DNA of 64,000 nt, from assembly GCF_026151205.1 (NCBI RefSeq), contig NC_087075.1, forward strand, positions 3,136,359-3,200,358, in the 5' to 3' direction. A model generated the notes under the pieces. That model worked only from the letters and a program-made list of their open reading frames with translations, was not told the DNA's origin and did no database searches. A program made the position numbers and the translations under genes. Below, piece after piece: positions 1-64,000 of the stretch (within the stretch, counting starts at the first letter, position 1; the number at the start of each line of letters is the position of its first letter). This DNA comes from Bolinopsis microptera. Lineage: Eukaryota; Ctenophora; Tentaculata; Lobata; Bolinopsidae.

Positions 1-445
1 AAGAGGAGGACTCAGGAAGAGGAGGAGGATTCAGGAGGAGGACTCAGGAAGAGGACTCAGGAGGAGGACTGAGAAGGAGGAGGACTGAGGAGAACTGAGG
101 AGGAGGAGGAGGAGGACTGAATAGGAGGAGGGGGACTGGGGGAGGACTGAGGAGGAGGGGGACTTGGGGAGGACTGAGGAGGAGGAGGACTGACGAGAAG
201 GATGAGGAGGAGGATTGAGGAGGACTGATGATTGAGGAGGAAGAGGAGGAGGATGAAGAGGAGGAGGACCCAGGAGGAGGAGGACCCAGGAAGTCCGGAG
301 GAGGACCCAGGAGGAGGACCCAGGAGGAGGACCCAGGTCCCAGGAGGAGGACTCAGGAGGAGGAGGAGAACGACTGAGGAGGACTGAGGAGGACTGAGGA
401 GGAGGAGGAGGAGGAGGAGGAGGAGGAGGAGGAGGAGGAGTCTCC
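1..445. repeat. Purine-rich GGA/GAG low-complexity tract
   Basis: The plus strand is almost pure A/G with scattered CTGAGG and CCCAGG interruptions, built on irregular units such as 'aggaggactg'. Open frames across it encode only proline/serine or leucine runs and are repeat artefacts. A long polypurine tract can in principle form triplex or G-rich structures, but nothing here shows a function. Confidence 0.9.
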
Positions 446-682
446 AAAAGCTGTGTCTCCAATGTCTCCTATGCCCCTAATATCCATTTTATGTCCCTAA
501 TGTCCCCAATGTCCCCAATGTCTCCAAAAGCTGTGTCTCTAATGTCCCTAATGTCCCCAATGTCCCCAATGTCTCCAATGTCTCCAAAAGCTGTGTCTCC
601 AATGTCTCCAATGTCTCCAATGTCTCCAATGTCTTTGTCTTTTTCGAAAAGATAAGGTGCGGGAGACATTGGAGACATGTCA
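446..682. repeat. Minisatellite based on 'ccaatgtct' and 'ccctaatgt'
   Basis: Irregular tandem units of 6-12 bp (ccaatgtct, ccaatgtcc, aaaagctgtgtctcc) fill this stretch and end next to a homopolymer C run. The open frames over it are translations of the repeat and are not genes. Confidence 0.85.
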
Positions 683-702
683 CCCCCCCCCCCCCCCCCC
701 CC
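683..702. repeat. C20 homopolymer run
   Basis: Twenty consecutive C residues follow 'gacatgtca'. Two other elements in this window (25822-26522 and 29976-30342) end in comparable C runs preceded by short inverted-repeat sequence. This may therefore be the right end of a third such element whose left end lies outside the window. That is inference. Confidence 0.75.
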
Positions 703-1547
703 ATTATGTTGCTGCAATGTACTGTACATATTGTACGCGAGCATGACCATTAGTCATTACGCTCTATAAGTGCTTAATGTATAAGCCCGACACTTCAATT
801 TTAAGATGTTTCAACATTATTGTCGGACAGCCTCTTTTAACAAGCGGCTTAATCGTTATTTTGAAGTATTGAACCAATTAAAGAACTGTGATCTAGAAAA
901 TTCTGCTCGTAATTATGTTTAGTAATATTATCAGAAATAAAAACATGCCTTACCTATATAAAATCATAAATCATAATGTAATTCTATAATCTAAAAACGT
1001 AACAGGATTAATTAACAGTAGCTACATCAACTGTATATTAAATTCACTATTGTGACGTTACACTAGAACTATATAACGTTGCATTTATCTTCAATCTGTT
1101 TACCTTAAAATTTCTACATTAATGTATAATCACTATTTATTACATATTTAAGATGTTACCCCGTATCAACAATTACAACAAGTACTTAGTGCAACCATAC
1201 AATCTATATAATCAACTATTAATTTATAATCATAAGAAGAAGTAATCCGCTACTTAAATAAAGTGTCAAATCTTCAAATTACAAGACTCAAACACAATAA
1301 TGACTCTTTAGTTAATTTTAGATAGCTCTTCAGTAAATATTTTTAATTATAAATGAAACCCTACATGGAACTGGTATTGATGAGTAATGCTCTTCCAGGA
1401 TATTACAGAACTAAACTCTGACAGCTTCTTAATCGACCCCACTACAACTCACATTGGTTGATTCTCGATCAAAAACATGGATGGTAAAATTAAACAAATA
1501 GAACAACTTAATAAGAAAAAATAACCAAAGTAAACAACTAAACCAGG
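703..1547. other. AT-rich spacer downstream of the GT31 gene
   Basis: No coding region, RNA gene or clear repeat is visible. It lies 3' of the minus-strand glycosyltransferase stop codon, so part of it should be that gene's 3' untranslated region. I could not place a confident AATAAA signal. Confidence 0.5.
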
Positions 1548-4500
1548 TCACTGTTTATGATCAAAAACCCATTTTTCATTACAAAACCTCCCCATGGACT
1601 TATGAAACTCCATGTAAGTTCGCTGGTTAGACTCTTTAACGTAGTGTAATAAAGTCGACTGGTCGTTGTAACAGAACTTGTGGGGGCTGAAGGCACGGAA
1701 ATAGGGCACTAGTTGGACTGGGTCTATCTGAAAGTCAGCGCAGGATTAGCACCAGTGCAATATTAGCACGTGCTCGGTGTAAATAGCACGTGATCCTTGG
1801 CGAATAGCACACGTAAAATGGGAAATCATGCAGTTTGGTGATCAGCGGGCTCATGCATTTTTTAAAGGCTGTTTTGAGTTAATTAAATCATAGGACACCC
1901 CGGATAAGTCAGCCAAAATGGAGGGATTTTAGACAATAATACACGCTATAATATAGTCATATTCATAGTGTTAGCATCTATTAGTTGGATAATATCCGGT
2001 TGTTAGCATCTATTAGGATAGAGATTATAGGCACAGAGGCGAAACCCCAATGATGTGTCATCAAATATTGGGAATATTTGGGATTATATAATTATATCAA
2101 TATAACGATCTCACTTAATATCATAACAGATTGATTACTGGGGACGCAATGAGATTCTCCTCTTACTATAATATCAGTTTAATCTAATAGTAAGACGTGA
2201 TTTTAGTCCCAAAGCATTGCCTGACTAAGAGCATGTTACTGAACAGGGCGTATCATTAGATAGTTCTGTAGATGTATTATTGTAGCCGGGTATTAATATT
2301 CATATTGTATGAATTACCTGGTAAAGATGTTTATACTGGTCTGTAATATTTCACTTAGCTTTTGTTCGAAATGAACGTAATGTAAACCACCTAGAGCTTA
2401 CAGAGTTACAGTACAACTTTTTAATTATATCACACGAGAGTTAAGATCGTATTGTTACATAGACAATAGACATCAAATTATATGAAACCTCATCAAAGTG
2501 CATATAGGGGCCATATAAAATATATAACTTAATAGAAAACATTAGTTTTAATACTTTCAACACTACTATATAACAAATAATTTGAGAACTGAAGAAGACG
2601 TAGTTACGTGGAATGATTATTTCTATTCAATAAAGTTTCTAGCTTAAAGTCTGCTGCTTCAATTTGTTCGCAAGTTAAGAGTGTAAAGAGAAATTCTCCA
2701 AGAGAAATCCAGAAAACATTAGGTTAACTTAGATATTTATTGAAATTTGATTAAGTTATGTCATATTATTATATCATATCCATTCTGATTGGAATTAATT
2801 CGTAATGTTTCATGACACACTGTAATCATTAACTCAGATAATTTACGATTTATCGTCTTCAATAACACAGAGAATAATACAGAAGTCACATACATGTACT
2901 TATGTACTGTGTACAATTACATGTACTGTGTACACTGAACAAGTATATGTACTGTGTACAAGTACGTGATATGTACAAGTACATGATATGTACAAGTATA
3001 TGATAGTACATCATGATGTTAAGTAGTAGTACATGATATGTACATAATAATGTAAAGTACAAGTTATGTACAAATCTGTACATTGTAGAATGTAGATATA
3101 TATGTTGTCCCGTTACGAAGAAGACTTAAAAGCAGAGACTCTGTACAATGTTTCTAGGTAGACATGAGATTCATCTTCAAAAGTTATGATCCAATTTGAT
3201 TGTTTTCGTATTTAACGACAAATATAATTTATGAGAAGAATAAAAAAGAAAACCCGCGAAATTAGATAAAATTAGAGCTGATCTTCTATAAAACGGAGAT
3301 GGAAAAATTATAATAATTATGTAAATATGTAATACAATATTACGATGTTAAATGTACGTTAAAATAATAAATAACCAACAGTGAAATTTTTAAGAGAAAC
3401 TGTACGGTAAATAGGCAGAAATCAAACAGAAACTGTTGCTAAAATAAAAAATAAATAAAATAATTATTGCTTGCTAGTAGCGAGTTGTTTTAAACCAAAT
3501 ATTGTAAAATGATTATTAACATTTATTTCGTTTAAAAACAACAAAACAAAATCAGTTAAATTATTATTATTTTAAACAGATTGGCAGCCAGCTGCACATG
3601 CTTCAATCGTAATTGTTATCATAGTATTCAGTAACAAGAGAGTGTAGTTACAAAAGTAATTAAAGTTACAAGAAGTTTGGTAACTAAAGTAACTAAAGCT
3701 GCAAGAAGTGAAGTAACTAAAGTTACTAAAGTTACAATAAGTTTAGTAACTAAAGTAACTAAAGCTGCAAGAATACAGTTACAAAAAGTACCACATTCTT
3801 TACATACCTTAGCATGATAAGCCAGTGTCCCCATAAAAGCATCTTCAACCAGAAAAACAGGTTGGACACCAGAGTAGTGGACATCTAGAAATTTCTGAAA
3901 TTATAGGGTTATGTAAATTATGTTAGAGTTAAAGTTGTAGGTCACAGAGTTACGAAGGGATTAAAATTGCTATTTTTCGCTATTATTCGAGAATTACCAA
4001 GATGAACGATAAGCGATGATGAGCCCTCCAAATGTACAGGGCCTTCTTCTTAATACTAATCTTTCAATTCAACAAAAGTGCAAAATCCAAGTTGGCAGTT
4101 TGGTCTTTGGTGCAATTATGGAGAGACAGGCGGGTGTCAGTACATTACATCGGGCGAAGTACGAACTTACGTTTACAAGACTATAGAACTAAATAGTTAA
4201 TAATAATAGTTAATAGTACTATGGTTACAGTATGTACTGAATAGAAGAGGTATCCTAGCAAGTTTCCTGAAATTTTAACAGGTACCCCTCCTCATTTAAC
4301 CCTCAATTAAGTTTCCTATCATTCGGCTGAGTCGACCGAGGAGATCGCATAGATCCAATGGATCCTTAGCTACTCCCTAAAGCCGTGTGATATATTATCC
4401 AGTAAAAGGAGGTTCCTGCAGCACCTTGGTGTGGTTTACGTATTTAACAGTATCACAACTTGTTAAACAACAAAATAACAATATCACGCTTCAGCGAGGA

Positions 4501-7500
4501 AACACTTGATGTTTGCATTGTGTATTATATGTAATACTGTTAACGAAATACTTGGTGAAACCTTGCTCAAGTTCCTCTGTCAATTTGACCACGTTATATA
4601 TAATAATATATATGTATAATAATGCATAATTTGCATATATGTTATAACTTTATATCAAACAGGATCTTGTAAGATATCTTCTTAGTTTAGTTTGCACAGA
4701 CAGATCTTAATCTGTAAGTGCTTTCTACAACAGACTTATAAAGAATGACATTGCTAGTAACCTACATTAGCTGCGCCAGCATTACTTTTCTACATTTAAA
4801 CGTATTATACATTATACGTTAATGTTAAAACAACTATCCAACTTCTTACACATTTCCCGCTGCTACAAAATGTAAAAGTGCAGTGTAGACTGTAGTACAC
4901 AGTTGTACGTTAAGGACCAGTAAAAGTAGTGTTGCAGTACAGTGTCCTACATGTTCTACATATCCTACATGTTCTACATGTCCTGCATGTTCTACATGTT
5001 CTACAAGTCCTACATGTTCTACATGTCCTACATGTTCTACATGTCCTACATGTTCTACATGTCCTACATGTTCTACAATCTACATGTCCTACATGTTCTA
5101 TTTTCTGTGCATTGTAGTAAAAGTAGTGTTGCAGGCTACACTTACTCTCAATCAGTACAGTGTTCTATGTGGTGAGTGTAATACTACGTGGTGGGGAGGG
5201 ACTGCACTTTAACACTGTGGATATACGTGTAAAAGTTCGGGGTAGTAACATGGGACTAGGTGAGGTGAAGTGGTGAGGGAATTTCTGAGGCATTTTTAGG
5301 AGGGGTGTTTTAAGATATTATACTGGGAAACAAGACTTGCGGTAGTGCAATGTGGCTAATGACCATGAACATTTGATAATCTCGTGAGTCGTGAGATTGC
5401 TAAATAACTGTGTATGCATTGTATTGCTAAAACTAGGTTAGAGTAAGTAAAAAAAGTAAGTAAAAAAAGTAAGTATAAAAGTAAGTATAAAAAGTAAATG
5501 CTCACATGAATAGCTTGACTGTTGAGAGTGTAGCCGCCACCAGAACAGTAGGGAGAGAACTTATCAGGGGCCCACTCTTCAGGCTTCACTTCATACCTGA
5601 ACAAACGGGTAGTGTCAAACCCAGCTGTAATAATATAGTATAATGGTAGTAATATAATGTAAATATATAATATAATATAAAGATCAAAGAAGGAGTTTGT
5701 ACATTTTTAATGTTTAATCATTTACCTCATAAACAATAAACATGTGATCTTTACTGTTTATAGTAAGTGTAATTTTCAGCTCTATAAATCAGTCTACGAT
5801 AATTCAATTGGTTTCATGATAATTACAACAAGACAAATCTATTAAATTTGCTGAGGTGATATCCAGTTCATAACTCTGTCGAAAGCCGAAGTAAGTCGAG
5901 TTTTCACAAGTGTGTCACCTCCTGATGACATCACACAAATAACGTACTGGGCGCTCACAATCAGATAAGTGATTAGAAAAGGTAACCATCCATTTTTTGT
6001 GATCATTACACGGGAAAATAGAGGCTTTTTCTTGTGCAAGACGACTAAGCAAAGTGTTAACACACAAAAACAGGCAGTCTGGAAATTGCAACCAAGTTCA
6101 AACTCAAATCGAAAATATCTTCAGGTCAGAACGAAGATGATAATTTAAATGCTGCAGTGCTGTAAGAGGCAGTGCTGTAATATATTTCACAGAAATAATA
6201 TATTTCACAGAAATAATATATTTCACAGAAATAATATATTTCACAGAAATAATATATTTCACAGAAATAAGACAATAAATAAGACAATAAATAAGACAAG
6301 AAATAAGACAATAAATAAGACAATAAATAAGACAATAAATAGCCCTTACCGGCCATGTCTAAATACAGGCATGCCCCCGAATCTGACACCTCCAAAAAAG
6401 GGCACTGAGAGATCTTGCTGTTTCATCAGTTCGTGGTACTTGGACATGTTTATTATTGTGTCGTCATCACACTTTACCATGGTGTCGAAATCATATCTGT
6501 CGAGTAAAAATATCGTGTTCAATAATGATAATAAATCATGCTGAGATATTCCTGAAATATATGTACCGTGGACCGTGGTGTACAATCCACAATCATGTCA
6601 TATATTATCAAAATACATAATATTATTATCATGTGAAATATTTGGATTAGCTCACATGAGATTTTGTTATCATCTCAGATTTCAAAATCATTACTAAAAT
6701 CGATTCAATCATAGACATATTCAGCAAACCTATTAACAGCCCATTCGATGAGCCACAAGCTTTTAAAAACTAAATTCTTGTAAGAGTCCTCAAAATTTCC
6801 GATTAGAATGTCACCAAATTCTTTGGCCTCTTGCAGTACTGCAGCATTTACATTCTCATCTTCATTCTGGCCTGAAAAGGATGGGAATTATCTAACTTAC
6901 TACACAAAACGTTGTTTTCTAAATTTCAACCAATATGGAATTCTCCACAATTACGTAACTCAAAGTACAACAATAAGCTGTTCCTAACCAACAACGAAGA
7001 AGTGTTTCCAGTTGATAGGTTTGCCCTCAGAGTCCGTCCAGTTATAGGCCCAGTACCCTTCATCTCTAATGAGAGCCCTTATTTCTTTTTTACCGGGGGC
7101 AGTTATTACTAAAACTAAATACTGTACATACTCCTTCCTGATAGCAGGGATTAATGTTAATGAACGATTCCTGCACAATTTAAAATAATTATATATTACT
7201 TTACTTTACTTTTATACATTTCATGAAGTTTCAAGATGTTGTGAAAGATAACTATGGTCGGATGAGAACTATTTGTAGATAGAATGAATTGCGCACATGG
7301 CTATAACTATAACATGTATAAACTTAACATATTGTATAAACTTATATTTCGTTTTACTTACTGAGTGACCATATCAGCGATTATATTTCTGACCTCTGCG
7401 GCACCATCTGAATCTGGCTCAGATATTATAGCAGACGGTGAACCCTTATATTTGTTCCTTAAATTCCTGAAAACAATCAAGAGTAAGCCGTGGCACTATT

Positions 7501-7988
7501 GGGTGTCGAACAATGATGAACAACACTGCAGTTCTAACAAATTGTTTGAATAAATTTTCAAAATCAGTCTTGTTATTAATTACAAACCTTATAAACAATT
7601 GTAGTTTAGTGCGGGGTAAAAATAAGTAGTATCTGAGTTTGTTGAAAGTCTGGGCAAATGATGATGATCTGTTCTCGTGGACTGCCCCCTCTGCTTGCAG
7701 GTAGAGAGTCTGTGAATAATGATTAATGGTAGGTTAGTAGCTAACTAATTTGTTTTACATTCCAGAAAACTGTGCTCTGATTGGTACAGGGATGCTCAGA
7801 AATTTTAATTCTATCACTTTTTCTTTCACAATGACAATTGGTGCAGAAACAATATATAAATAGTGCATCACTTAATATTTGAATCAACTGTATGTATTAA
7901 GTACTTTAACACTAACCTGGACTATCATGATCGAGACTAAAGCACACAGTCCTATAAAAAGGAGAAAGAGAACTCTCATTAATCTCAT
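1548..7988 (-). CDS. GT31 beta-1,3-galactosyltransferase-like protein, nine exons, complete
   Basis: Exons in transcript order: 7917-7988, 7588-7709, 7362-7466, 6989-7170, 6730-6871, 6350-6496, 5506-5596, 3808-3894, 1548-1727. All introns are GT-AG, the phases agree, and the lengths sum to exactly 375 codons plus stop. The protein starts MRLMRVLFLLF, a short cytoplasmic tail and one signal-anchor helix, so it is predicted to be a type II Golgi membrane protein. GT31 landmarks follow in order: GDILIGNFEDSYKNL, the metal-binding DDD in MVKCDDDTIIN (residues 218-220), YCSGGGY (273-279) and the likely catalytic VEDAFMG (303-309). The family transfers galactose or GlcNAc from a UDP-sugar in beta-1,3 linkage. 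Acceptor and donor cannot be told from sequence. The usual RETW motif is replaced by IRDEGYW. The introns hold minisatellites and an inverted fragment of exon 5. Confidence 0.93.
2886..3090. repeat. Degenerate 'gtacatgatatgtacaa' repeat in GT31 intron 8
   Basis: Irregular units rich in the palindrome gtac (tatgtacaagtac, tactgtgtac) are spread through this part of intron 8. No coding content. The rest of intron 8 (1728-3807) is AT-rich DNA in which I see nothing else, apart from a 'taaagttac' array at 3640-3790. Confidence 0.7.
4946..5102. repeat. Minisatellite 'catgttctacatgtccta' in GT31 intron 7
   Basis: About eight tandem copies of an 18-bp unit made of two 9-bp halves (catgttcta / catgtccta). 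The apparent ORFs in two plus-strand frames are translations of this repeat. The rest of intron 7 (3895-5505) is AT-rich with no recognisable feature except (gtaagta) runs near 5445-5500. Confidence 0.9.
5842..6063 (-). CDS. Unassigned short ORF with one hydrophobic segment, inside GT31 intron 6
   Basis: A 73-codon minus-strand ORF whose inner Met (about residue 20) is followed by NGWLPFLITYLIVSAQYVIC, a plausible signal-anchor or transmembrane helix, then a polar tail ending in SPQQI. It resembles the N-terminus of a type II membrane protein such as a glycosyltransferase. It is not similar to exon 1 of the host GT31 gene and no downstream exon could be joined to it. It lies next to a reversed copy of GT31 exon 5, so it may be a relic of a duplicated paralogue, an alternative first exon, or chance. 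Confidence 0.25.
   Translation of the reverse strand: MLTLCLVVLHKKKPLFSRVMITKNGWLPFLITYLIVSAQYVICVMSSGGDTLVKTRLTSAFDRVMNWISPQQI
6122..6174 (+). pseudogene. Inverted partial copy of GT31 exon 5 with its 3' splice site
   Basis: From 'ttcag' onward, about 52 bases on the plus strand match the acceptor and first part of minus-strand exon 5 (6871 downward) with roughly eight mismatches. The shared blocks include 'aatgctgcagt' and 'aagaggc'. It lies in the next intron but one, in the opposite orientation, so the primary transcript could fold the two copies together. The copy has an in-frame stop and looks non-functional. Confidence 0.75.
6177..6342. repeat. Two adjoining minisatellites in GT31 intron 6
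   Basis: Five copies of a 17-bp unit 'aatatatttcacagaaat' run to about 6266, then six to seven copies of the 12-bp unit 'gacaataaataa' reach the splice donor of exon 6 at 6349. Both produce artefactual ORFs on each strand. Confidence 0.9.
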
Positions 7989-8130
7989 GACTAGAATCTT
8001 TTTAAATATAGGGAGGGGGTATAAGGTAAAGCCCTTCAATGTGCAATCAATCTCTCATAGTCTTTCGTCAGAATATTGTATATGTCATAATATTTACATC
8101 TGAAGTTAGATAGTTTTAGTGTGGTCATGG

Positions 8131-8221
8131 TACAGTAAAACCCTGATTTAAGAAGTAGTTTGGAAGAAAGGAAACATCCGCAATGAATCAGGGTCCACAG
8201 GTAAATCAGGGTTTTACTGTA
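8131..8221. mobile_element. MITE of about 87 bp with 18-bp terminal inverted repeats and TA flanks
   Basis: The left end reads ta|cagtaaaaccctgattta and the right end is its exact inverse, taaatcagggttttactg|ta. The TA flank fits the TA target duplication of Tc1/mariner and pogo-type elements. The 45-bp core has no coding capacity, so it is a non-autonomous copy. It lies just upstream of the GT31 start codon. Confidence 0.85.
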
Positions 8222-9199
8222 TAAAGAAATGTGTAGCTAAAATAGTTTCAGAAGCAAAATCGATCAAAGACACAACCCTAACAATAATTACACATTGTTT
8301 TTCAATTAGCACAAAAACATCTTTGATTTCTCTATTGCACATGAATTTGCTGCAATGTAAATTCGTGAAAACTATATAATTTATAAAATCGAGAAAAGTA
8401 CATTTTCAACTTTTTCCAGTGATGACCGTGGTTTAAATATTAATCCATTGATAGAATGGATAAAAGAGCACGACAGCTGCCACACTTCATGTTAAAAAGT
8501 TAAATACATTTTTTTTTAAAGTGTGTCCAACAGTATATTATATAGTTATATACAATAAAGTAATTCAAGTGTTGCAATTGGCAGAGCACAATTATTGTGC
8601 TGCCGTTCCCTGAGAGAAGGCAGTAAGTCCATTTTTCGAAATTTTGAGATATTGGTATCAAAATTTTCAGGAGAAGATTCTCTACAACTTAAGCTATGAA
8701 TCACGTTATAAAAATACTGTTTTAGCTGTCACGAAATGCAGTAAGTCACACAAAACTTGACAATTTAGCACGTTATCCCAAAACCTTCCCTGAGAAAAGG
8801 CAGTAGGTCCATTTGTACAGCCTTCTCTGAGGGAACTTTTTCCGTGAGTGAACTTTTTCCCTGAGAAAAGGCAGTAAGTCCAGATTTATTTGCAGTTTTT
8901 ATAGTTTTTGGCCTATAACTTCCACAGTTTTAGTTATATCGAAATAATTTGTATGTGGTCGTAATCAGCTCAGCAAGCAAAAAATGTTGGTACTAATAAT
9001 TCAAAATTTAAAGAAATATTATTTTCAAAATTTTTGAACCTGAACACAAGGGTCCCCCCTTGTGTGAATTATTGAAACATTTTTTGAAAAATTTGTTGCT
9101 TTGAATATTGTTCAAATATTTTTTTCCAAATTAATGCATCTGACCGAGCTGAATACGATGCTGTAAAAATTATTCCAAAATATTCGATATTTAAGAAGT

Positions 9200-9721
9200 T
9201 ATTATAGGCAAAGCCTGCAAACTTGCAATAGATTTCTATAGTCGTCTTGAAAGCACTGAAAATGAACTTCTCTCCGCTGCATTTCACGAGCAGATTATGC
9301 TGGGCCTTCCTTGGTACACCAACATCTCTAATCTTCTCACCAAATATAACTTCCCCCACTCATCCTCTTCTAAATCCAAGCTCTCTACCCAAATCAGTCA
9401 CAACATGAGGGAAGAATTTGTGGATACCTGGAAATCTGCCAAGGCATCCTCACCTAAATTAGAATTCTACAATCAAATTAAACATGATTTTGAACCAGAA
9501 ACATACTTAGGAGTGGTTAAGATACCCGATGCTCGGAAAAGCTTAACAAGGTTTCGTATTAGCTGCCACAATCTTTACATTGAGAGGGGCCGTTACGAAA
9601 CCCCCCTAGTACCAAGAGAACATCGATGGTGCACTTTTTGCTTTTTCAGCAAGGGGCTTAAGCCTATTGAGGACGAAATTCATGTTCTAACTGACTGTTT
9701 ACCCCAGTGGAATAAATTTTA
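9200..9721 (+). pseudogene. LINE (CR1/L2-like) ORF2 C-terminal fragment, left part
   Basis: The frame reads through SLTRFRISCHNLYIERGRY, PREHRWCTFC and EDEIHVLTDC. This cysteine/histidine-containing block is found at the C-terminal end of many invertebrate non-LTR retrotransposon ORF2 proteins, after the reverse transcriptase. The RT domain is absent, so the copy is 5' truncated. The reading frame stops at 9721 and what looks like the rest of the same protein resumes at 12339, beyond a 2.6-kb insert. Confidence 0.7.
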
Positions 9722-9733
9722 AATATGACTAGG

Positions 9734-12331
9734 AATCCAATTTGGGAAGAAAAAAAGGCTATATATTTTTCGGCCGCTTTGCGGCCGACTTGTCACTGGT
9801 CAGCTCTTCTCCCAGGTCAAGATTAGTTTGAAATGCTTAGCGTATCCATTAGAATAATTACCGGATGAATATGCAATTGCAAATTTTGAAATTAAATAAA
9901 AAATTTCTGAGAATTCTTTAATTTATTTGAAACGCAAGGAAATATTTTTTAAAAGAAGTATAGACCCTAGCCCACAGTCATCTCCATACTATTCTTCTTA
10001 CTAACTCGGTAGATCGAGTTTAAAAGTTTGACTCTCATCAGCATGATCAATTATTCGCTACTCTGAAAGTGGCATCGACCTTGTGTCGATATTTATGGCC
10101 TGACTTTGGATCTGAAGCTTGCTTCTGCCAGGTTAGATACAATATTGGACAATGAACAATGATAAACTTCGGACTTAAAGCGGGATAGGGATGTATAATG
10201 GAGGGGGTTGTCTGCACTGTACTCTAGATGATCTAGGATGTGAAGCTTGCTTAAGCCTAGAACACACGAGTTCCCCTGATATAGTAGCAATGGCTAGATT
10301 CACTTCCTTCCCACTTGCACTGTTGTTGACTTGTAGCTACAATATTAAATTGATTCGTGGAAATCGGTCTCGGATGTGAAGCTTCCTTAAGCGCCAAACC
10401 CTGAGAATACTGTATTACTCGAACTTCGAGAATTTTCTAAATGAATCTAGACTAAAGGAGCCAACTTGAATCCATAAAATTTTGAATGCTACATTTTAAA
10501 ATACCGCTCTATATTTACACCGTTCACCAGTTAATATGGCTGGGAGGATTAATAAAACAAAAGTTAATAAAACAAAAGTTAAATTTATTACCAATTATTC
10601 AATCAATACATATCATAAATTCTAATATTGGAAACACAATGCAGAATGGATGTCTTAAACTATAATTTGTTGTCACTAATAATCTATTTACTTTCAAAGT
10701 TGAAATTTAGTTAAGTATGAAATGCCACCACATCATAGTTAGGGTAAAATATAATTCTTAAAAATTTTAAAATTAAGAAGATTGCTCTATGACTTAAAAT
10801 TTAAAATTTAGCTAAAGATGTCTAATTTTTAAATAGTTGGTTACAGTTTATGACAGTACTGGCATGACCAATTTTATTGTGGCTGGTAAAAGGACCCAGT
10901 TGCCTGTAAGGGCTTTACCGAACCCCTGGGGACCACAATGTGATAGGATCAGGCCAGATGTTTCTATGTAGAGCAATTTATTTATTTCGGAGCTATGGTT
11001 ACGTGGTATAGTTGGTGGTCATGTTTAAAGGTCAGTTTATCCTTGTGTGCTAATTATCCATCCAGATGCTTAGTGATGTGAGTAAATCATGCCCTTCTAC
11101 ATTATATAACGTTTAACTATAAATTTGTTTTTACCACAGAAACTGTGGCACTAAGGTCAAGAATTAAAAATTTGTACTCTCATTGATAGTTAAAGCGTTT
11201 TTTTTTTTTTTTTCCCCAGCACTACTACACAACAAAAACCTGTCGGCCCACCGAGGAAACACAGTCGCAGAACAAAGAACCCAATTGTGCTCCTCTATTC
11301 TGCGATCGTGTGTATTTACTATAAACTAGCTAAATGCAGTTAGTAAAATTTTCTGGAATCATTCAAGTCGTTTGATTAGTTTATGTGTCAAAGTAATGTC
11401 CATGATAATCATATTTTTGGATCCCCGGTGGGCAAACACTCGTCCCAAAGGCTAAGGCAAACCTGTCAATGTTTCCCCATACGAAGTAAGGAGAACACAT
11501 ACTCAGCCTACAACTCCACCCATGGGACGAGACGTCGTGAGCCTCAAAATATATAGCATATACCCAGTCAGCAAACACTATACACAACATACATACGATA
11601 CCAATCAATGTATAATGCCATTACTTCATTTAAAAGAAAATACATCTGCTATCTAATTTTAAAAAATTGAAGAATAAACCTGAAGAGAGGAGAAGGAGAG
11701 AGGGGTTTGGGAGAGGTAGAGTAGGAAAACAACAAGATCCTGTGCCGCAGGATTTTAAAATTTGTTGTATGATGATTCGTTTTGTGTCGTCTCTTAGATT
11801 AATATAGGTCTGATACCCTTGTCATGGTTTTTTGCAATAACACCGTGGTTTACTCATGTGATTATGTTTACTAAATCAACCTATTTCAATGATAATTCAT
11901 TTGCATCAAAGTTGTAACTGCACCAAAGTTGTCGGTCATATTTAGACTGTATTGGGAGGATTCATATTAGATTGTCGATTGTTTAAGATTAACTTGATAT
12001 TTTAGCGTATCAGAGCTGAAATTTTGCATGACTATTTCAAATGACTATTTTACATGACTATTTTTTCATATTCCGGGATGTTGAGGAAGGAGGAATGGAT
12101 AGCTCGCGTTTTCTGCGCGTTTTTTGGTGTCTGAATGCGCAAAAAATAGTCAAGCAATCTTATAGGTAAGAAATAGTCATGGAATCTAGGAATGCGCTCG
12201 ATTCGAACTTCGAGTCGATAAAATGATGTAACATCGCGTTAGCCCTGAGAGCGACCAATTTTGATTTAATTTTAAATTAATGTGAATATTTTTTCCACAA
12301 GAATCTTTTTTTACCGGTTATCAACAAATTT
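9734..12331. mobile_element. 2.6-kb insertion splitting the LINE fragment
   Basis: Both sides carry the 8-bp direct repeat 'tgactagg' (9726-9733 and 12332-12339), consistent with a target-site duplication of hAT-type length. Matching terminal inverted repeats were not found at these exact borders and no transposase ORF is visible, so the family is unknown. The interior is AT-rich with a poly-T run at about 11199, a conspicuous 'ggtaaaaggacccagttgcc' stretch near 10884 and a small palindrome around 12200. Confidence 0.45.
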
Positions 12332-12338
12332 TGACTAG

Positions 12339-12765
12339 GTGTTAAATTCCTGGACGCCTGACTATTTGCCACTGGGCTGTTTACTCTACTCCTCAGTTAG
12401 AGAAAAATTTAACTTCCATCCCAAAAATATTACTGACCTAGCCGGTTTGCTATCCGATAAAACACTAGACCCTACAAAATTTACTGCCACAGCAAGAGCA
12501 ATCCATTCAATTCTCTCTGTGAACGAAAATTTTACAGCCTACTATAAGAGCCCAGATTTCCACTCAAATACTGGCCAATGCATAATGCTATAGGACCTCA
12601 AAAATAGTATTATAAAACATTTCTATTTTATCCCTACACATTTGTAAATAACTAGAATTGTGTAACCTTAAATTATTTCAGAATTATAACTATTATGAAT
12701 TCAATAAAATAATTATCACTTTTGTATCCTTGTATCCTTGTATCCTTTGTATCCTAGGCATTTTG
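12339..12765 (+). pseudogene. LINE ORF2 C-terminus, right part, and 3' tail
   Basis: The frame at 12339-12593 (FLSSV-like 'LLYSSVREKFNFHP', then 'ATARAIHSILSVNENF') matches the last segment of CR1/L2-like ORF2 proteins that follows the EDEIH block. A 3' region follows and ends in short tandem 'tgtatcct' units (about 12724-12757). Short-unit tails of this kind are characteristic of CR1/L2-clade LINEs. It continues the fragment at 9200-9721. Confidence 0.6.
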
Positions 12766-13327
12766 AGCGAGAAATTATCCATTTTTCATCAATATTACAC
12801 ACTTGCAATGCACAGGAGGCCCACATAATTATATTGCAAGGATATGATCAAAGATATAGAAATGTTTTATTTTTTGTGTTGACTTTATCTGAGGAAAAAT
12901 GGACTTACTGCCTTTCTAGAGAGGAATCGGTTGAAATCGATCCTGATAAAAGGCAGTAAGTCCGCAATTCCCTCAGAAAAGGCAGTAAGTCCAATGCGGA
13001 TGGGAAAATAGTTCAGTTATTCTGGAGAAAAATGGTTTTTATAGATCAGTGTTGGTGAATTTATGCTTTTAAGCATGTTTAGGACATATGACAATAATTC
13101 ATTTACACATAGATGTCAAAATTAACCCCGTTTATACGAATAAAATTACCTAAAAAACGACAATCACGTTTGTCCCATTTTCTCAAAATGACATCGATGT
13201 GACTTACTGCCTTTTCTCAGGGAACGGAAGAATACAGAGGTAACGGAAGAATACAGAGGTAACGGAAATTTTCCACTGCTACCAATATTATATAATATGA
13301 AATATCAAAAATCAAATATATACACAT

Positions 13328-13567
13328 CTACTCCATCATAGGGGCAGGGATGAGGTTATAAGAGACTTCTGAAAGTGGTTTCTCATATTTGCTGTCCATT
13401 TTTTGATTTTTCCCTCTGTACCCTCGTAGAGCAATGAGTGTGGTTCTTAACATTGCAAATCTTATTCTTGTCCTCACATGTCTTACCACATCGCAATACC
13501 TCTCTTTCCTTTTCCTGGCGATGAGGTCTGCTACTCTATTTACAAATCGCTTACATTCTTTGGACAT
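13328..13567 (-). pseudogene. Transposon-derived ORF fragment
   Basis: 79 codons with CKRFVNRVADLIARKRKERY and RFAMLRTTLIALRGYRGK. Basic, leucine-rich blocks of this style recur at the C-termini of mobile-element proteins in invertebrate genomes. I recall the style but not a specific family, and no other domain adjoins it. It lies just outside the right end of the TIR element. Treat as a probable mobile-element remnant, not a host gene. Confidence 0.4.
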
Positions 13568-13728
13568 GCCTCCAAAAGTTAAATAAATTGATCTTTATAT
13601 TATATAACATTTGTAGCGCAACGCGATTGGTGATGCACTACTGGGCGTCGCACATCAAATAACGGGGGATACTCGTAAAATATTTTGTATTTATCCCAAG
13701 ACTGTTCATGATTCCAACTGGGCACGTG

Positions 13729-14632
13729 TTATAAATCAAGAGGCTTGCATATAATGAACATATTGACACGGGTGCAGAGTTGAGTCTGTACGGAACCTAG
13801 TAGTTTCAGATCCTTGTTTAACTTGCCGTACAGCAAGGTCATCCACTACTTTAGCCCGGCGAGGCACATAACTCCCTCTACAACTCCATGACAAATGTTT
13901 CATATATACTAGCCGAGTTCACAAGAATATATCCTAGTGTTTGAGAAGAGCTCGTTAGAACTGCTTCCTTTCCCTTCAGTATCCCACAGTCTCTCGAGTT
14001 TCGTAACTGCCAGAGAACTCTCTTAAACAATTACTAGACTCGGTGATTATAAATCAAGAGACTTGCATATAATGAACATATTGACACGGGTGCAGAGTTG
14101 AGTCTGTACGGAACCTAGTAGTTTCAGATCCTTGTTTAACTTGCCGTACAGCAAGGTCATCCACTACTTTAGCCCGGCGAGGCACATAACTCCCTCTACA
14201 ACTCCATGACAAATGTTTCATATATACTAGCCGAGTTCACAAGAATATATCCTTGTGTTTGAGAAGAGCTCGTTAGAACTGCTTCCTTTCCCTTCAGTAT
14301 CCCACAGTCTCTCGAGTTTCGTAACTGCCAGAGAACTCTCTTAAACAATTACTAGACTCGGTGATTATAAATCAAGAGGCTTGCATATAATGAACATATT
14401 GACACGGGTGCAGAGTTGAGTCTGTACGGAACCTAGTAGTTTCAGATCCTTGTTTAACTTGCCGTACAGCAAGGTCATCCACTACTTTAGCCCGGCGAGG
14501 CACATAACTCCCTCTACAACTCCATGACAAATGTTTCATATATACTAGCCGAGTTCACAAGAATATATCCTTGTGTTTGAGAAGAGCTCGTTAGAACTGC
14601 TTCCTTTCCCTTCAGTATCCCACAGTCTCTCT
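13729..14632. repeat. 318-bp satellite, about 2.8 head-to-tail copies
   Basis: Units begin at 13729, 14047 and 14365 ('ttataaatcaagag') and are nearly identical. The third stops at 'cacagtctct'. Near-perfect identity points to recent tandem duplication. The unit has no long ORF and did not match 5S rRNA, U-snRNA or tRNA features that I could recognise. Confidence 0.95.
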
Positions 14633-15360
14633 ATATCATAATAAACCTACAATGTTTCTTGCAACCAAAATACAAATTCTAAACACAAAACAACCAGATT
14701 TTATTCAAAGTAAGCAGTTACAAGTTAATAACAATTTATCCTTAATTATAAATCAACAATAAAACTAAAAATATATAAATATTCGGTGATACAATAAGGA
14801 TTAGTCATAAAATAAATAAAAATTTAGATCCATGAAATGCTATTCTAACTTAATGTTTAGTATTTGATATGTAAACTGATCACTGTTTCATGTGTGACTA
14901 ATTTGCAATTTATAATTATGGTCAATATCTGGATCATCATCACTTTACTTTCAGATTCTTGCTCATATAATGTTTCCATCATTTTCAATTTGTTGCTACA
15001 TGCTATGAAAGTCAAAGTTTTTATATTTTTGGTATAGCTGTTTTATTATATAATTTATTATATATTTATATCTGGTTCTTTTGTCTTTGGGCTGAGAATT
15101 TGTATTTATTGACACGTTCAAAGTTGGGTATTTTGGTTGACGGATTGCGGATGTTACTCGTCTAAATTTCTTCGAAGTAGCGCGCGCCGCTTTCTTCTCG
15201 AAAATGGCCCGATGGCAAGTGCTACGAAGTAGCGCGCGCCGGGCCAGATCATTGACAATGGTCAAGTATTTTGGTTCACCTAACCATATTATAGGTTTAT
15301 ATAAGTAGGTATTAGTAGTATTCTATATTATATAAAAAAATTATATATAGTAGGCTATAC
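14633..15360. other. AT-rich spacer with duplicated 'cgaagtagcgcgcgccg'
   Basis: Mostly AT-rich with no gene seen. One GC-rich island carries a direct repeat of 'cgaagtagcgcgcgccg' near 15173 and 15225. Small minus-strand ORFs here have no recognisable features. Confidence 0.5.
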
Positions 15361-15369
15361 AGCTTTTTC

Positions 15370-17165
15370 CAGTCACAAAATATGATCTATGAAAATCAGT
15401 ATGGATTCCGTAAAAATCACTCTACTAGTCATGCCCTGAATTTCTCAGTGAATTATATAGAATCATGCCTTAATAAAAAGCAGCACGTGCTCGGAATATT
15501 CATTGATCTAAGCAAAGCATTCGATACCATCTCAGCTGACAAATTACTGAGTAAGCTAGATAATTACGGAATTCGAGGCAATGCCAACAAACTCATTGCT
15601 AGTTATCTCTCTAATAGATATCAATACGTCTCGGTCCTAGGAGAAGAGTCTGACAAGCTTCCAGTTCTCTTTGGAGTACCCCAGGGATCTTGTCTTGGTC
15701 CGTTACTATTTATTATTTATATCAACGACCTATATAGGGCAACTGAACTAGGCAAGTTCATTCTATTTGCTGACGATACAAATATATTTGTCGCGGATGA
15801 ATGTAAGATAAAGTTATATGAACGAGCAAACCAAATTCTCAAACTGGTACAACTGTATATGAAATGTAATCTCCTGCATATTAACATTAAGAAATGCTGT
15901 TACATTCACTTTAAACCAACGAATAGAAAAAGCAAGGTAGAACATAATGAAGAAGAACACGTACTTACTCTAAACAATGTAGTAATAAAGCAAGTCAAAA
16001 AGGTGAAGTTTCTTGGTGTTATTATTGATGATCAGCTTAAATGGGATGCTCATATACGGTCGCTCAACACAAAGCTGAAATGTGAAAGTGGGAAAATTTG
16101 TAGAATACGGCACATTATTCCAGAAAAACTCTACAAAGAACTGTACTACACACTATTTGAATCACACTTGCGATTTGGGATATCAGTATGGGGTGGCCTT
16201 AGTAACAACAGGCTTGAACCAATATTTATCACTCAGAAGAAATGTGTTAGAATACTATTTGGTAACCGAGAGGCGTACTTAGAAAAGTTTAGAACTTGTG
16301 CTAGAACACGAAGTAAAGACAAGCAAAAATTAGGAAGCGACTTCTATGAAAAACAGCACACAAAACCGCTATTTAAGAAAAATGGTTTACTAACCATACA
16401 CAGTTTGTTCAAACACACATGTTTATTAGAAATGTTCAAAATCAATAAATTAGAATCCCCAGTCCCACTCCTAAATCTATTTAACAGATCATCAAGACGT
16501 GCTGATCGATTCATCACTCCAACCCCATCCACCTCCTTCATATATCAATCGACAAAAATGTGGAACGATTGTAGAAACACTGCTAGCAATATCAACTTCT
16601 CTACATCAACGAACCTTGTGAAATCCACAATAAAAAAGGAGTTACTCGGCATGCAGTCCAGGTACGACGAAATAGATTGGTGTGAACTGAACTTCGATTC
16701 CAACGAACTGAAATTCTAATGTCTACTCAATGAAGATATGCTGAGCGCTAAAGCCGATTGAAAGTTAATGTCTAAAGTATAAAATTTCGGCGGTCACGCC
16801 GCGCATTTTGCGCGCTGTGCCGCTATTTTTGGCCCATCTTATCAGATATTATTTACAATGTACTCGCACAGTACATGCAGGGCATGCCTCAAGATCATAT
16901 TAGTGTAGGAATCATTATGTTTTCAACAATTCATTATATGTCGAATTCAGCAGTGGGTCCTCTCTTCGTCCGGTTTGTGTGTTTGTCGCCTGTCTGGACT
17001 AATTTTTAATTTTTAATTTCTAATTTGTTATTTTAATTTTAATTTTAATTTTTCAATTTTCTAAATGTGTGTTCTGCTCCGGGACTCGATTACCGTATCG
17101 GCTTTCTTGAGACTGTAAATTTGGAAAGCCAACTATGCGGGGCGCCTGCCCACCGGCACTGAAGA
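15370..17165 (+). mobile_element. 5'-truncated LINE (CR1/jockey group) with open RT fragment
   Basis: The open frame 15382-16719 (445 codons) covers most of a reverse transcriptase: NQYGFRKNHST, IDLSKAFDTISADKLLSKL, GVPQGSCLGPLLFIIYINDL, the catalytic FADD of LFADDTNIF, and KFLGVIIDDQLKWDAHI, followed by a C-terminal thumb-like region. The N-terminal part of RT and the endonuclease are missing, as expected for 5' truncation during target-primed insertion. The 3' untranslated part runs to about 17165 and includes 'gtatcggctttcttgagact', a 3'-end signature I associate with this LINE group. The RT frame has no stop, so insertion is fairly recent. Confidence 0.85.
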
Positions 17166-17300
17166 GTGATCAAAGAATTAACTAAAATTTCCTAATATAA
17201 CGATTGAATATAGAGTTGTTTAACCGGCGCGGCCATGGGTGTGTGGCCTAGCTTTGGCTGCACACCTATGACTGCGCTGTTGCTGGTGGACAGGCGCAGT
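17138..17300. other. Short imperfect inverted repeat after the LINE
   Basis: 'gcgcctgcccaccggca' (from 17142) and 'tgctggtggacaggcgc' (to 17297) are inverse with about two to three mismatches and enclose roughly 120 bp of GC-rich sequence. It could be a small MITE or a structured LINE tail. No target duplication was seen. Confidence 0.35.
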
Positions 17301-18558
17301 TTTTGTTGTGCAGTAGTGTTGCAAGAGAATAAAACCAACTTATTATGTACTAAATGGAATCAAGAATATTATTGACTATATTTGATAACGATGAATTGTA
17401 AATTTCGATCAATTTATATTTTTCGGTCTCCAATTATTGAACTGCGGAAGCTGGTTGCCTCAACAATGTTGACTATGCATGGTATGACTGAATTGTAAAA
17501 ACGTGATAATTGAACGAAAAATAAATGATGAACATGATTCAAAAACTGTAAACCACCAAATGAATTATCGCTTAAATTTAAATAAGTATTTAAACAAAAA
17601 CCACCATGTGCCGTTAAGCAGCAGGGCGCGGCTCATCTGGGCCACAGCAAATCGGCGAAAATGGGTTCGAAAAAGCCACTATTGGCACTCGAGTCCTTGA
17701 TCTTTCCGATGGTTCACTGGGGCTTTTGAGCTGCCGTCCTTCAGCTTCTGTAAACTGAAATTACTACCAATCCAAGTTGAAGCAATCAGCCGACGCGCGG
17801 CTTTTATGGTTATATATGATATGTTTAATCTGTAATAAAGATCAAAATTCAAATTTGTTTCTCTAAAATTTGTTTCTCTATATAGTAGATTTTATAGTAG
17901 CTATAGTAGATTTCTTTCAGGGGAGACAGAGGTGCGAGAAAGAAATTTTTCAATATTATAGATAGTTTAGATTTGAACTTGGAGCCACATGAAGGCCAAG
18001 GGTGATTTTCATTTTATAATGATGTGATTTTCTTTTATGTTATTTTATATAGGGTCATTGTGATATTGTGTGTAAATTATTTGAAAAAACACAGCCGCAC
18101 ATGATGGTTTATTAAAATTAAGCCATACTAGCCATTATTTCAGGATTTCCTCGGGTAAAAATCTAAAAAATTAGTCAAATGTGTCCTTTCTTGGAATAAT
18201 TTTCTGCAGTTGCATTAAATCAACTCAAAAATAATCGTATCGCGTTAAACTAAACAGGTGATATAATACTCGTAATATATTTGTTTCAAATTCAACGAGT
18301 CCAACTCGGCCCGCGTCTTGGTAGGTTATAACTATATATATAAACCTACAAGATCGCGTTTGCCTAAATAAAAAATGTTTCCTAATTTCCGAGGGCGCGG
18401 CGAGAAGTACCCATTTGATATTATATTTGTATTCTTTATCGAATTTTGAATATTGTCACTTCTTGTATGTTTTAGGTTTATAACATACCACATACCATGC
18501 CAAGAGGCGCGCTAAGTTGGACTTGTCGACGGTCTTTACTACTTGGAACATATTATTT
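17300..18558. other. Spacer without recognisable gene
   Basis: AT-rich sequence with short duplicated words (for example 'aaatttgtttctcta' twice near 17860 and 'tagtagatttt' near 17890). No coding region, RNA gene or complete mobile element could be supported. Confidence 0.4.
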
Positions 18559-18780
18559 GTCATACGTTGTATGACCCGCCGCGCACGAGTGCGCGGCTCC
18601 CCCTTTATCGTTGAAACTCTACTATAGCTATATAGTGAAACGACCGTGGGGGTCACGATGTGATACAACATACTTTGTATCACGTTGCGACCCCCACGGT
18701 CGTTTCACTATGGTGAAATCGTCCTGACGATACAGGGGGAGCCGCGCACTTCGTGCGCGGCGGGTCATACAACGTATGAC
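18559..18780. mobile_element. 222-bp near-perfect palindrome (foldback MITE)
   Basis: The left arm from 18559 (gtcatacgttgtatgac, then ccgccgcgcac) is mirrored by the right arm ending at 18780. The arms are about 105 bp with few mismatches and a very short centre around 18668. Smaller palindromes nest inside, including 'gtgcgcggc' and 'gtgatacaacatactttgt'. There is no coding capacity. Transcribed, it would fold into one long hairpin. Confidence 0.85.
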
Positions 18781-20066
18781 AAAACATACTATATATTGAT
18801 TAATATTTTATATATTTTCGAGCAAATATTTTAAGAGTATCACTCGTTGTGCGTTGACATACGTTGCATAGCCATAACACTTTTCGCACGAAGGCGACTC
18901 ATATTTAGATAAACAAGCAACATGTGCACGTACTAGACCATTGTGGCCTATGGTTCGCTTCTTTCACGTATGCATGATCCCGAAATAAAAAGAGCGCGGT
19001 GCATAGGGAGGGCACGCCTGCGCCTGGTAAGCTAGCAGTAAGATAACTAGTCGACTTACCTATTCGCGCACCTGCATTTGCAACCTGTGCGCGGCAGGCC
19101 CCGTTGAGACCCACAGCGTGGGTTTTGGGGCAACAAGCGCCATAACACGAACAAAAAGAAACGAATTATTTTAACTACAATTGACAATATCAAAGAAAGA
19201 TGTTGTACATCCAGCACCATACTGAAGTAATCAAGTAACTGTAATAATACAAAATGATGACTAAGTCATGGGGGTTTAATCATAAATGAACCCTCATCGG
19301 CTAAATAAACCCACATCGGCTCAGCGTGTACAGAAACTATAGTCACTTTTCCCGTTTTAGCTTCATGCTATTTTATAAGTTATCTTCTCATACTTGATGA
19401 GTAGTGAAATTTAGTGTCTAAGCATTAAGAACAAAGAACAAAGAACAAAGAAGCAGTTTAAAATATCTTCGACTGCTGGAATAAACAACTATCCAATCAT
19501 ATGACACAGACAAGGTTGAAGGTATAATTCGTGATAAATCGTCAGAAGATTTTATAAATTGGTACTTTTTATGTATTGTAATTTAATAGCTGAAGTATAT
19601 GAGCAAACGGTAGGACTAAAAGTTAAACATTTAATATCCCTAACAATCTAAATAAATCCGCTTAAATCTGATTTGCCATTATCAAAGTAACAGTTCACAC
19701 TCACAGTTCATTTAAGCAATATTAATAATAATTTAAGAGTTAAAAATATCAATACTTTGTAATATAATAAAATGATATTTCCTAGAGCCGGATCAGTATT
19801 TTACTTTTCAAGAAGCTTGCAGTTATTTACGGCCAACATAAACATGGAACAATGATTTCTGGGCCCATAAGATTAATATAGGCCTTTCTCTTTCCAAAAT
19901 GTTCTTAAATGCCTAAGCACGACTAGTTAATCATTTTGGCAAAGTCAATAAAGACAGGATAAAATACTGAGTTAAATTGGTAACTCCAGTTATAAAATAG
20001 AGCCAACATATAATGCCACCATAAAACTGTTAAAAATAAGTTTAGAAAACACTAAATAAGTCTCTC
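18781..20066. other. Spacer, possibly including 5' UTR of the RTE element
   Basis: No gene recognised. A 'gaacaaagaacaaagaa' short array lies near 19425. The last few hundred bases before 20067 may belong to the 5' untranslated region of the LINE, but no boundary can be set from one copy. Confidence 0.35.
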
Positions 20067-23000
20067 ATGTACGAGAATAAATCGTCCAGGAAGGTTTGTT
20101 ATCTACCCCAACTCAGTTTGAAGTGTTCCGTATATATAATCAAGGTTAAACTTCGTGTTTGCAACTCCCGTAAGAGCCGACGTAAACACTGTAAATACAG
20201 AATTCCTTCATCAGATTTGTCATTTGTAAACAGACAGTCAAGTATGTCTAATCCTGTAAATATTGTAAAGAATCCTCTCTGTATCAGTACATGGGATGTT
20301 ACTTCTCTTGTCAGTAATTCCAGTAAGATGTATCAATTAGGAAAAGGTGTTGATGATTATGGACTAGAGCTCCTTGGGGTAACTGAAACACATATGGCTG
20401 GATCAGGAACTCAGACTTTGAGCAATGGGGCTGTTTTGGTTTATTCTGGCAGGAGCGATGGAGTACGGAGAGAAGGAGTTGGTGTTGTTCTTTCCAAAAA
20501 GATGAAGAATACTCTCATATCATACACCCCTGTATCAGGACGGGTTATGACTGCCCGTTTACATAGCAAACACATCAACATTAGTGTTACAGTTGTGTAT
20601 GCTCCAACTGAGGATGCTGAAATCAGTTTAAAAGACTCATTCTACAAGGAATTGAATGATGTTCAATCGGGACTACCTGCTCATGATATAAAAATAGTTT
20701 TAGGAGATTTTAATGCTCGTGTTGGAAGGGATACTGATGCTCACCCTGGTGTTATAGGAAAACACTCATATCACACAGAATCAAATGATAACGGAAAACG
20801 GATGCTAGATTTCTGTACAATGCACCAGCTGACGATTGGAGGCACACTCTTTGAACACAAGGATATCCACAAGACAACATGGAGATCCCCAAATGGTAAC
20901 ACCGTCACTCAAATTGACCATATGTGTATTTCGACGAGATGGAGCCATTCTTTGCTTGATGTCAGGAGCATGAGAGGAGCAGATATAAATACTACTCACT
21001 ATCTGGTTAGAGGATATGTATCTATTAAACTTAAGTGTCCTCAGAAAAGAAAGAAGCGTGTAAGACAGCCTGCTTTAGAGCACCTGCGTGATAGATCTAA
21101 GAGCCAGGAATATAGTAACAGAATAGCTGAAGAGTACTATAACAACGATCAGGAGCATGGAAACTCTCCTTTAGAAGAACAGTGGAAAAATTTGAGAGAT
21201 ATAATAACTGATGTTTCATTTGAAGTTCTGGGTGAAAGGGGCCGGAAAAAGAGAACAGAACATCTCTCAAGGGATACTAAGAATCTCCTAAAAGAAAGAG
21301 GGGAGATTAAAAAGAAACCCAGCACTGCTGAGAACCGTGCTAAGTACTCGCGGATTAACGGTCTTGTTAGGCAGAACTGTAAAAGAGATGATAATGCTTG
21401 GGCTGTTAGAATAGCTGAGGAATTAGAAGATGCTGCCAAGCAGGGTCAACAAAGAGATGTTTGGCAGAAAATAAAATCCCTTACAAACAAGAGAGTAAAC
21501 AGATCTGCGGCAGTGCGGGATAAGAATGGGACGCTTATATCAGATCCCGAAGCTCAATCACATCGCTGGGCCGAATATTTTGAAGAACTCTTGACGCCAG
21601 CAGCAAATGCGGTGGATTTCTCTATATTGGATCAGGATGAACAGTTACTTTCTTTTGAATACCTTAGTAATGATGATGAACCACCGTCCTTGTTTGAAAT
21701 TGAGGAAGCTATCAAGAAGTTGAAGAACTACAAGAGTGCTGGAATTGATGAAATTTCAAATGAGCAGTTAAAGTACGGTTCTCCTGGACTTCTGCCTTGG
21801 TTAAAGGATCTTTTTGAAAATGTGTGGAAAAGTGAGGATATTCCCAATGATTGGAGAAAAGGAATAATCACCATCATCCCAAAGAAAGGGGACCTCACAT
21901 ATTGCAACAATAACAGAGGTATAACTTTACGCTCAACTATATCAAAGTTATTCCAAATTGTGTTGTTAAAAAGACTGAGTAATGGGCTTGAAAAATTACT
22001 CAGAGAGAATCAGTGTGGTTTCAGGAGAAACCGTTCTTGTATAGATCAGCTGTACTCACTTCATTGTATAATACACAATTGTATAGAATTCAACGTCCCT
22101 TTGTACATAAACTTTATTGATTTTAAAGCTGCTTTTGATTCAATCAATCGTGACTTTATTTGGAAAGCTTTTGAACATTATGGTCTTCCGACAAAATATA
22201 TCAATGTTTTCAAAGCGTTCTTTAGAGCAACTGAAAGTGCAGTTCGTGTCAATGGAGAATTGACAAGATGGTTTGATGTCGATTCGGGGACTGGACAAGG
22301 TGATGTGCAAGGGCCCCCCATTTTTAATCTTGTACTTAACTGGGGATTAGAACTTGCAGAGAAGTTTAAGAATATATCCCGTGGTTTTACACTTCAGTAC
22401 AGACAAAGTTCCAGACAACCGGAAAAATGTGTCATTGATCTTGACTATGCTGATGACATCGCAGGAATGGATGACACTGTTAAAGGACTGCAAGAAACTA
22501 CGGACAATATTGCGAAATATTGTGGGCTTGGGGGTTTAAAGATGAACGCAAAGAAAACAGAGATCATGGTCATTGGGAAAGATACATCGCAGCACCCACT
22601 CCCAGAGAATAGGACCATAGATATAACTGTCGATGGAAACTCTGCAAAGCAGGTCACTCAATTCACTTATTTAGGTGCCAAAATTACATCAGATGGCAAG
22701 ATTGATAAAGAAATAAGTGTCAGGATTGGAAAAGCAACCGGAGCTTTTAACCAACTCAACAACATTTGGAAGAATAAGAACATAAGCATTAACAACAAAG
22801 TGCGAATCTACATTGCAGCTGTTCTTACCATTCTGACCTATGGATGTGAGATATGGAACACGACTCAAGTGCAGACAAGAAGATTGGAGTCTTTCCATCA
22901 GTACTGCTTAAGAAGAATCCTGAGAGTGAGGTGGTTCCATCGAGTAAGTAATGAGGATGTTTTAAGAAGGGCATCAATAACTGCCCTTGCTGACATAATA

Positions 23001-23330
23001 ACAACAAAACGGCTGCGTTGGTTTGGACATGTCAGTAGAATGCCTGAAGATCGGTTACCCAACTATTTACTTGAATGGAAACCCAAGCATGGGAAGAGAT
23101 CAAGAGGCAGGCCTAGGAAGAGCTTAAATGATGTATTCATTGAGGATGCTGAGCAGAGATTGGATCGTAATGGACTCACGATTGATTGTATGAGAAGATT
23201 AGCTGCAGACCGAAAGGGATGGAGAAATGTTACCCGCCGAAGTTGTATAATACAAAGTAATGACGCAGTCGACGCAGACTAATCCTTTTGGATGGAGATC
23301 TCGCCATGTAACATGTATGTATGTAAACTT
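20067..23330 (+). mobile_element. RTE-type LINE with uninterrupted 1071-aa ORF
   Basis: One ORF (20067-23282) encodes an apurinic-like (EEP) endonuclease, residues about 70-315, then a reverse transcriptase, about 560-900, with FIDFKAAFDSINRDF, GTGQGDVQGPPIFN and the catalytic DYADD near residue 793. It ends in a basic tail with RWFGHVSRMPEDRLP and GKRSRGRPRKS, as in RTE elements. A short (atgt)n run at 23310-23325 is the likely 3' tail. The endonuclease looks altered: D77 stands where the family has Asn (TWDV for TWNV), and the SDH motif reads T309-T310-H311, losing its Asp. E107, D214, N216 and D284 are kept. The element abuts the TRRAP 3' end in convergent orientation. Confidence 0.9.
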
Positions 23331-23370
23331 CGTGGAAGGTTCACGAACACTGGAATTGGTGACATCACGT

Positions 23371-23376
23371 TTTATT
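23371..23376 (-). promoter_or_regulatory. TRRAP polyadenylation signal AATAAA
   Basis: On the minus strand AATAAA lies 40 bases after the TRRAP stop codon (23416-23418), a normal spacing. The RTE element ends only about 50 bases further on, so the two convergent units almost touch. Confidence 0.65.
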
Positions 23377-23415
23377 ATGATGACGTCACGTGACATTTTG
23401 ATGACGTCACACCTC

Positions 23416-26400
23416 TTATAACCAAGGATACCATGCTGGGTCCAGTCTGCACAGATTCTCGGGGGTTGTTGTCAAACTTATAATGGAGGGTAACTTGCTT
23501 TCTGCTTTGTCAAAGTTCGCTGCCGTCTGTAGGCGTGACATTATCTGGTTCACTGCCGACTGGGGACGAGAGGGTCAATCTCAAACACAAGGAAAGTTTT
23601 ATTTGATTTTAAAGTTATTTTTGCTGATCACAGTTATACAATTTAGTTTTATTTTGAATTCAAAGGATATTACACTCCAATCCATTTAATTTTACCTGAA
23701 TATCTTCAATCATACTGATGACTCGCGGTTCTGTCATATCTTTGATACTAGCTTGTACTTCGTCTTTCAATATGGCGGCCAGTATCGCCTCCGTGCCTGA
23801 AAAGTACGAGCACTTACAAAACGTAACATTTCTATTCAAATACACAAATAATCTTAATGTTTGAAGGAAGAAATTGTCATAGCTCAAAAGTCAAAGGTTA
23901 ACATTTCAATTTCACGAGAAAAAAGACTTATTACTACTACTATTATTATTATTCCGTTATTACTCCGTTACTATTATTATGATCAGGAGATTAGGACAAT
24001 TATTCTGAAAACTGGTAGACAAGACTACTAACCTAGTTTAGGGTCGATAAGACACCTTGCAGCAGCTATCATGGAGAATACCATCGGACCCGAGAGAGAT
24101 ATTGGACCCATCAGTGTAATCATGTTCGGTGTCAGACGGAACGGAATATGCTGCTCGTGTACAAACTCTCCTGAGGTAATGAAGTCACGTGAGCTGAGGG
24201 AGTGCGACATTACTTGAAAGACATTTTATCTGTTCAGAATACCCCTTCTATTGTTGCAGTCTCCTTCACTTACCGGTTTCCTTGCTGATAGGGATATGAT
24301 AATGTACAGTGGACAAGGTGCCAGTCTCCTTCACTTACCGGTTTCCTTGCTGATAGGGATATGATAATGTACAGTGGACAAGGTGCCAGTCTCACTCACT
24401 TACCAGTTTCCTTGCTGATGGGGATATGATAATGTACAGTGGACAAGGTGCCAGTCTCACTCACTTACCGGTTTCCTTGCTGATGGGGATATGATAATGT
24501 ACAGTGGACCAGGTGCCAGTCTCACTCACTTACCAGTTTCCTTGCTGATGGGGATATGATAATGTACAGTGGACAAGGTGCCAGTCTCCTTCACTTACCG
24601 GTTTCCTTGCTGATAGGGATATGATAATGTACAGTGGACAAGGTGCCAGTCTCACTCACTTACCAGTTTCCTTGCTGATAGGGATATGATAATGTACAGT
24701 GGACAAGGTGCCAGTCTCCTGTGTTATGTAGATGTGTTCAGGTTTGAGACTGCTGAGGAATAGAGCGAACTGGACCAAACAGTCGAGGGCTGTTTGTCGG
24801 GTTATCTGGTGCCGGAAACTCCAGAACATTACCGGGTCTGGGTACGTCTTCTTAGCCCAGTCTGAGAGAGGTCAACTAATTAGTTAATTAGGTAAACTAA
24901 TTGGTTAATTAGGTATACTAATTAGTAAATTAGATCATCTAATTAGTTAATTAGGTCTACTAATTAGTTAATTAGGTCTATTAATTAGGTTTACTAATTA
25001 GTTAATTAGGGCAACTAATTGGTTAATTTATTAATAGGTTAATTGTGTAATGAGCGAATAAGTTTGATGATTCTATTTAGGTCCAATCTCCAGTGAGAGG
25101 ATAAGATTTGGTGAGAGGATAAGTGCCATGATATCATGTGAGAGTGTGTGACGTCACGTGAGTTTGTGTGACGTCACGTGAGAGTGTGTGACGTCACGTG
25201 AGTTTGTGTGACGTCACGTGAGAGTTTGTGACGTCACGTGAGTTTGTGTGACGTCACGTGAGTTTGTGTGACGTCACGTGAGAGTGTGTGACGTCACGTG
25301 AGAGTTTGTGACGTCACGTGAGATTAACTTACCTAGGAGTACAGTGGGAGGAAGAATGTTTGTCTGTATAAAGTGGTATATTTTGTTCAGAGCAATACGG
25401 TTTAGCACTGATCCCTCGTTCTGCATTCGACCTGAAATAATTAACCAACTAGTTAATTAGCTAATTGGGTTACTAGACAATGAGTTTGTTTATTCTGCAT
25501 CTAATCTTGCGGAGGACAGCACGTTACGCAGATTTACAAAGTTACCTAACAGTTTACAATACGAGCAATCAATAATATCTTTCCAATTAACCAGTTATCT
25601 CTCAATCGACCAATTAGACCCTAAATTACCGAGCTGTTCGTAATAGTAAGCAATAGGGGCGTCTACCTCCATTTCTGGGGACCTGTTCTTGCAATACCAC
25701 CTGCATTATATTATTGGTGTTTTAAATAAATAATAAACATTAAACAGTCATAAAATATACACTGATTGATCATTTAAATTTTAAATAAGTTTAATTTATA
25801 ATTCAGAGCATATATTACTGAGGGGGGGGGGGGGGGGGGGGGGGGGGCAACCATATTAAAGTATATTAAAATGTAGGATTTTTCCCGATTTTGACCCGGG
25901 GATATATTTTAATATACCTACAATATACTTTAATATATCCCTATCTCCTTGGAGGCCTACATCAAAAATTGTTGCCCAAAATAAGCTTGAAATGCAATTC
26001 TTAATCGATTCCAAAAAGTTCTCGAAAAAATATTGAAAACTGATGGAGTTATTTCAATTTTAATGAAGTCATTTTGGCTAGTATTCCGAACCGAGATATT
26101 ATGTGCAATTTTCCCAATTTTGTTCATGGAGGTCTTTTTACTTAGTATCCACTATATTCAACAAACACTGAGTTATATCTTTCACATTGAGTTAGTCTCA
26201 TTAAAAAATATTGAAATTTTATCGAATTTGGGCAAAAGCGAATTTGGGCAAAAGCGTATGCCCAAATATGGGCATATTTTTTAAAGCTCATAGCTCAGCC
26301 AATTTTTGACCAATCTGGATGTAAATTCATGTACTAGTCCTAAAACAGGCTTATCTTGCGAATCTGAGTGAAAAATATAGTTCATCATGTAAATCTTAAC

Positions 26401-28611
26401 GAAGAATATAAATCTTCTAATTGTAGGTATATTAAAGTATATTAAAATGTAGGATTTTTTCCGATTTTGACCCGGGGATATACTTTAATATACTTTAATA
26501 TGGTTGGCCCCCCCCCCCCCCCATTACTTTTTTACTTGTAGTGATATATATTAACCTGTATATTTCCAGAACCGATATGTTGCTGGTGTTGTCCTCTATA
26601 AGCCTGGACCCGGGCGCTGAAGCTACCACTTTAGGCACACTCCTGAGATTAATCAGTTAATTAATTAATTAATCAATTAATTAGAATTTCGATCAATTTA
26701 TACTCCCTGCAAAGTCCAACGAAATTGAAATTAGATTTAGAAGGTTTGAAGACACAGTTTGGAGAAATTATACCAATTCTCTAGAAACTCTAAGATTTAC
26801 AATTTAACCAATATGAACTCGTTATTTAGCAAATGTGGAGAAACCCATAGTTTTATACTCACCATTGTAAATTCCTGCGACAGGACTCTTTTCTCTGGAG
26901 TAGGGACTTGTTGAACATTCTTAACAGTTGTAAGAACCTGAAATATAAAGACACGTTGTAAGAAACTGAAATATAAAGAGAAATAATTGGTTGTGTTCAG
27001 CTTGGAACTGAGATTTATAAGTAAACTTGTAACAAGACAATACAATATTCATATAAAAGCTGCACAACCATTAAGTCTAAGTTATAAGTGATAACTGATA
27101 AAGAGTAAAGTAATTTTACAAATTTCTAACCTCTCTTCAGATCTGGCCAGTTTGACGTGAGATGAGGTGTTAACCATCAGATAAGGGTACACTTTACCGT
27201 TACTTCCCCTGTTAACACAATATATGGGTTAATAAAGAGTTTGAAATGGTTTAACACAACATCTAACGTTAAGCCACAAAATGTGCACTCGACCGGATAT
27301 ATAATTTAATGTGGGGAGAATTAAGATCTCACACAAACTACGAATAAACTAATTTTTAAATAAGTTCACACAATTTATTAAGAAAAATTCCATTAGTTAA
27401 AATGTATATTTATATACCGAATAAAGAGGCGCCTAGCAGTGAGGCTGTGTTTTCTGATCGTCTCAATCTTAGGTAGGAATCTAGCTATTTTCACATAGTG
27501 AGCTTTCGGGTTCAGGAACTCTCCGATAAGGTAGACCTCTGAGGAGTGTTTAAAATAGTTAAGATAAGGTAGACCTCTGAGGAGTGTTTAAAATAGTTAA
27601 GATAAGGTAGACCTCTGAGGAGTGTTTAAAATAGTTAAGATAAGGTAGACCTCTGAGGAGTGTTTAAAATAGTTAAGATAAGGTAGACCTCTGAGGAGTG
27701 TTTAACATAGTTAAGATAAGGTAGACCTCTGAGGAGTGTTTAACATGGTTATTGGTTAAGATAAGGTAGACCTCTGAGGAGTGTTTAACATGGTTAAGAT
27801 AAGGTAGACCTCTGAGGGGTGTTTAACATGGTTAAGATAAGGTAGACCTCTGAGGAGTGTTTAACATGGTTAAGATAAGGTAGACCTCTGAGGAGTGTTT
27901 AACATGGTTATTGGTTAAGATAAGGTAGACCTCTGAGGAGTGTTTAACATGGTTAAGATAAGGTAGACCTCTGAGGGGTGTTTAACATGGTTAAGATAAG
28001 GTAGACCTCTGAGGGGTGTTTAACATGGTTAAGATAAGGTAGACCTCTGAGGAGTGTTTAACATAGTTAAGATAAGGTAGCCCTCTGAGGAGTGTTTAAC
28101 ATGGTTAAGATAAGGTAGACCTCTGAGGGGTGTTTAACATGGTTAAGATAAGGTAGACCTCTGAGGAGTGTTTAACATAGTTAAGATAAGGTAGCCCTCT
28201 GAGGAGTGTTTAACATAGTTAAGATAAGGTAGACCTCTGAGGAGTGTTTAACATGGTTAAGATAAGGTAGACCTCTGAGGAGTGTTTAACATAGTTAAGA
28301 TAAGGTAGACCTCTGAGGAGTGTTTAACATGGTTAAGATAAGGTAAACCTTATCGTGAGAAGAGATATCTATATTAGAGATATCTATATTCTATGGCGAA
28401 ATTAAATTTAATTAAAATTAAACGAAAGTGAAACTAAAGTGAAACTAAAGTGAAACTAAAGTGAAACCAAAGTGAAACTAAAGTGAAACTAACCAGCGCT
28501 GGAACTACAGAATTTAGACAAGTAGGAGCAGCGTTCCTCCATATAGTTCTTACTATTGTTGCTCTGCGTCTTATCCAACATCTTAACCCAGCATTTCAGT
28601 GTCTTTAATAC
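23416..28611 (-). CDS. TRRAP: TRRAP exons 65-75 (pseudokinase and FATC)
   Basis: Exons: 28494-28611, 27418-27538, 27131-27208, 26863-26937, 26556-26642, 25630-25700, 25333-25431, 24664-24861, 24033-24170, 23696-23796, 23416-23559. Matches include IGEFLNPKAHYVKIARFLP (66), NGKVYPYLMVN (67), DWAKKTYPDPVMFWSFRHQ (72), HIPFRLTPNM and LSGPMVFSMIAAARC (73), ILAAILKDEVQASIKDM (74) and ENLCRLDPAWYPWL at the end (75). The catalytic Asp/Asn and DFG positions of active PIKKs are not present around HYHIPISKETGEF, as in other TRRAPs. The exon 66 acceptor and exon 72 donor belong to arrays of about 21 and 7 copies. Confidence 0.95.
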
Positions 28612-31600
28612 CTGCAGTATAATTCAGTAAGATGGTTATTGTTCATATCCTTAGTAAGAGTAGGAGAAATAAAATATTCTTCCACAAAAGGGAAAAAGTC
28701 GTGCCTCAAATATACATCCATCTACTGAATACTGGACTCCGACAGAAGGGTGAACGAATGAACTTAGGACAGTGATTTCAATTTGGTGGTTAAGTAAAAC
28801 CACTCAGTCATTCTATTCTCACTAATCAAATAGTAACCCTAAAGTTTAAATATTTACACCAATTCTTCTCCTCACTAAACATACATAAATAAATAACAAG
28901 AGGATGGGGGAGGCACTTTTTACCTTATGTAGCTTCTTGCCCTGGTTGTTACTGAAATCAAAATCAGCTTCAAATCTTTGTTTAATGGTAGTCTGCTTGC
29001 TAGCGTCCCTAGATTTTGCTGGAACTGGAGAATATTGTGTTTAAATTCTAGAATTAAGGAGAGATTTTCAAGGAGATATTTAAGGAGATATTCAAGGAGA
29101 TGTTCAAGGAGATATTTAAGGAGATATTTAAAGAGATATTTAAGGAGAGATATTTAAGATAGTGATGATCTAAGTAGCAATCTCCCGTGAATCACATACT
29201 CAGTAGTGACATTACAGCCGAAGCTTTAAACAGAACGATTAAAATAATCTCCCGGGCTGAGATGAGGAATTGGACAACTATAATACCCAAGCTCGGAATT
29301 AAATGGTACATCCCCAAAAGGTGGTCGTTTATAACTGATGTAATGTGACGAACCAGTGTTGAGGTACTGCATAATCCCCGGTTATGTATTTGTAAATCTG
29401 CTGAGATATCTTCACGTTCAACACGTCTTGTCTGTGGTCAATCTCAAATGCTTCGGTCTCGCACATTTGTATAACTGTGTATAACTTCTGTAGAACCTCG
29501 TCGTACCTGAGGTGATGACGTCACGTGAGGGAGTGTGACGTCACGTGAGGGAGTGTGACGTGAAAGCAATGATAGTATCTAAAACAGTCAGGACTAGTTC
29601 CCCATCCTAACTTCTCCGTTGCCATGGTTACTCACCAAGCATCCTTCATGTAGTGTAGAGTTTCTATGATACTCTCCAGTGCGTTCAGCATAGTGGGGTG
29701 TATCTCTCTTAGCACGTGCAGTAGTTTGTTACACCTGATTGTTACTTGTTTAGCACGTGCAGTAGTTTGTTACACCTGGTTGTTACTTGTTACAAGTAGT
29801 TCTTATTTACAAATAATGAGATTGACAAAAAGTAAGAAAAAACGTTAGGCGGAACTATGCAAACGCAAAACCAAACGTTTTCCTTCGTAAAGTAAAAGAG
29901 CTTCAAGTTTAATTCGTTCTTATCTACATTTTCACTAGTATAATCCTGAAAGCAAATCTTGTGATACACCCCAAGGGGGAGGGGGGGGGGCCAATGACTA
30001 CCAATGGAGACTTTTGGGGACTAATGGGGACTAAAAATCATGGGGACTAGAGGTCAACTCGTTGCCGTAATTCACCATTTTTCCCCATAAGTCCCCAGAA
30101 TTTTTGACAGTTATTTATGGTTTTCAAGTTAGTTTATACGATCGAGATGTTTTGTCCAAGATAAGAGTAGGATAAATCTAAATGGGGACTAATGGAGACT
30201 TTTGGGGACTAATGGGGACTAAAAATCATCTAAATGGGGACTAATGGAGACTTTTGGGGACTAAAAATCATGGGGACTCGGGGTAAAATCGTTGACGTAA
30301 TTCCCCAAGTCCCCAAAAGTAGTCATTGGCCCCCCCCCCCCCACCCCAAGACTAGGGAAGACTAGTTACAAAATTCTAACCAAGACATCCTAGGTTTGAG
30401 TCTAGCAAACTCTGGGGGCTGATCAGGAATGTCCTTCTTCATAGGGTCCCCGTCAGGTAGGTTCCTGTTATACTCCACTACACTCTTGTGTCTAGCCATA
30501 ACCTCCTGGTATTCTCCTCGCACTGAAAATACGGAGTCACGTGAGCTGGAGTTTGTGACGTCACGTGAGCTGGAGTTTGTGACGTCACGTGAGCTGGAGT
30601 TTGTGACTTCACGTGAGCTGGAGTTTGTGACTTCACGTGAGCTGGAGTTTGTGACGACACGTGAGCTGGAGTTTGTGAGGTCACGTGAGCTAGAGTTTGT
30701 GAGGTCACGTGAGCTGGAGTTTGTGACGTCACGTGAGCTGGAGTTTGTGACGTCACGTGAGCTGGAGTTTGTGACGTCACGTGAGCTGGAGTTTGTGACG
30801 TCACGTGAGCTGGAGTTTGTGACGTCACGTGGACTGGATTATGACGTCACGTGAGCTGGAGTTTGTGAAGTCACGTCACAGCATTTTAGTGCATATGCTA
30901 CTTCATAAGTTGAATATAAACATGGCTATTGCGAGTCGTTTGCACTTGTCCAGAAGTCTCTAGCCATAACTCATGCATAGGTGCATACATATTTTGCGAC
31001 AAAACTATTTGAAGGACAATTTCAATTACTTAAAAACAAGGCACTATCAAGATGATGGAATTAAAAACAAAAATTTAACGAGTTATAATTAGTAACCTGT
31101 AAGGTAGACGTTTCTTATAGGAAAGTAAAGAGCCTGAGGGTGGACTCTGCCAATTGTTTGTAGAATAGCATGGAATACCCGGGCTTCCTTTGAGCCCAGT
31201 CCAGCAAGCAGCTGTGGAACCCACTCCAACCACTTCTCTGGGGTTATCACGTGGGTTAGAAATAACGTCACGTGGGTTATCACGTGGGTTATCACGTGGG
31301 TTTTAAATAACGTCACGTGGTAAACTTTAAATCATGTGTGCTAGAGATTTCGCTTTCTAAAAACAAAAGACGTCAAATGAAAACGTCAAAATTGAAAATG
31401 TACAGCTACGAAAACAAACCAAGTTATACAATGATAAACATTAACTCAGAACGAACCGATATGAACGCTGGTATGGAACTGTTCCAAACACTTGGACAGC
31501 ACCTCCTCAACAGAGTCAAATGTCAGCAGCCACAAGATACGAGATATGTATCTCCGAACTTTGGAGTCGTCTTTCTGTTTACTGCAAGCCTGACAAGTAA

Positions 31601-34600
31601 TGTCGGAGTTCAGAGCTGGTACCTTTTATTACGGTCCAATGTTTTCTACTATATTCTTTTAAAAACCAAAAGTTTCATCCGAATAACATATTCACCAAAA
31701 TTAACATACAATGTTCTAATTTATAATTAACATAAAGTTCCAACCAGAAGCATATCCACAACTACAGATAAGAACACCCCATATAATAACTAACTAACCT
31801 GTAAATAACAAGCAATAGCACTCTCCGCGTGGTACAAGTTAGCTTTGTAAATATTGATCCGGTCCATGGGACTAATCTTCTCCTGGCTCGCCTTCTCCAC
31901 CTCGTTCTGGAACAGCTCGTCACTGTACTGGGCCCACAGTGCCCACGCTCCCGGTACTTGGTCATTAGTCTGCAATTAAAGGTCATTAGTCTGCAATTAA
32001 AGGTCATTAGTCTGCAATTAAAGGTCATTAGTCTGCAATTAAAGGTCATTAGTCTGCAATTAAAGGCTGTGTCTAAAAAAGTGTAATTTAGTGACTTTTT
32101 TGTCTCACAAAGGGTATGTTTTATCCTTGTTTTGCCTTTGGAAATGTTCTATGTGGAAACTGACGGGAAAATAATAGGGAAAAAAAAGATTTTGAGAAGG
32201 TTAGTGTAAAAAAGTGTAACTTAGTGTACCTTTTTTTACTACACTTTTTATGTGTATAAAAAAGTCAAAAGTGTAGTGAACACTGTACAGTTTACAGTTG
32301 GGGACACCGGACAATCAGTTCGACCTACCTGTATAGCTAGCCAGATGTCTTATCTCAGACTGTCCGCTATACCCACGTGACTAAACCACGTGACTAAACC
32401 ACGTGACTAAAACACGTGACTAAAACACGTGACTAAACCACGTGACCTACCTGTATAGCCTGTGAGAAGGTCTTCATAGAATCTTCACTTCTCCCCAACA
32501 TAGCGAATATGTGGGCTTTATGAGAGAGAATATCTGCCTTGTGCTCCGGCTTGTTCATTATCCTCATGTTCACCCCTAGCGTTATTAATTAATTTAATAA
32601 CTAGCGTTAGTAATTACTTTAAATTTAATAAGACTCTTGTTTAGTGCAAATGATTTTAAATACCTAATGTTACATATCAATATATTTTAGTAATCACTAT
32701 AATCTGCTAAAAATGTTCATTCTTCAACAACGTTATCGCTCGGTTCAAACACAAATTACAAGAAGAAGAAAGCGAAAGTGAAAGAGAAACAAACCCTCAA
32801 TAACGTCAAGAGCAGCCAACAGGTCCTGCTGAGAAGCGGGAGGCAGCAAGTGGACCTTGATCTGCTCCTTTAGCTTCTTGTGACAATCAGTCAGAGGTAC
32901 ACTGGGAATGGTGTGCACTCTGGCCAGCCACTCTTGTGCACTAGCTGATAACCCGTGCTTTCTAGCTAGACTCGCGTACGTGACCTGCAACAGGTGAGTT
33001 GGTGAAAGTGAAACTAATATTTAAACATTTGGTGAATCAAGTTGAACAAGTGAAAGTGAAACTAATTTAGAAACAGCTGATGATGATGAGACATTTATGA
33101 CAATTCGAACTAAATAAAGATTTACTTGATATAATGATTTATAAAATGAGAAACATTGCTCGTTACAAACAGAGCATTGCTCGTTACAAGCAGAACATTG
33201 CTCGTTACGAACAGTACTAAGTACGTTACCAAGGTTACTCACCATGGTAGTCGCAGAGCTCTGCTGACCAATGAGAAGGAGGTTGGGAGCGTTAGGATCT
33301 GCGTTAAGATCGATACCGGGCTGGGCATCCAGAGCAGTGTACACCTGCAACGTGACGATATAGATTATGTGTGACGTCATATATTATGTGTGACGTCATA
33401 TATGATATGTGACGTCATATATGATGTGTGACGTCATAGATTATGTGATGCCACAAATCGCGACAGAAAAGTCAGGTTGTTTTTAAACAATCTGACATTA
33501 TACCTTCAAGAACTACTTGACTTCAGTCTGAAAAATAACATTTATCCGACTTGTTAACGCCACAGACGATCATGATTTCCCAACCATGTCGATAGTCAGC
33601 AACATTAAGGACTACGGGTGGAAGATGAATAATTAAAATTCCAACAGCATCTTGTTCCCTTCATTGTGCTGATTCCGGGAAGCATTCTCTTTACGCTCTG
33701 ATCATACTTTAGAATGAGATATCGTTTAGAGGAGCTGCGCAATTATGGCATCATCTGGTATCATCTTCTGAAACCCAGCACTGAGTAACATCACCACAAT
33801 CATTTGTCATCTCACCTGACCTTTAAAATCCAAACGATATGTGACTAATAAGTAATAGCACTATAACACTCACACAGAAAATTAGATAACACACATTATG
33901 TTCCTTCTACAGTATATTCTCTACTTTGTGAAATCACCGTTTTCTTGCGTTCCTGAGTTTACTAATACTAAATACTTCTCTCATGCTGTTTATAGTCCAG
34001 TTACTAGACTATTGGCATTTCCTGTTCATTAAAAATTCGGAATCATCATCTCCTATAGTTTTCAAGTCATTCCTATTGTTTCGATTTTGGTATAAGATTA
34101 GAATTCCAAAGGGGGGCTTAACGTGCCAGCTCCACACTCTGATAAAATTAGAGTACGTTACATTCTATGAGATCATCGCACATAACTTTGAGTTTGTTTA
34201 TCTTCGCACAAATCTTGTTTCTCTTCGCATTGATCTAACAATTCGTGCTGTTACCTGTTGATACTTAATTCTAGGCTCTTGTATCGCTTCAAGACGTAGT
34301 ACTGTTCCGGGTAAAAGTTTCTGAACGATTTTTTCCAACTTTAATATCTGTGAAATTGAACTGCAATTAAATAATACGGTATCTCCAACAAGCCTTCTCT
34401 ATTACATATCGCACGAATGTTTTATATAGTGGGTACGTTGGTATTACCAAGGTATACTGTATAATATGCTTAAATAAACATGATAAAGCCAACTTAAACA
34501 TGATATTACATTTTCTTTTAGATCATCATTAAAATGAACGAAGAAACAATAATCATAAAGCTGAAGGACGGAGACCCGCTGAATGTCTGCAAACAGATAT

Positions 34601-37600
34601 TAACGAAAGCGGAAAGACAGCCGAATGTTCCGCTACATGATACAGGAACTGAATTATGATGAGCTAGACCTGGAAGACTTCAGCTCTGTGAGTGTAACAT
34701 TATTTGTTAAATTATTGGACGATAAGAGTGTGGGAGATTTGGAGACAGCTCAGTTTAAGGAGCAACAGAAGTTAGGTCACGTGTTCGAGGTGGTGTGGCT
34801 GGTGAAGGAACTTAAGGAATGGCTGGAATGCAGGATGGAGAAAGCTGTGACGGATGAGGAGAAGTTGTTTGCTTTTGAAGAGTCCCTCTATATAAGGAAC
34901 AAGTGGGAGGAGCATGAATTAATGAACGGTTTTATGAGCAGGTTTTCTGGAAGGTACAACTATTCATTCGTGTTGCAGTACATGACAGAGTGGGGTAAAT
35001 TAGATTTAGACGTTGTTCAGATTGATCTCATGTTGATTCTTGGAGGATGTAATACTGAACTTTTCCTTCGAATAATGTTAATGAACTTGGAAAACAATAA
35101 AATCCTGGATAAAAACAGTAAGTATCTTCTAAGCCGAATGGATCTCACACTTTGCTGGGAGCAAAACAAAGATCTGTTTTTAGAGATGTGTGAGAAGATA
35201 CAAGATTTGTTGAATATTTCAGCAGAGGATATGAAATATGCGTTTAAACTGACTACAGAGGTAATGCAATCAGCTAGTTCCCGTAGCACACACACAAAGG
35301 AAAGGACTACAGAGGTGTGGAACCTTGGTAAAGACAGTAAGGTGTCGAGCAGTTGTAAAACAATCAACAGTTTTACAGATGCGATTGCAGGGAACAGCAT
35401 CACCTCCATGTTTAAAGTTGTTGAAATGCTGCTTGTAGTTTTCTACGAAAATCCTCCAACCACGGAAGAAACAGAAGCATTTATTAAAATCTTGGAATCA
35501 TCCTGCAGAGACAAACACCTCCAAAAGGTCTCGAAGCAGCACCTGGATATGATGATCAATACCTTAAACTACTCTCCTTTATCGCAGAGAGTTGAGCTTA
35601 TCTCAGTGTTGAATGAAATAACCAATAACAACCAGCTTTCTAGTTATCATGAGAATGTTACCCTAAATCAGGATAAGTTGATAGCCGTTTCACCAGGTAT
35701 TGGACAAAGAGTACTCAGTTCATTGAAACATTTCTTCAACAGAGATGAAAGTTTATCATCAGGCACTGCTTACAATTATCACTTTTCTTTTAAACACCCG
35801 GCAATTACATCACAGTGTACAGAGCCTGGTAATTGCGGATTCATCTTGAAGAATTGTAAATACAGAACACAAGGCACCGGCAATGTGAACTTTAACTGGG
35901 TATATAAACTGTGCTCAGACAACAGCGACTATAATGGAACAGGACTACATTTGCATGATGTGATCTCTGCTAGTGACATGTACCTTTCTGATACTGTGTC
36001 AGGTAACACAGCATCTGATATCAGGGTTCCGGTAACAGCAGGGGCAGGTAATTTAAGTGTATTTTGGTGGGGGAAGTGGTTACCAGATATGACTTACTGG
36101 CAGTATAATGAGCATATCTCTGAACTATCTTATAACGTATCTGATTACGTTGTCGCTAAACATGACTAATCATACACTCCGCAAGACTGTCACATGATTT
36201 ATTTTAAGTGTTTTATTTTATATTTTGGTTTTTGTTTTAAATCATGACGTCATTACAAATAATGTTAACATTTTTAATACGTATTCTACTGTAATACTGC
36301 CTTATAAGTTCTGTGTATTAAATCAGTTGATTTAACAGCTAACTTCATAACAAAGCGACTTAGTAACCGAGGCATTAGATAACCACTCATCTTACTAATT
36401 AAAGAGATACAATCATGATATTCCCTTGAGCCCTTGGTAATATAGATTGACTAAAATCAAACAAGAAAGCATTCAATGATGACCAGGTCCAATAACTTCC
36501 TCGGCCTCTATGATATCATATTGTCAACAGTATGATATTTAATTCTGGTGTTTGATTGGTCAATAGTCGAAGCTGAATGGTCTGTCACATGTCAAAAAAA
36601 TATGTTTCCAAGAGAAAATATCAAAAAATATCAAATATAGGTCATGTGACGTAACACCAGGTCATGCGACGTCACACCACGTGATATGACGTCACGCCAC
36701 GTGATATGATATAAAATGTTGTAACTTACCTCAATGATTTTCTGATGATAGTGCTGTCTCCAAGAGAAGATATCGTTCCAGTGCCCGATATCATCAGATA
36801 TGACAGGCGGTCTATTTCTCCACGCTTTCAATGTCGCCTTGATGTCTATCTTGCCTGCGTAACAGATACGTTACAGATACGTAACAGATACGTAACAGAT
36901 ACGTTACAGATACGTTACAGATACGTTACTCTACGTAACACAACTCTACGTGGATAATTAATTGTTATTACAATATATTTCAAGTACTCTGGTACCATGG
37001 TGATGGGAACTAAAGAAAGCACGTACTATTAGGAATACTAGCGCGGTTAGGAAGCAAGTTCTTCTGGATAGACTGAGACTCGTGCAGCTCGGTAGCTTGC
37101 TGCGCGAATTGTAACAATGGCACGTGCACGTTTCCCACTATCCGTGGCAGTTTTCTCCATTGTCTGAGCGCGTTTATGGTAGCTTGTTTCCAGTGTGACT
37201 CTACCGGGCCCTGAGGGTTATGGGGCTGGTGAGTGGGAGTGTTTTGTTAGGCGTTAGCTGATCATAAAAACTGAGATATTTATCCATGTGTTCGAGAAAT
37301 ATGGACAGAAATATGTTTTAGCGTTTAAAAATAATATGAATTTTCTTTTGTGTTCGACAAATAAGCATTGAAATATATATCTTGTGTTTGACAAATAATA
37401 CAAAATATTTCCTTGTGTTTGGCAAACCTCAGGACCAGGATCATCGTCCTGTTGAAGGGCGAGATAACCCTTGTAAAGTGAGACAAGGTGGGACGCTCCG
37501 TCCGGCATTATCCTGTCCGCCTGTGTAATACAGAGCAGTCAAAGTGAGGAAGTAAACATGATTACAAATTACAGACAATCAGATGAACGGATTATCAAAG

Positions 37601-40600
37601 AAAAGGTAGTCTTTTGAGTCATTTAATCGCTAAAATAATGTTTTTAAATACGTTATAACTGTACCTGTGAGAGAACGTCCTTCATGGTGTTCCAGTCCCC
37701 AATCCGCCAGGAACTCTCGAGCAGCAAGGAGGGATGTTGGGAACCCTTAACTTTAGCTATCTCGTTCAGTATGTTCCACTGTGAGCACTGTCTTGTGCAC
37801 TCCATCCACTGGTAGGTTTTATTAACGGTCATGTGATCGTGTTTATAGAAGCAGGCTTAAGATTAAATATAATTGAATTATCTAATTAATTTAGGTTGCA
37901 ACATTTGACGCATGATGCTTCTTAGTCGCCTTTTCTGTTGACTAACGGCCGTCTCACTCGACGAGCTGATAAAAAACCTGGTCCTTCCACAGTTTGAACT
38001 CGGGCTGTTGGTTGGTGGTAGCACAAGCGTTCTTCAGTTGAGCAGCTGCCGTCTTGGTAGCACTCTCGTAGGTAGCTTGAGCTAGCTCGTAGAAACCCAG
38101 GTTTTGGTATCCTAGCGCTTTTATTGTTTCCGGGTGCTTACATCTTCTGAACCACAAACCTGTCGCGTTTTGGATTGTTAGAAAACAGTTTGTTTCAAGA
38201 GGAAAACAGATGGTTAGACAATGAAGGACAATGAATTATGGAAATCAAATATAATGTTTCGCAATATTTGAATTTCAGATCAATATATGCTCTGCCAAAA
38301 ATGGCTTAATCCTATTATATTGATAACAAAAACAAAGAAAGAAAGAAACAGACAAAGAAAGAAACAAAGAAAGAAACAAAAAACAAAGAAAAAAAAAAGA
38401 AAGGAACAAAGAAAGAAACAAAAAACAAAGAAAGAAAAACAGGTACCTGTCCACATGTCATGCTCATTAAGTTGAGAGTACAGTACCGTCAGGCAGTCGA
38501 TAGCATCGTAAGCTACCCTATCCTGGGCCTCTGTTTTAGGGTACTCTCCCATCACCTGAGATAACAGATTTACAGAAAGAAGGTACTGATACAGCTGGAT
38601 ATTAAATAGTGAAGCAACGGCACCAGCTCGATCAGAACAATGACAGATGGCTGAAATAAGAGAGTAAGAAAGACACGGACCTGTTTCTGATGAAGCTGGA
38701 ATGAAGCGAAGGTTTCTCCCGCAGTTCCCATTTCCTCTAACCTGAGAGCTACCTGGTGCCAACAGTTGTGCACCGAGCCCAGGTACTTGAGATAACAGGG
38801 CTTCAGGGGGACGGGCACGTCACGGAGACTCTCTAGGAAGCAACCTACACTGGAGGGCTGCAAGTCTCCTTGCTCGTGGAGCATTGATGCGCACAGGAAC
38901 TGTGGGTTGTTTAGTGTGTCAGTCAAATAGCTGAGTAATTAAATAAATTAACAGCAAAATAATTAATTAACAAAATAAATGATTGATAAACTAATTTAAC
39001 ATCTAAAGTCTGACCTGTGGAAGATCCCTACAGAGTCTGGACTGCTGATCCTTGCTGAAGGTGTTCCATAACTCCGCAAACATCTTCACCCACAAGGTGA
39101 TTAGCAAGTTCAGTGCTGTCGTGAGCCAGCTGACAGACGCTCTGAACAAACTCACAACTCTTGTGGTCTTTCAAGCTCTCTAGGAAGGTGCCGTGCTTCT
39201 CGGCTAGCACCTGGGGAATAACTGTGTTATAAACAGGCTAAAAAGAGGTTATAAACAGGTTATACACATGCTAAAAACAGGTTATAAACAAGAAATTAAC
39301 ATTTTACTTAAAACTTTGGAGATAAATCAAACTCCCCGGGACTTTGTGGTGATACTAATTATACAAAGAAAATTACCTGTAAGTTGCTAGGAGTGGGGGA
39401 AGTAAGGGGTCCCTCTGAGATCTCCATAGCGGCCGGTACAGGGTTATCAAGTGTAGTTGTGAACATTTCCAGGGAGCTGGTGGAACTGTTAGCAGGGTCG
39501 GGCATGGCGGAGACCATCAGAGAGGGCAGCATCAGGTCCAGGTTAGATACATTCAGAGATTTAGCTCCGTCGTTTACTGTCAGCAGCATCTCTGGGTCAG
39601 TGTTTGTTAGTTAATTGAAGTTAAGATCCTGTAGCAATATCGAGATGGATAAATATCGGGACTAACATTGAGTAATAAATGAGTGAGTTGAGTTGAACCC
39701 AAAAACCTGAAAAAATTATTGCAACTTATCTATTCAATCTGGTTTACCTATGAACTGTTTGATCCAGAAGTGAGGGCCGATAAGTTTCCAGTTGAAGTTG
39801 TGAGGTGAGATAAGAGCAACTAGTCTCTCGAACATGTCTGCTGATACGTTCTGTTTCAGTACTTCTGTGAACTTGCAGCGCAACTTCGGGTCTGTGAACC
39901 TGCAGTTGGAGGTTTAGTGAACCTTTTTTGGTGTTTAGATTGTTTTGGTGTTGATTTCATTTTATATTAGGGAATTATCATTTATATAAAAGTACTTCGC
40001 GAAAAAGGAAATATCCCCAACAGTTTTGTTACAATATTGATCATGGTCGTCTTGGTTACGATCATGGTCGTTATGGTTACGATCTTGGTCGTCATGGTCA
40101 CGATAATGGTGGTAAAAACAAGAGTTTCTACAGAACAATGTCCAACCAACCTCAAGCCAGTCATGAAAGCGCTCTCCAGTTTAGAGCCCAGCTCAGCCTG
40201 CAACACATTATCTGTGTACACATGCAGGATAATCTTCAAGAAGGAAGCCATCAGCTCCTGATCGTTAGGGAAATGGTTCTCATAGTTCTGGTTCATCTTG
40301 GTAAGGAGAAGAGTCTTCTCCTTGAGGGTAACCCCGGAGGTGGGCGACTGTACCCAACTAGCCACCACGTCCGTTAGACTCCGCAATAACTTGGGGTCCG
40401 GACTTTTCTCTATCAGGGTTATCAGGTTACCGAAGAACATCTTCCGGTTGATGTCGTTGACGAGGATCTCCACTTGGTCCTTGACTAGGTCTATGCAGAC
40501 CATGATTAGGTCGGATGTGGAGACGTTTGGTGCGGGTCGTTCTCGCGGGTTTCCTGTGGACATTTCAGTAAAATTCACCCGGATTTCTTTCAAGTAAGGA

Positions 40601-43600
40601 TTTAAATACCATGTAATAATTAATATTATTATCACCATTGAAGAAAACTGAATATTCTGGAATCAATCTGACAATTAGCGGGGAGGAAATGTAACAAGAA
40701 TTGCGCCCGTTCACCGTTGTTTCGTTTTGGCGGACGCTAGATTTCCATTTCACTATAACTATTAATATAAGCTCTAATCAGCTCACCTTATAATAATAAT
40801 ATTGAAACATCAGTATAGACTACGCGTGCCACATTCAAGTTGGGCTTATTACAAAATACTATACATGACTAGTATACATTAAAATACGCTCGTGCCGCGC
40901 ATTCATTGACCACAGACTAGCTATACACCACATCTCCGCAAGCAATCCCCGTGCGCGTGCGCGCGGCAAGTTGACATGGTAACGAACGGAAGCAAGCAAG
41001 TAATCTAAGTAAACTATAGGTAAAAATATAATATTAATCATAAGCTAAAATGTACTAATCTTTGTATTCTAAATGGGGAAAAAGAAGAAACATTGTCAGT
41101 CAGTCGAGAAAATTGTCAGTCAGGCTATATGGCAGCTTTGTAGATGTTGTGACTATGCTAGTAGTGGTCCCAGGCTTGCGACTGGAATTGCGGTGTTAAA
41201 TCGATTTAATGGTACCAACGATCCACCTCCCACTTGTTGTTTGGAACACGACATATATTTGACCCACCTACCGCTATCTCCAAAATCCACGTTTTTCTGC
41301 AAAAACGTCCATTCGTAACCTTTCACTATTGCCTTTTTTCAAAAGGGTGAAAAGGAAAAAATCTTGGAAGATGATCAATTCCCGACATTCCAACCAGTAG
41401 AAATATCGTACCTCTTTGAGCATTGTCCCTTGCCGAACTACAATGCTCCTTCTGCAACTTCTGCAAGCACTTTATATACTCCTTCACAAACTTCTCCAGA
41501 TATCGAGGAGATGTAGCACAAGCTGCCTTCAGTATCATGAGAGGAGAGTAGAGGATATCAGCTGCTCCCACAGGGGTCTCCTTGTTCTCGTATCTGGTGA
41601 GGAGGGGTTAGGAGGCGAGGGGTTTAGAGGGGAGGGGTTAAGAGGTGAGGGGTTTAGAGGTGAGGGGTTAAGAGGTGAGGGGTTCAGAGGTGAGGGGTTC
41701 AGAGCTGAGTGGTTCAGATGTGAGGGGTTTAGAGGTGAGGGGTTAAGAGGTGAGGGGTTCAGAGGTGAGGGGTTCAGAGGTGACGGGTTCAGAGGTGAGG
41801 GGTTCAGAGGTGAGGGTTCAGAGGTGAGGGGTTCAGAGGTGACGGGTTCAGAGGTGAGGGGTTCATAGGTGAGGGGTTCAGAGTCGAGGGGTTCAGAGGT
41901 GACGGGTTCAAAGGTGACGGGTTCAGAGGTGAGGGGTTCAGAGGTGAGGGGTTCAGAGGTGAGGGGTTTAGAAGTGAGGGGTTCAGAGGTGAAGGGTTCA
42001 GAGGTGAGGGGTTCAGAGGTGAGGGGTTCAGAGGTGAGGGGTTCACAGGTTGGATCTTAACACATTAACACAAAGAGTGGAGAGGTTGAATCACGATAGT
42101 ATAGTGGTAATATCATGGAAAATAGTGTGATTTTGAAGTGAAATCGAGTAAAATTCAGTGGAGAAGTTAAAGGGTGTTATCATGGTGGACATGGTTTATG
42201 ACAATAGAAATCATTCTGAGATTGATTTTAACAAAAAATTGAACCCGTCCATCAATAAAACTATCATTGAAAGTAATCACTATTACCATTATAGTAGTGA
42301 TTATATAACTAGTCACCACAGCTATATACTAGTTATAACTAGTCACCACAGCTATATTGTCAAACATACCTTTCAGCTCCCTTATCGTATCTATCCAGTC
42401 CATTAGATATTATCTCATTTACACTCTCGTACAAAATACTGACCTAAATTAGACGTGTTATTATTTAAATTTAATTTTAATTCATTTGAGTACTAATCTT
42501 ATCTTTATTAGGAACTGATGATGAACGAAATATTCGGCTCATCTAGTAAAGATTTAATTGTAACTTTAAGAAAGGTTGTGTGATTGCTAACCTCCTCGTG
42601 GTTCACCCTCTGTTCAATAGGGAACATAGTAAACATCTTAGCAAGAAGGGAGTGTACTGTCTTGGTGATCTGCAGGTTGGGGGACTGCATGCAGAAAGAG
42701 AGACCACGTGTCATGTGGTAGATGTTCTTTAGGATAACGTCCCGCTGGATGATGTCTAACAGGAACTCTACTAGTTGCAGGATCGTACAGATTCCTGGAT
42801 AGTTTGGGAATTAGCTGGACACCACGTGAACGTCATCGAAACACCACGTGACGTCATCGAAACACCACGTGACGTCATTCACAATACCACGGGATGTCAT
42901 CACAATACATGTGACGCATCATCACAATACCATGTGACGTCATATAAACACCACGTGACTTCATCACGACCCTCAAGTGACATCATAAAACTCCACGTGA
43001 TATCATCAGAACACCACGTGAGGTCATCACAAGACCACGTGACGTAATCACAAGACCACGTGACGTCATCACAAGATCACGTGACGTCATCACAACACCA
43101 CCCTACCTTGAAGGAAGTAGGCAGGGTTAGTCCTGTCTGGCGGTGTTTTTATTCTTTCTAACTCCCTGTTTGCCCAAGTGTAGATCTTCGCACTGCAGTT
43201 CTTAAAGATATCCAGCTCTGGCTTCATGCCTAGTTTTACTAGTTGAATACACCTGGAAAACAGGGAAATATTAGATTAATCCCACGGAATCCAGGAGTTT
43301 ATCTCACTTTCCTTCACAGATTTCAATCCTTTTAAAATTAAATGGTAAAATGATTATCAAGATATATAGCTCTTTTAGTTTTGATGTTAGAATAAAGTCA
43401 ACCAATTGTTCAACTATACACGAAGGCTCAAAGTAACAATGAAATTATGAAAACAAACCATAAATATTGAATATATATGAAAATAAACCATAAATAAAAC
43501 TCACCTCTTAGACAAAGCCTCACTCTGCTGAATATTAGTGTTACTATCACGTGTATAGGCAGAGTAAGAGAGTCTCAACAAGAAGTTGAACACTCCGTCT

Positions 43601-46600
43601 CCATATCGTGTCTCAAACGAGGACAGAGGCTCAGGAGGGGGAGGTCTCAGAGGACAGGGGTTCAGACTGACTTGGCTGGGAGGTCGGTATGAAGTGACCT
43701 GAGTTGGGTTTATTAGTTCAACTTGGGGGTTCAAAGTGTAAAATCTGTGATTGAATGGACAGTTGTTATAATTGGAATTATAAAACATTAAATGAGAAAA
43801 AAATAAATTAAAAGTGTATTGTTGAATAGTAAGTTTAATTAACAAATTATCTATATACTAATCAATAACTTGATTAACTAATTACTTAATTACTAATAAC
43901 CAAATTAAGCTATTACTTGTAACTAACCTCGACCTCACTCTGGTTTATCAGTAACCCAGTCTTCATGGCTATGATATTCTCAAGTTGCTCGTCTGTGAGC
44001 CCTACTCCACTAGCTTCGTGTACTCGCTGTATTTCCCACTTTATCACTACCTGGTTAGTTAATTAATTGGTAATTTAATTAACTAATTTGTCAATTAGCT
44101 CTTTAGAATACAACAATTGTGTACTCGCTCTATCTCCCACCCTACTACAGGATACAGTGTAGAAAACTCTAACTCGATAATAGACTGGTGCAGTCAAGGA
44201 GGTGGTCCGCAGATTGTGTGGTGGCCGTGAAGATGCCCAATTCTAAACCTCTCAATAGGTTCAATAGGTAGGTATCACCACTTGGTTAATTACACAGTAT
44301 ATGTCATATTGGGGACGACATGAGGACGAGCTGAGGTGACTAACATAAATTGGAGTCGAATTCAAATTCAAATTACAGATCATTATAACATAACATAATA
44401 TCAAATGAATATAGGAAACGAGAGCGGTATATTAGAAACAAGAGAGGAGGGCACCGCCCTTGTGTCCGGTTCCCTATCGATTAGTTAGTATTCTTACCTC
44501 TGCCAGATCGCAAGCTAATTTCTGATGCTCGATGGTAACAGCTTGTGTGAACGCAAACTTCTGCATCGCAGTCAACATGTGTTGTATCAGATACTGAAAG
44601 TAAATAACTTGACGGTGAGTGATTATAGGTGAAGATAATAAGTTAAATTTAAATGCAGTTAACATAGCCATTATTTTAAACTTTTTAGGATATTATAGAA
44701 AATATGTCGAGTTATGTATAGCATGACGTATAGACCCATAACTGTAAAAAAGTGCGACAAAAAGTGCTTAGAAATGGAAACTTAAATGTTGAACTAAATA
44801 ATCAGAAATGTTAAACTAAATTAAACTAAATTAACCTAAATCAAACTAAATTAACCTAAATGAAACTAAATGAAACTAAATGAAACTAAATGAAACTAAA
44901 TGAAACTAAATGAAACTAAATTAAACTAAATTAAACTAAATGAAACTAAATGAAACTAAATGAAACTAAATGAAACTAAATGAAACTAAATGAAACTAAA
45001 TTAAACTAAATTAAACTAAATGAAACTAAATGAAACTAAATGAAACTAAATGAAACTAAATGAAACTAAATGAAACTAAATTAAACTAAATTAAACTAAA
45101 TGAAACTAAATGAAACTAAATGAAACTAAATGAAACTAAATGAAACTAAATGAAACTAAATGAAGCTACACACCTGCCTCCAAAGATAATAAACGCGGTA
45201 CTGTTTAACTATCAAGTTAAGTAAATGTACTAGTTGCGAGACGGTGTGACCATCCTCTACTATTATCTTCTTAGTCCAGTGATATAACATCGCCTTACCG
45301 TCGTCCATTCGTCCTGGATTATTATAGTTAATTGGTTAATTAGTTAATTTACCAGTTTTACTTTTTGAGTTTGGAAAAATATAGTTTGTTTTTGCAGGAT
45401 TGCCTGTTTCTGGGTTCGGCTTTAAAAACTTTTAAAAACTAAAAAAACAGTAATGTTTTAATCAGATCGTACATAGTGCCATAATATGGCAATGGTTGAA
45501 GTTGTAAACAATAAGAGGACAATTAGAGGACAATTAGAGGGCAATTAGAGGACTTACTGGGCATAGCAGGGGTGATGATCTCCAAAGCTTGGAACACTAC
45601 GCTTCTACACTCTAGATTGTGTGCCTTCAGCAAACTGTGGAACACCTGACAGGGGAGAGTTCAATTAAATAAACTTATCAGTTGGTGCAATTAAATAAAC
45701 TTATCAGTTGGTGCAATTAAATAAACTTATCAGTTGGTGCAATTAAAGAAACTTATCTGTTGGTGCATTTAAAGAAACTTATTGATCAAAAAAGTTCATA
45801 ATCTAATTAATTAATCAATATCATATCAGTTCATTCAAAATTTCAAAAAATCAAAGTTATCAGCTAAATTGACATTTAATTTTACCGAATATTATTCAAT
45901 CATGTACTTTTCAATAGAATAATTTAAAGTGATGATTAATTGACCAAGTTATGAGATAATTAACCTGAATAACGATCTTCTTGTTTATGGGGAATTTGCT
46001 GATGATAAGGGAGAGAACTAAGTGACCGTAGTATTTAGTGGTAGGGTCCTGACTGGATTTGGGTAACATGCTCGGCCATGCGTACTTCATCAGCTTCCTT
46101 AGTTTGTCTCCTTCTGAGGTTGTGGTACATTTGGTTACTTAGTAACTGAGTAACATTAGTAACTATCAGTAACTATTAGTAACTGAGTAACTGAGTATCT
46201 ATTAGTAACTATTAGTAACTATTAATAACTGTTAGTAACTATTAGTAACTTTAAATATTTAGGCAATAGGTGTTTGCATAATAAGTGTTTGCATAATATA
46301 TCCAGGTGGATATTAGAATATAAATTATGAAAACAGTAAATCTAACTCTATCTTCACTATCCCTACCCGTATATTAGCTCATTAGGGCCATTAGGGGTAT
46401 TAAGGCCACATGAGGCACCGGTAAATCTAACCTTGTCTCCTGGTACAGTTGGTGGGGTGGATGTACTCAGCAGCATGCCGTACAAACTCAGCAGACAGCT
46501 TCAGCAGATGTATCCTGACTACATCCAGAATGTCCCGCTCGTCTACTATTATCTGAGATCAAGGGTTTATTACTTAGTGATGTTAATTGGTTACCAAGTA

Positions 46601-49600
46601 ACTCGTCATGTTTTCAGGTTCCATGAAGACGTTGATATGGTTAACTACTAACTAGTCACCAAGTAACTCACCCTATTTTCAGGTTCCATGAAGACGTTGA
46701 TATGGTTAACTAGTTACCAAGTAACTCACCCTATTTTCAGGCTCCATGAACACGTTGATGATATTCTCTGCCGGGTTTGCATTTCCGTCTAGTCCCTGAC
46801 TTCCTTCAATAAGTTTCTCTGTGTCGTTCTTCTCGAACGAGTATTGGAACATGGGTACTATGATGTACTGTAGGATTTTACCTGTGAAACAAGGTTTTTA
46901 TTTTATTACATTATGTTTAAGTAGATTAGAAATGGACACAGATTTGTTGCTGGAACTGGGAGGAACGCGCATTTAAACAAACTCAAAAACTAGGTTACTT
47001 CTTGACTTAGTAACTAAGATTAGGCACAATCTATGTTTAATAGTAACTAACAATGCAACAAATGAACCGAATTGTAATATATTAGTAACTAAATAACAAC
47101 TAAATAACAACTAAATAACAACTAAATAACAACCAAATAACAACTAAATAACAACTAAATAACAACTAAATAACAACTAAATAGTAACTTAACAAAGGAA
47201 GCATCAATTATTAATTTACCCTTGAGCTCCTGAGTCCAGCGTGGTGGACGGCCCTGTACGTTAGGAGCCTGGAATATCTCCACAAACTTAAAGAAACACG
47301 CTCTCCTCTGATCTATCGTGAACCTAGGAGGAAGATGTATTATGGTTAATGTTCAGCCAAACTTTATAACAGAAAACGTCTCCAGCTCTTGAAATTGTGT
47401 GAAAAGTAAAAGGAACACTGACTTTATGATTCCCAGAAAAGGGAACATCATTATAACTCCTACACAGAAAGGAGATGAAGAGCAAATATTAATTAATTAA
47501 TTACCCTTCTATAACATTGTTTTGAATGTGATCTTGCAGGAACTTTATGTTAGGGACGTAGATCGCATCGTAGATCCGGAGAAGTTGGAACAGCAACTCA
47601 AAATCGTGTGGGTTGCACTGTAGATACCTCAACAAACACTTCGCCAACAGCTAGGGAACATCAATCAATTAGCTAATAGAATAATTAGGTAATAATTAAA
47701 TAATTATCAGTTAACTAGCTTTGCAAATAATTACACAAACAAATTTGATTATAATTTTTTGGGTACTCGATCACAAAACCAGCCTAAACAACTGGAAACT
47801 TAGTTACGAATCCAAAAACATCCTGTGAATAACAGAAATCGTGACAGTCTCTCACTTATTCTACATACATCATAACTATAATGCAAATGCATTAGCCCTA
47901 ACCTTAGGTTCACGCCACTGGTGAGTGGGTATCTGTAACTTATCAGGGTTCTTGAACCGCTCTTGAAACTGAGCCTGGTTCCAAACTGCCCGGAGGTGGT
48001 TCACTATCTCTCGGTTCTTGGAGAGGAAGTCCGGTTCGTGCTTCACCAGCAGCGAGATTATCAGGGTGCCCTGGGGTGATGATGTGATTAATTCAAGCTA
48101 GTAATATCAATTATTATGTAATAGTTTATAATAATTTAGAATGTAATAGCTCAATCGATTAGTCCACGTGACATTGTGATGACGTCACGTGACAGTGTAA
48201 TGACGTCACGTGACAGTGTGATGACGTCACGTGACAGTGTGATGACGTCACGTGACAGTGTGATGACGTCACCAACCTGGAAGAGAACCTCCTGGTATCT
48301 CATACTAATATCTGAAATGGCAGTGTAATCCCCATCGTGTGTCTGTTGGCTGATAGCCCCGAGTAGGTTCATTGGCATGCCACACAGGTGAGCTCTTAGT
48401 GGACCTGTGTAGTGTGCTAGTTACACAGCAATAAAGAACTATTGACACAAACTAACATACACACGAACAATGAACATACACACGAACAGACAAACTAATA
48501 AACAGACAAACTAACGAACACACGAACAGACAAACTAACAAACACACGAACAGACAAACTAACAAACACGTGAACCAGCGAACTAACAAACACGCGAACA
48601 AACAAACTAACGAACACACGAACAATGAACATACACACGAACTGACAAACTGACGAACACACGAACAGAGAAACTAACAAACACACAAACTAACAAACAC
48701 ACGAACAATGAACATACACACGAACAGACAAACTGACGAACACACGAACAGACAAACTAACAAACACACAAACTAACAAACACACGAACAGAAAAACTAA
48801 CAAATACGCGAACATACAAACACACGAACAGACAAACTAACAAATACGCGAACATACAATCTAACAAACAAACAAATTAACAAACCAACCTCCTTCGTTG
48901 TGTTTAAGGAAGTTGTAGAACATTCTGTTCATGCTGGGTTCGTGAAGTTCCTTCAGGAACAGGTCAATAGCATCACCAGGGTGCTTTAGCACGTACTTAA
49001 ATAAACCCTCCTAAGGTGATTACAGGTTTGAGAAATCTGTTCAACAGTATATTATATCAGGGTGCGTTGGGCTTGTGGAAAAGCAATAACCATTCTTGCA
49101 AGAAATCAGCTATTTCGCAGAAAATTAAACAAATCCGCGTGTTGATTTTGCTATTGCTCAACATAAAATAGACATGAAAACAGAGATAAATAGCATTAAT
49201 GCTATATAATATTACCTGGAAAACAGAGATAAAGTTATAATGTTACCTGGAAAGGACTGCCGACCTCCACATTAAGATATTTCTCAGCTCTAACTACGAG
49301 AGAGATAAGCGTGCTGAAGAAGTTTTTAGAGGGAGGTGGAACCAGATGAAATGTGTTGATTATTGCTTTGCATCGGAGTATTTCCTCTGAGAAACCGTTT
49401 GGAGTTCGCTGTGATTTAATTAGCTCATTAATTAATAAAATTATAGTTAATTGATTATTTGGATTCATTAAACGTTTAAAACTCTTGCTATGTCTAGTGT
49501 CTACATAAGAAGATAAGAATTTAGGGCATTACAAACCTTGATGGAGTGCTGGTGAGGGCATTACAAACCTTGATGGAGTGCTGGTGAGGCATTACAAACC

Positions 49601-52600
49601 TTGATGGAGTGCTGGTGAGGGTTGGCAGAGAAAATATAATTCTCCATCCACTTTTTAAGATGCTTCAGCAGCTGGTCGCAGAGCTTGTCATTAAACAGAG
49701 TGGAGAACAGTTCCATTAAGTGGGTCAGAACCTGAAGTTAAACAGATTAGCTAATTAGTTAATCACATTTAATTATATTAGCTAAGTAGATGATTGTTTT
49801 TGTTACCCCGCTTATACAGAATATAATTGAACAGAAACCCAGTTCAAATTGTTCGCCATCTAACAAAGTGTGAGTATGTTGTATGTGTAGACGAGGGAGG
49901 GTGGGGTCGGGGCACGAGCAGTGGCGTAACGTTGCCTGTTGGCGCCCCCTATTGGCATCAGGCACCCCCTCCCTAAAATTGAACAAATTAGGTGATTTTA
50001 GAAGATACGCCGGTAAAATCTCTTAAGGGGGGTGGGGGGGGGTGCACGAAAGGGGGAGGGGCCGGGGGCAGTAGAAAACATCCCTCACCTCCAGAAGATG
50101 GACAGTAAGATGTTTCCAGTCGGTAAGCTGAGTTAACAAGGGTCGGATCTCCTTGTGGACAGTGTCCAGTACTATGTCATCCTTTTTGTTCTTCTGGTAG
50201 AGCTGGATGGAGTCTTTAGCACAGAGCTGGAGCTCCTTGTCTGTGCCGGTGAGGATATCGTACATTACCTGAGAGATAAGGCTGGTGAAGAAGGCGTTAT
50301 CAGTGCAAATAGATTGGAATTTAAGATAATTTAGTAGTAGTGGTAGTAGTAGTAGTAAAGATAATGACTAACTATGTTATCTGCACAAATAATGACACTG
50401 GGATATCAAGTTTATAGTGTATACTGTATAGTGTATACACTACAAACACTAAAAACACTACAGGAGCGGCAGGAGGTAAAACGTGATATTAATATTTGGT
50501 CACACCACGTGACATTTAAACTCCAAACCTTGAAAATCTCAGGCTCGTGTTGAGTCAGATAATGGCAGTAGGAGAGGACTTTGAGAGCAGTTTTCTTCAG
50601 AAGAGTGATATTGGAGGATTTCTTGTAGCAGCTGAACTTGCTCAGTAGTTCCGCAGGAGAAAGACCACAAATAGTCAGTACTTCTTCCAGCTGCTTCTTC
50701 CTGCCCTGCCCTTCAGCAGTCGGCTGAGGGGAAGATGATTATGCTGACTTGATTAAGAACAGTTATTTCAAATGATTGAATTTGTTAGATATTGCCAAAC
50801 ATTGGGAAGGATGTTTCCAGGGGATCACTAACCGTAACATCCAGGGTAATGAGTCTCGGTTCTAGAGACGAGCAGAAAACAATTGACTCCATACAGGCGA
50901 GTTGTTTGGTCTCAGGAAGTGTGAATAGGGACTGCTTCTTAGGCCAAACCTGAACAAAGACTAGCTTTTAAAATTGGAGACAGATTTAATTTCTTCGTGA
51001 ATTCTATACAATGCGCGCGAAGTGGAGCGTGCTTGGCGCGTAAATCTTAAGAGCCACGTAAAGTCCGTTTGGCGGCCGCGCCATCCGCAATTCACTAACA
51101 AAGCAAAAGATCACATTTGCGGGAAACACTGCCAATCATAGTTAAAAACATCGGCATTTTATGAGTGAAAAAAATGCTCATAGATACACATTAACAAAAC
51201 GAACCGTCTCCGTTATAAGATCTTTGGGAAGGCTGGGAGGTTCCAACATTTCCTTGACGGTTTTACCGGTGACCTCGGAAAGTACCAATAATGCCTGTCT
51301 CGCTTGCTTTCTGACCACTGGATACGGAGACATAATATCTTTTACTAGCAAATGTACTACCCCGTGGAACACCTGAATAAACATTAACTTGTTACAAATC
51401 TGTTACACATCTGTTACACGTATGTGATATGTTGCACATCTGTTACAAATCTGTAACACATTTGTTACATAGATACATTTTTATAATTGTGATTGTTTCT
51501 ATTGTTTGTCTCTTGGCAATTACACAACAACTAATTAGACTTTCATCTGAATAATATAACACAACTTTAGCACAGTTAAAAACCCCTTATAAAACACCTT
51601 CTCCTGAGCGGCGCTTATAGCAGGTAACGGGTTAGGAGTGTTACAGTGTCTCATTATCTTCTCATAGAGAGCCTGGGCTCTACCCATGGTACCGTACGAC
51701 ACTTCCTCGTGTAGATCTAGTGGAATATGGGTTTTCGTGGATAACTTTGTTCATAATTATTAATACTGTGTAATGATTCTGGGGTTTGATTGGTCGATAG
51801 TCGAAGCTGATTGGTTAAATTCTGTCACGTGCCAAAAGATACGCCTCACCTCCCACTAGATTCCACAACTTTAACAGTCTCCTTAGATAATTTCGTTCAT
51901 ATTTTTTCGAATAATGGATACATTTTTGTTGAAATGATGGCACACATGCGAGGTAAGTACTATTAATTACCTATCATGATGTAAATTGTAGCGTTGATGA
52001 ACAATTGCTGATTTCGTATCGTCCTGAAGTTAATGTTGACAGTCAAATTAAAACACTAAACTAACATGACTATAAACATTTACATCGTGATGACTCAGTC
52101 ACACAATACACAATTACACAACCAGTCACATGATTGGTAAAGTCACGTGATAGCAATAACAAAGTCACGTGATAACACTAACAAAGTCACGTGATTACCA
52201 TAATAAGGGAGCATTGTTGATGAGCCACTCTATCGCAGTCACACCCCCGACCTTAGTGTACCAGGCCCGCTCATAACACAAGTCCACACAACTTATCCAC
52301 CAACACGTCAAAGAAGGGGATCTGGAACGCGCGCTCAGCGGACCCTAGTGGAAATAAAGAAATAGTAGACTTGATAGAAAGCTATCAATCAGAGGAAGGA
52401 ACTAACACCACGTGACACAGTACTAGTCTTGACTTCTTGGTGAGGAATGAAAATTAATTATTATCACAACACGTTTAAAAGCACTAAATAACAGTTCCTT
52501 ACCAAGAATATACTTGCAGGTTTCTGTAACAAGTCTTATAGCTTTCTCTCCAATGTTCGCTAGTTCACTCTGCTCCGAGCCCATACACTCAGCTATAACG

Positions 52601-55600
52601 TCTACTAGCACGTGTACATCCAGCGAGTTTGTGGACTGAGGTGGTTATTATCAAATCATCACACGTGTTATAAAGTCACGTGACGTCACGCCATGTTTTG
52701 TGACGTCACGCCATGTTTTGTGACTATAATCACGTGGCGCAAAAGAGAATTATGTTTAATAACAATTATACCAAAACTTTATTACTTCCACATGAGAAGC
52801 TAAACTCTAACAAATTAGAAGAGAAAAGAGAAAAAAAAAGATTATAAAAAGGAAGAAAAAAAAAAGAGAGAAAGAAGAAGCTAGAGAAAAGAAAAGAAAC
52901 TCCAACAAACTTACCTTCTTTTTTATTGGAAAGACACCAGACTGCTGAACAACTGTCAATAAAGAGAAATGCCTCACAACGCTCATCATAAACTGGGTGG
53001 TGTCCGTCCTTAACTGCTTGGTTGCTGTAGCTACAAACAAACTGAAACACAAGGAAATGTTCTAAAGCAGTATTATCTGTAAAATATATATAGTTAGTCT
53101 AATTATGATTTTCTGAAAACAAAACAGGGTAAGTTTTACGTTCTTGTTATAATAACTATGGATACGTTAGCAGCACCCATCTAATCATAGACTTCAAATC
53201 ACGCTCCATCATAGACTGTTTTACTCTGAATTTCACTCTGGAAATATTATCGAATCCTTTACTGTAATATTTTATAGTAACAAGTTAATAGCTTACTAAT
53301 TAGTTAATAGCTTACTAATTATTTAATAGCTTACCCCATCAAGGCAGTCTTGAAAGCACTTCTTGTAGGTTCGTCTGTGCAAACAAAGCTGTTTTTAGGG
53401 GCAACTTGAGGGTGGGGGGCTTGAGACTGCAATATTACACAATTACTCTTTATTGCTACAAAATTGGGAAAATGGTCACTTAATTGAACAAGGTTAACCT
53501 TACCCTTTCCTTTCATGAAATCTCAAAACAGTACTAACACGGTGTCACGTGGTGTTAGTAACACCACGTGACACAAACAGATAACTAAGCATGTAGGATG
53601 TTGCACCTGTTTTCTACTGATAGTAGCGAGAAGCTTCTGTATCTGCAACGTGGTATCACCAAGGTTTATCATGGCTATAATATAGCTCTGACACACGTGT
53701 AAACTGTGCTGCATGTAGAATAAGTCCTTGTTCGGGGACTTTAAGATGTGGAGGGCGTGATCAAGTACCTGAAATAGGGATTAGCCAATCATGAGCTAGT
53801 ATCTTAGACACTTGATATAATTCTCAAATTGATAACGAAGAATTCTTGTTTACATAAAAAATTATTGATTCATAATATACGATAAGTTCTAAAAACTACA
53901 TACTATTTTTAAGTAAATATTATGTAAATTAACACAATTAATATTAACGTTTAAACAACACTCCCGATTAAAACAAGGAATTCTCACCCTCTGAATAGGA
54001 AGCTTGACAGGGTAGTTGCAGTTTGGGAACCAAACCAGTACACTAGCTGCAGTAGCGTCTGGGTGGACGTACTCTAACTTTGGTGCGTCTTGTAGTGTCT
54101 TTCTGTTCCGTGCACCGCACTTACCTGCACGTGCAAATGGTTACAATTTCACACGGTGCACGTGCAAAGTAGTACACGTGCAAAGTACAAGGGTTAATAT
54201 GATGATATATAACCCCCGCCCCAGCACCTCGGTTGACGTTTACTAGAAGCAGTCCTTAGATTGCTCCTCTTTTTGCAGAATGATATGTATTGGTCTCAAA
54301 TCCTGCTCTAATTTTATCAGGTTAAACTTTACACAAATAAAAATAAATCCTTGTGTTTGAACAAGGTGAACATACCGAGCACTCTGAAAGCGGTTTTAGC
54401 GTTGTTGTCGTTCTCACTAGAGTTCTGCAGGGTTTGCCATAAAGACTGTATCAACTCAGCACGTACTGGCTTCCAGAGTTTTTTAATTAGTTAATTAATT
54501 AATTCTTTAGTATTTAACAAACTTTTACAGAATTATAGTTAGTTTATGAGTAAATATGGCGATTATTTTTAACAACTTGATCCAAACCATTAGAATATTT
54601 ACATTATGGACTACCACCTCATTCAGTTGAAACTTCAAAAAGTAACTTGATATATTAAGAGATATCCATAATATTACTTAAATATACCTCTATTTTATCA
54701 TAGAAGAAGTTTGGTTGTAAGTTATCAATACAGAGCTCCAGAGTTCGTAACCCTTGCGCTATTAACGTATTTGATCCTGCACCTCAAGGAAATTTGTTAT
54801 CAGAGAGTATTACAATTAATGGTACTTAAAAACGTTTTCCACATTTTTGTTATTATATAATACTAGAAAGCCCGTGGTAACAGGGACGAAGCTAGTAGTA
54901 TTCTTTGAAAGAAAGTTTTAATCGCATCAAAAAATATCCATCTCAACCGAAGATACAGCCGATTTAAATAGAAAACACTTTAAACACAACGTAATTACCA
55001 CAAAACCGATCAAAATGACGTTAAAACAATCTTTGCACGTGCACGTGCGCATTAAAACACCGTTGCTATGGAACGTTTTGGTTGTTACCTAAATTCCTAT
55101 TTTTCGTCTAATTTGCACGTGGGCGGTCGTACATACATACATACAACAAAAACAATTCTTTGAATTATTATATAACTAGAAAGCCCGTGGTAACAGGGAC
55201 GAAGCTAGTAGTATTCTTTGAAAGAAAGTTTTAATCGCATCAAAAAATATCCATCTCAACCGAAGATACAGCCGATTTAAATATAAAACACTTTAAACAC
55301 AACGTAATTACCACAAAACCGATCAAAATGACGTTAAACTTAAAACAATCTTTGCACGTGCATGTGTGCATTAAAACACCGTTGCTATGGAACCTTTTAG
55401 TTGTTACCTAAATTCCTATTTTTCATCTAATTTGCACGTGGGCGGTCGTACATACATACAGCAGAAATAATTCTCTGAATTATAGTAGAGATATACTAGA
55501 TCCGATTTTTATTCAATATTTTATGTCCCCGGGGGTTCCAAATAAGCGTTTGGAGGTTTTATATTTTTAGATTTAAAACGATAATAAGTAGTAACCCAAA

Positions 55601-58600
55601 AAATCTATTTCAACATTGATATAAAAATGTAAAGTATGTAAAATATCACAGGGTTTACCATTGAGAGCGGACACAAGGGGGTCCATTAGAGCAGGAAGAT
55701 AAGGCAGCAGATTACTCAGTCTGACTGGTACCTGTAGTTAATTAGCTTAATTAACAATTAACTCATTAATTATCTAGTAATTAATAAGTTTAACTCGCCA
55801 TCAATTTCACTCATTCACGAAACTTATCCGGGTTCACATTATAATAATGTTTGATATTAAACGGTTCATGGTTTATATTTAGTCAGTCACCAAAATGGGT
55901 ACGAAATAATCTTAGCATAAAATATTATCACGTGGTTACTGCAGCTGTCACGTGGTTACTGGCTCGTACCGTTAAACAGAGTTCTATAAAGATATCCTTC
56001 ATCTGTTGTTTGTGTACACCGCTCTGGAGTCTGTTCAGACTCTGCAGTAAACTGGGGAGGAGCGGGAGGAACTCACTATACATCTCATCATACTTCGTAC
56101 TGGTGCTGCCTGAGGTGTGAGGTCACTATTTAGCTTACTCGTTAATCAATTAAATAATCAATTAGTTGTACTGGTGCTGCCTGAGGTGTGAGGTCACTAT
56201 TTAGCTTACTCGTTAATCAATTAGATAATCAATTAGTTGTACTGGTGCTGCCTGAGGTGTGAGGTTACTATTTAGCTTACTCGTTAATCAATTAGATAAT
56301 CAATTAGTTGTACTGGTGCTGCCTGAGGTGTGAGCTTACTATTTAGCTTACTCGTTAATCAATTAGATAATCAATTAGTTGTACTGGTGCTGCCTGAGGT
56401 GTGAGCTTACTATTTAGCTTACTCGTTAATCAATTAAATAATCAATTAGTTGTACTGGTGCTGCCTGAGGTGTGAGGTTACTATTTAGCTTACTCGTTAA
56501 TCAATTAGATAATCAATTAGTTGTACTGGTGCTGCCTGAGGTGTGAGCTTACTATTTAGCTTACTCGTTAATCAATTAGATAATCAATTAGTTGTACTGG
56601 TGCTGCCTGAGGTGTGAGCTTACTATTTAGCTTACTCGTTAATCAATTAGATAATCAATTAGTTGTACTGGTGCTGCCTGAGGTGTGAGCTTACTATTTA
56701 GCTTACTCGTTAATCAATTAGATAATCAATTAGTTGTACTGGTGCTGCCTGAGGTGTGAGACCGTTACTATTTAGCTTACTCGTTAATCAATTAAATAAT
56801 CAATTAGTTGTACTGGTGCTGCCTGAGGTGTGAGCTTACTATTTAGCTTACTCGTTAATCAATTAAATAATCAATTAGTTGTACTGGTGCTGCCTGAGGT
56901 GTGAGGTTACTATTTAGCTTACTCGTTAATCAATTAGATAATCAATTAGTTGTACTGGTGCTGCCTGAGGTGTGAGCTTACTATTTAGCTTACTCGTTAA
57001 TCAATTAGATAATCAATTAGTTGTACTGGTGCTGCCTGAGGTGTGAGCTTACTATTTAGCTTACTCGTTAATCAATTAGATAATCAATTAGTTGTACTGG
57101 TGCTGCCTGAGGTGTGAGCTTACTATTTAGCTTACTCGTTAATCAATTAGATAATCAATTAGTTGTACTGGTGCTGCCTGAGGTGTGAGACCGTTACTAT
57201 TTAGCTTACTCGTTAATCAATTAAATAATCAATTAGTTGTACTGGTGCTGCCTGAGGTGTGAGCTTACTATTTAGCTTACTCGTTAATCAATTAGATAAT
57301 CAATTAGTTGTACTGGTGCTGCCTGAGGTGTGAGCTTACTATTTAGCTTACTCGTTAATCAATTAGATAATCAATTAGTTGTACTGGTGCTGCCTGAGGT
57401 GTGAGCTTACTATTTAGCTTACTCGTTAATCAATTAGATAATCAATTAGTTGTACTGGTGCTGCCTGAGGTGTGAGCTTACTATTTAGCTTACTCGTTAA
57501 TCAATTAAATAATCAATTAGTTGTACTGGTGCTGCCTGAGGTGGGAGGTTACTATTTAGCTTACTCGTTAATCAATTTAATAATCAATTAGTTGTATGGT
57601 TATCATTATTTTCTTACAATAAGAAACCTTATTCCAGTGCTTAAACCTCAGAATAACTGAATTACCTATAGCCCTGAAGAGTAGTCTCAGTAGCGTAAAG
57701 TAAGGAGCAGGATCTTTAGCAGTCTGCGCTAGCACCATACTCTGGTTAACTATCCTCTGTAGGTGAGGCTTCAGTATACCGTCCGCTTCCACGTCATCAC
57801 GGTCACCACCTGATAGTGAAAGTGAAAGTGAAAGTGAAACTGTTAATCGTACTCTTGACATCAATAAAGTCACCAACAACAAACAACAGCACGTATGAAC
57901 AAATCTAAACATGGTATATGAACCACGTGACTAAATTCAACAATCGAAAACAAAGCAAATATACTCGTACCCTGATTTTGAACGGAACCGAAGAGTAGTT
58001 TAAAGAGTCGGGTGTAAAGGACGGGTCTGTCGTTAGCGTCACTTTCTCCTAGTCCCATATCTTCCAGTTTGTTTACAAGGTATTTAGCTAGCTGACACGC
58101 GAATATAGCGGAGCAAGGAGAGTTGTGCAGCATGCTGTCTCTCGATACTGAAACACAAGATTTTATATTTTAGTGTGCTGTCTCTTGAGACTGAAACACA
58201 AGGTTTTATATTTTAGTGTGCTGTCTCTTGAGACTGAAACACAAGGTTTTATATTTTAGGGAGCTGTCTCTCGATACTGAAACACAAGGTTTTATATTTT
58301 AGTGTGCTGTCTCTTGAGAGTGAAACAAAAGGTTTTATATTTTAGTGTGCTGTCTCTCGACACTGAAACACAAGGTTTTATATTTTAGTGTGCTGTCTCT
58401 CGATACTGAAACACAAGGTTTTATATTTTAGTGTGCTGTCTCTTGAGACTGATTAAGGAATCAAACATGCAAAATTTAACAACTACTTCTCAAATATAGC
58501 TTCAAACATTAAAGCACAGATTAGTGCTAGACAAACTTTTGATCCTGGGGGTTTTAGTAGATATCTTAGGAACCCAACATCGAATTCGATGTATCTTAGG

Positions 58601-61600
58601 CCGGTAACACCAACTGAGGTGAGTGAAGTGATTCTAAAATTTAAGAATAAGTCAACACTGGATACCAAAATTGGGCCGATGAAAGTCGCAAACCATGATA
58701 GCAAGTTCACCGGTGTGATTTCTACTATCATAAACTCATCATTTACACAGGGCATATTTCCAACTGCTCTTAAAACTGCACGCGTAATCCCTATCCACAA
58801 GAGAGGTAGTAAGACAGATGTCACTAACTATAGACCCATATCTCTTCTTAGCTCATTCTCAAAAATTTACGAAAAGTTAATGCACACTAGAGTCCTTGAA
58901 TTTCTTGATAAAAACGGCTCTCTGTTCGAAAGCCAATACGGCTTTAGACCGGGGATGTCATGCGAGCATGCTATTCTTAATGCACAGAACTCTATCCTTC
59001 ATTACCTTGGCAGGAAACAAATTGCGGTGCTCCTACTGTTAGACTACTCCAAAGCTTTCGACCTACTTGAACATAAAATTTTGCTTAAAAAACTGGAACA
59101 CTACGGAATTAGAGGTATAGCACTAAGCTGGTTCGACTCCTATCTTCACGATCGTCATCAGTTCGTCACAGTCAACGGGGTTGATTCCAGTCCCAAGACG
59201 ATCAATTATGGTATTCCTCAAGGCTCTATTCTGGGCCCCCTACTCTTCGTCATCTATATAAACGACCTCCCCGGAATCTCAGACCTGGCCAAGTTCATAC
59301 TTTACGCCGATGATGCAAATATTATAGTCACGGGCCATAACGAGGAAGAAATTCAAAGTAAGCTCTCTATGATTGCAACACTTCTAGTGAATTGGGTAAG
59401 TAGCAACGGGCTTTCTTTAAACCTGAAGAAGACCCACTATATGGTCTTCAGTAACCGTAAAGTAGATTATTCCAAAATAAGTCTCAACATATCTGGAACA
59501 AACATTGAACGGGTTACTGAGGCACGGTTTCTGGGTGTTATAATTGATGAGAAACTAACATGGTGTAAACATATCACAGCGGTAAGATTAAAAATGAGTA
59601 GGTACATAGGCATCATGTTCAAATTAAAACGACATCTGCCCCTAAAAGTGCGACTACAACTCTACCATAGTTTTATTGAGGCACATGTTAACTACTGCTC
59701 GTTAGCCTGGGGATTCGCGGCAAAATGTCACATTGCATTGAGACATTATTCCGTAAACAAAAGCAAGGAATGCGGATGGTTATGCCAGGATATGTAAATT
59801 ACTTTTACAAAGACGGCAAATTGCCAGCTCACACCAGAGAAGCATTCTGCAAATTTGAGATTTTGACAATACACGGCATCATCGTAAAGAATGCGCTTAC
59901 ATTAATGCACCGCATGAAGCACTTTCCTAACACAGTACCTGTATCAATTAGAAATTTGTTTCCAGATAACATACCCACGCATGGTTCAAATCATGAGAAC
60001 AGTAGCGAATGGCTAGATACGTACAATAACCGATGTTTCAAAGCATCCATCTTTTTTAAAGGACCTTTACTAGCTCTAACAGACACCAACAAGAACATCA
60101 CGTCCCTACCTAGCTTATTTTCAATAAATATTTACAAATCGAACGCAAAACGCGTGCTTCTTGAGCAACAGTCAACACTAGCTAACTCAGAGGACAGCTG
60201 GCCAGCATTTCTGCTACACAACGTACCTGGTTTGAGGAAGTCCAATAGATGAGGGATGATTGAGTAATACAGCGACCAATAATCGCTAAATCATGACATC
60301 ATATCATAACATAACATAACATAGGACGACAGCAAACACACAATAAACGAGCAGTAATAAACAACGTTCGCTTAATGGACTGACATATTTCAGCATATTT
60401 TTCACTGCCAAAGCGCTGATAACAGCAAGCCTTACCCCACTCCGCGCGGCTTTTTAATGCACAAAATCTTAAAGATAATTCTCGCGATAAAATTTTCATC
60501 CTCACGCTTGAAAATTTCTAGAAATTAGAATAGCCGTATATTATAACAAACTATAGCAAGCAGAATTAAAAGATAAAAGGTTCTGGGACTTAAGTGGTAC
60601 AAATAAAATGAAAGGCATGCTGATGCTAATCATGCTTACGTACTGTAATGTGTCGAGAGTTTTTTTTTAAATTTTTACTATTTGACAAAATAATTGATCT
60701 TTTTAGTGTGAGTGTGATTTCAACTTTGAGTTTGAAAATATTTTGAAACGACTTTCGATATTATTGATTATTATATTATATTTAATAAACTGTCTCAAAG
60801 CCCTTAGAGGTGGCTCTATACGGGTCTTTACAACAACAACATGTACTTTAGACTTACAGATGTTTTCTTGCTAGAATAGTACAAGATACAAAAACAATTG
60901 TTGTGAAGACAAAAACAACAACTTAAGATATGAAAATATCTAAAGATATTAAAAGCACTTTAAACGAAACTCAGAACCATTTCCTTGTCAAGCTCACCCA
61001 TAAAGTAGTGTGGTATCATGGTAAGAGAATGGTTCTCTTGTATACTGTCTATCAGATAATCCATATTCGTCTCGAACACCTGAACAGTATTTGTAACTGA
61101 TTTGTTATAGTCATCAAATAAAACAGTAAAGCTAGCGCAGGTCTACAATTATCAGCACCATGTACTAATAACTAACGTTAACATTGAACAGTCATAGTTA
61201 GTTTAGGAAGATTAATCTTATAGAGAGTCTACTGCTATCCTCCCGGGATATATTAACCAATCATTAACTATCCCAACTATTAATTAAATTCACTTAATTA
61301 AATAATTAATTAACTAATCAACTATTAACTATCAACTATTAACCAATCATTAACTAAAAAGTAACACTATATTTCCCACTTAATCAGTTGACTCACCTCC
61401 CTGAAGGTGCTCCTGCTAGAATACACAAAGACACTAGCGAAGTGCTCCACAATATCCTTCTCCTCCTTCGACCTGATCTGGCTGTTGATGGCTGCCCGTA
61501 CGTACGTGACCCTGTTCGGCGGTGGTCCAACCTGAGGGACGGTGGCTAAAGTCAGGGAGGCAGTGAATGTGTGTTCAGTGGTTTGTAGGTTCCTTGGCTC

Positions 61601-63489
61601 CAGGGTTTGACAGCCAGAATTGGTTTGAAGCTCCGATAATATGGTGAGTACACAAAGATGATTCCCGTACTGTAGTGCGACACGTACCCTAGTGCGACAC
61701 GTACCCTAGTGCGAAACCTTCAAGATCGACACTGTCGCACTAGAGTACGCTACCTGGATCCTAGTGCGACACGTACCGTAGTGCGACAGAGAATTTTCAA
61801 GGCCGACACTGTCGCACTTCAGTGCGCTACCTGGACTGTAGTGCGACACGAACTAAAGTGCGACAAAACACTTAAATCACATTCAATAAAAAAAATTTGA
61901 CATTGCAATATCATGTTTTTAATCCGGCCATGACAGCATCCCGTTGATTCCAGATCCAGTGAGCGTAGAGGGGAGAGGAGGTTTGTGTTCCGACCCAGGT
62001 ACGTTCGTAGTAGTCAGCAAAGGAATCCATCTCCGGGGGAAGGGTTTCTTTCACTTTCAGCTGCGTCCAGGTATCCAGTATGTCTCCAAGGTCCACGAAG
62101 GCAATGGCACCGATCATCTGAAAGTACTTCCGTACTGCTGAGTTCTCTGCGTTGTATTCCGGGACTAAGTCATGTTACTGATGTTGTTCGATGCTTCGGT
62201 AGAATCATCGTGACCTTATATATGGCCCAAGCATATGAATTTGTTATCCCAATCGGAGATAACAAATTCATATGCTTGGATATACCTTCATACGAAGCGT
62301 GTGATAGGAATGAGGATCATATGCTGCTTACGAGTTACCCAGTGGATCACATACTGCATACGTGGCTTGAACTGACCCGAAGGAATTATGATCAGTGGAT
62401 CACTTCGAAATACATGATGTGTCGATGTGAACCGACGAATCGTATCCGCAAGATCACTTCGAAATAAGTGACGTGAACCGACCCGACGAGTCACCTAATG
62501 GTCCATAAAAAGGATAGGATGTGACCTGAACTTGGAAATAAGACAGGATCTTTGTCGCACTAGAGTACGCTACCTGGATCGTAGTGCGACACGTACGGTA
62601 GTGCGACAGAGGGTGTTTTTGTCGGACTTCGCACTAGAGTACGTGTCGCACTACAGTACGATTACCCACAAAGATAGAGAACACAATGTTTAAAATTGAT
62701 TATTCACAATTAACATGACCAATAAAAAACTCAACGACATTTTTGTTAGCATGATGTAACATGTCATAATATTATCCCTGTATCCAGAAACTAGCATAAT
62801 AAAGGTATATTATAAAGGTACGCACCTGTATCCGGTAGATGTTGAGGCATTTTAACCCGAATTTAAGGAGTCTAATAAACAGATAGGTCTCCCCTGGCTG
62901 GAACTTCTGTTGGTTTTGAGTAGGTGGGTGTTTGTAGGAACCCACCGTCCACGTGATCGTCTTTACTCCGCAAACTACCGGGGGAGAGAGAGTTTAGTTG
63001 GTATTGTTTAACTTTAACGTCGTTTAATAGCTTAGTTAACTTACAATTTGCTTGGAATTCATCATAAATTTGCTATTAGTTAATTGAACTGAATTTTTTA
63101 GATTTCGCAAACAGAAATTAGAAAATGAGTATGTTGAACATACTATGTTCTAACCCAGAGTTTAATTAATTTAATTCTAAATTTTTCTAACCCAAAGTTT
63201 TGACGAGGACTCTACAATCAGCTACAGCCACAGCTAGACTACTCTGTCCCTTCTTGTTGGACGCTGATGACATGGCTGCTTCGTTAAGAGCCTCCTGGTG
63301 CAACAGACATTATGTAAAGATAATAGTTGTGTATTTATTGGTATTAAAGGAACAGTACTGAAAAACAATACTGAAACAGATTTGCATTGCTTAAACAAAT
63401 ATAAAACTTAAATAGCGATAATATACGTTTTACGACAGAAAATAAGCGGTGATTTCAGTACCGATTTCATAAGCACGTCTGTGAAAGAG

Positions 63490-63520
<31 letters not shown>

Positions 63521-64000
63521 CGACTGTAACTTACTGCCTCGCGAGGGAATGAAGTGGGAATCTCCGTGCCGACTTGCTTGGCACATCTAGCGAAGAGTTT
63601 TGGTAACTGGTGTTTGGCTATCATCTGGAACTTTTGTACAAACACCTGGGACAACAATTTGTTAGTGGTTACTAAAGCGCAATAAGCAACATTTCAGGAA
63701 ACTTTATCAATCAACAAGAGTACTAATAACCCAATTAGCAATAACACTTAAAGTACTAATCAGCTAATTAGTTAATTAGTTAATTACCTCCAGCATCCTC
63801 ATCATCAGCTCACGTCCAGTATACAGTGTCTCCTTCTCACTCTTCTTATTGATAAAGTCCACAATGTTAATGAGGATTTTACATGCCATGTTCTGCATGC
63901 TTGGAGTAAGGTCACTGTCATGTACATTCTTACTGAACAGGTTCACTATTCCTGCTAGCTGCTTCAGTGACAACTTATCTCGTACCTGAGCGACGGAATG
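23416..64000 (-). CDS. TRRAP: TRRAP, transformation/transcription domain-associated protein; 75 exons, N-terminal part beyond window
   Basis: TRRAP is a giant PIKK-family pseudokinase that scaffolds the SAGA and TIP60/NuA4 acetyltransferase complexes in the nucleus and receives transcription activators. I matched 75 consecutive coding exons to my memory of human TRRAP, from about residue 390 (first visible exon 63788-63985, starting VRDKLSLKQL) to the terminal FATC (ENLCRLDPAWYPWL, stop 23416-23418). Order is HEAT/TPR-like solenoid, FAT, PI3K-like kinase fold, FATC. Splice sites are GT-AG and phases agree at all but one junction (exons 63/64). Coding length is about 10.4 kb, near expectation. 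Single extra bases break frame in exons 18 and 47. The kinase region lacks the HRD- and DFG-type catalytic residues, as is normal for TRRAP. Introns carry arrays, transposons and a nested antisense gene. Confidence 0.96.
24257..24715. repeat. 65-bp minisatellite carrying the exon 72 splice donor, 7 copies
   Basis: Each unit contains about 50 bases of TRRAP exon 72 coding sequence (reading GTLSTVHYHIPISKET) followed by the donor gtaagtga. The exon-proximal copy is the real exon end at 24664; the other six lie in the intron. Copies differ by only a few bases. Confidence 0.95.
24870..25330. repeat. Intronic arrays: 'ctaattagttaattaggt' then 'gtgacgtcacgtgag'
   Basis: An AT-rich array of about 20-bp units (24870-25040) is followed by nine copies of a 20-bp unit containing TGACGTCACGTGAG (25137-25322), which runs up to the exon 71 donor at 25332. 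Confidence 0.9.
25822..26522. mobile_element. 701-bp element bounded by G26 on the left and C15 on the right
   Basis: The left border is 26 Gs followed by 'caaccatattaaag'. The right border is the inverse, 'ctttaatatggttgg' then 15 Cs. The two ends share a direct block of about 75 bp with 'aaaatgtaggattttt' and 'gattttgacccgggg', each of which is itself an inverted repeat of 'attaaagtatattaaa'. Flanks share 'attact' (left 25814 region, right 26523), a possible short target duplication. There is no transposase. It lies 33 bp from the exon 69 donor. Confidence 0.75.
27525..28346. repeat. 38-bp minisatellite carrying the exon 66 acceptor, about 21 copies
   Basis: The unit, minus strand, contains 'taaacactcctcag' then 'AGGTCTACCTTATC', which is the 3' splice site and first 14 bases of exon 66. 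Every copy is nearly identical; two carry a 6-bp 'tggtta' insertion and some read ggggtg for ggagtg. The real acceptor is the copy next to the exon (27539-27541). Confidence 0.95.
28425..28493. repeat. 11-bp 'aagtgaaacta' array at the exon 65 donor
   Basis: About six copies run directly into the splice donor (gttagtttcac on the minus strand); each unit repeats an 'agtttcacttt' version of the donor's intronic flank. Confidence 0.85.
28924..33344 (-). CDS. TRRAP: TRRAP exons 55-64 (FAT domain, second part)
   Basis: Exons: 33243-33344, 32795-32984, 32451-32575, 31799-31969, 31457-31589, 31097-31237, 30381-30522, 29636-29734, about 29354-29506, 28924-29024. Matches include RVHTIPSVPLTDCHKKL (56), AHIFAMLGRSEDSMKTF (57), WALWAQYSDELF (58), EKWLEWVPQLL and GRVHPQALYFPIRNVYLT (59/60), LREIHPTMLNALE (62) and FEADFDFSNNQGKKLHK (64). 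The exon 63/64 junction is unresolved: exon 64 needs phase 1 and no GT of that phase exists in exon 63, so a micro-exon or another single-base shift is likely. Acceptors of exons 58 and 62 lie in tandem arrays. Confidence 0.85.
29050..29353. other. Intron 63 region with 'aaggagatattt' array
   Basis: Seven or eight units of a 12-bp repeat lie at 29060-29155. The rest, 29156-29353, should hold whatever joins exon 63 to exon 64. No micro-exon with matching phase could be identified. Confidence 0.5.
29711..29795. repeat. 41-bp duplication of the exon 62 acceptor, 2 copies
   Basis: Both copies contain 'agcacgtgcagtagtttgtt' and an acceptor (ag|GTGTAACAAACTAC on the minus strand). The exon-proximal copy at 29734 gives the conserved protein. 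Confidence 0.9.
29976..30342. mobile_element. 367-bp element bounded by G and C runs, with 8-bp direct repeats
   Basis: The left end is GGGGA then G10, then 'ccaatgactacc'. The right end is the inverse, 'gtagtcattgg' then C13. The 8-bp sequence 'accccaag' flanks both sides (29968-29975 and 30343-30350), a good candidate target-site duplication. The interior repeats 'ggggactaatggggact' and 'tggagacttttgggg'. No ORF. Same architecture as 25822-26522 with unrelated interior. Confidence 0.8.
30533..30875. repeat. 24-bp minisatellite 'gtcacgtgagctggagtttgtgac', about 14 copies
   Basis: Each unit contains TGACGTCACGTGAG or a one-base variant. It lies in the intron just upstream of exon 61. Long ORFs on both strands across it are repeat artefacts. 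Confidence 0.95.
31961..32066. repeat. 21-bp minisatellite carrying the exon 58 acceptor, 5 copies
   Basis: The minus-strand unit is 'tttaattgcag' plus 'ACTAATGACC', that is acceptor plus the first ten bases of exon 58. The five copies are identical. The exon-proximal copy ends at 31969. Confidence 0.95.
32370..32450. repeat. 'cacgtgactaaac' array next to the exon 57 donor
   Basis: Six copies of a 13-bp CACGTGAC-containing unit abut the donor. About 120 bp further into the intron (32327-32343) the donor and exon end 'gacctacctgtatagc' recur, so this junction too is duplicated. Confidence 0.85.
33356..33445. repeat. 'gtgacgtcatatattat' array in the exon 54/55 intron
   Basis: Four to five units of about 20 bp, each with TGACGTCA, lie upstream of exon 55. 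A separate 21-bp array ('attgctcgttacaaacaga', three copies) lies at 33150-33213 on the other side of that exon. Confidence 0.85.
34534..36169 (+). CDS. BTB/BACK-like protein gene nested antisense in a TRRAP intron
   Basis: The main frame is 34625-36169 (514 codons), with no introns. An ATG at 34534, just after a good acceptor (ttcttttag), opens a second frame reading IIIKLKDGDPLNVCKQILTK, typical of BTB strand and helix order. The main frame continues with MFRYMIQELNYDELDLEDFS, the expected next BTB segment, so the two belong together and are separated by one base near 34622. After the BTB comes a BACK-like helical stretch (FAFEESLYIRNKWEE). The last 150 residues (about CTEPGNCGFILKNCKY to the end) are Asn/Ser-rich and of unknown type. 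BTB proteins often serve as CUL3 adaptors or transcription cofactors; the role here is unknown. It lies between TRRAP exons 54 and 55. The frame break could be error or decay. Confidence 0.7.
36635..36710. repeat. 'catgtgacgtcacaccacg' repeat next to TRRAP exon 54 donor
   Basis: Four imperfect units with CACGTGATATGACGTCA or similar lie about 20 bases from the exon 54 donor. On the other side of the exon, 36860-36950 is a separate 12-bp 'acgttacagat' array. Confidence 0.8.
36730..38899 (-). CDS. TRRAP: TRRAP exons 48-54 (FAT domain, first part)
   Basis: Exons: 38681-38899, 38447-38555, 37978-38159, 37665-37808, 37428-37520, 37027-37210, 36730-36854. Key matches: KPCYLKYLGSVHNCWHQ (48), NEHDMW (49), GLWFRRCKHPET and FYELAQATYESA (50), ESSWRIGDWNTMKDVL (51), LKAWRNRPPVISDDIGHW and IFSWRQHYHQ (54), all FAT landmarks. 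Exon 50 ends at a weak donor, CAG|gttttt. It was chosen over a nearby gtgaga site because only it continues LWKDQ into WMECTRQCSQWN in frame. Confidence 0.92.
38320..38441. repeat. A/G-rich 'acaaagaaagaa' tract
   Basis: A purine-rich degenerate microsatellite in the intron after exon 49; ORFs over it are Lys/Arg-rich or Phe-rich artefacts. Confidence 0.9.
39015..44593 (-). CDS. TRRAP: TRRAP exons 37-47 (central region), with one apparent frameshift
   Basis: Exons: 44498-44593, 43928-44050, 43505-43698, 43107-43252, 42592-42794, 42370-42443, 41412-41593, 40151-40553, 39748-39899, 39377-39591, 39015-39210. Matches include AVTIEHQKLACDLAE (37), VVIKWEIQRV (38), KTVHSLLAKMFTMFP (41), SPLMILKAACATSPRYLEKF (43) and LITLIEKSPDPKLLRSL (44, the longest exon, 403 nt). 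Exon 39 is diverged and proline-rich, and the acidic linker of vertebrates is reduced to the Ser/Thr-rich exon 46. In exon 47 the frame of ELANHL shifts by one base at about 39093 before WVKMFAELWNTFSKDQQ; one extra base is the likely cause. Confidence 0.92.
40024..40115. repeat. 21-bp 'gatcatggtcgtcttggttac' array at the exon 44 donor
   Basis: About four units extend toward the donor of exon 44 (40150) without including it. Confidence 0.85.
40554..41411. other. 858-bp intron between TRRAP exons 43 and 44
   Basis: No known element recognised. There is a GC-rich patch with 'gtgcgcgtgcgcgcggc' near 40951 and a plus-strand ORF at 41073-41318 (81 codons, basic start, many Cys) that resembles nothing I know and is likely chance. 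Confidence 0.4.
41600..42048. repeat. 15-bp minisatellite 'gaggtgaggggttca', about 30 copies
   Basis: It starts seven bases upstream of the exon 43 acceptor and fills the intron. Because 15 is a multiple of three, all frames stay open and generate long artefactual ORFs. No splice site is included in the unit. Confidence 0.95.
42815..43095. repeat. 'acaccacgtgacgtcatcaca' array in the exon 40/41 intron
   Basis: About 13 diverged units of roughly 20 bp, most with CACGTGACGTCATC, fill almost the whole intron between the two exons. Confidence 0.9.
44815..45165. repeat. 10-bp minisatellite 'aaatgaaact', about 35 copies
   Basis: A strictly 10-bp period with some copies reading taaact, between TRRAP exons 36 and 37 and running to the exon 36 donor. 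The period is close to the helical repeat of DNA, so the A-tracts are in phase. Confidence 0.95.
45174..49010 (-). CDS. TRRAP: TRRAP exons 27-36 (central solenoid)
   Basis: Exons: 48890-49010, 48277-48404, 47903-48070, 47505-47650, 47220-47323, 46730-46881, 46432-46552, 45965-46113, 45558-45645, 45174-45313. Conserved pieces include MNRMFYNFLKH (27), VWNQAQFQERF (29), FELLFQLLRIYDA (30), QRRACFFKFVE (31), LRKLMKYAWPSMLP and GHLVLSLIISKFPINKKIV (34), VFHSLLKAH (35) and HWTKKIIVEDGHTV (36). The exon 32 donor at 46729 is repeated twice more downstream together with about 35 bases of exon sequence. Confidence 0.93.
45660..45785. repeat. 29-bp 'gcaattaaataaacttatcagttggt' array, 4 copies
   Basis: Tandem copies just upstream of exon 35; the unit does not include the acceptor. 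A different array of 'agtaactatt' units lies at 46137-46255 beside exon 34. Confidence 0.85.
46607..46760. repeat. About 60-bp repeat carrying the exon 32 donor, 3 copies
   Basis: Units share 'aactcaccctattttcagg' and 'tccatgaagacgttgat'. On the minus strand each gives the end of exon 32 followed by gtgagtt. The exon copy (donor at 46729) is followed by two intronic copies with two to three differences. Confidence 0.9.
47090..47190. repeat. 'aactaaataac' array beside exon 31
   Basis: Nine to ten copies of a 10- to 11-bp unit in the intron after exon 31. Confidence 0.85.
48165..48275. repeat. 29-bp 'cacgtgacagtgtgatgacgt' array at the exon 28 donor
   Basis: About four units, each with CACGTGAC and GATGACGTCA, run straight into the exon 28 donor. 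Confidence 0.9.
48430..48885. repeat. 'acgaacagacaaactaacaaacac' degenerate minisatellite
   Basis: Irregular units fill the exon 27/28 intron. The ORF on the minus strand (repeating VFVSLSVR) is an artefact. Confidence 0.9.
49247..53426 (-). CDS. TRRAP: TRRAP exons 15-26 (solenoid), with one apparent frameshift
   Basis: Exons: 53335-53426, 52915-53041, 52503-52635, 52199-52344, 51971-52023, 51598-51716, 51205-51372, 50833-50949, 50529-50723, 50089-50268, 49600-49731, 49247-49408. Conserved pieces include MSVVRHFSLLTVVQQSGVF (16), VIAECMGSEQSELANIGE (17), VRKQARQALLVLSEVTGKT (21) and FHLVPPPSKNF (26). In exon 18 the frame reading FQIPFFDVLVDKLC must shift by one base, at about 52282-52285, to reach CYERAWYTKVGG. 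Both halves match the family, so one base is extra in this sequence. A sequencing error is the simplest reading. Confidence 0.92.
49520..49625. repeat. 30-bp repeat carrying the exon 25 donor, 3 copies
   Basis: Each unit has 'cattacaaaccttgatggag', on the minus strand the last codons of exon 25 (HQHSIK) followed by gtttgtaatg. The copy nearest the exon (donor at 49599) was taken as real. Confidence 0.92.
49919..50042. mobile_element. Possible hAT-like MITE remnant
   Basis: It starts with CAGTGGCGTAAC, a terminus often seen in hAT-type elements, preceded by 'gcacgag'. It stops at a G-rich run followed by 'gcacga', a near match that could be a target duplication. The right end is not the inverse of the left, so it is truncated or misassigned. 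Confidence 0.35.
51717..51970. other. Intron 19/20, no element recognised
   Basis: Contains 'tttgattggtcgatagtcgaagctga', which recurs almost exactly at 36553 in another TRRAP intron, so it belongs to a dispersed repeat of unknown type. Confidence 0.45.
52135..52195. repeat. 'aaagtcacgtgataacact' repeats at the exon 18 donor
   Basis: Three units of about 25 bp with TCACGTGAT next to the exon 18 donor. A related pair of 'gtgacgtcacgccatgtttt' units lies at 52676-52725 upstream of exon 17. Confidence 0.85.
53273..53336. repeat. 18- to 19-bp repeat carrying the exon 15 donor, 3 copies
   Basis: 'gttaatagcttactaatta' repeats end at the exon; on the minus strand each gives gtaagctatta, the donor sequence of exon 15 at 53334. 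Confidence 0.85.
53607..58147 (-). CDS. TRRAP: TRRAP exons 7-14 (N-terminal solenoid)
   Basis: Exons: 57971-58147, 57666-57809, 55970-56109, 55659-55731, 54688-54776, 54376-54469, 53988-54124, 53607-53768. Strong matches include RLFKLLFGSV (7), GILKPHLQRIVNQSM (8), EFLPLLPSLLQSLNRLQSG (9), LPYLPALMDPLVSALN (10) and GLRTLELCIDNLQPNF (11). The 3' splice sites of exons 7 and 9 are part of tandem arrays (43-bp and 71-bp units). The exon-proximal acceptor copy was chosen because it gives the conserved protein with no added residues. Confidence 0.93.
54862..55495. mobile_element. Two tandem copies of a 313-bp interspersed repeat
   Basis: Copies start at 54862 and 55175 with 'actagaaagcccgtggtaac' and run through 'aaccgaagatacagccg' to a 'ggcggtcgtacatacatac' tail. 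They are about 95% identical. A short (cata)n tail and no coding capacity suggest a SINE-like or non-autonomous element. Tandem placement in one intron is unusual for independent insertion, so local duplication is more likely. Confidence 0.7.
56098..57597. repeat. 71-bp minisatellite carrying the exon 9 acceptor, about 21 copies
   Basis: On the minus strand each unit ends 'cacacctcag' then 'GCAGCACCAGTAC', the 3' splice site and first bases of exon 9. It fills the exon 8/9 intron. Copies are nearly identical, with variants (gaggtcac, gagctta, gagaccg). Since 71 is not a multiple of three, use of a distal acceptor would usually shift the frame. Confidence 0.96.
58132..58455. repeat. 43-bp minisatellite carrying the exon 7 acceptor, about 7 copies
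   Basis: On the minus strand units read 'accttgtgtttcag' then 'TATCGAGAGACAGCA', acceptor plus the first 15 bases of exon 7. Copies alternate between tatcgag and tctcaag. The array abuts the 5'-truncated end of the LINE at 58452. Confidence 0.95.
58452..60842 (+). mobile_element. 5'-truncated LINE (CR1/jockey group) in a TRRAP intron
   Basis: The RT frame runs 58463-59797 and contains FNNYFSNIA, NYRPISLLSSFSKIYEKL, LLLDYSKAFDLLEHKILLKKL, GIPQGSILGPLLFVIYINDL, LYADDANI and RFLGVIIDEKLTW. Near 59725-59760 the protein continues in another frame (59725-60252), so there is one frameshift before the C-terminal region. The endonuclease and ORF1 are missing. The 3' end is near 'gtctttacaacaacaac' at about 60842. 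It lies between TRRAP exons 6 and 7 in antisense orientation and is related to the LINE at 15370. Confidence 0.85.
60998..63985 (-). CDS. TRRAP: TRRAP exons 1-6 of the window (N-terminal solenoid)
   Basis: Exons: 63788-63985, 63535-63645, 63192-63294, 62826-62974, 61397-61531, 60998-61079. Recognisable segments are CKILINIVDFINKKSE and MMRMLE (exon 1), DCRVLVKTL across exon 3 into CGVKTITW (exon 4), and RSKEEKDIVEHFASVF (exon 5), each colinear with vertebrate TRRAP HEAT repeats. The proline-rich insert of vertebrates between exons 2 and 3 is replaced by a short Ala/Ser stretch. Exon 1 begins after a good acceptor at 63986-63988, so upstream exons lie beyond the right edge. The 4/5 intron holds a MULE-like element and the 6/7 intron a LINE. 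Confidence 0.93.
61666..62660. mobile_element. MULE-like DNA transposon remnant with long repetitive ends
   Basis: The left end (cgtactgtagtgcgacacgt) is exactly inverse to the right end at 62660. Both terminal regions are packed with GTGCGAC/GTCGCAC, roughly 14 copies in total. Flanks 'gattccc' and 'gattaccc' could be a decayed target duplication. Inside, on the minus strand at 61911-62117, a 68-codon fragment reads DSFADYYERTWVG and PLYAHWIWNQRDAVMAG, the pattern near the C-terminus of MULE/FLYWCH-associated transposases. A perfect 22-bp-arm hairpin lies at 62227-62279. Most of the transposase is gone. It sits between TRRAP exons 4 and 5. Confidence 0.7.
63481..63520. repeat. 'gtgaaa' hexamer array near the exon 2 donor
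   Basis: Six 6-bp units just inside the intron. A matching 'agtgaaagtgaaagtgaaa' run lies at 57811-57840, directly upstream of exon 8, so the same hexamer occurs in two TRRAP introns. Confidence 0.85.

Follow-up and report, generated by a model that had tools for sequence, protein, structure and literature searches.

The TRRAP/Tra1-like gene of Bolinopsis microptera has nine splice junctions that lie within tandem arrays, and the repeated unit of each array contains exon bases together with the splice site. Both boundary types are affected, with six acceptors (exons 7, 9, 59, 63, 67 and 69) and three donors (exons 25, 32 and 73), and the spanning units carry 10–55 exon bases over the nine junctions. 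These arrays are probably mirage-type minisatellites, in which duplication is local, junction-spanning events survive and exonic ones are removed.

The gene locates on the minus strand of the window, which is the whole 64,000-nucleotide stretch that was analyzed. Four pieces of its protein matched human TRRAP by phmmer (E = 2.1e-164, 1.6e-165, 6.6e-142 and 1.7e-106), and the identity was 46% over six hand-picked protein blocks. The model contains 73 exons and 72 introns. It was obtained from a raw gene-finder model of 76 exons by dropping exons 4 and 19 as unsupported and merging 47 and 48. The borders of exons 20, 23, 24 and 56 were placed by hand, one acceptor (probably that of the hand-set exon 24) misses an AG by about 1 base, and some exon choices and the joints 25/26 and 68/69 were partly guided by human TRRAP residues. 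Two apparent frameshifts were found in conserved exons (18 and 47), and the one in exon 18 leaves its acceptor uncertain. Six 11-bp microexons placed in the exon 73 array by a higher-penalty gene-finder run were rejected, since the protein matches human TRRAP well when the first donor is used. Pfam searches on six open frames detected three reverse transcriptases and an endonuclease domain, plus one match below the cut-off. Rfam at gathering scores and ARAGORN gave no matches, and with the protein of one exon as query no relatives were confirmed among viral contigs. The gene and its arrays are as follows.

23416..64000, minus strand: TRRAP/Tra1-like gene, 3' part, with the 5' end beyond the window (phmmer and exon model)
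58133..58452, minus strand: exon 7 acceptor array, 43 bp x7.4; exon start 58147; 15 exon bases; AG in 5/6 decoys
56097..57600, minus strand: exon 9 acceptor array, 71 bp x21; exon start 56109; 13 exon bases; AG in 20/20 decoys
53283..53334, minus strand: abutting array at the exon 15 donor, 19 bp x2.7; starts exactly at the intron GT; no exon bases
52139..52203, minus strand: weak array at the exon 18 donor, 22 bp x3; 5 exon bases; degraded decoys
49523..49621, minus strand: exon 25 donor array, 32 bp (31/32) x3; exon end 49600; 22 exon bases; GT in 2/2 decoys
46649..46759, minus strand: exon 32 donor array, 58 bp x1.9; exon end 46730; 30 exon bases; 1 good decoy
31960..32066, minus strand: exon 59 acceptor array, 21 bp x5.1; exon start 31969; 10 exon bases; AG in 4/4 decoys
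32373..32446, minus strand: abutting array at the exon 58 donor, 13 bp x5.7; starts 4 bp into the intron; no exon bases
29709..29791, minus strand: exon 63 acceptor array, 41 bp x2; exon start 29734; 26 exon bases; AG in 1/1 decoys
27525..28350, minus strand: exon 67 acceptor array, 38 bp x21; exon start 27538; 14 exon bases; AG in 20/20 decoys
26927..26979, minus strand: exon 69 acceptor duplication, 28 bp x1.9; exon start 26937; 11 exon bases; 1 AG decoy
24257..24718, minus strand: exon 73 donor array, 65 bp x7.1; exon end 24664; 55 exon bases; GT in 6/6 decoys

The preliminary description had listed arrays at 12 junctions of this gene. Nine of them span the junction, two only abut it and one is marginal. 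Its exons 58, 62, 66, 68 and 72 are exons 59, 63, 67, 69 and 73 here, matched by unit length and order, since coordinates had been given for one junction only. The numbering is offset by one because the gene finder split one exon (47/48), and the former exon 57 is probably exon 58 here; no array was seen at the donor of exon 57 in the present numbering. All six acceptors were recovered by TRF, except that the exon 69 duplication came from the diagonal scan and is not among the TRF junction-crossing arrays. Among the donors, 25, 32 and the former 72 hold, while 15 and the former 57 abut the junction without exon bases. At donor 26 an imperfect two-copy likeness was visible by eye, which was absent from both TRF and the diagonal scan.

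The spanning arrays contain many decoy splice sites. Sixty-two decoys were counted at the nine spanned junctions, with a maximum of 20 at a single junction, and the AG or GT is intact in 60 of them. A decoy was accepted with at most 3 (acceptor) or at most 4 (donor) mismatches in 14 bases, a limit that more diverged copies would escape, and donors 15 and 18 and one chance match outside the donor 25 array were excluded. Most decoys score about as high as the functional sites; the AG decoy of exon 69 scores lower than its functional site, and the third copy of the exon 32 unit, just outside the array (46606), has lost its GT. Because none of the unit lengths of 43, 71, 31/32, 58, 41, 38, 65 and 28 bp is divisible by 3, splicing at the next decoy would change the reading frame at every junction except exon 59, whose 21-bp unit alone is divisible. 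When the exon-proximal copies are read through, the resulting protein aligns with human TRRAP. Judged from protein homology and reading frame, the exon-proximal copy is probably the one that is spliced.

The units were described as unrelated between arrays, and this was confirmed. Nine TRF spanning units (a set with exon 18 but without exon 69) share longest words of 4–8 bp, within the range of shuffled sequences (mean 5.9, maximum 10). A CACGTG or GACGTC core was present in 12/44 arrays, including the spanning arrays of exons 63 and 18, when 0.3 were expected after shuffling. Each spanning array touches one junction of its intron, and at least 65 bases remain to the opposite junction. Within the exon 73 array, copies 2, 6 and 7 are identical, copies 1, 3 and 5 are alike and copy 4 stands apart; these groups suggest repeated turnover.

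The phenomenon is already described as the mirages of lancelets, although the preliminary description knew of no described mechanism giving this pattern gene-wide. In the cited parts of two reports, mirages are present in amphioxus Adh3, the globins BflGb6 and BflGb9, troponin C and PGBD5, with units from 10–72 bp (Adh3) to 150–160 bp (globin) at 5' or 3' boundaries (PMC3087553; PMC3902484). The same parts state that the copies often keep splice signals, that the duplicates locate outside the authentic joint, and that splicing is left undisturbed (PMC3087553; PMC3902484). Lancelet mirages are further reported to be unstable in length, in the germline or somatically. Like mirages, the TRRAP units hold exon bases, a splice site and intron bases, are locus-specific and keep AG or GT in many copies. 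TRRAP differs from the lancelet cases in having nine affected junctions within a single gene and as many as 20 decoys per junction; its arrays are known from sequence, and its protein, 46% identical to human over the six blocks, would seem too diverged for a lancelet. Intron gain by tandem genomic duplication (the Rogers model; potato RdRp) likewise creates extra splice sites, as outlined in the cited part of PMC4974935. In contrast to that model, the TRRAP arrays reach one intron end only and none comprises a whole intron. Introner elements are also repeated sequences linked to splice sites, inserted as near-identical copies in many introns. The TRRAP arrays resemble them in tying repeated sequence to splice sites, but the spanning units are unrelated between introns, except for the core shared by 12 arrays.

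Random, harmless duplication would produce about as many spanning arrays as are seen. Two array sets were compared with random placement. The TRF set contained 44 arrays after removing those with a period below 8, a score below 50 or a position within three mobile/nested ORF stretches, and the diagonal scan (10–200 bp) contained 56 tracts, with donors 25 (because of an indel) and 18 not scored as spanning. In the null model, the ancestral state was the present introns minus the extra copies, and one unit was placed randomly per collapsed intron with overhang permitted. TRF gave 9/44 spanning arrays versus 7.6 ± 2.2 expected (P≥9 = 0.33), and the diagonal scan gave 8/56 versus 7.5 expected (P = 0.49). 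These counts do not bear out the earlier view that chance placement is unlikely, and they do not support the idea that the number of spanning arrays requires a special process. When introns were drawn randomly and arrays were not tied to their own intron, 5.2–6.3 spanning arrays were expected (P = 0.06–0.16); there is room for a slight excess. With an assumed ancestral intron of 120 bp, 17 were expected and the 8 seen were too few (P = 0.0016).

No array was found inside exons, neither among the 44 of TRF nor among the 56 of the diagonal scan. A uniform distribution predicts about 13/44 exonic arrays, and the probability of none is 1.6e-7. Repeat coverage rises from 5–8% in the final 10 exon bases to 24–30% at 16–50 bp into introns, and the profile has no repeat peak at the junction.

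In the mirage reading, the introns of the gene may be turned over by tandem duplications that are local and frequent. When a duplicated segment includes one junction, its extra copies would come to lie in the intron, and the exon-proximal site would stay put. Provided that the exon-proximal site is used, the mature mRNA would be unchanged, so that a spanning duplication could survive. Surviving duplications may then have grown by up to 20 extra copies, presumably through slippage or unequal exchange, and duplications within exons would have been eliminated by selection. If the decoys are ignored, decoys that score like functional sites are to be expected.

This survivorship model does not account for one feature, an accumulation of array edges immediately inside introns. 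In 17/48 non-spanning tracts, an edge lies inside the intron at 9 bp or less from the splice site, versus 3.7 expected; none of 20,000 simulations reached this number, and the bin was set after viewing the distances in one gene. A distance of 25 bp from the splice site takes in 27/48 tracts versus 9.6 expected, again reached in 0/20,000 simulations and also in a post hoc bin. For TRF arrays under the overhang model, 13/44 arrays show an edge within 9 bp versus 4.9 expected (P = 0.00045, same post hoc bin). The 9-bp result also holds in subsets, each below 1 in 20,000: 13/35 versus 3.9 for TRF arrays, 11/29 versus 2.0 for strong tracts, and 13/31 versus 3.1 for the strongest tract per intron.

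The edges would fit a rival process, in which duplication preferentially starts at splice junctions, perhaps through fragility or template switching of the exon-intron border, and then grows into the intron. Consistently, the non-array part of array-bearing introns has a median of 200 bp, close to the 216 bp of array-free introns (P = 0.37), the GC content steps on average from 0.47 in exons to 0.36 in introns at their borders, and the PGBD5 repeats of lancelets are also said to adjoin splice sites in the cited part of PMC3902484. However, spanning arrays show no clear excess, coverage does not peak at junctions, and the distance bins were chosen after seeing the distances in a single gene with a hand-curated model and no replicate. 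The earlier proposal that duplication starts at junctions is partly supported by the exon-free arrays and not by the spanning ones, and we regard it as rather unlikely, though worth serious weight. In its wider form, splice junctions would be hotspots of duplication onset with edges 0–9 bp inside introns, the spanning mirages would be the exon-carrying tail, and the process would act in a non-lancelet lineage and shape intron length gene-wide; this form is put forward tentatively. Short ancestral introns were rejected as a cause of the abutment, since lengths of 80–120 bp give 11–14 abutting arrays (17 seen) but 17–23 spanning ones (8 seen), and array-free introns are 216 bp.

It is improbable that the abutting arrays are old spanning arrays that have lost the match in their exon part, which would make true spanning events more numerous. 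The pile-up does coincide with the border of constrained sequence, but the adjacent exon bases fit the array register at 77/255 positions (0.30), near the 0.26 expected by chance and fewer than on the control side (91/255), which disfavors this origin. It is very improbable that the decoys are used, either in regulated or frequent alternative splicing or as array-born new introns: AG or GT is kept in nearly all decoys, most of which score like real sites, and the globin authors suggest intron birth out of mirages, but most unit lengths break the frame, the protein homology agrees with the exon-proximal copy, and lancelet RT-PCR suggests regular splicing (both lancelet points from the cited part of PMC3087553). 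An assembly artefact, to which the two apparent frameshifts lend some color as signs of base-level errors, is hardly credible against many unrelated arrays and the structured groups of copies in the exon 73 array.

The mirages found in the cited parts of the literature belong to single lancelet genes (PMC3087553; PMC3902484). With nine of them and as many as 20 strong decoys per junction, TRRAP offers a severe natural test of exon-proximal choice by the spliceosome. Should the edge pile-up hold genome-wide, it would suggest a mutational mechanism linked to exon-intron borders.

Tandem arrays whose unit holds exon bases together with the splice site (spanning arrays) cross nine junctions of the TRRAP/Tra1 gene. 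Eight are clearly crossed by TRF arrays (the donors of exons 25, 32 and 73 and the acceptors of exons 7, 9, 59, 63 and 67), and a diagonal scan added the acceptor of exon 69. All nine had been proposed in a preliminary description, which also listed donors 15, 26 and 57. Arrays are indeed present at donor 15 and donor 57 (probably exon 58 here), but they contain no exon bases, since they begin at the GT itself and 4 bp into the intron, respectively; the array at donor 26 is a marginal resemblance, faint by eye. TRF found another spanning array at donor 18, with an exon part of just five bases. Consistent with the earlier claim that the spanning units are unrelated, their common sequence was no greater than in shuffled controls. 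The nine junctions carry 62 decoys, that is, extra splice-site copies inside the intron, and the AG or GT is intact in 60 of them. Most decoys reached splice-matrix scores similar to the functional copy, and those at exons 63 and 69 scored lower.

The gene is encoded by a series of minus-strand open stretches in the window. Four pieces of the predicted protein matched human TRRAP (E 2.1e-164, 1.6e-165, 6.6e-142 and 1.7e-106), yeast-type Tra1 scored worse, which makes an animal-type host likely, and the identity with human TRRAP was 46% (269/585) over six hand-picked aligned blocks. The model was generated by a home-made gene finder trained on the TRRAP open stretches and then edited manually by homology. 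It contains 10,191 coding bases, 73 exons and 72 introns (median 242 bp), with GT at 72/72 donors and AG at 71/72 acceptors; the single acceptor without AG is probably a border set by hand. Because the reading frame shifts in the conserved exons 47 (39015-39210, minus strand) and 18 (about 52199-52345, minus strand), the sequence or assembly may contain indel errors, or this TRRAP copy may be damaged. Rfam and ARAGORN scans over the window gave no hits.

Judging from the protein sequence, the exon-proximal copy would be the one used at spanned junctions. The query pieces omitted residues with intron-split codons. When the split-codon residue is added back, the exon 63, 67 and 73 joints show no gap against human TRRAP; for the exon 59 joint the printed alignment already has none. 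Those at exons 9 and 32 are one or two residues off, and the exon 7 joint has six extra residues. For the joints that follow exon 25 and precede exon 69, the comparison was with the presumed human residues. Among the unit lengths of spanning arrays, 21 alone is divisible by three; with the other units, therefore, splicing at the next decoy would break the reading frame.

For random placement, each array was collapsed to a single unit and positioned in its own intron, and overhang at either junction was allowed because a junction-overhanging unit leaves the mRNA intact. Under this test, which depends on the hand-curated gene model and on collapsed introns as the ancestral state, 9/44 TRF arrays were spanning versus 7.6 ± 2.2 expected (P 0.33), and 8/56 diagonal-scan tracts versus 7.5 expected (P 0.49). 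When introns were drawn at random, 5.2–6.3 spanning arrays were expected (P 0.06–0.16). Since the counts are near expectation, the special process invoked in the preliminary description is not required for spanning arrays; there is room for a small excess. Coverage by repeats rises from exon to intron with no junction peak. None of the 44 TRF arrays lies within exons versus about 13 for equal duplication at all bases (P of none 1.6e-7), a pattern expected under selection on the protein.

The edges of non-spanning tracts are piled up just inside introns. The distance bins were fixed after the distances were known, so the P values from this single gene flatter the effect: an edge lay ≤9 bp inside the intron in 17/48 tracts versus 3.7 expected, and 27/48 had one within 25 bp versus 9.6 expected (each 0/20,000 simulations as high). 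For TRF arrays alone, 13/35 had an edge ≤9 bp versus 3.9 expected. The overhang model gave 4.8 expected versus 17 observed (0/10,000), and 4.9 versus 13/44 for TRF arrays only (P 0.00045). The excess was similar when the comparison was limited to strong tracts, to longer units, to introns offering less free space or to one tract per intron. In this one gene, the pile-up falls outside the neutral placement model. The abutting arrays are unlikely to be decayed spanning arrays, as adjacent exon bases agree with the array register at a rate close to chance (77/255). GC content drops from 0.47 in exons to 0.36 in introns, and our guess is that this composition step, or other local fragility at the exon-intron border, causes the pile-up. 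Array-bearing introns minus their arrays measure about 200 bp, and array-free introns 216.

A CACGTG or GACGTC core occurs in 12/44 intronic arrays versus 0.3 expected. In the window, CACGTG occurs 90 times and GACGTC 42 times, versus 7.9 each expected from base composition. The core is possibly a mobile or expansion-prone motif. It is listed here with the reverse-transcriptase frames.

Introns across 24186-57929 (e.g. 25134-25323, 30536-30876, 42819-43101, 48165-48272): palindromic core, GACGTCACGTG and variants
15319-16719, plus strand: reverse-transcriptase ORF (Pfam RVT_1)
20046-23282, plus strand: reverse-transcriptase ORF (Pfam RVT_1) with an endonuclease domain
58457-59797, plus strand: reverse-transcriptase ORF (Pfam RVT_1), in the intron before exon 7

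The intron preceding exon 5 holds an open stretch (61917-62174, minus strand) that is possibly transposase-like, with no match in a Pfam search. The 3.4-kb intron after exon 55 perhaps holds a nested gene opposite TRRAP, a 521-residue open frame (34604-36169, plus strand), also with no Pfam match. A tandem repeat lies at 13729-14631 (318 bp x2.8, 99% matches), and the start of the window (1-634) carries ATGTCTCCA repeats along with degenerate AGG-rich ones.

Minisatellites across exon-intron boundaries are called mirages in lancelet (amphioxus). PMC3902484 describes 60- and 108-bp repeats abutting or overlapping splice sites in lancelet PGBD5, and names Adh and troponin C as further such genes. 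A literature search of titles and abstract openings, with many subscription papers outside its scope, found no gene-wide count, placement test or non-lancelet case. Given these precedents and this search, the TRRAP arrays are a new dense case of already described mirage-type repeats.
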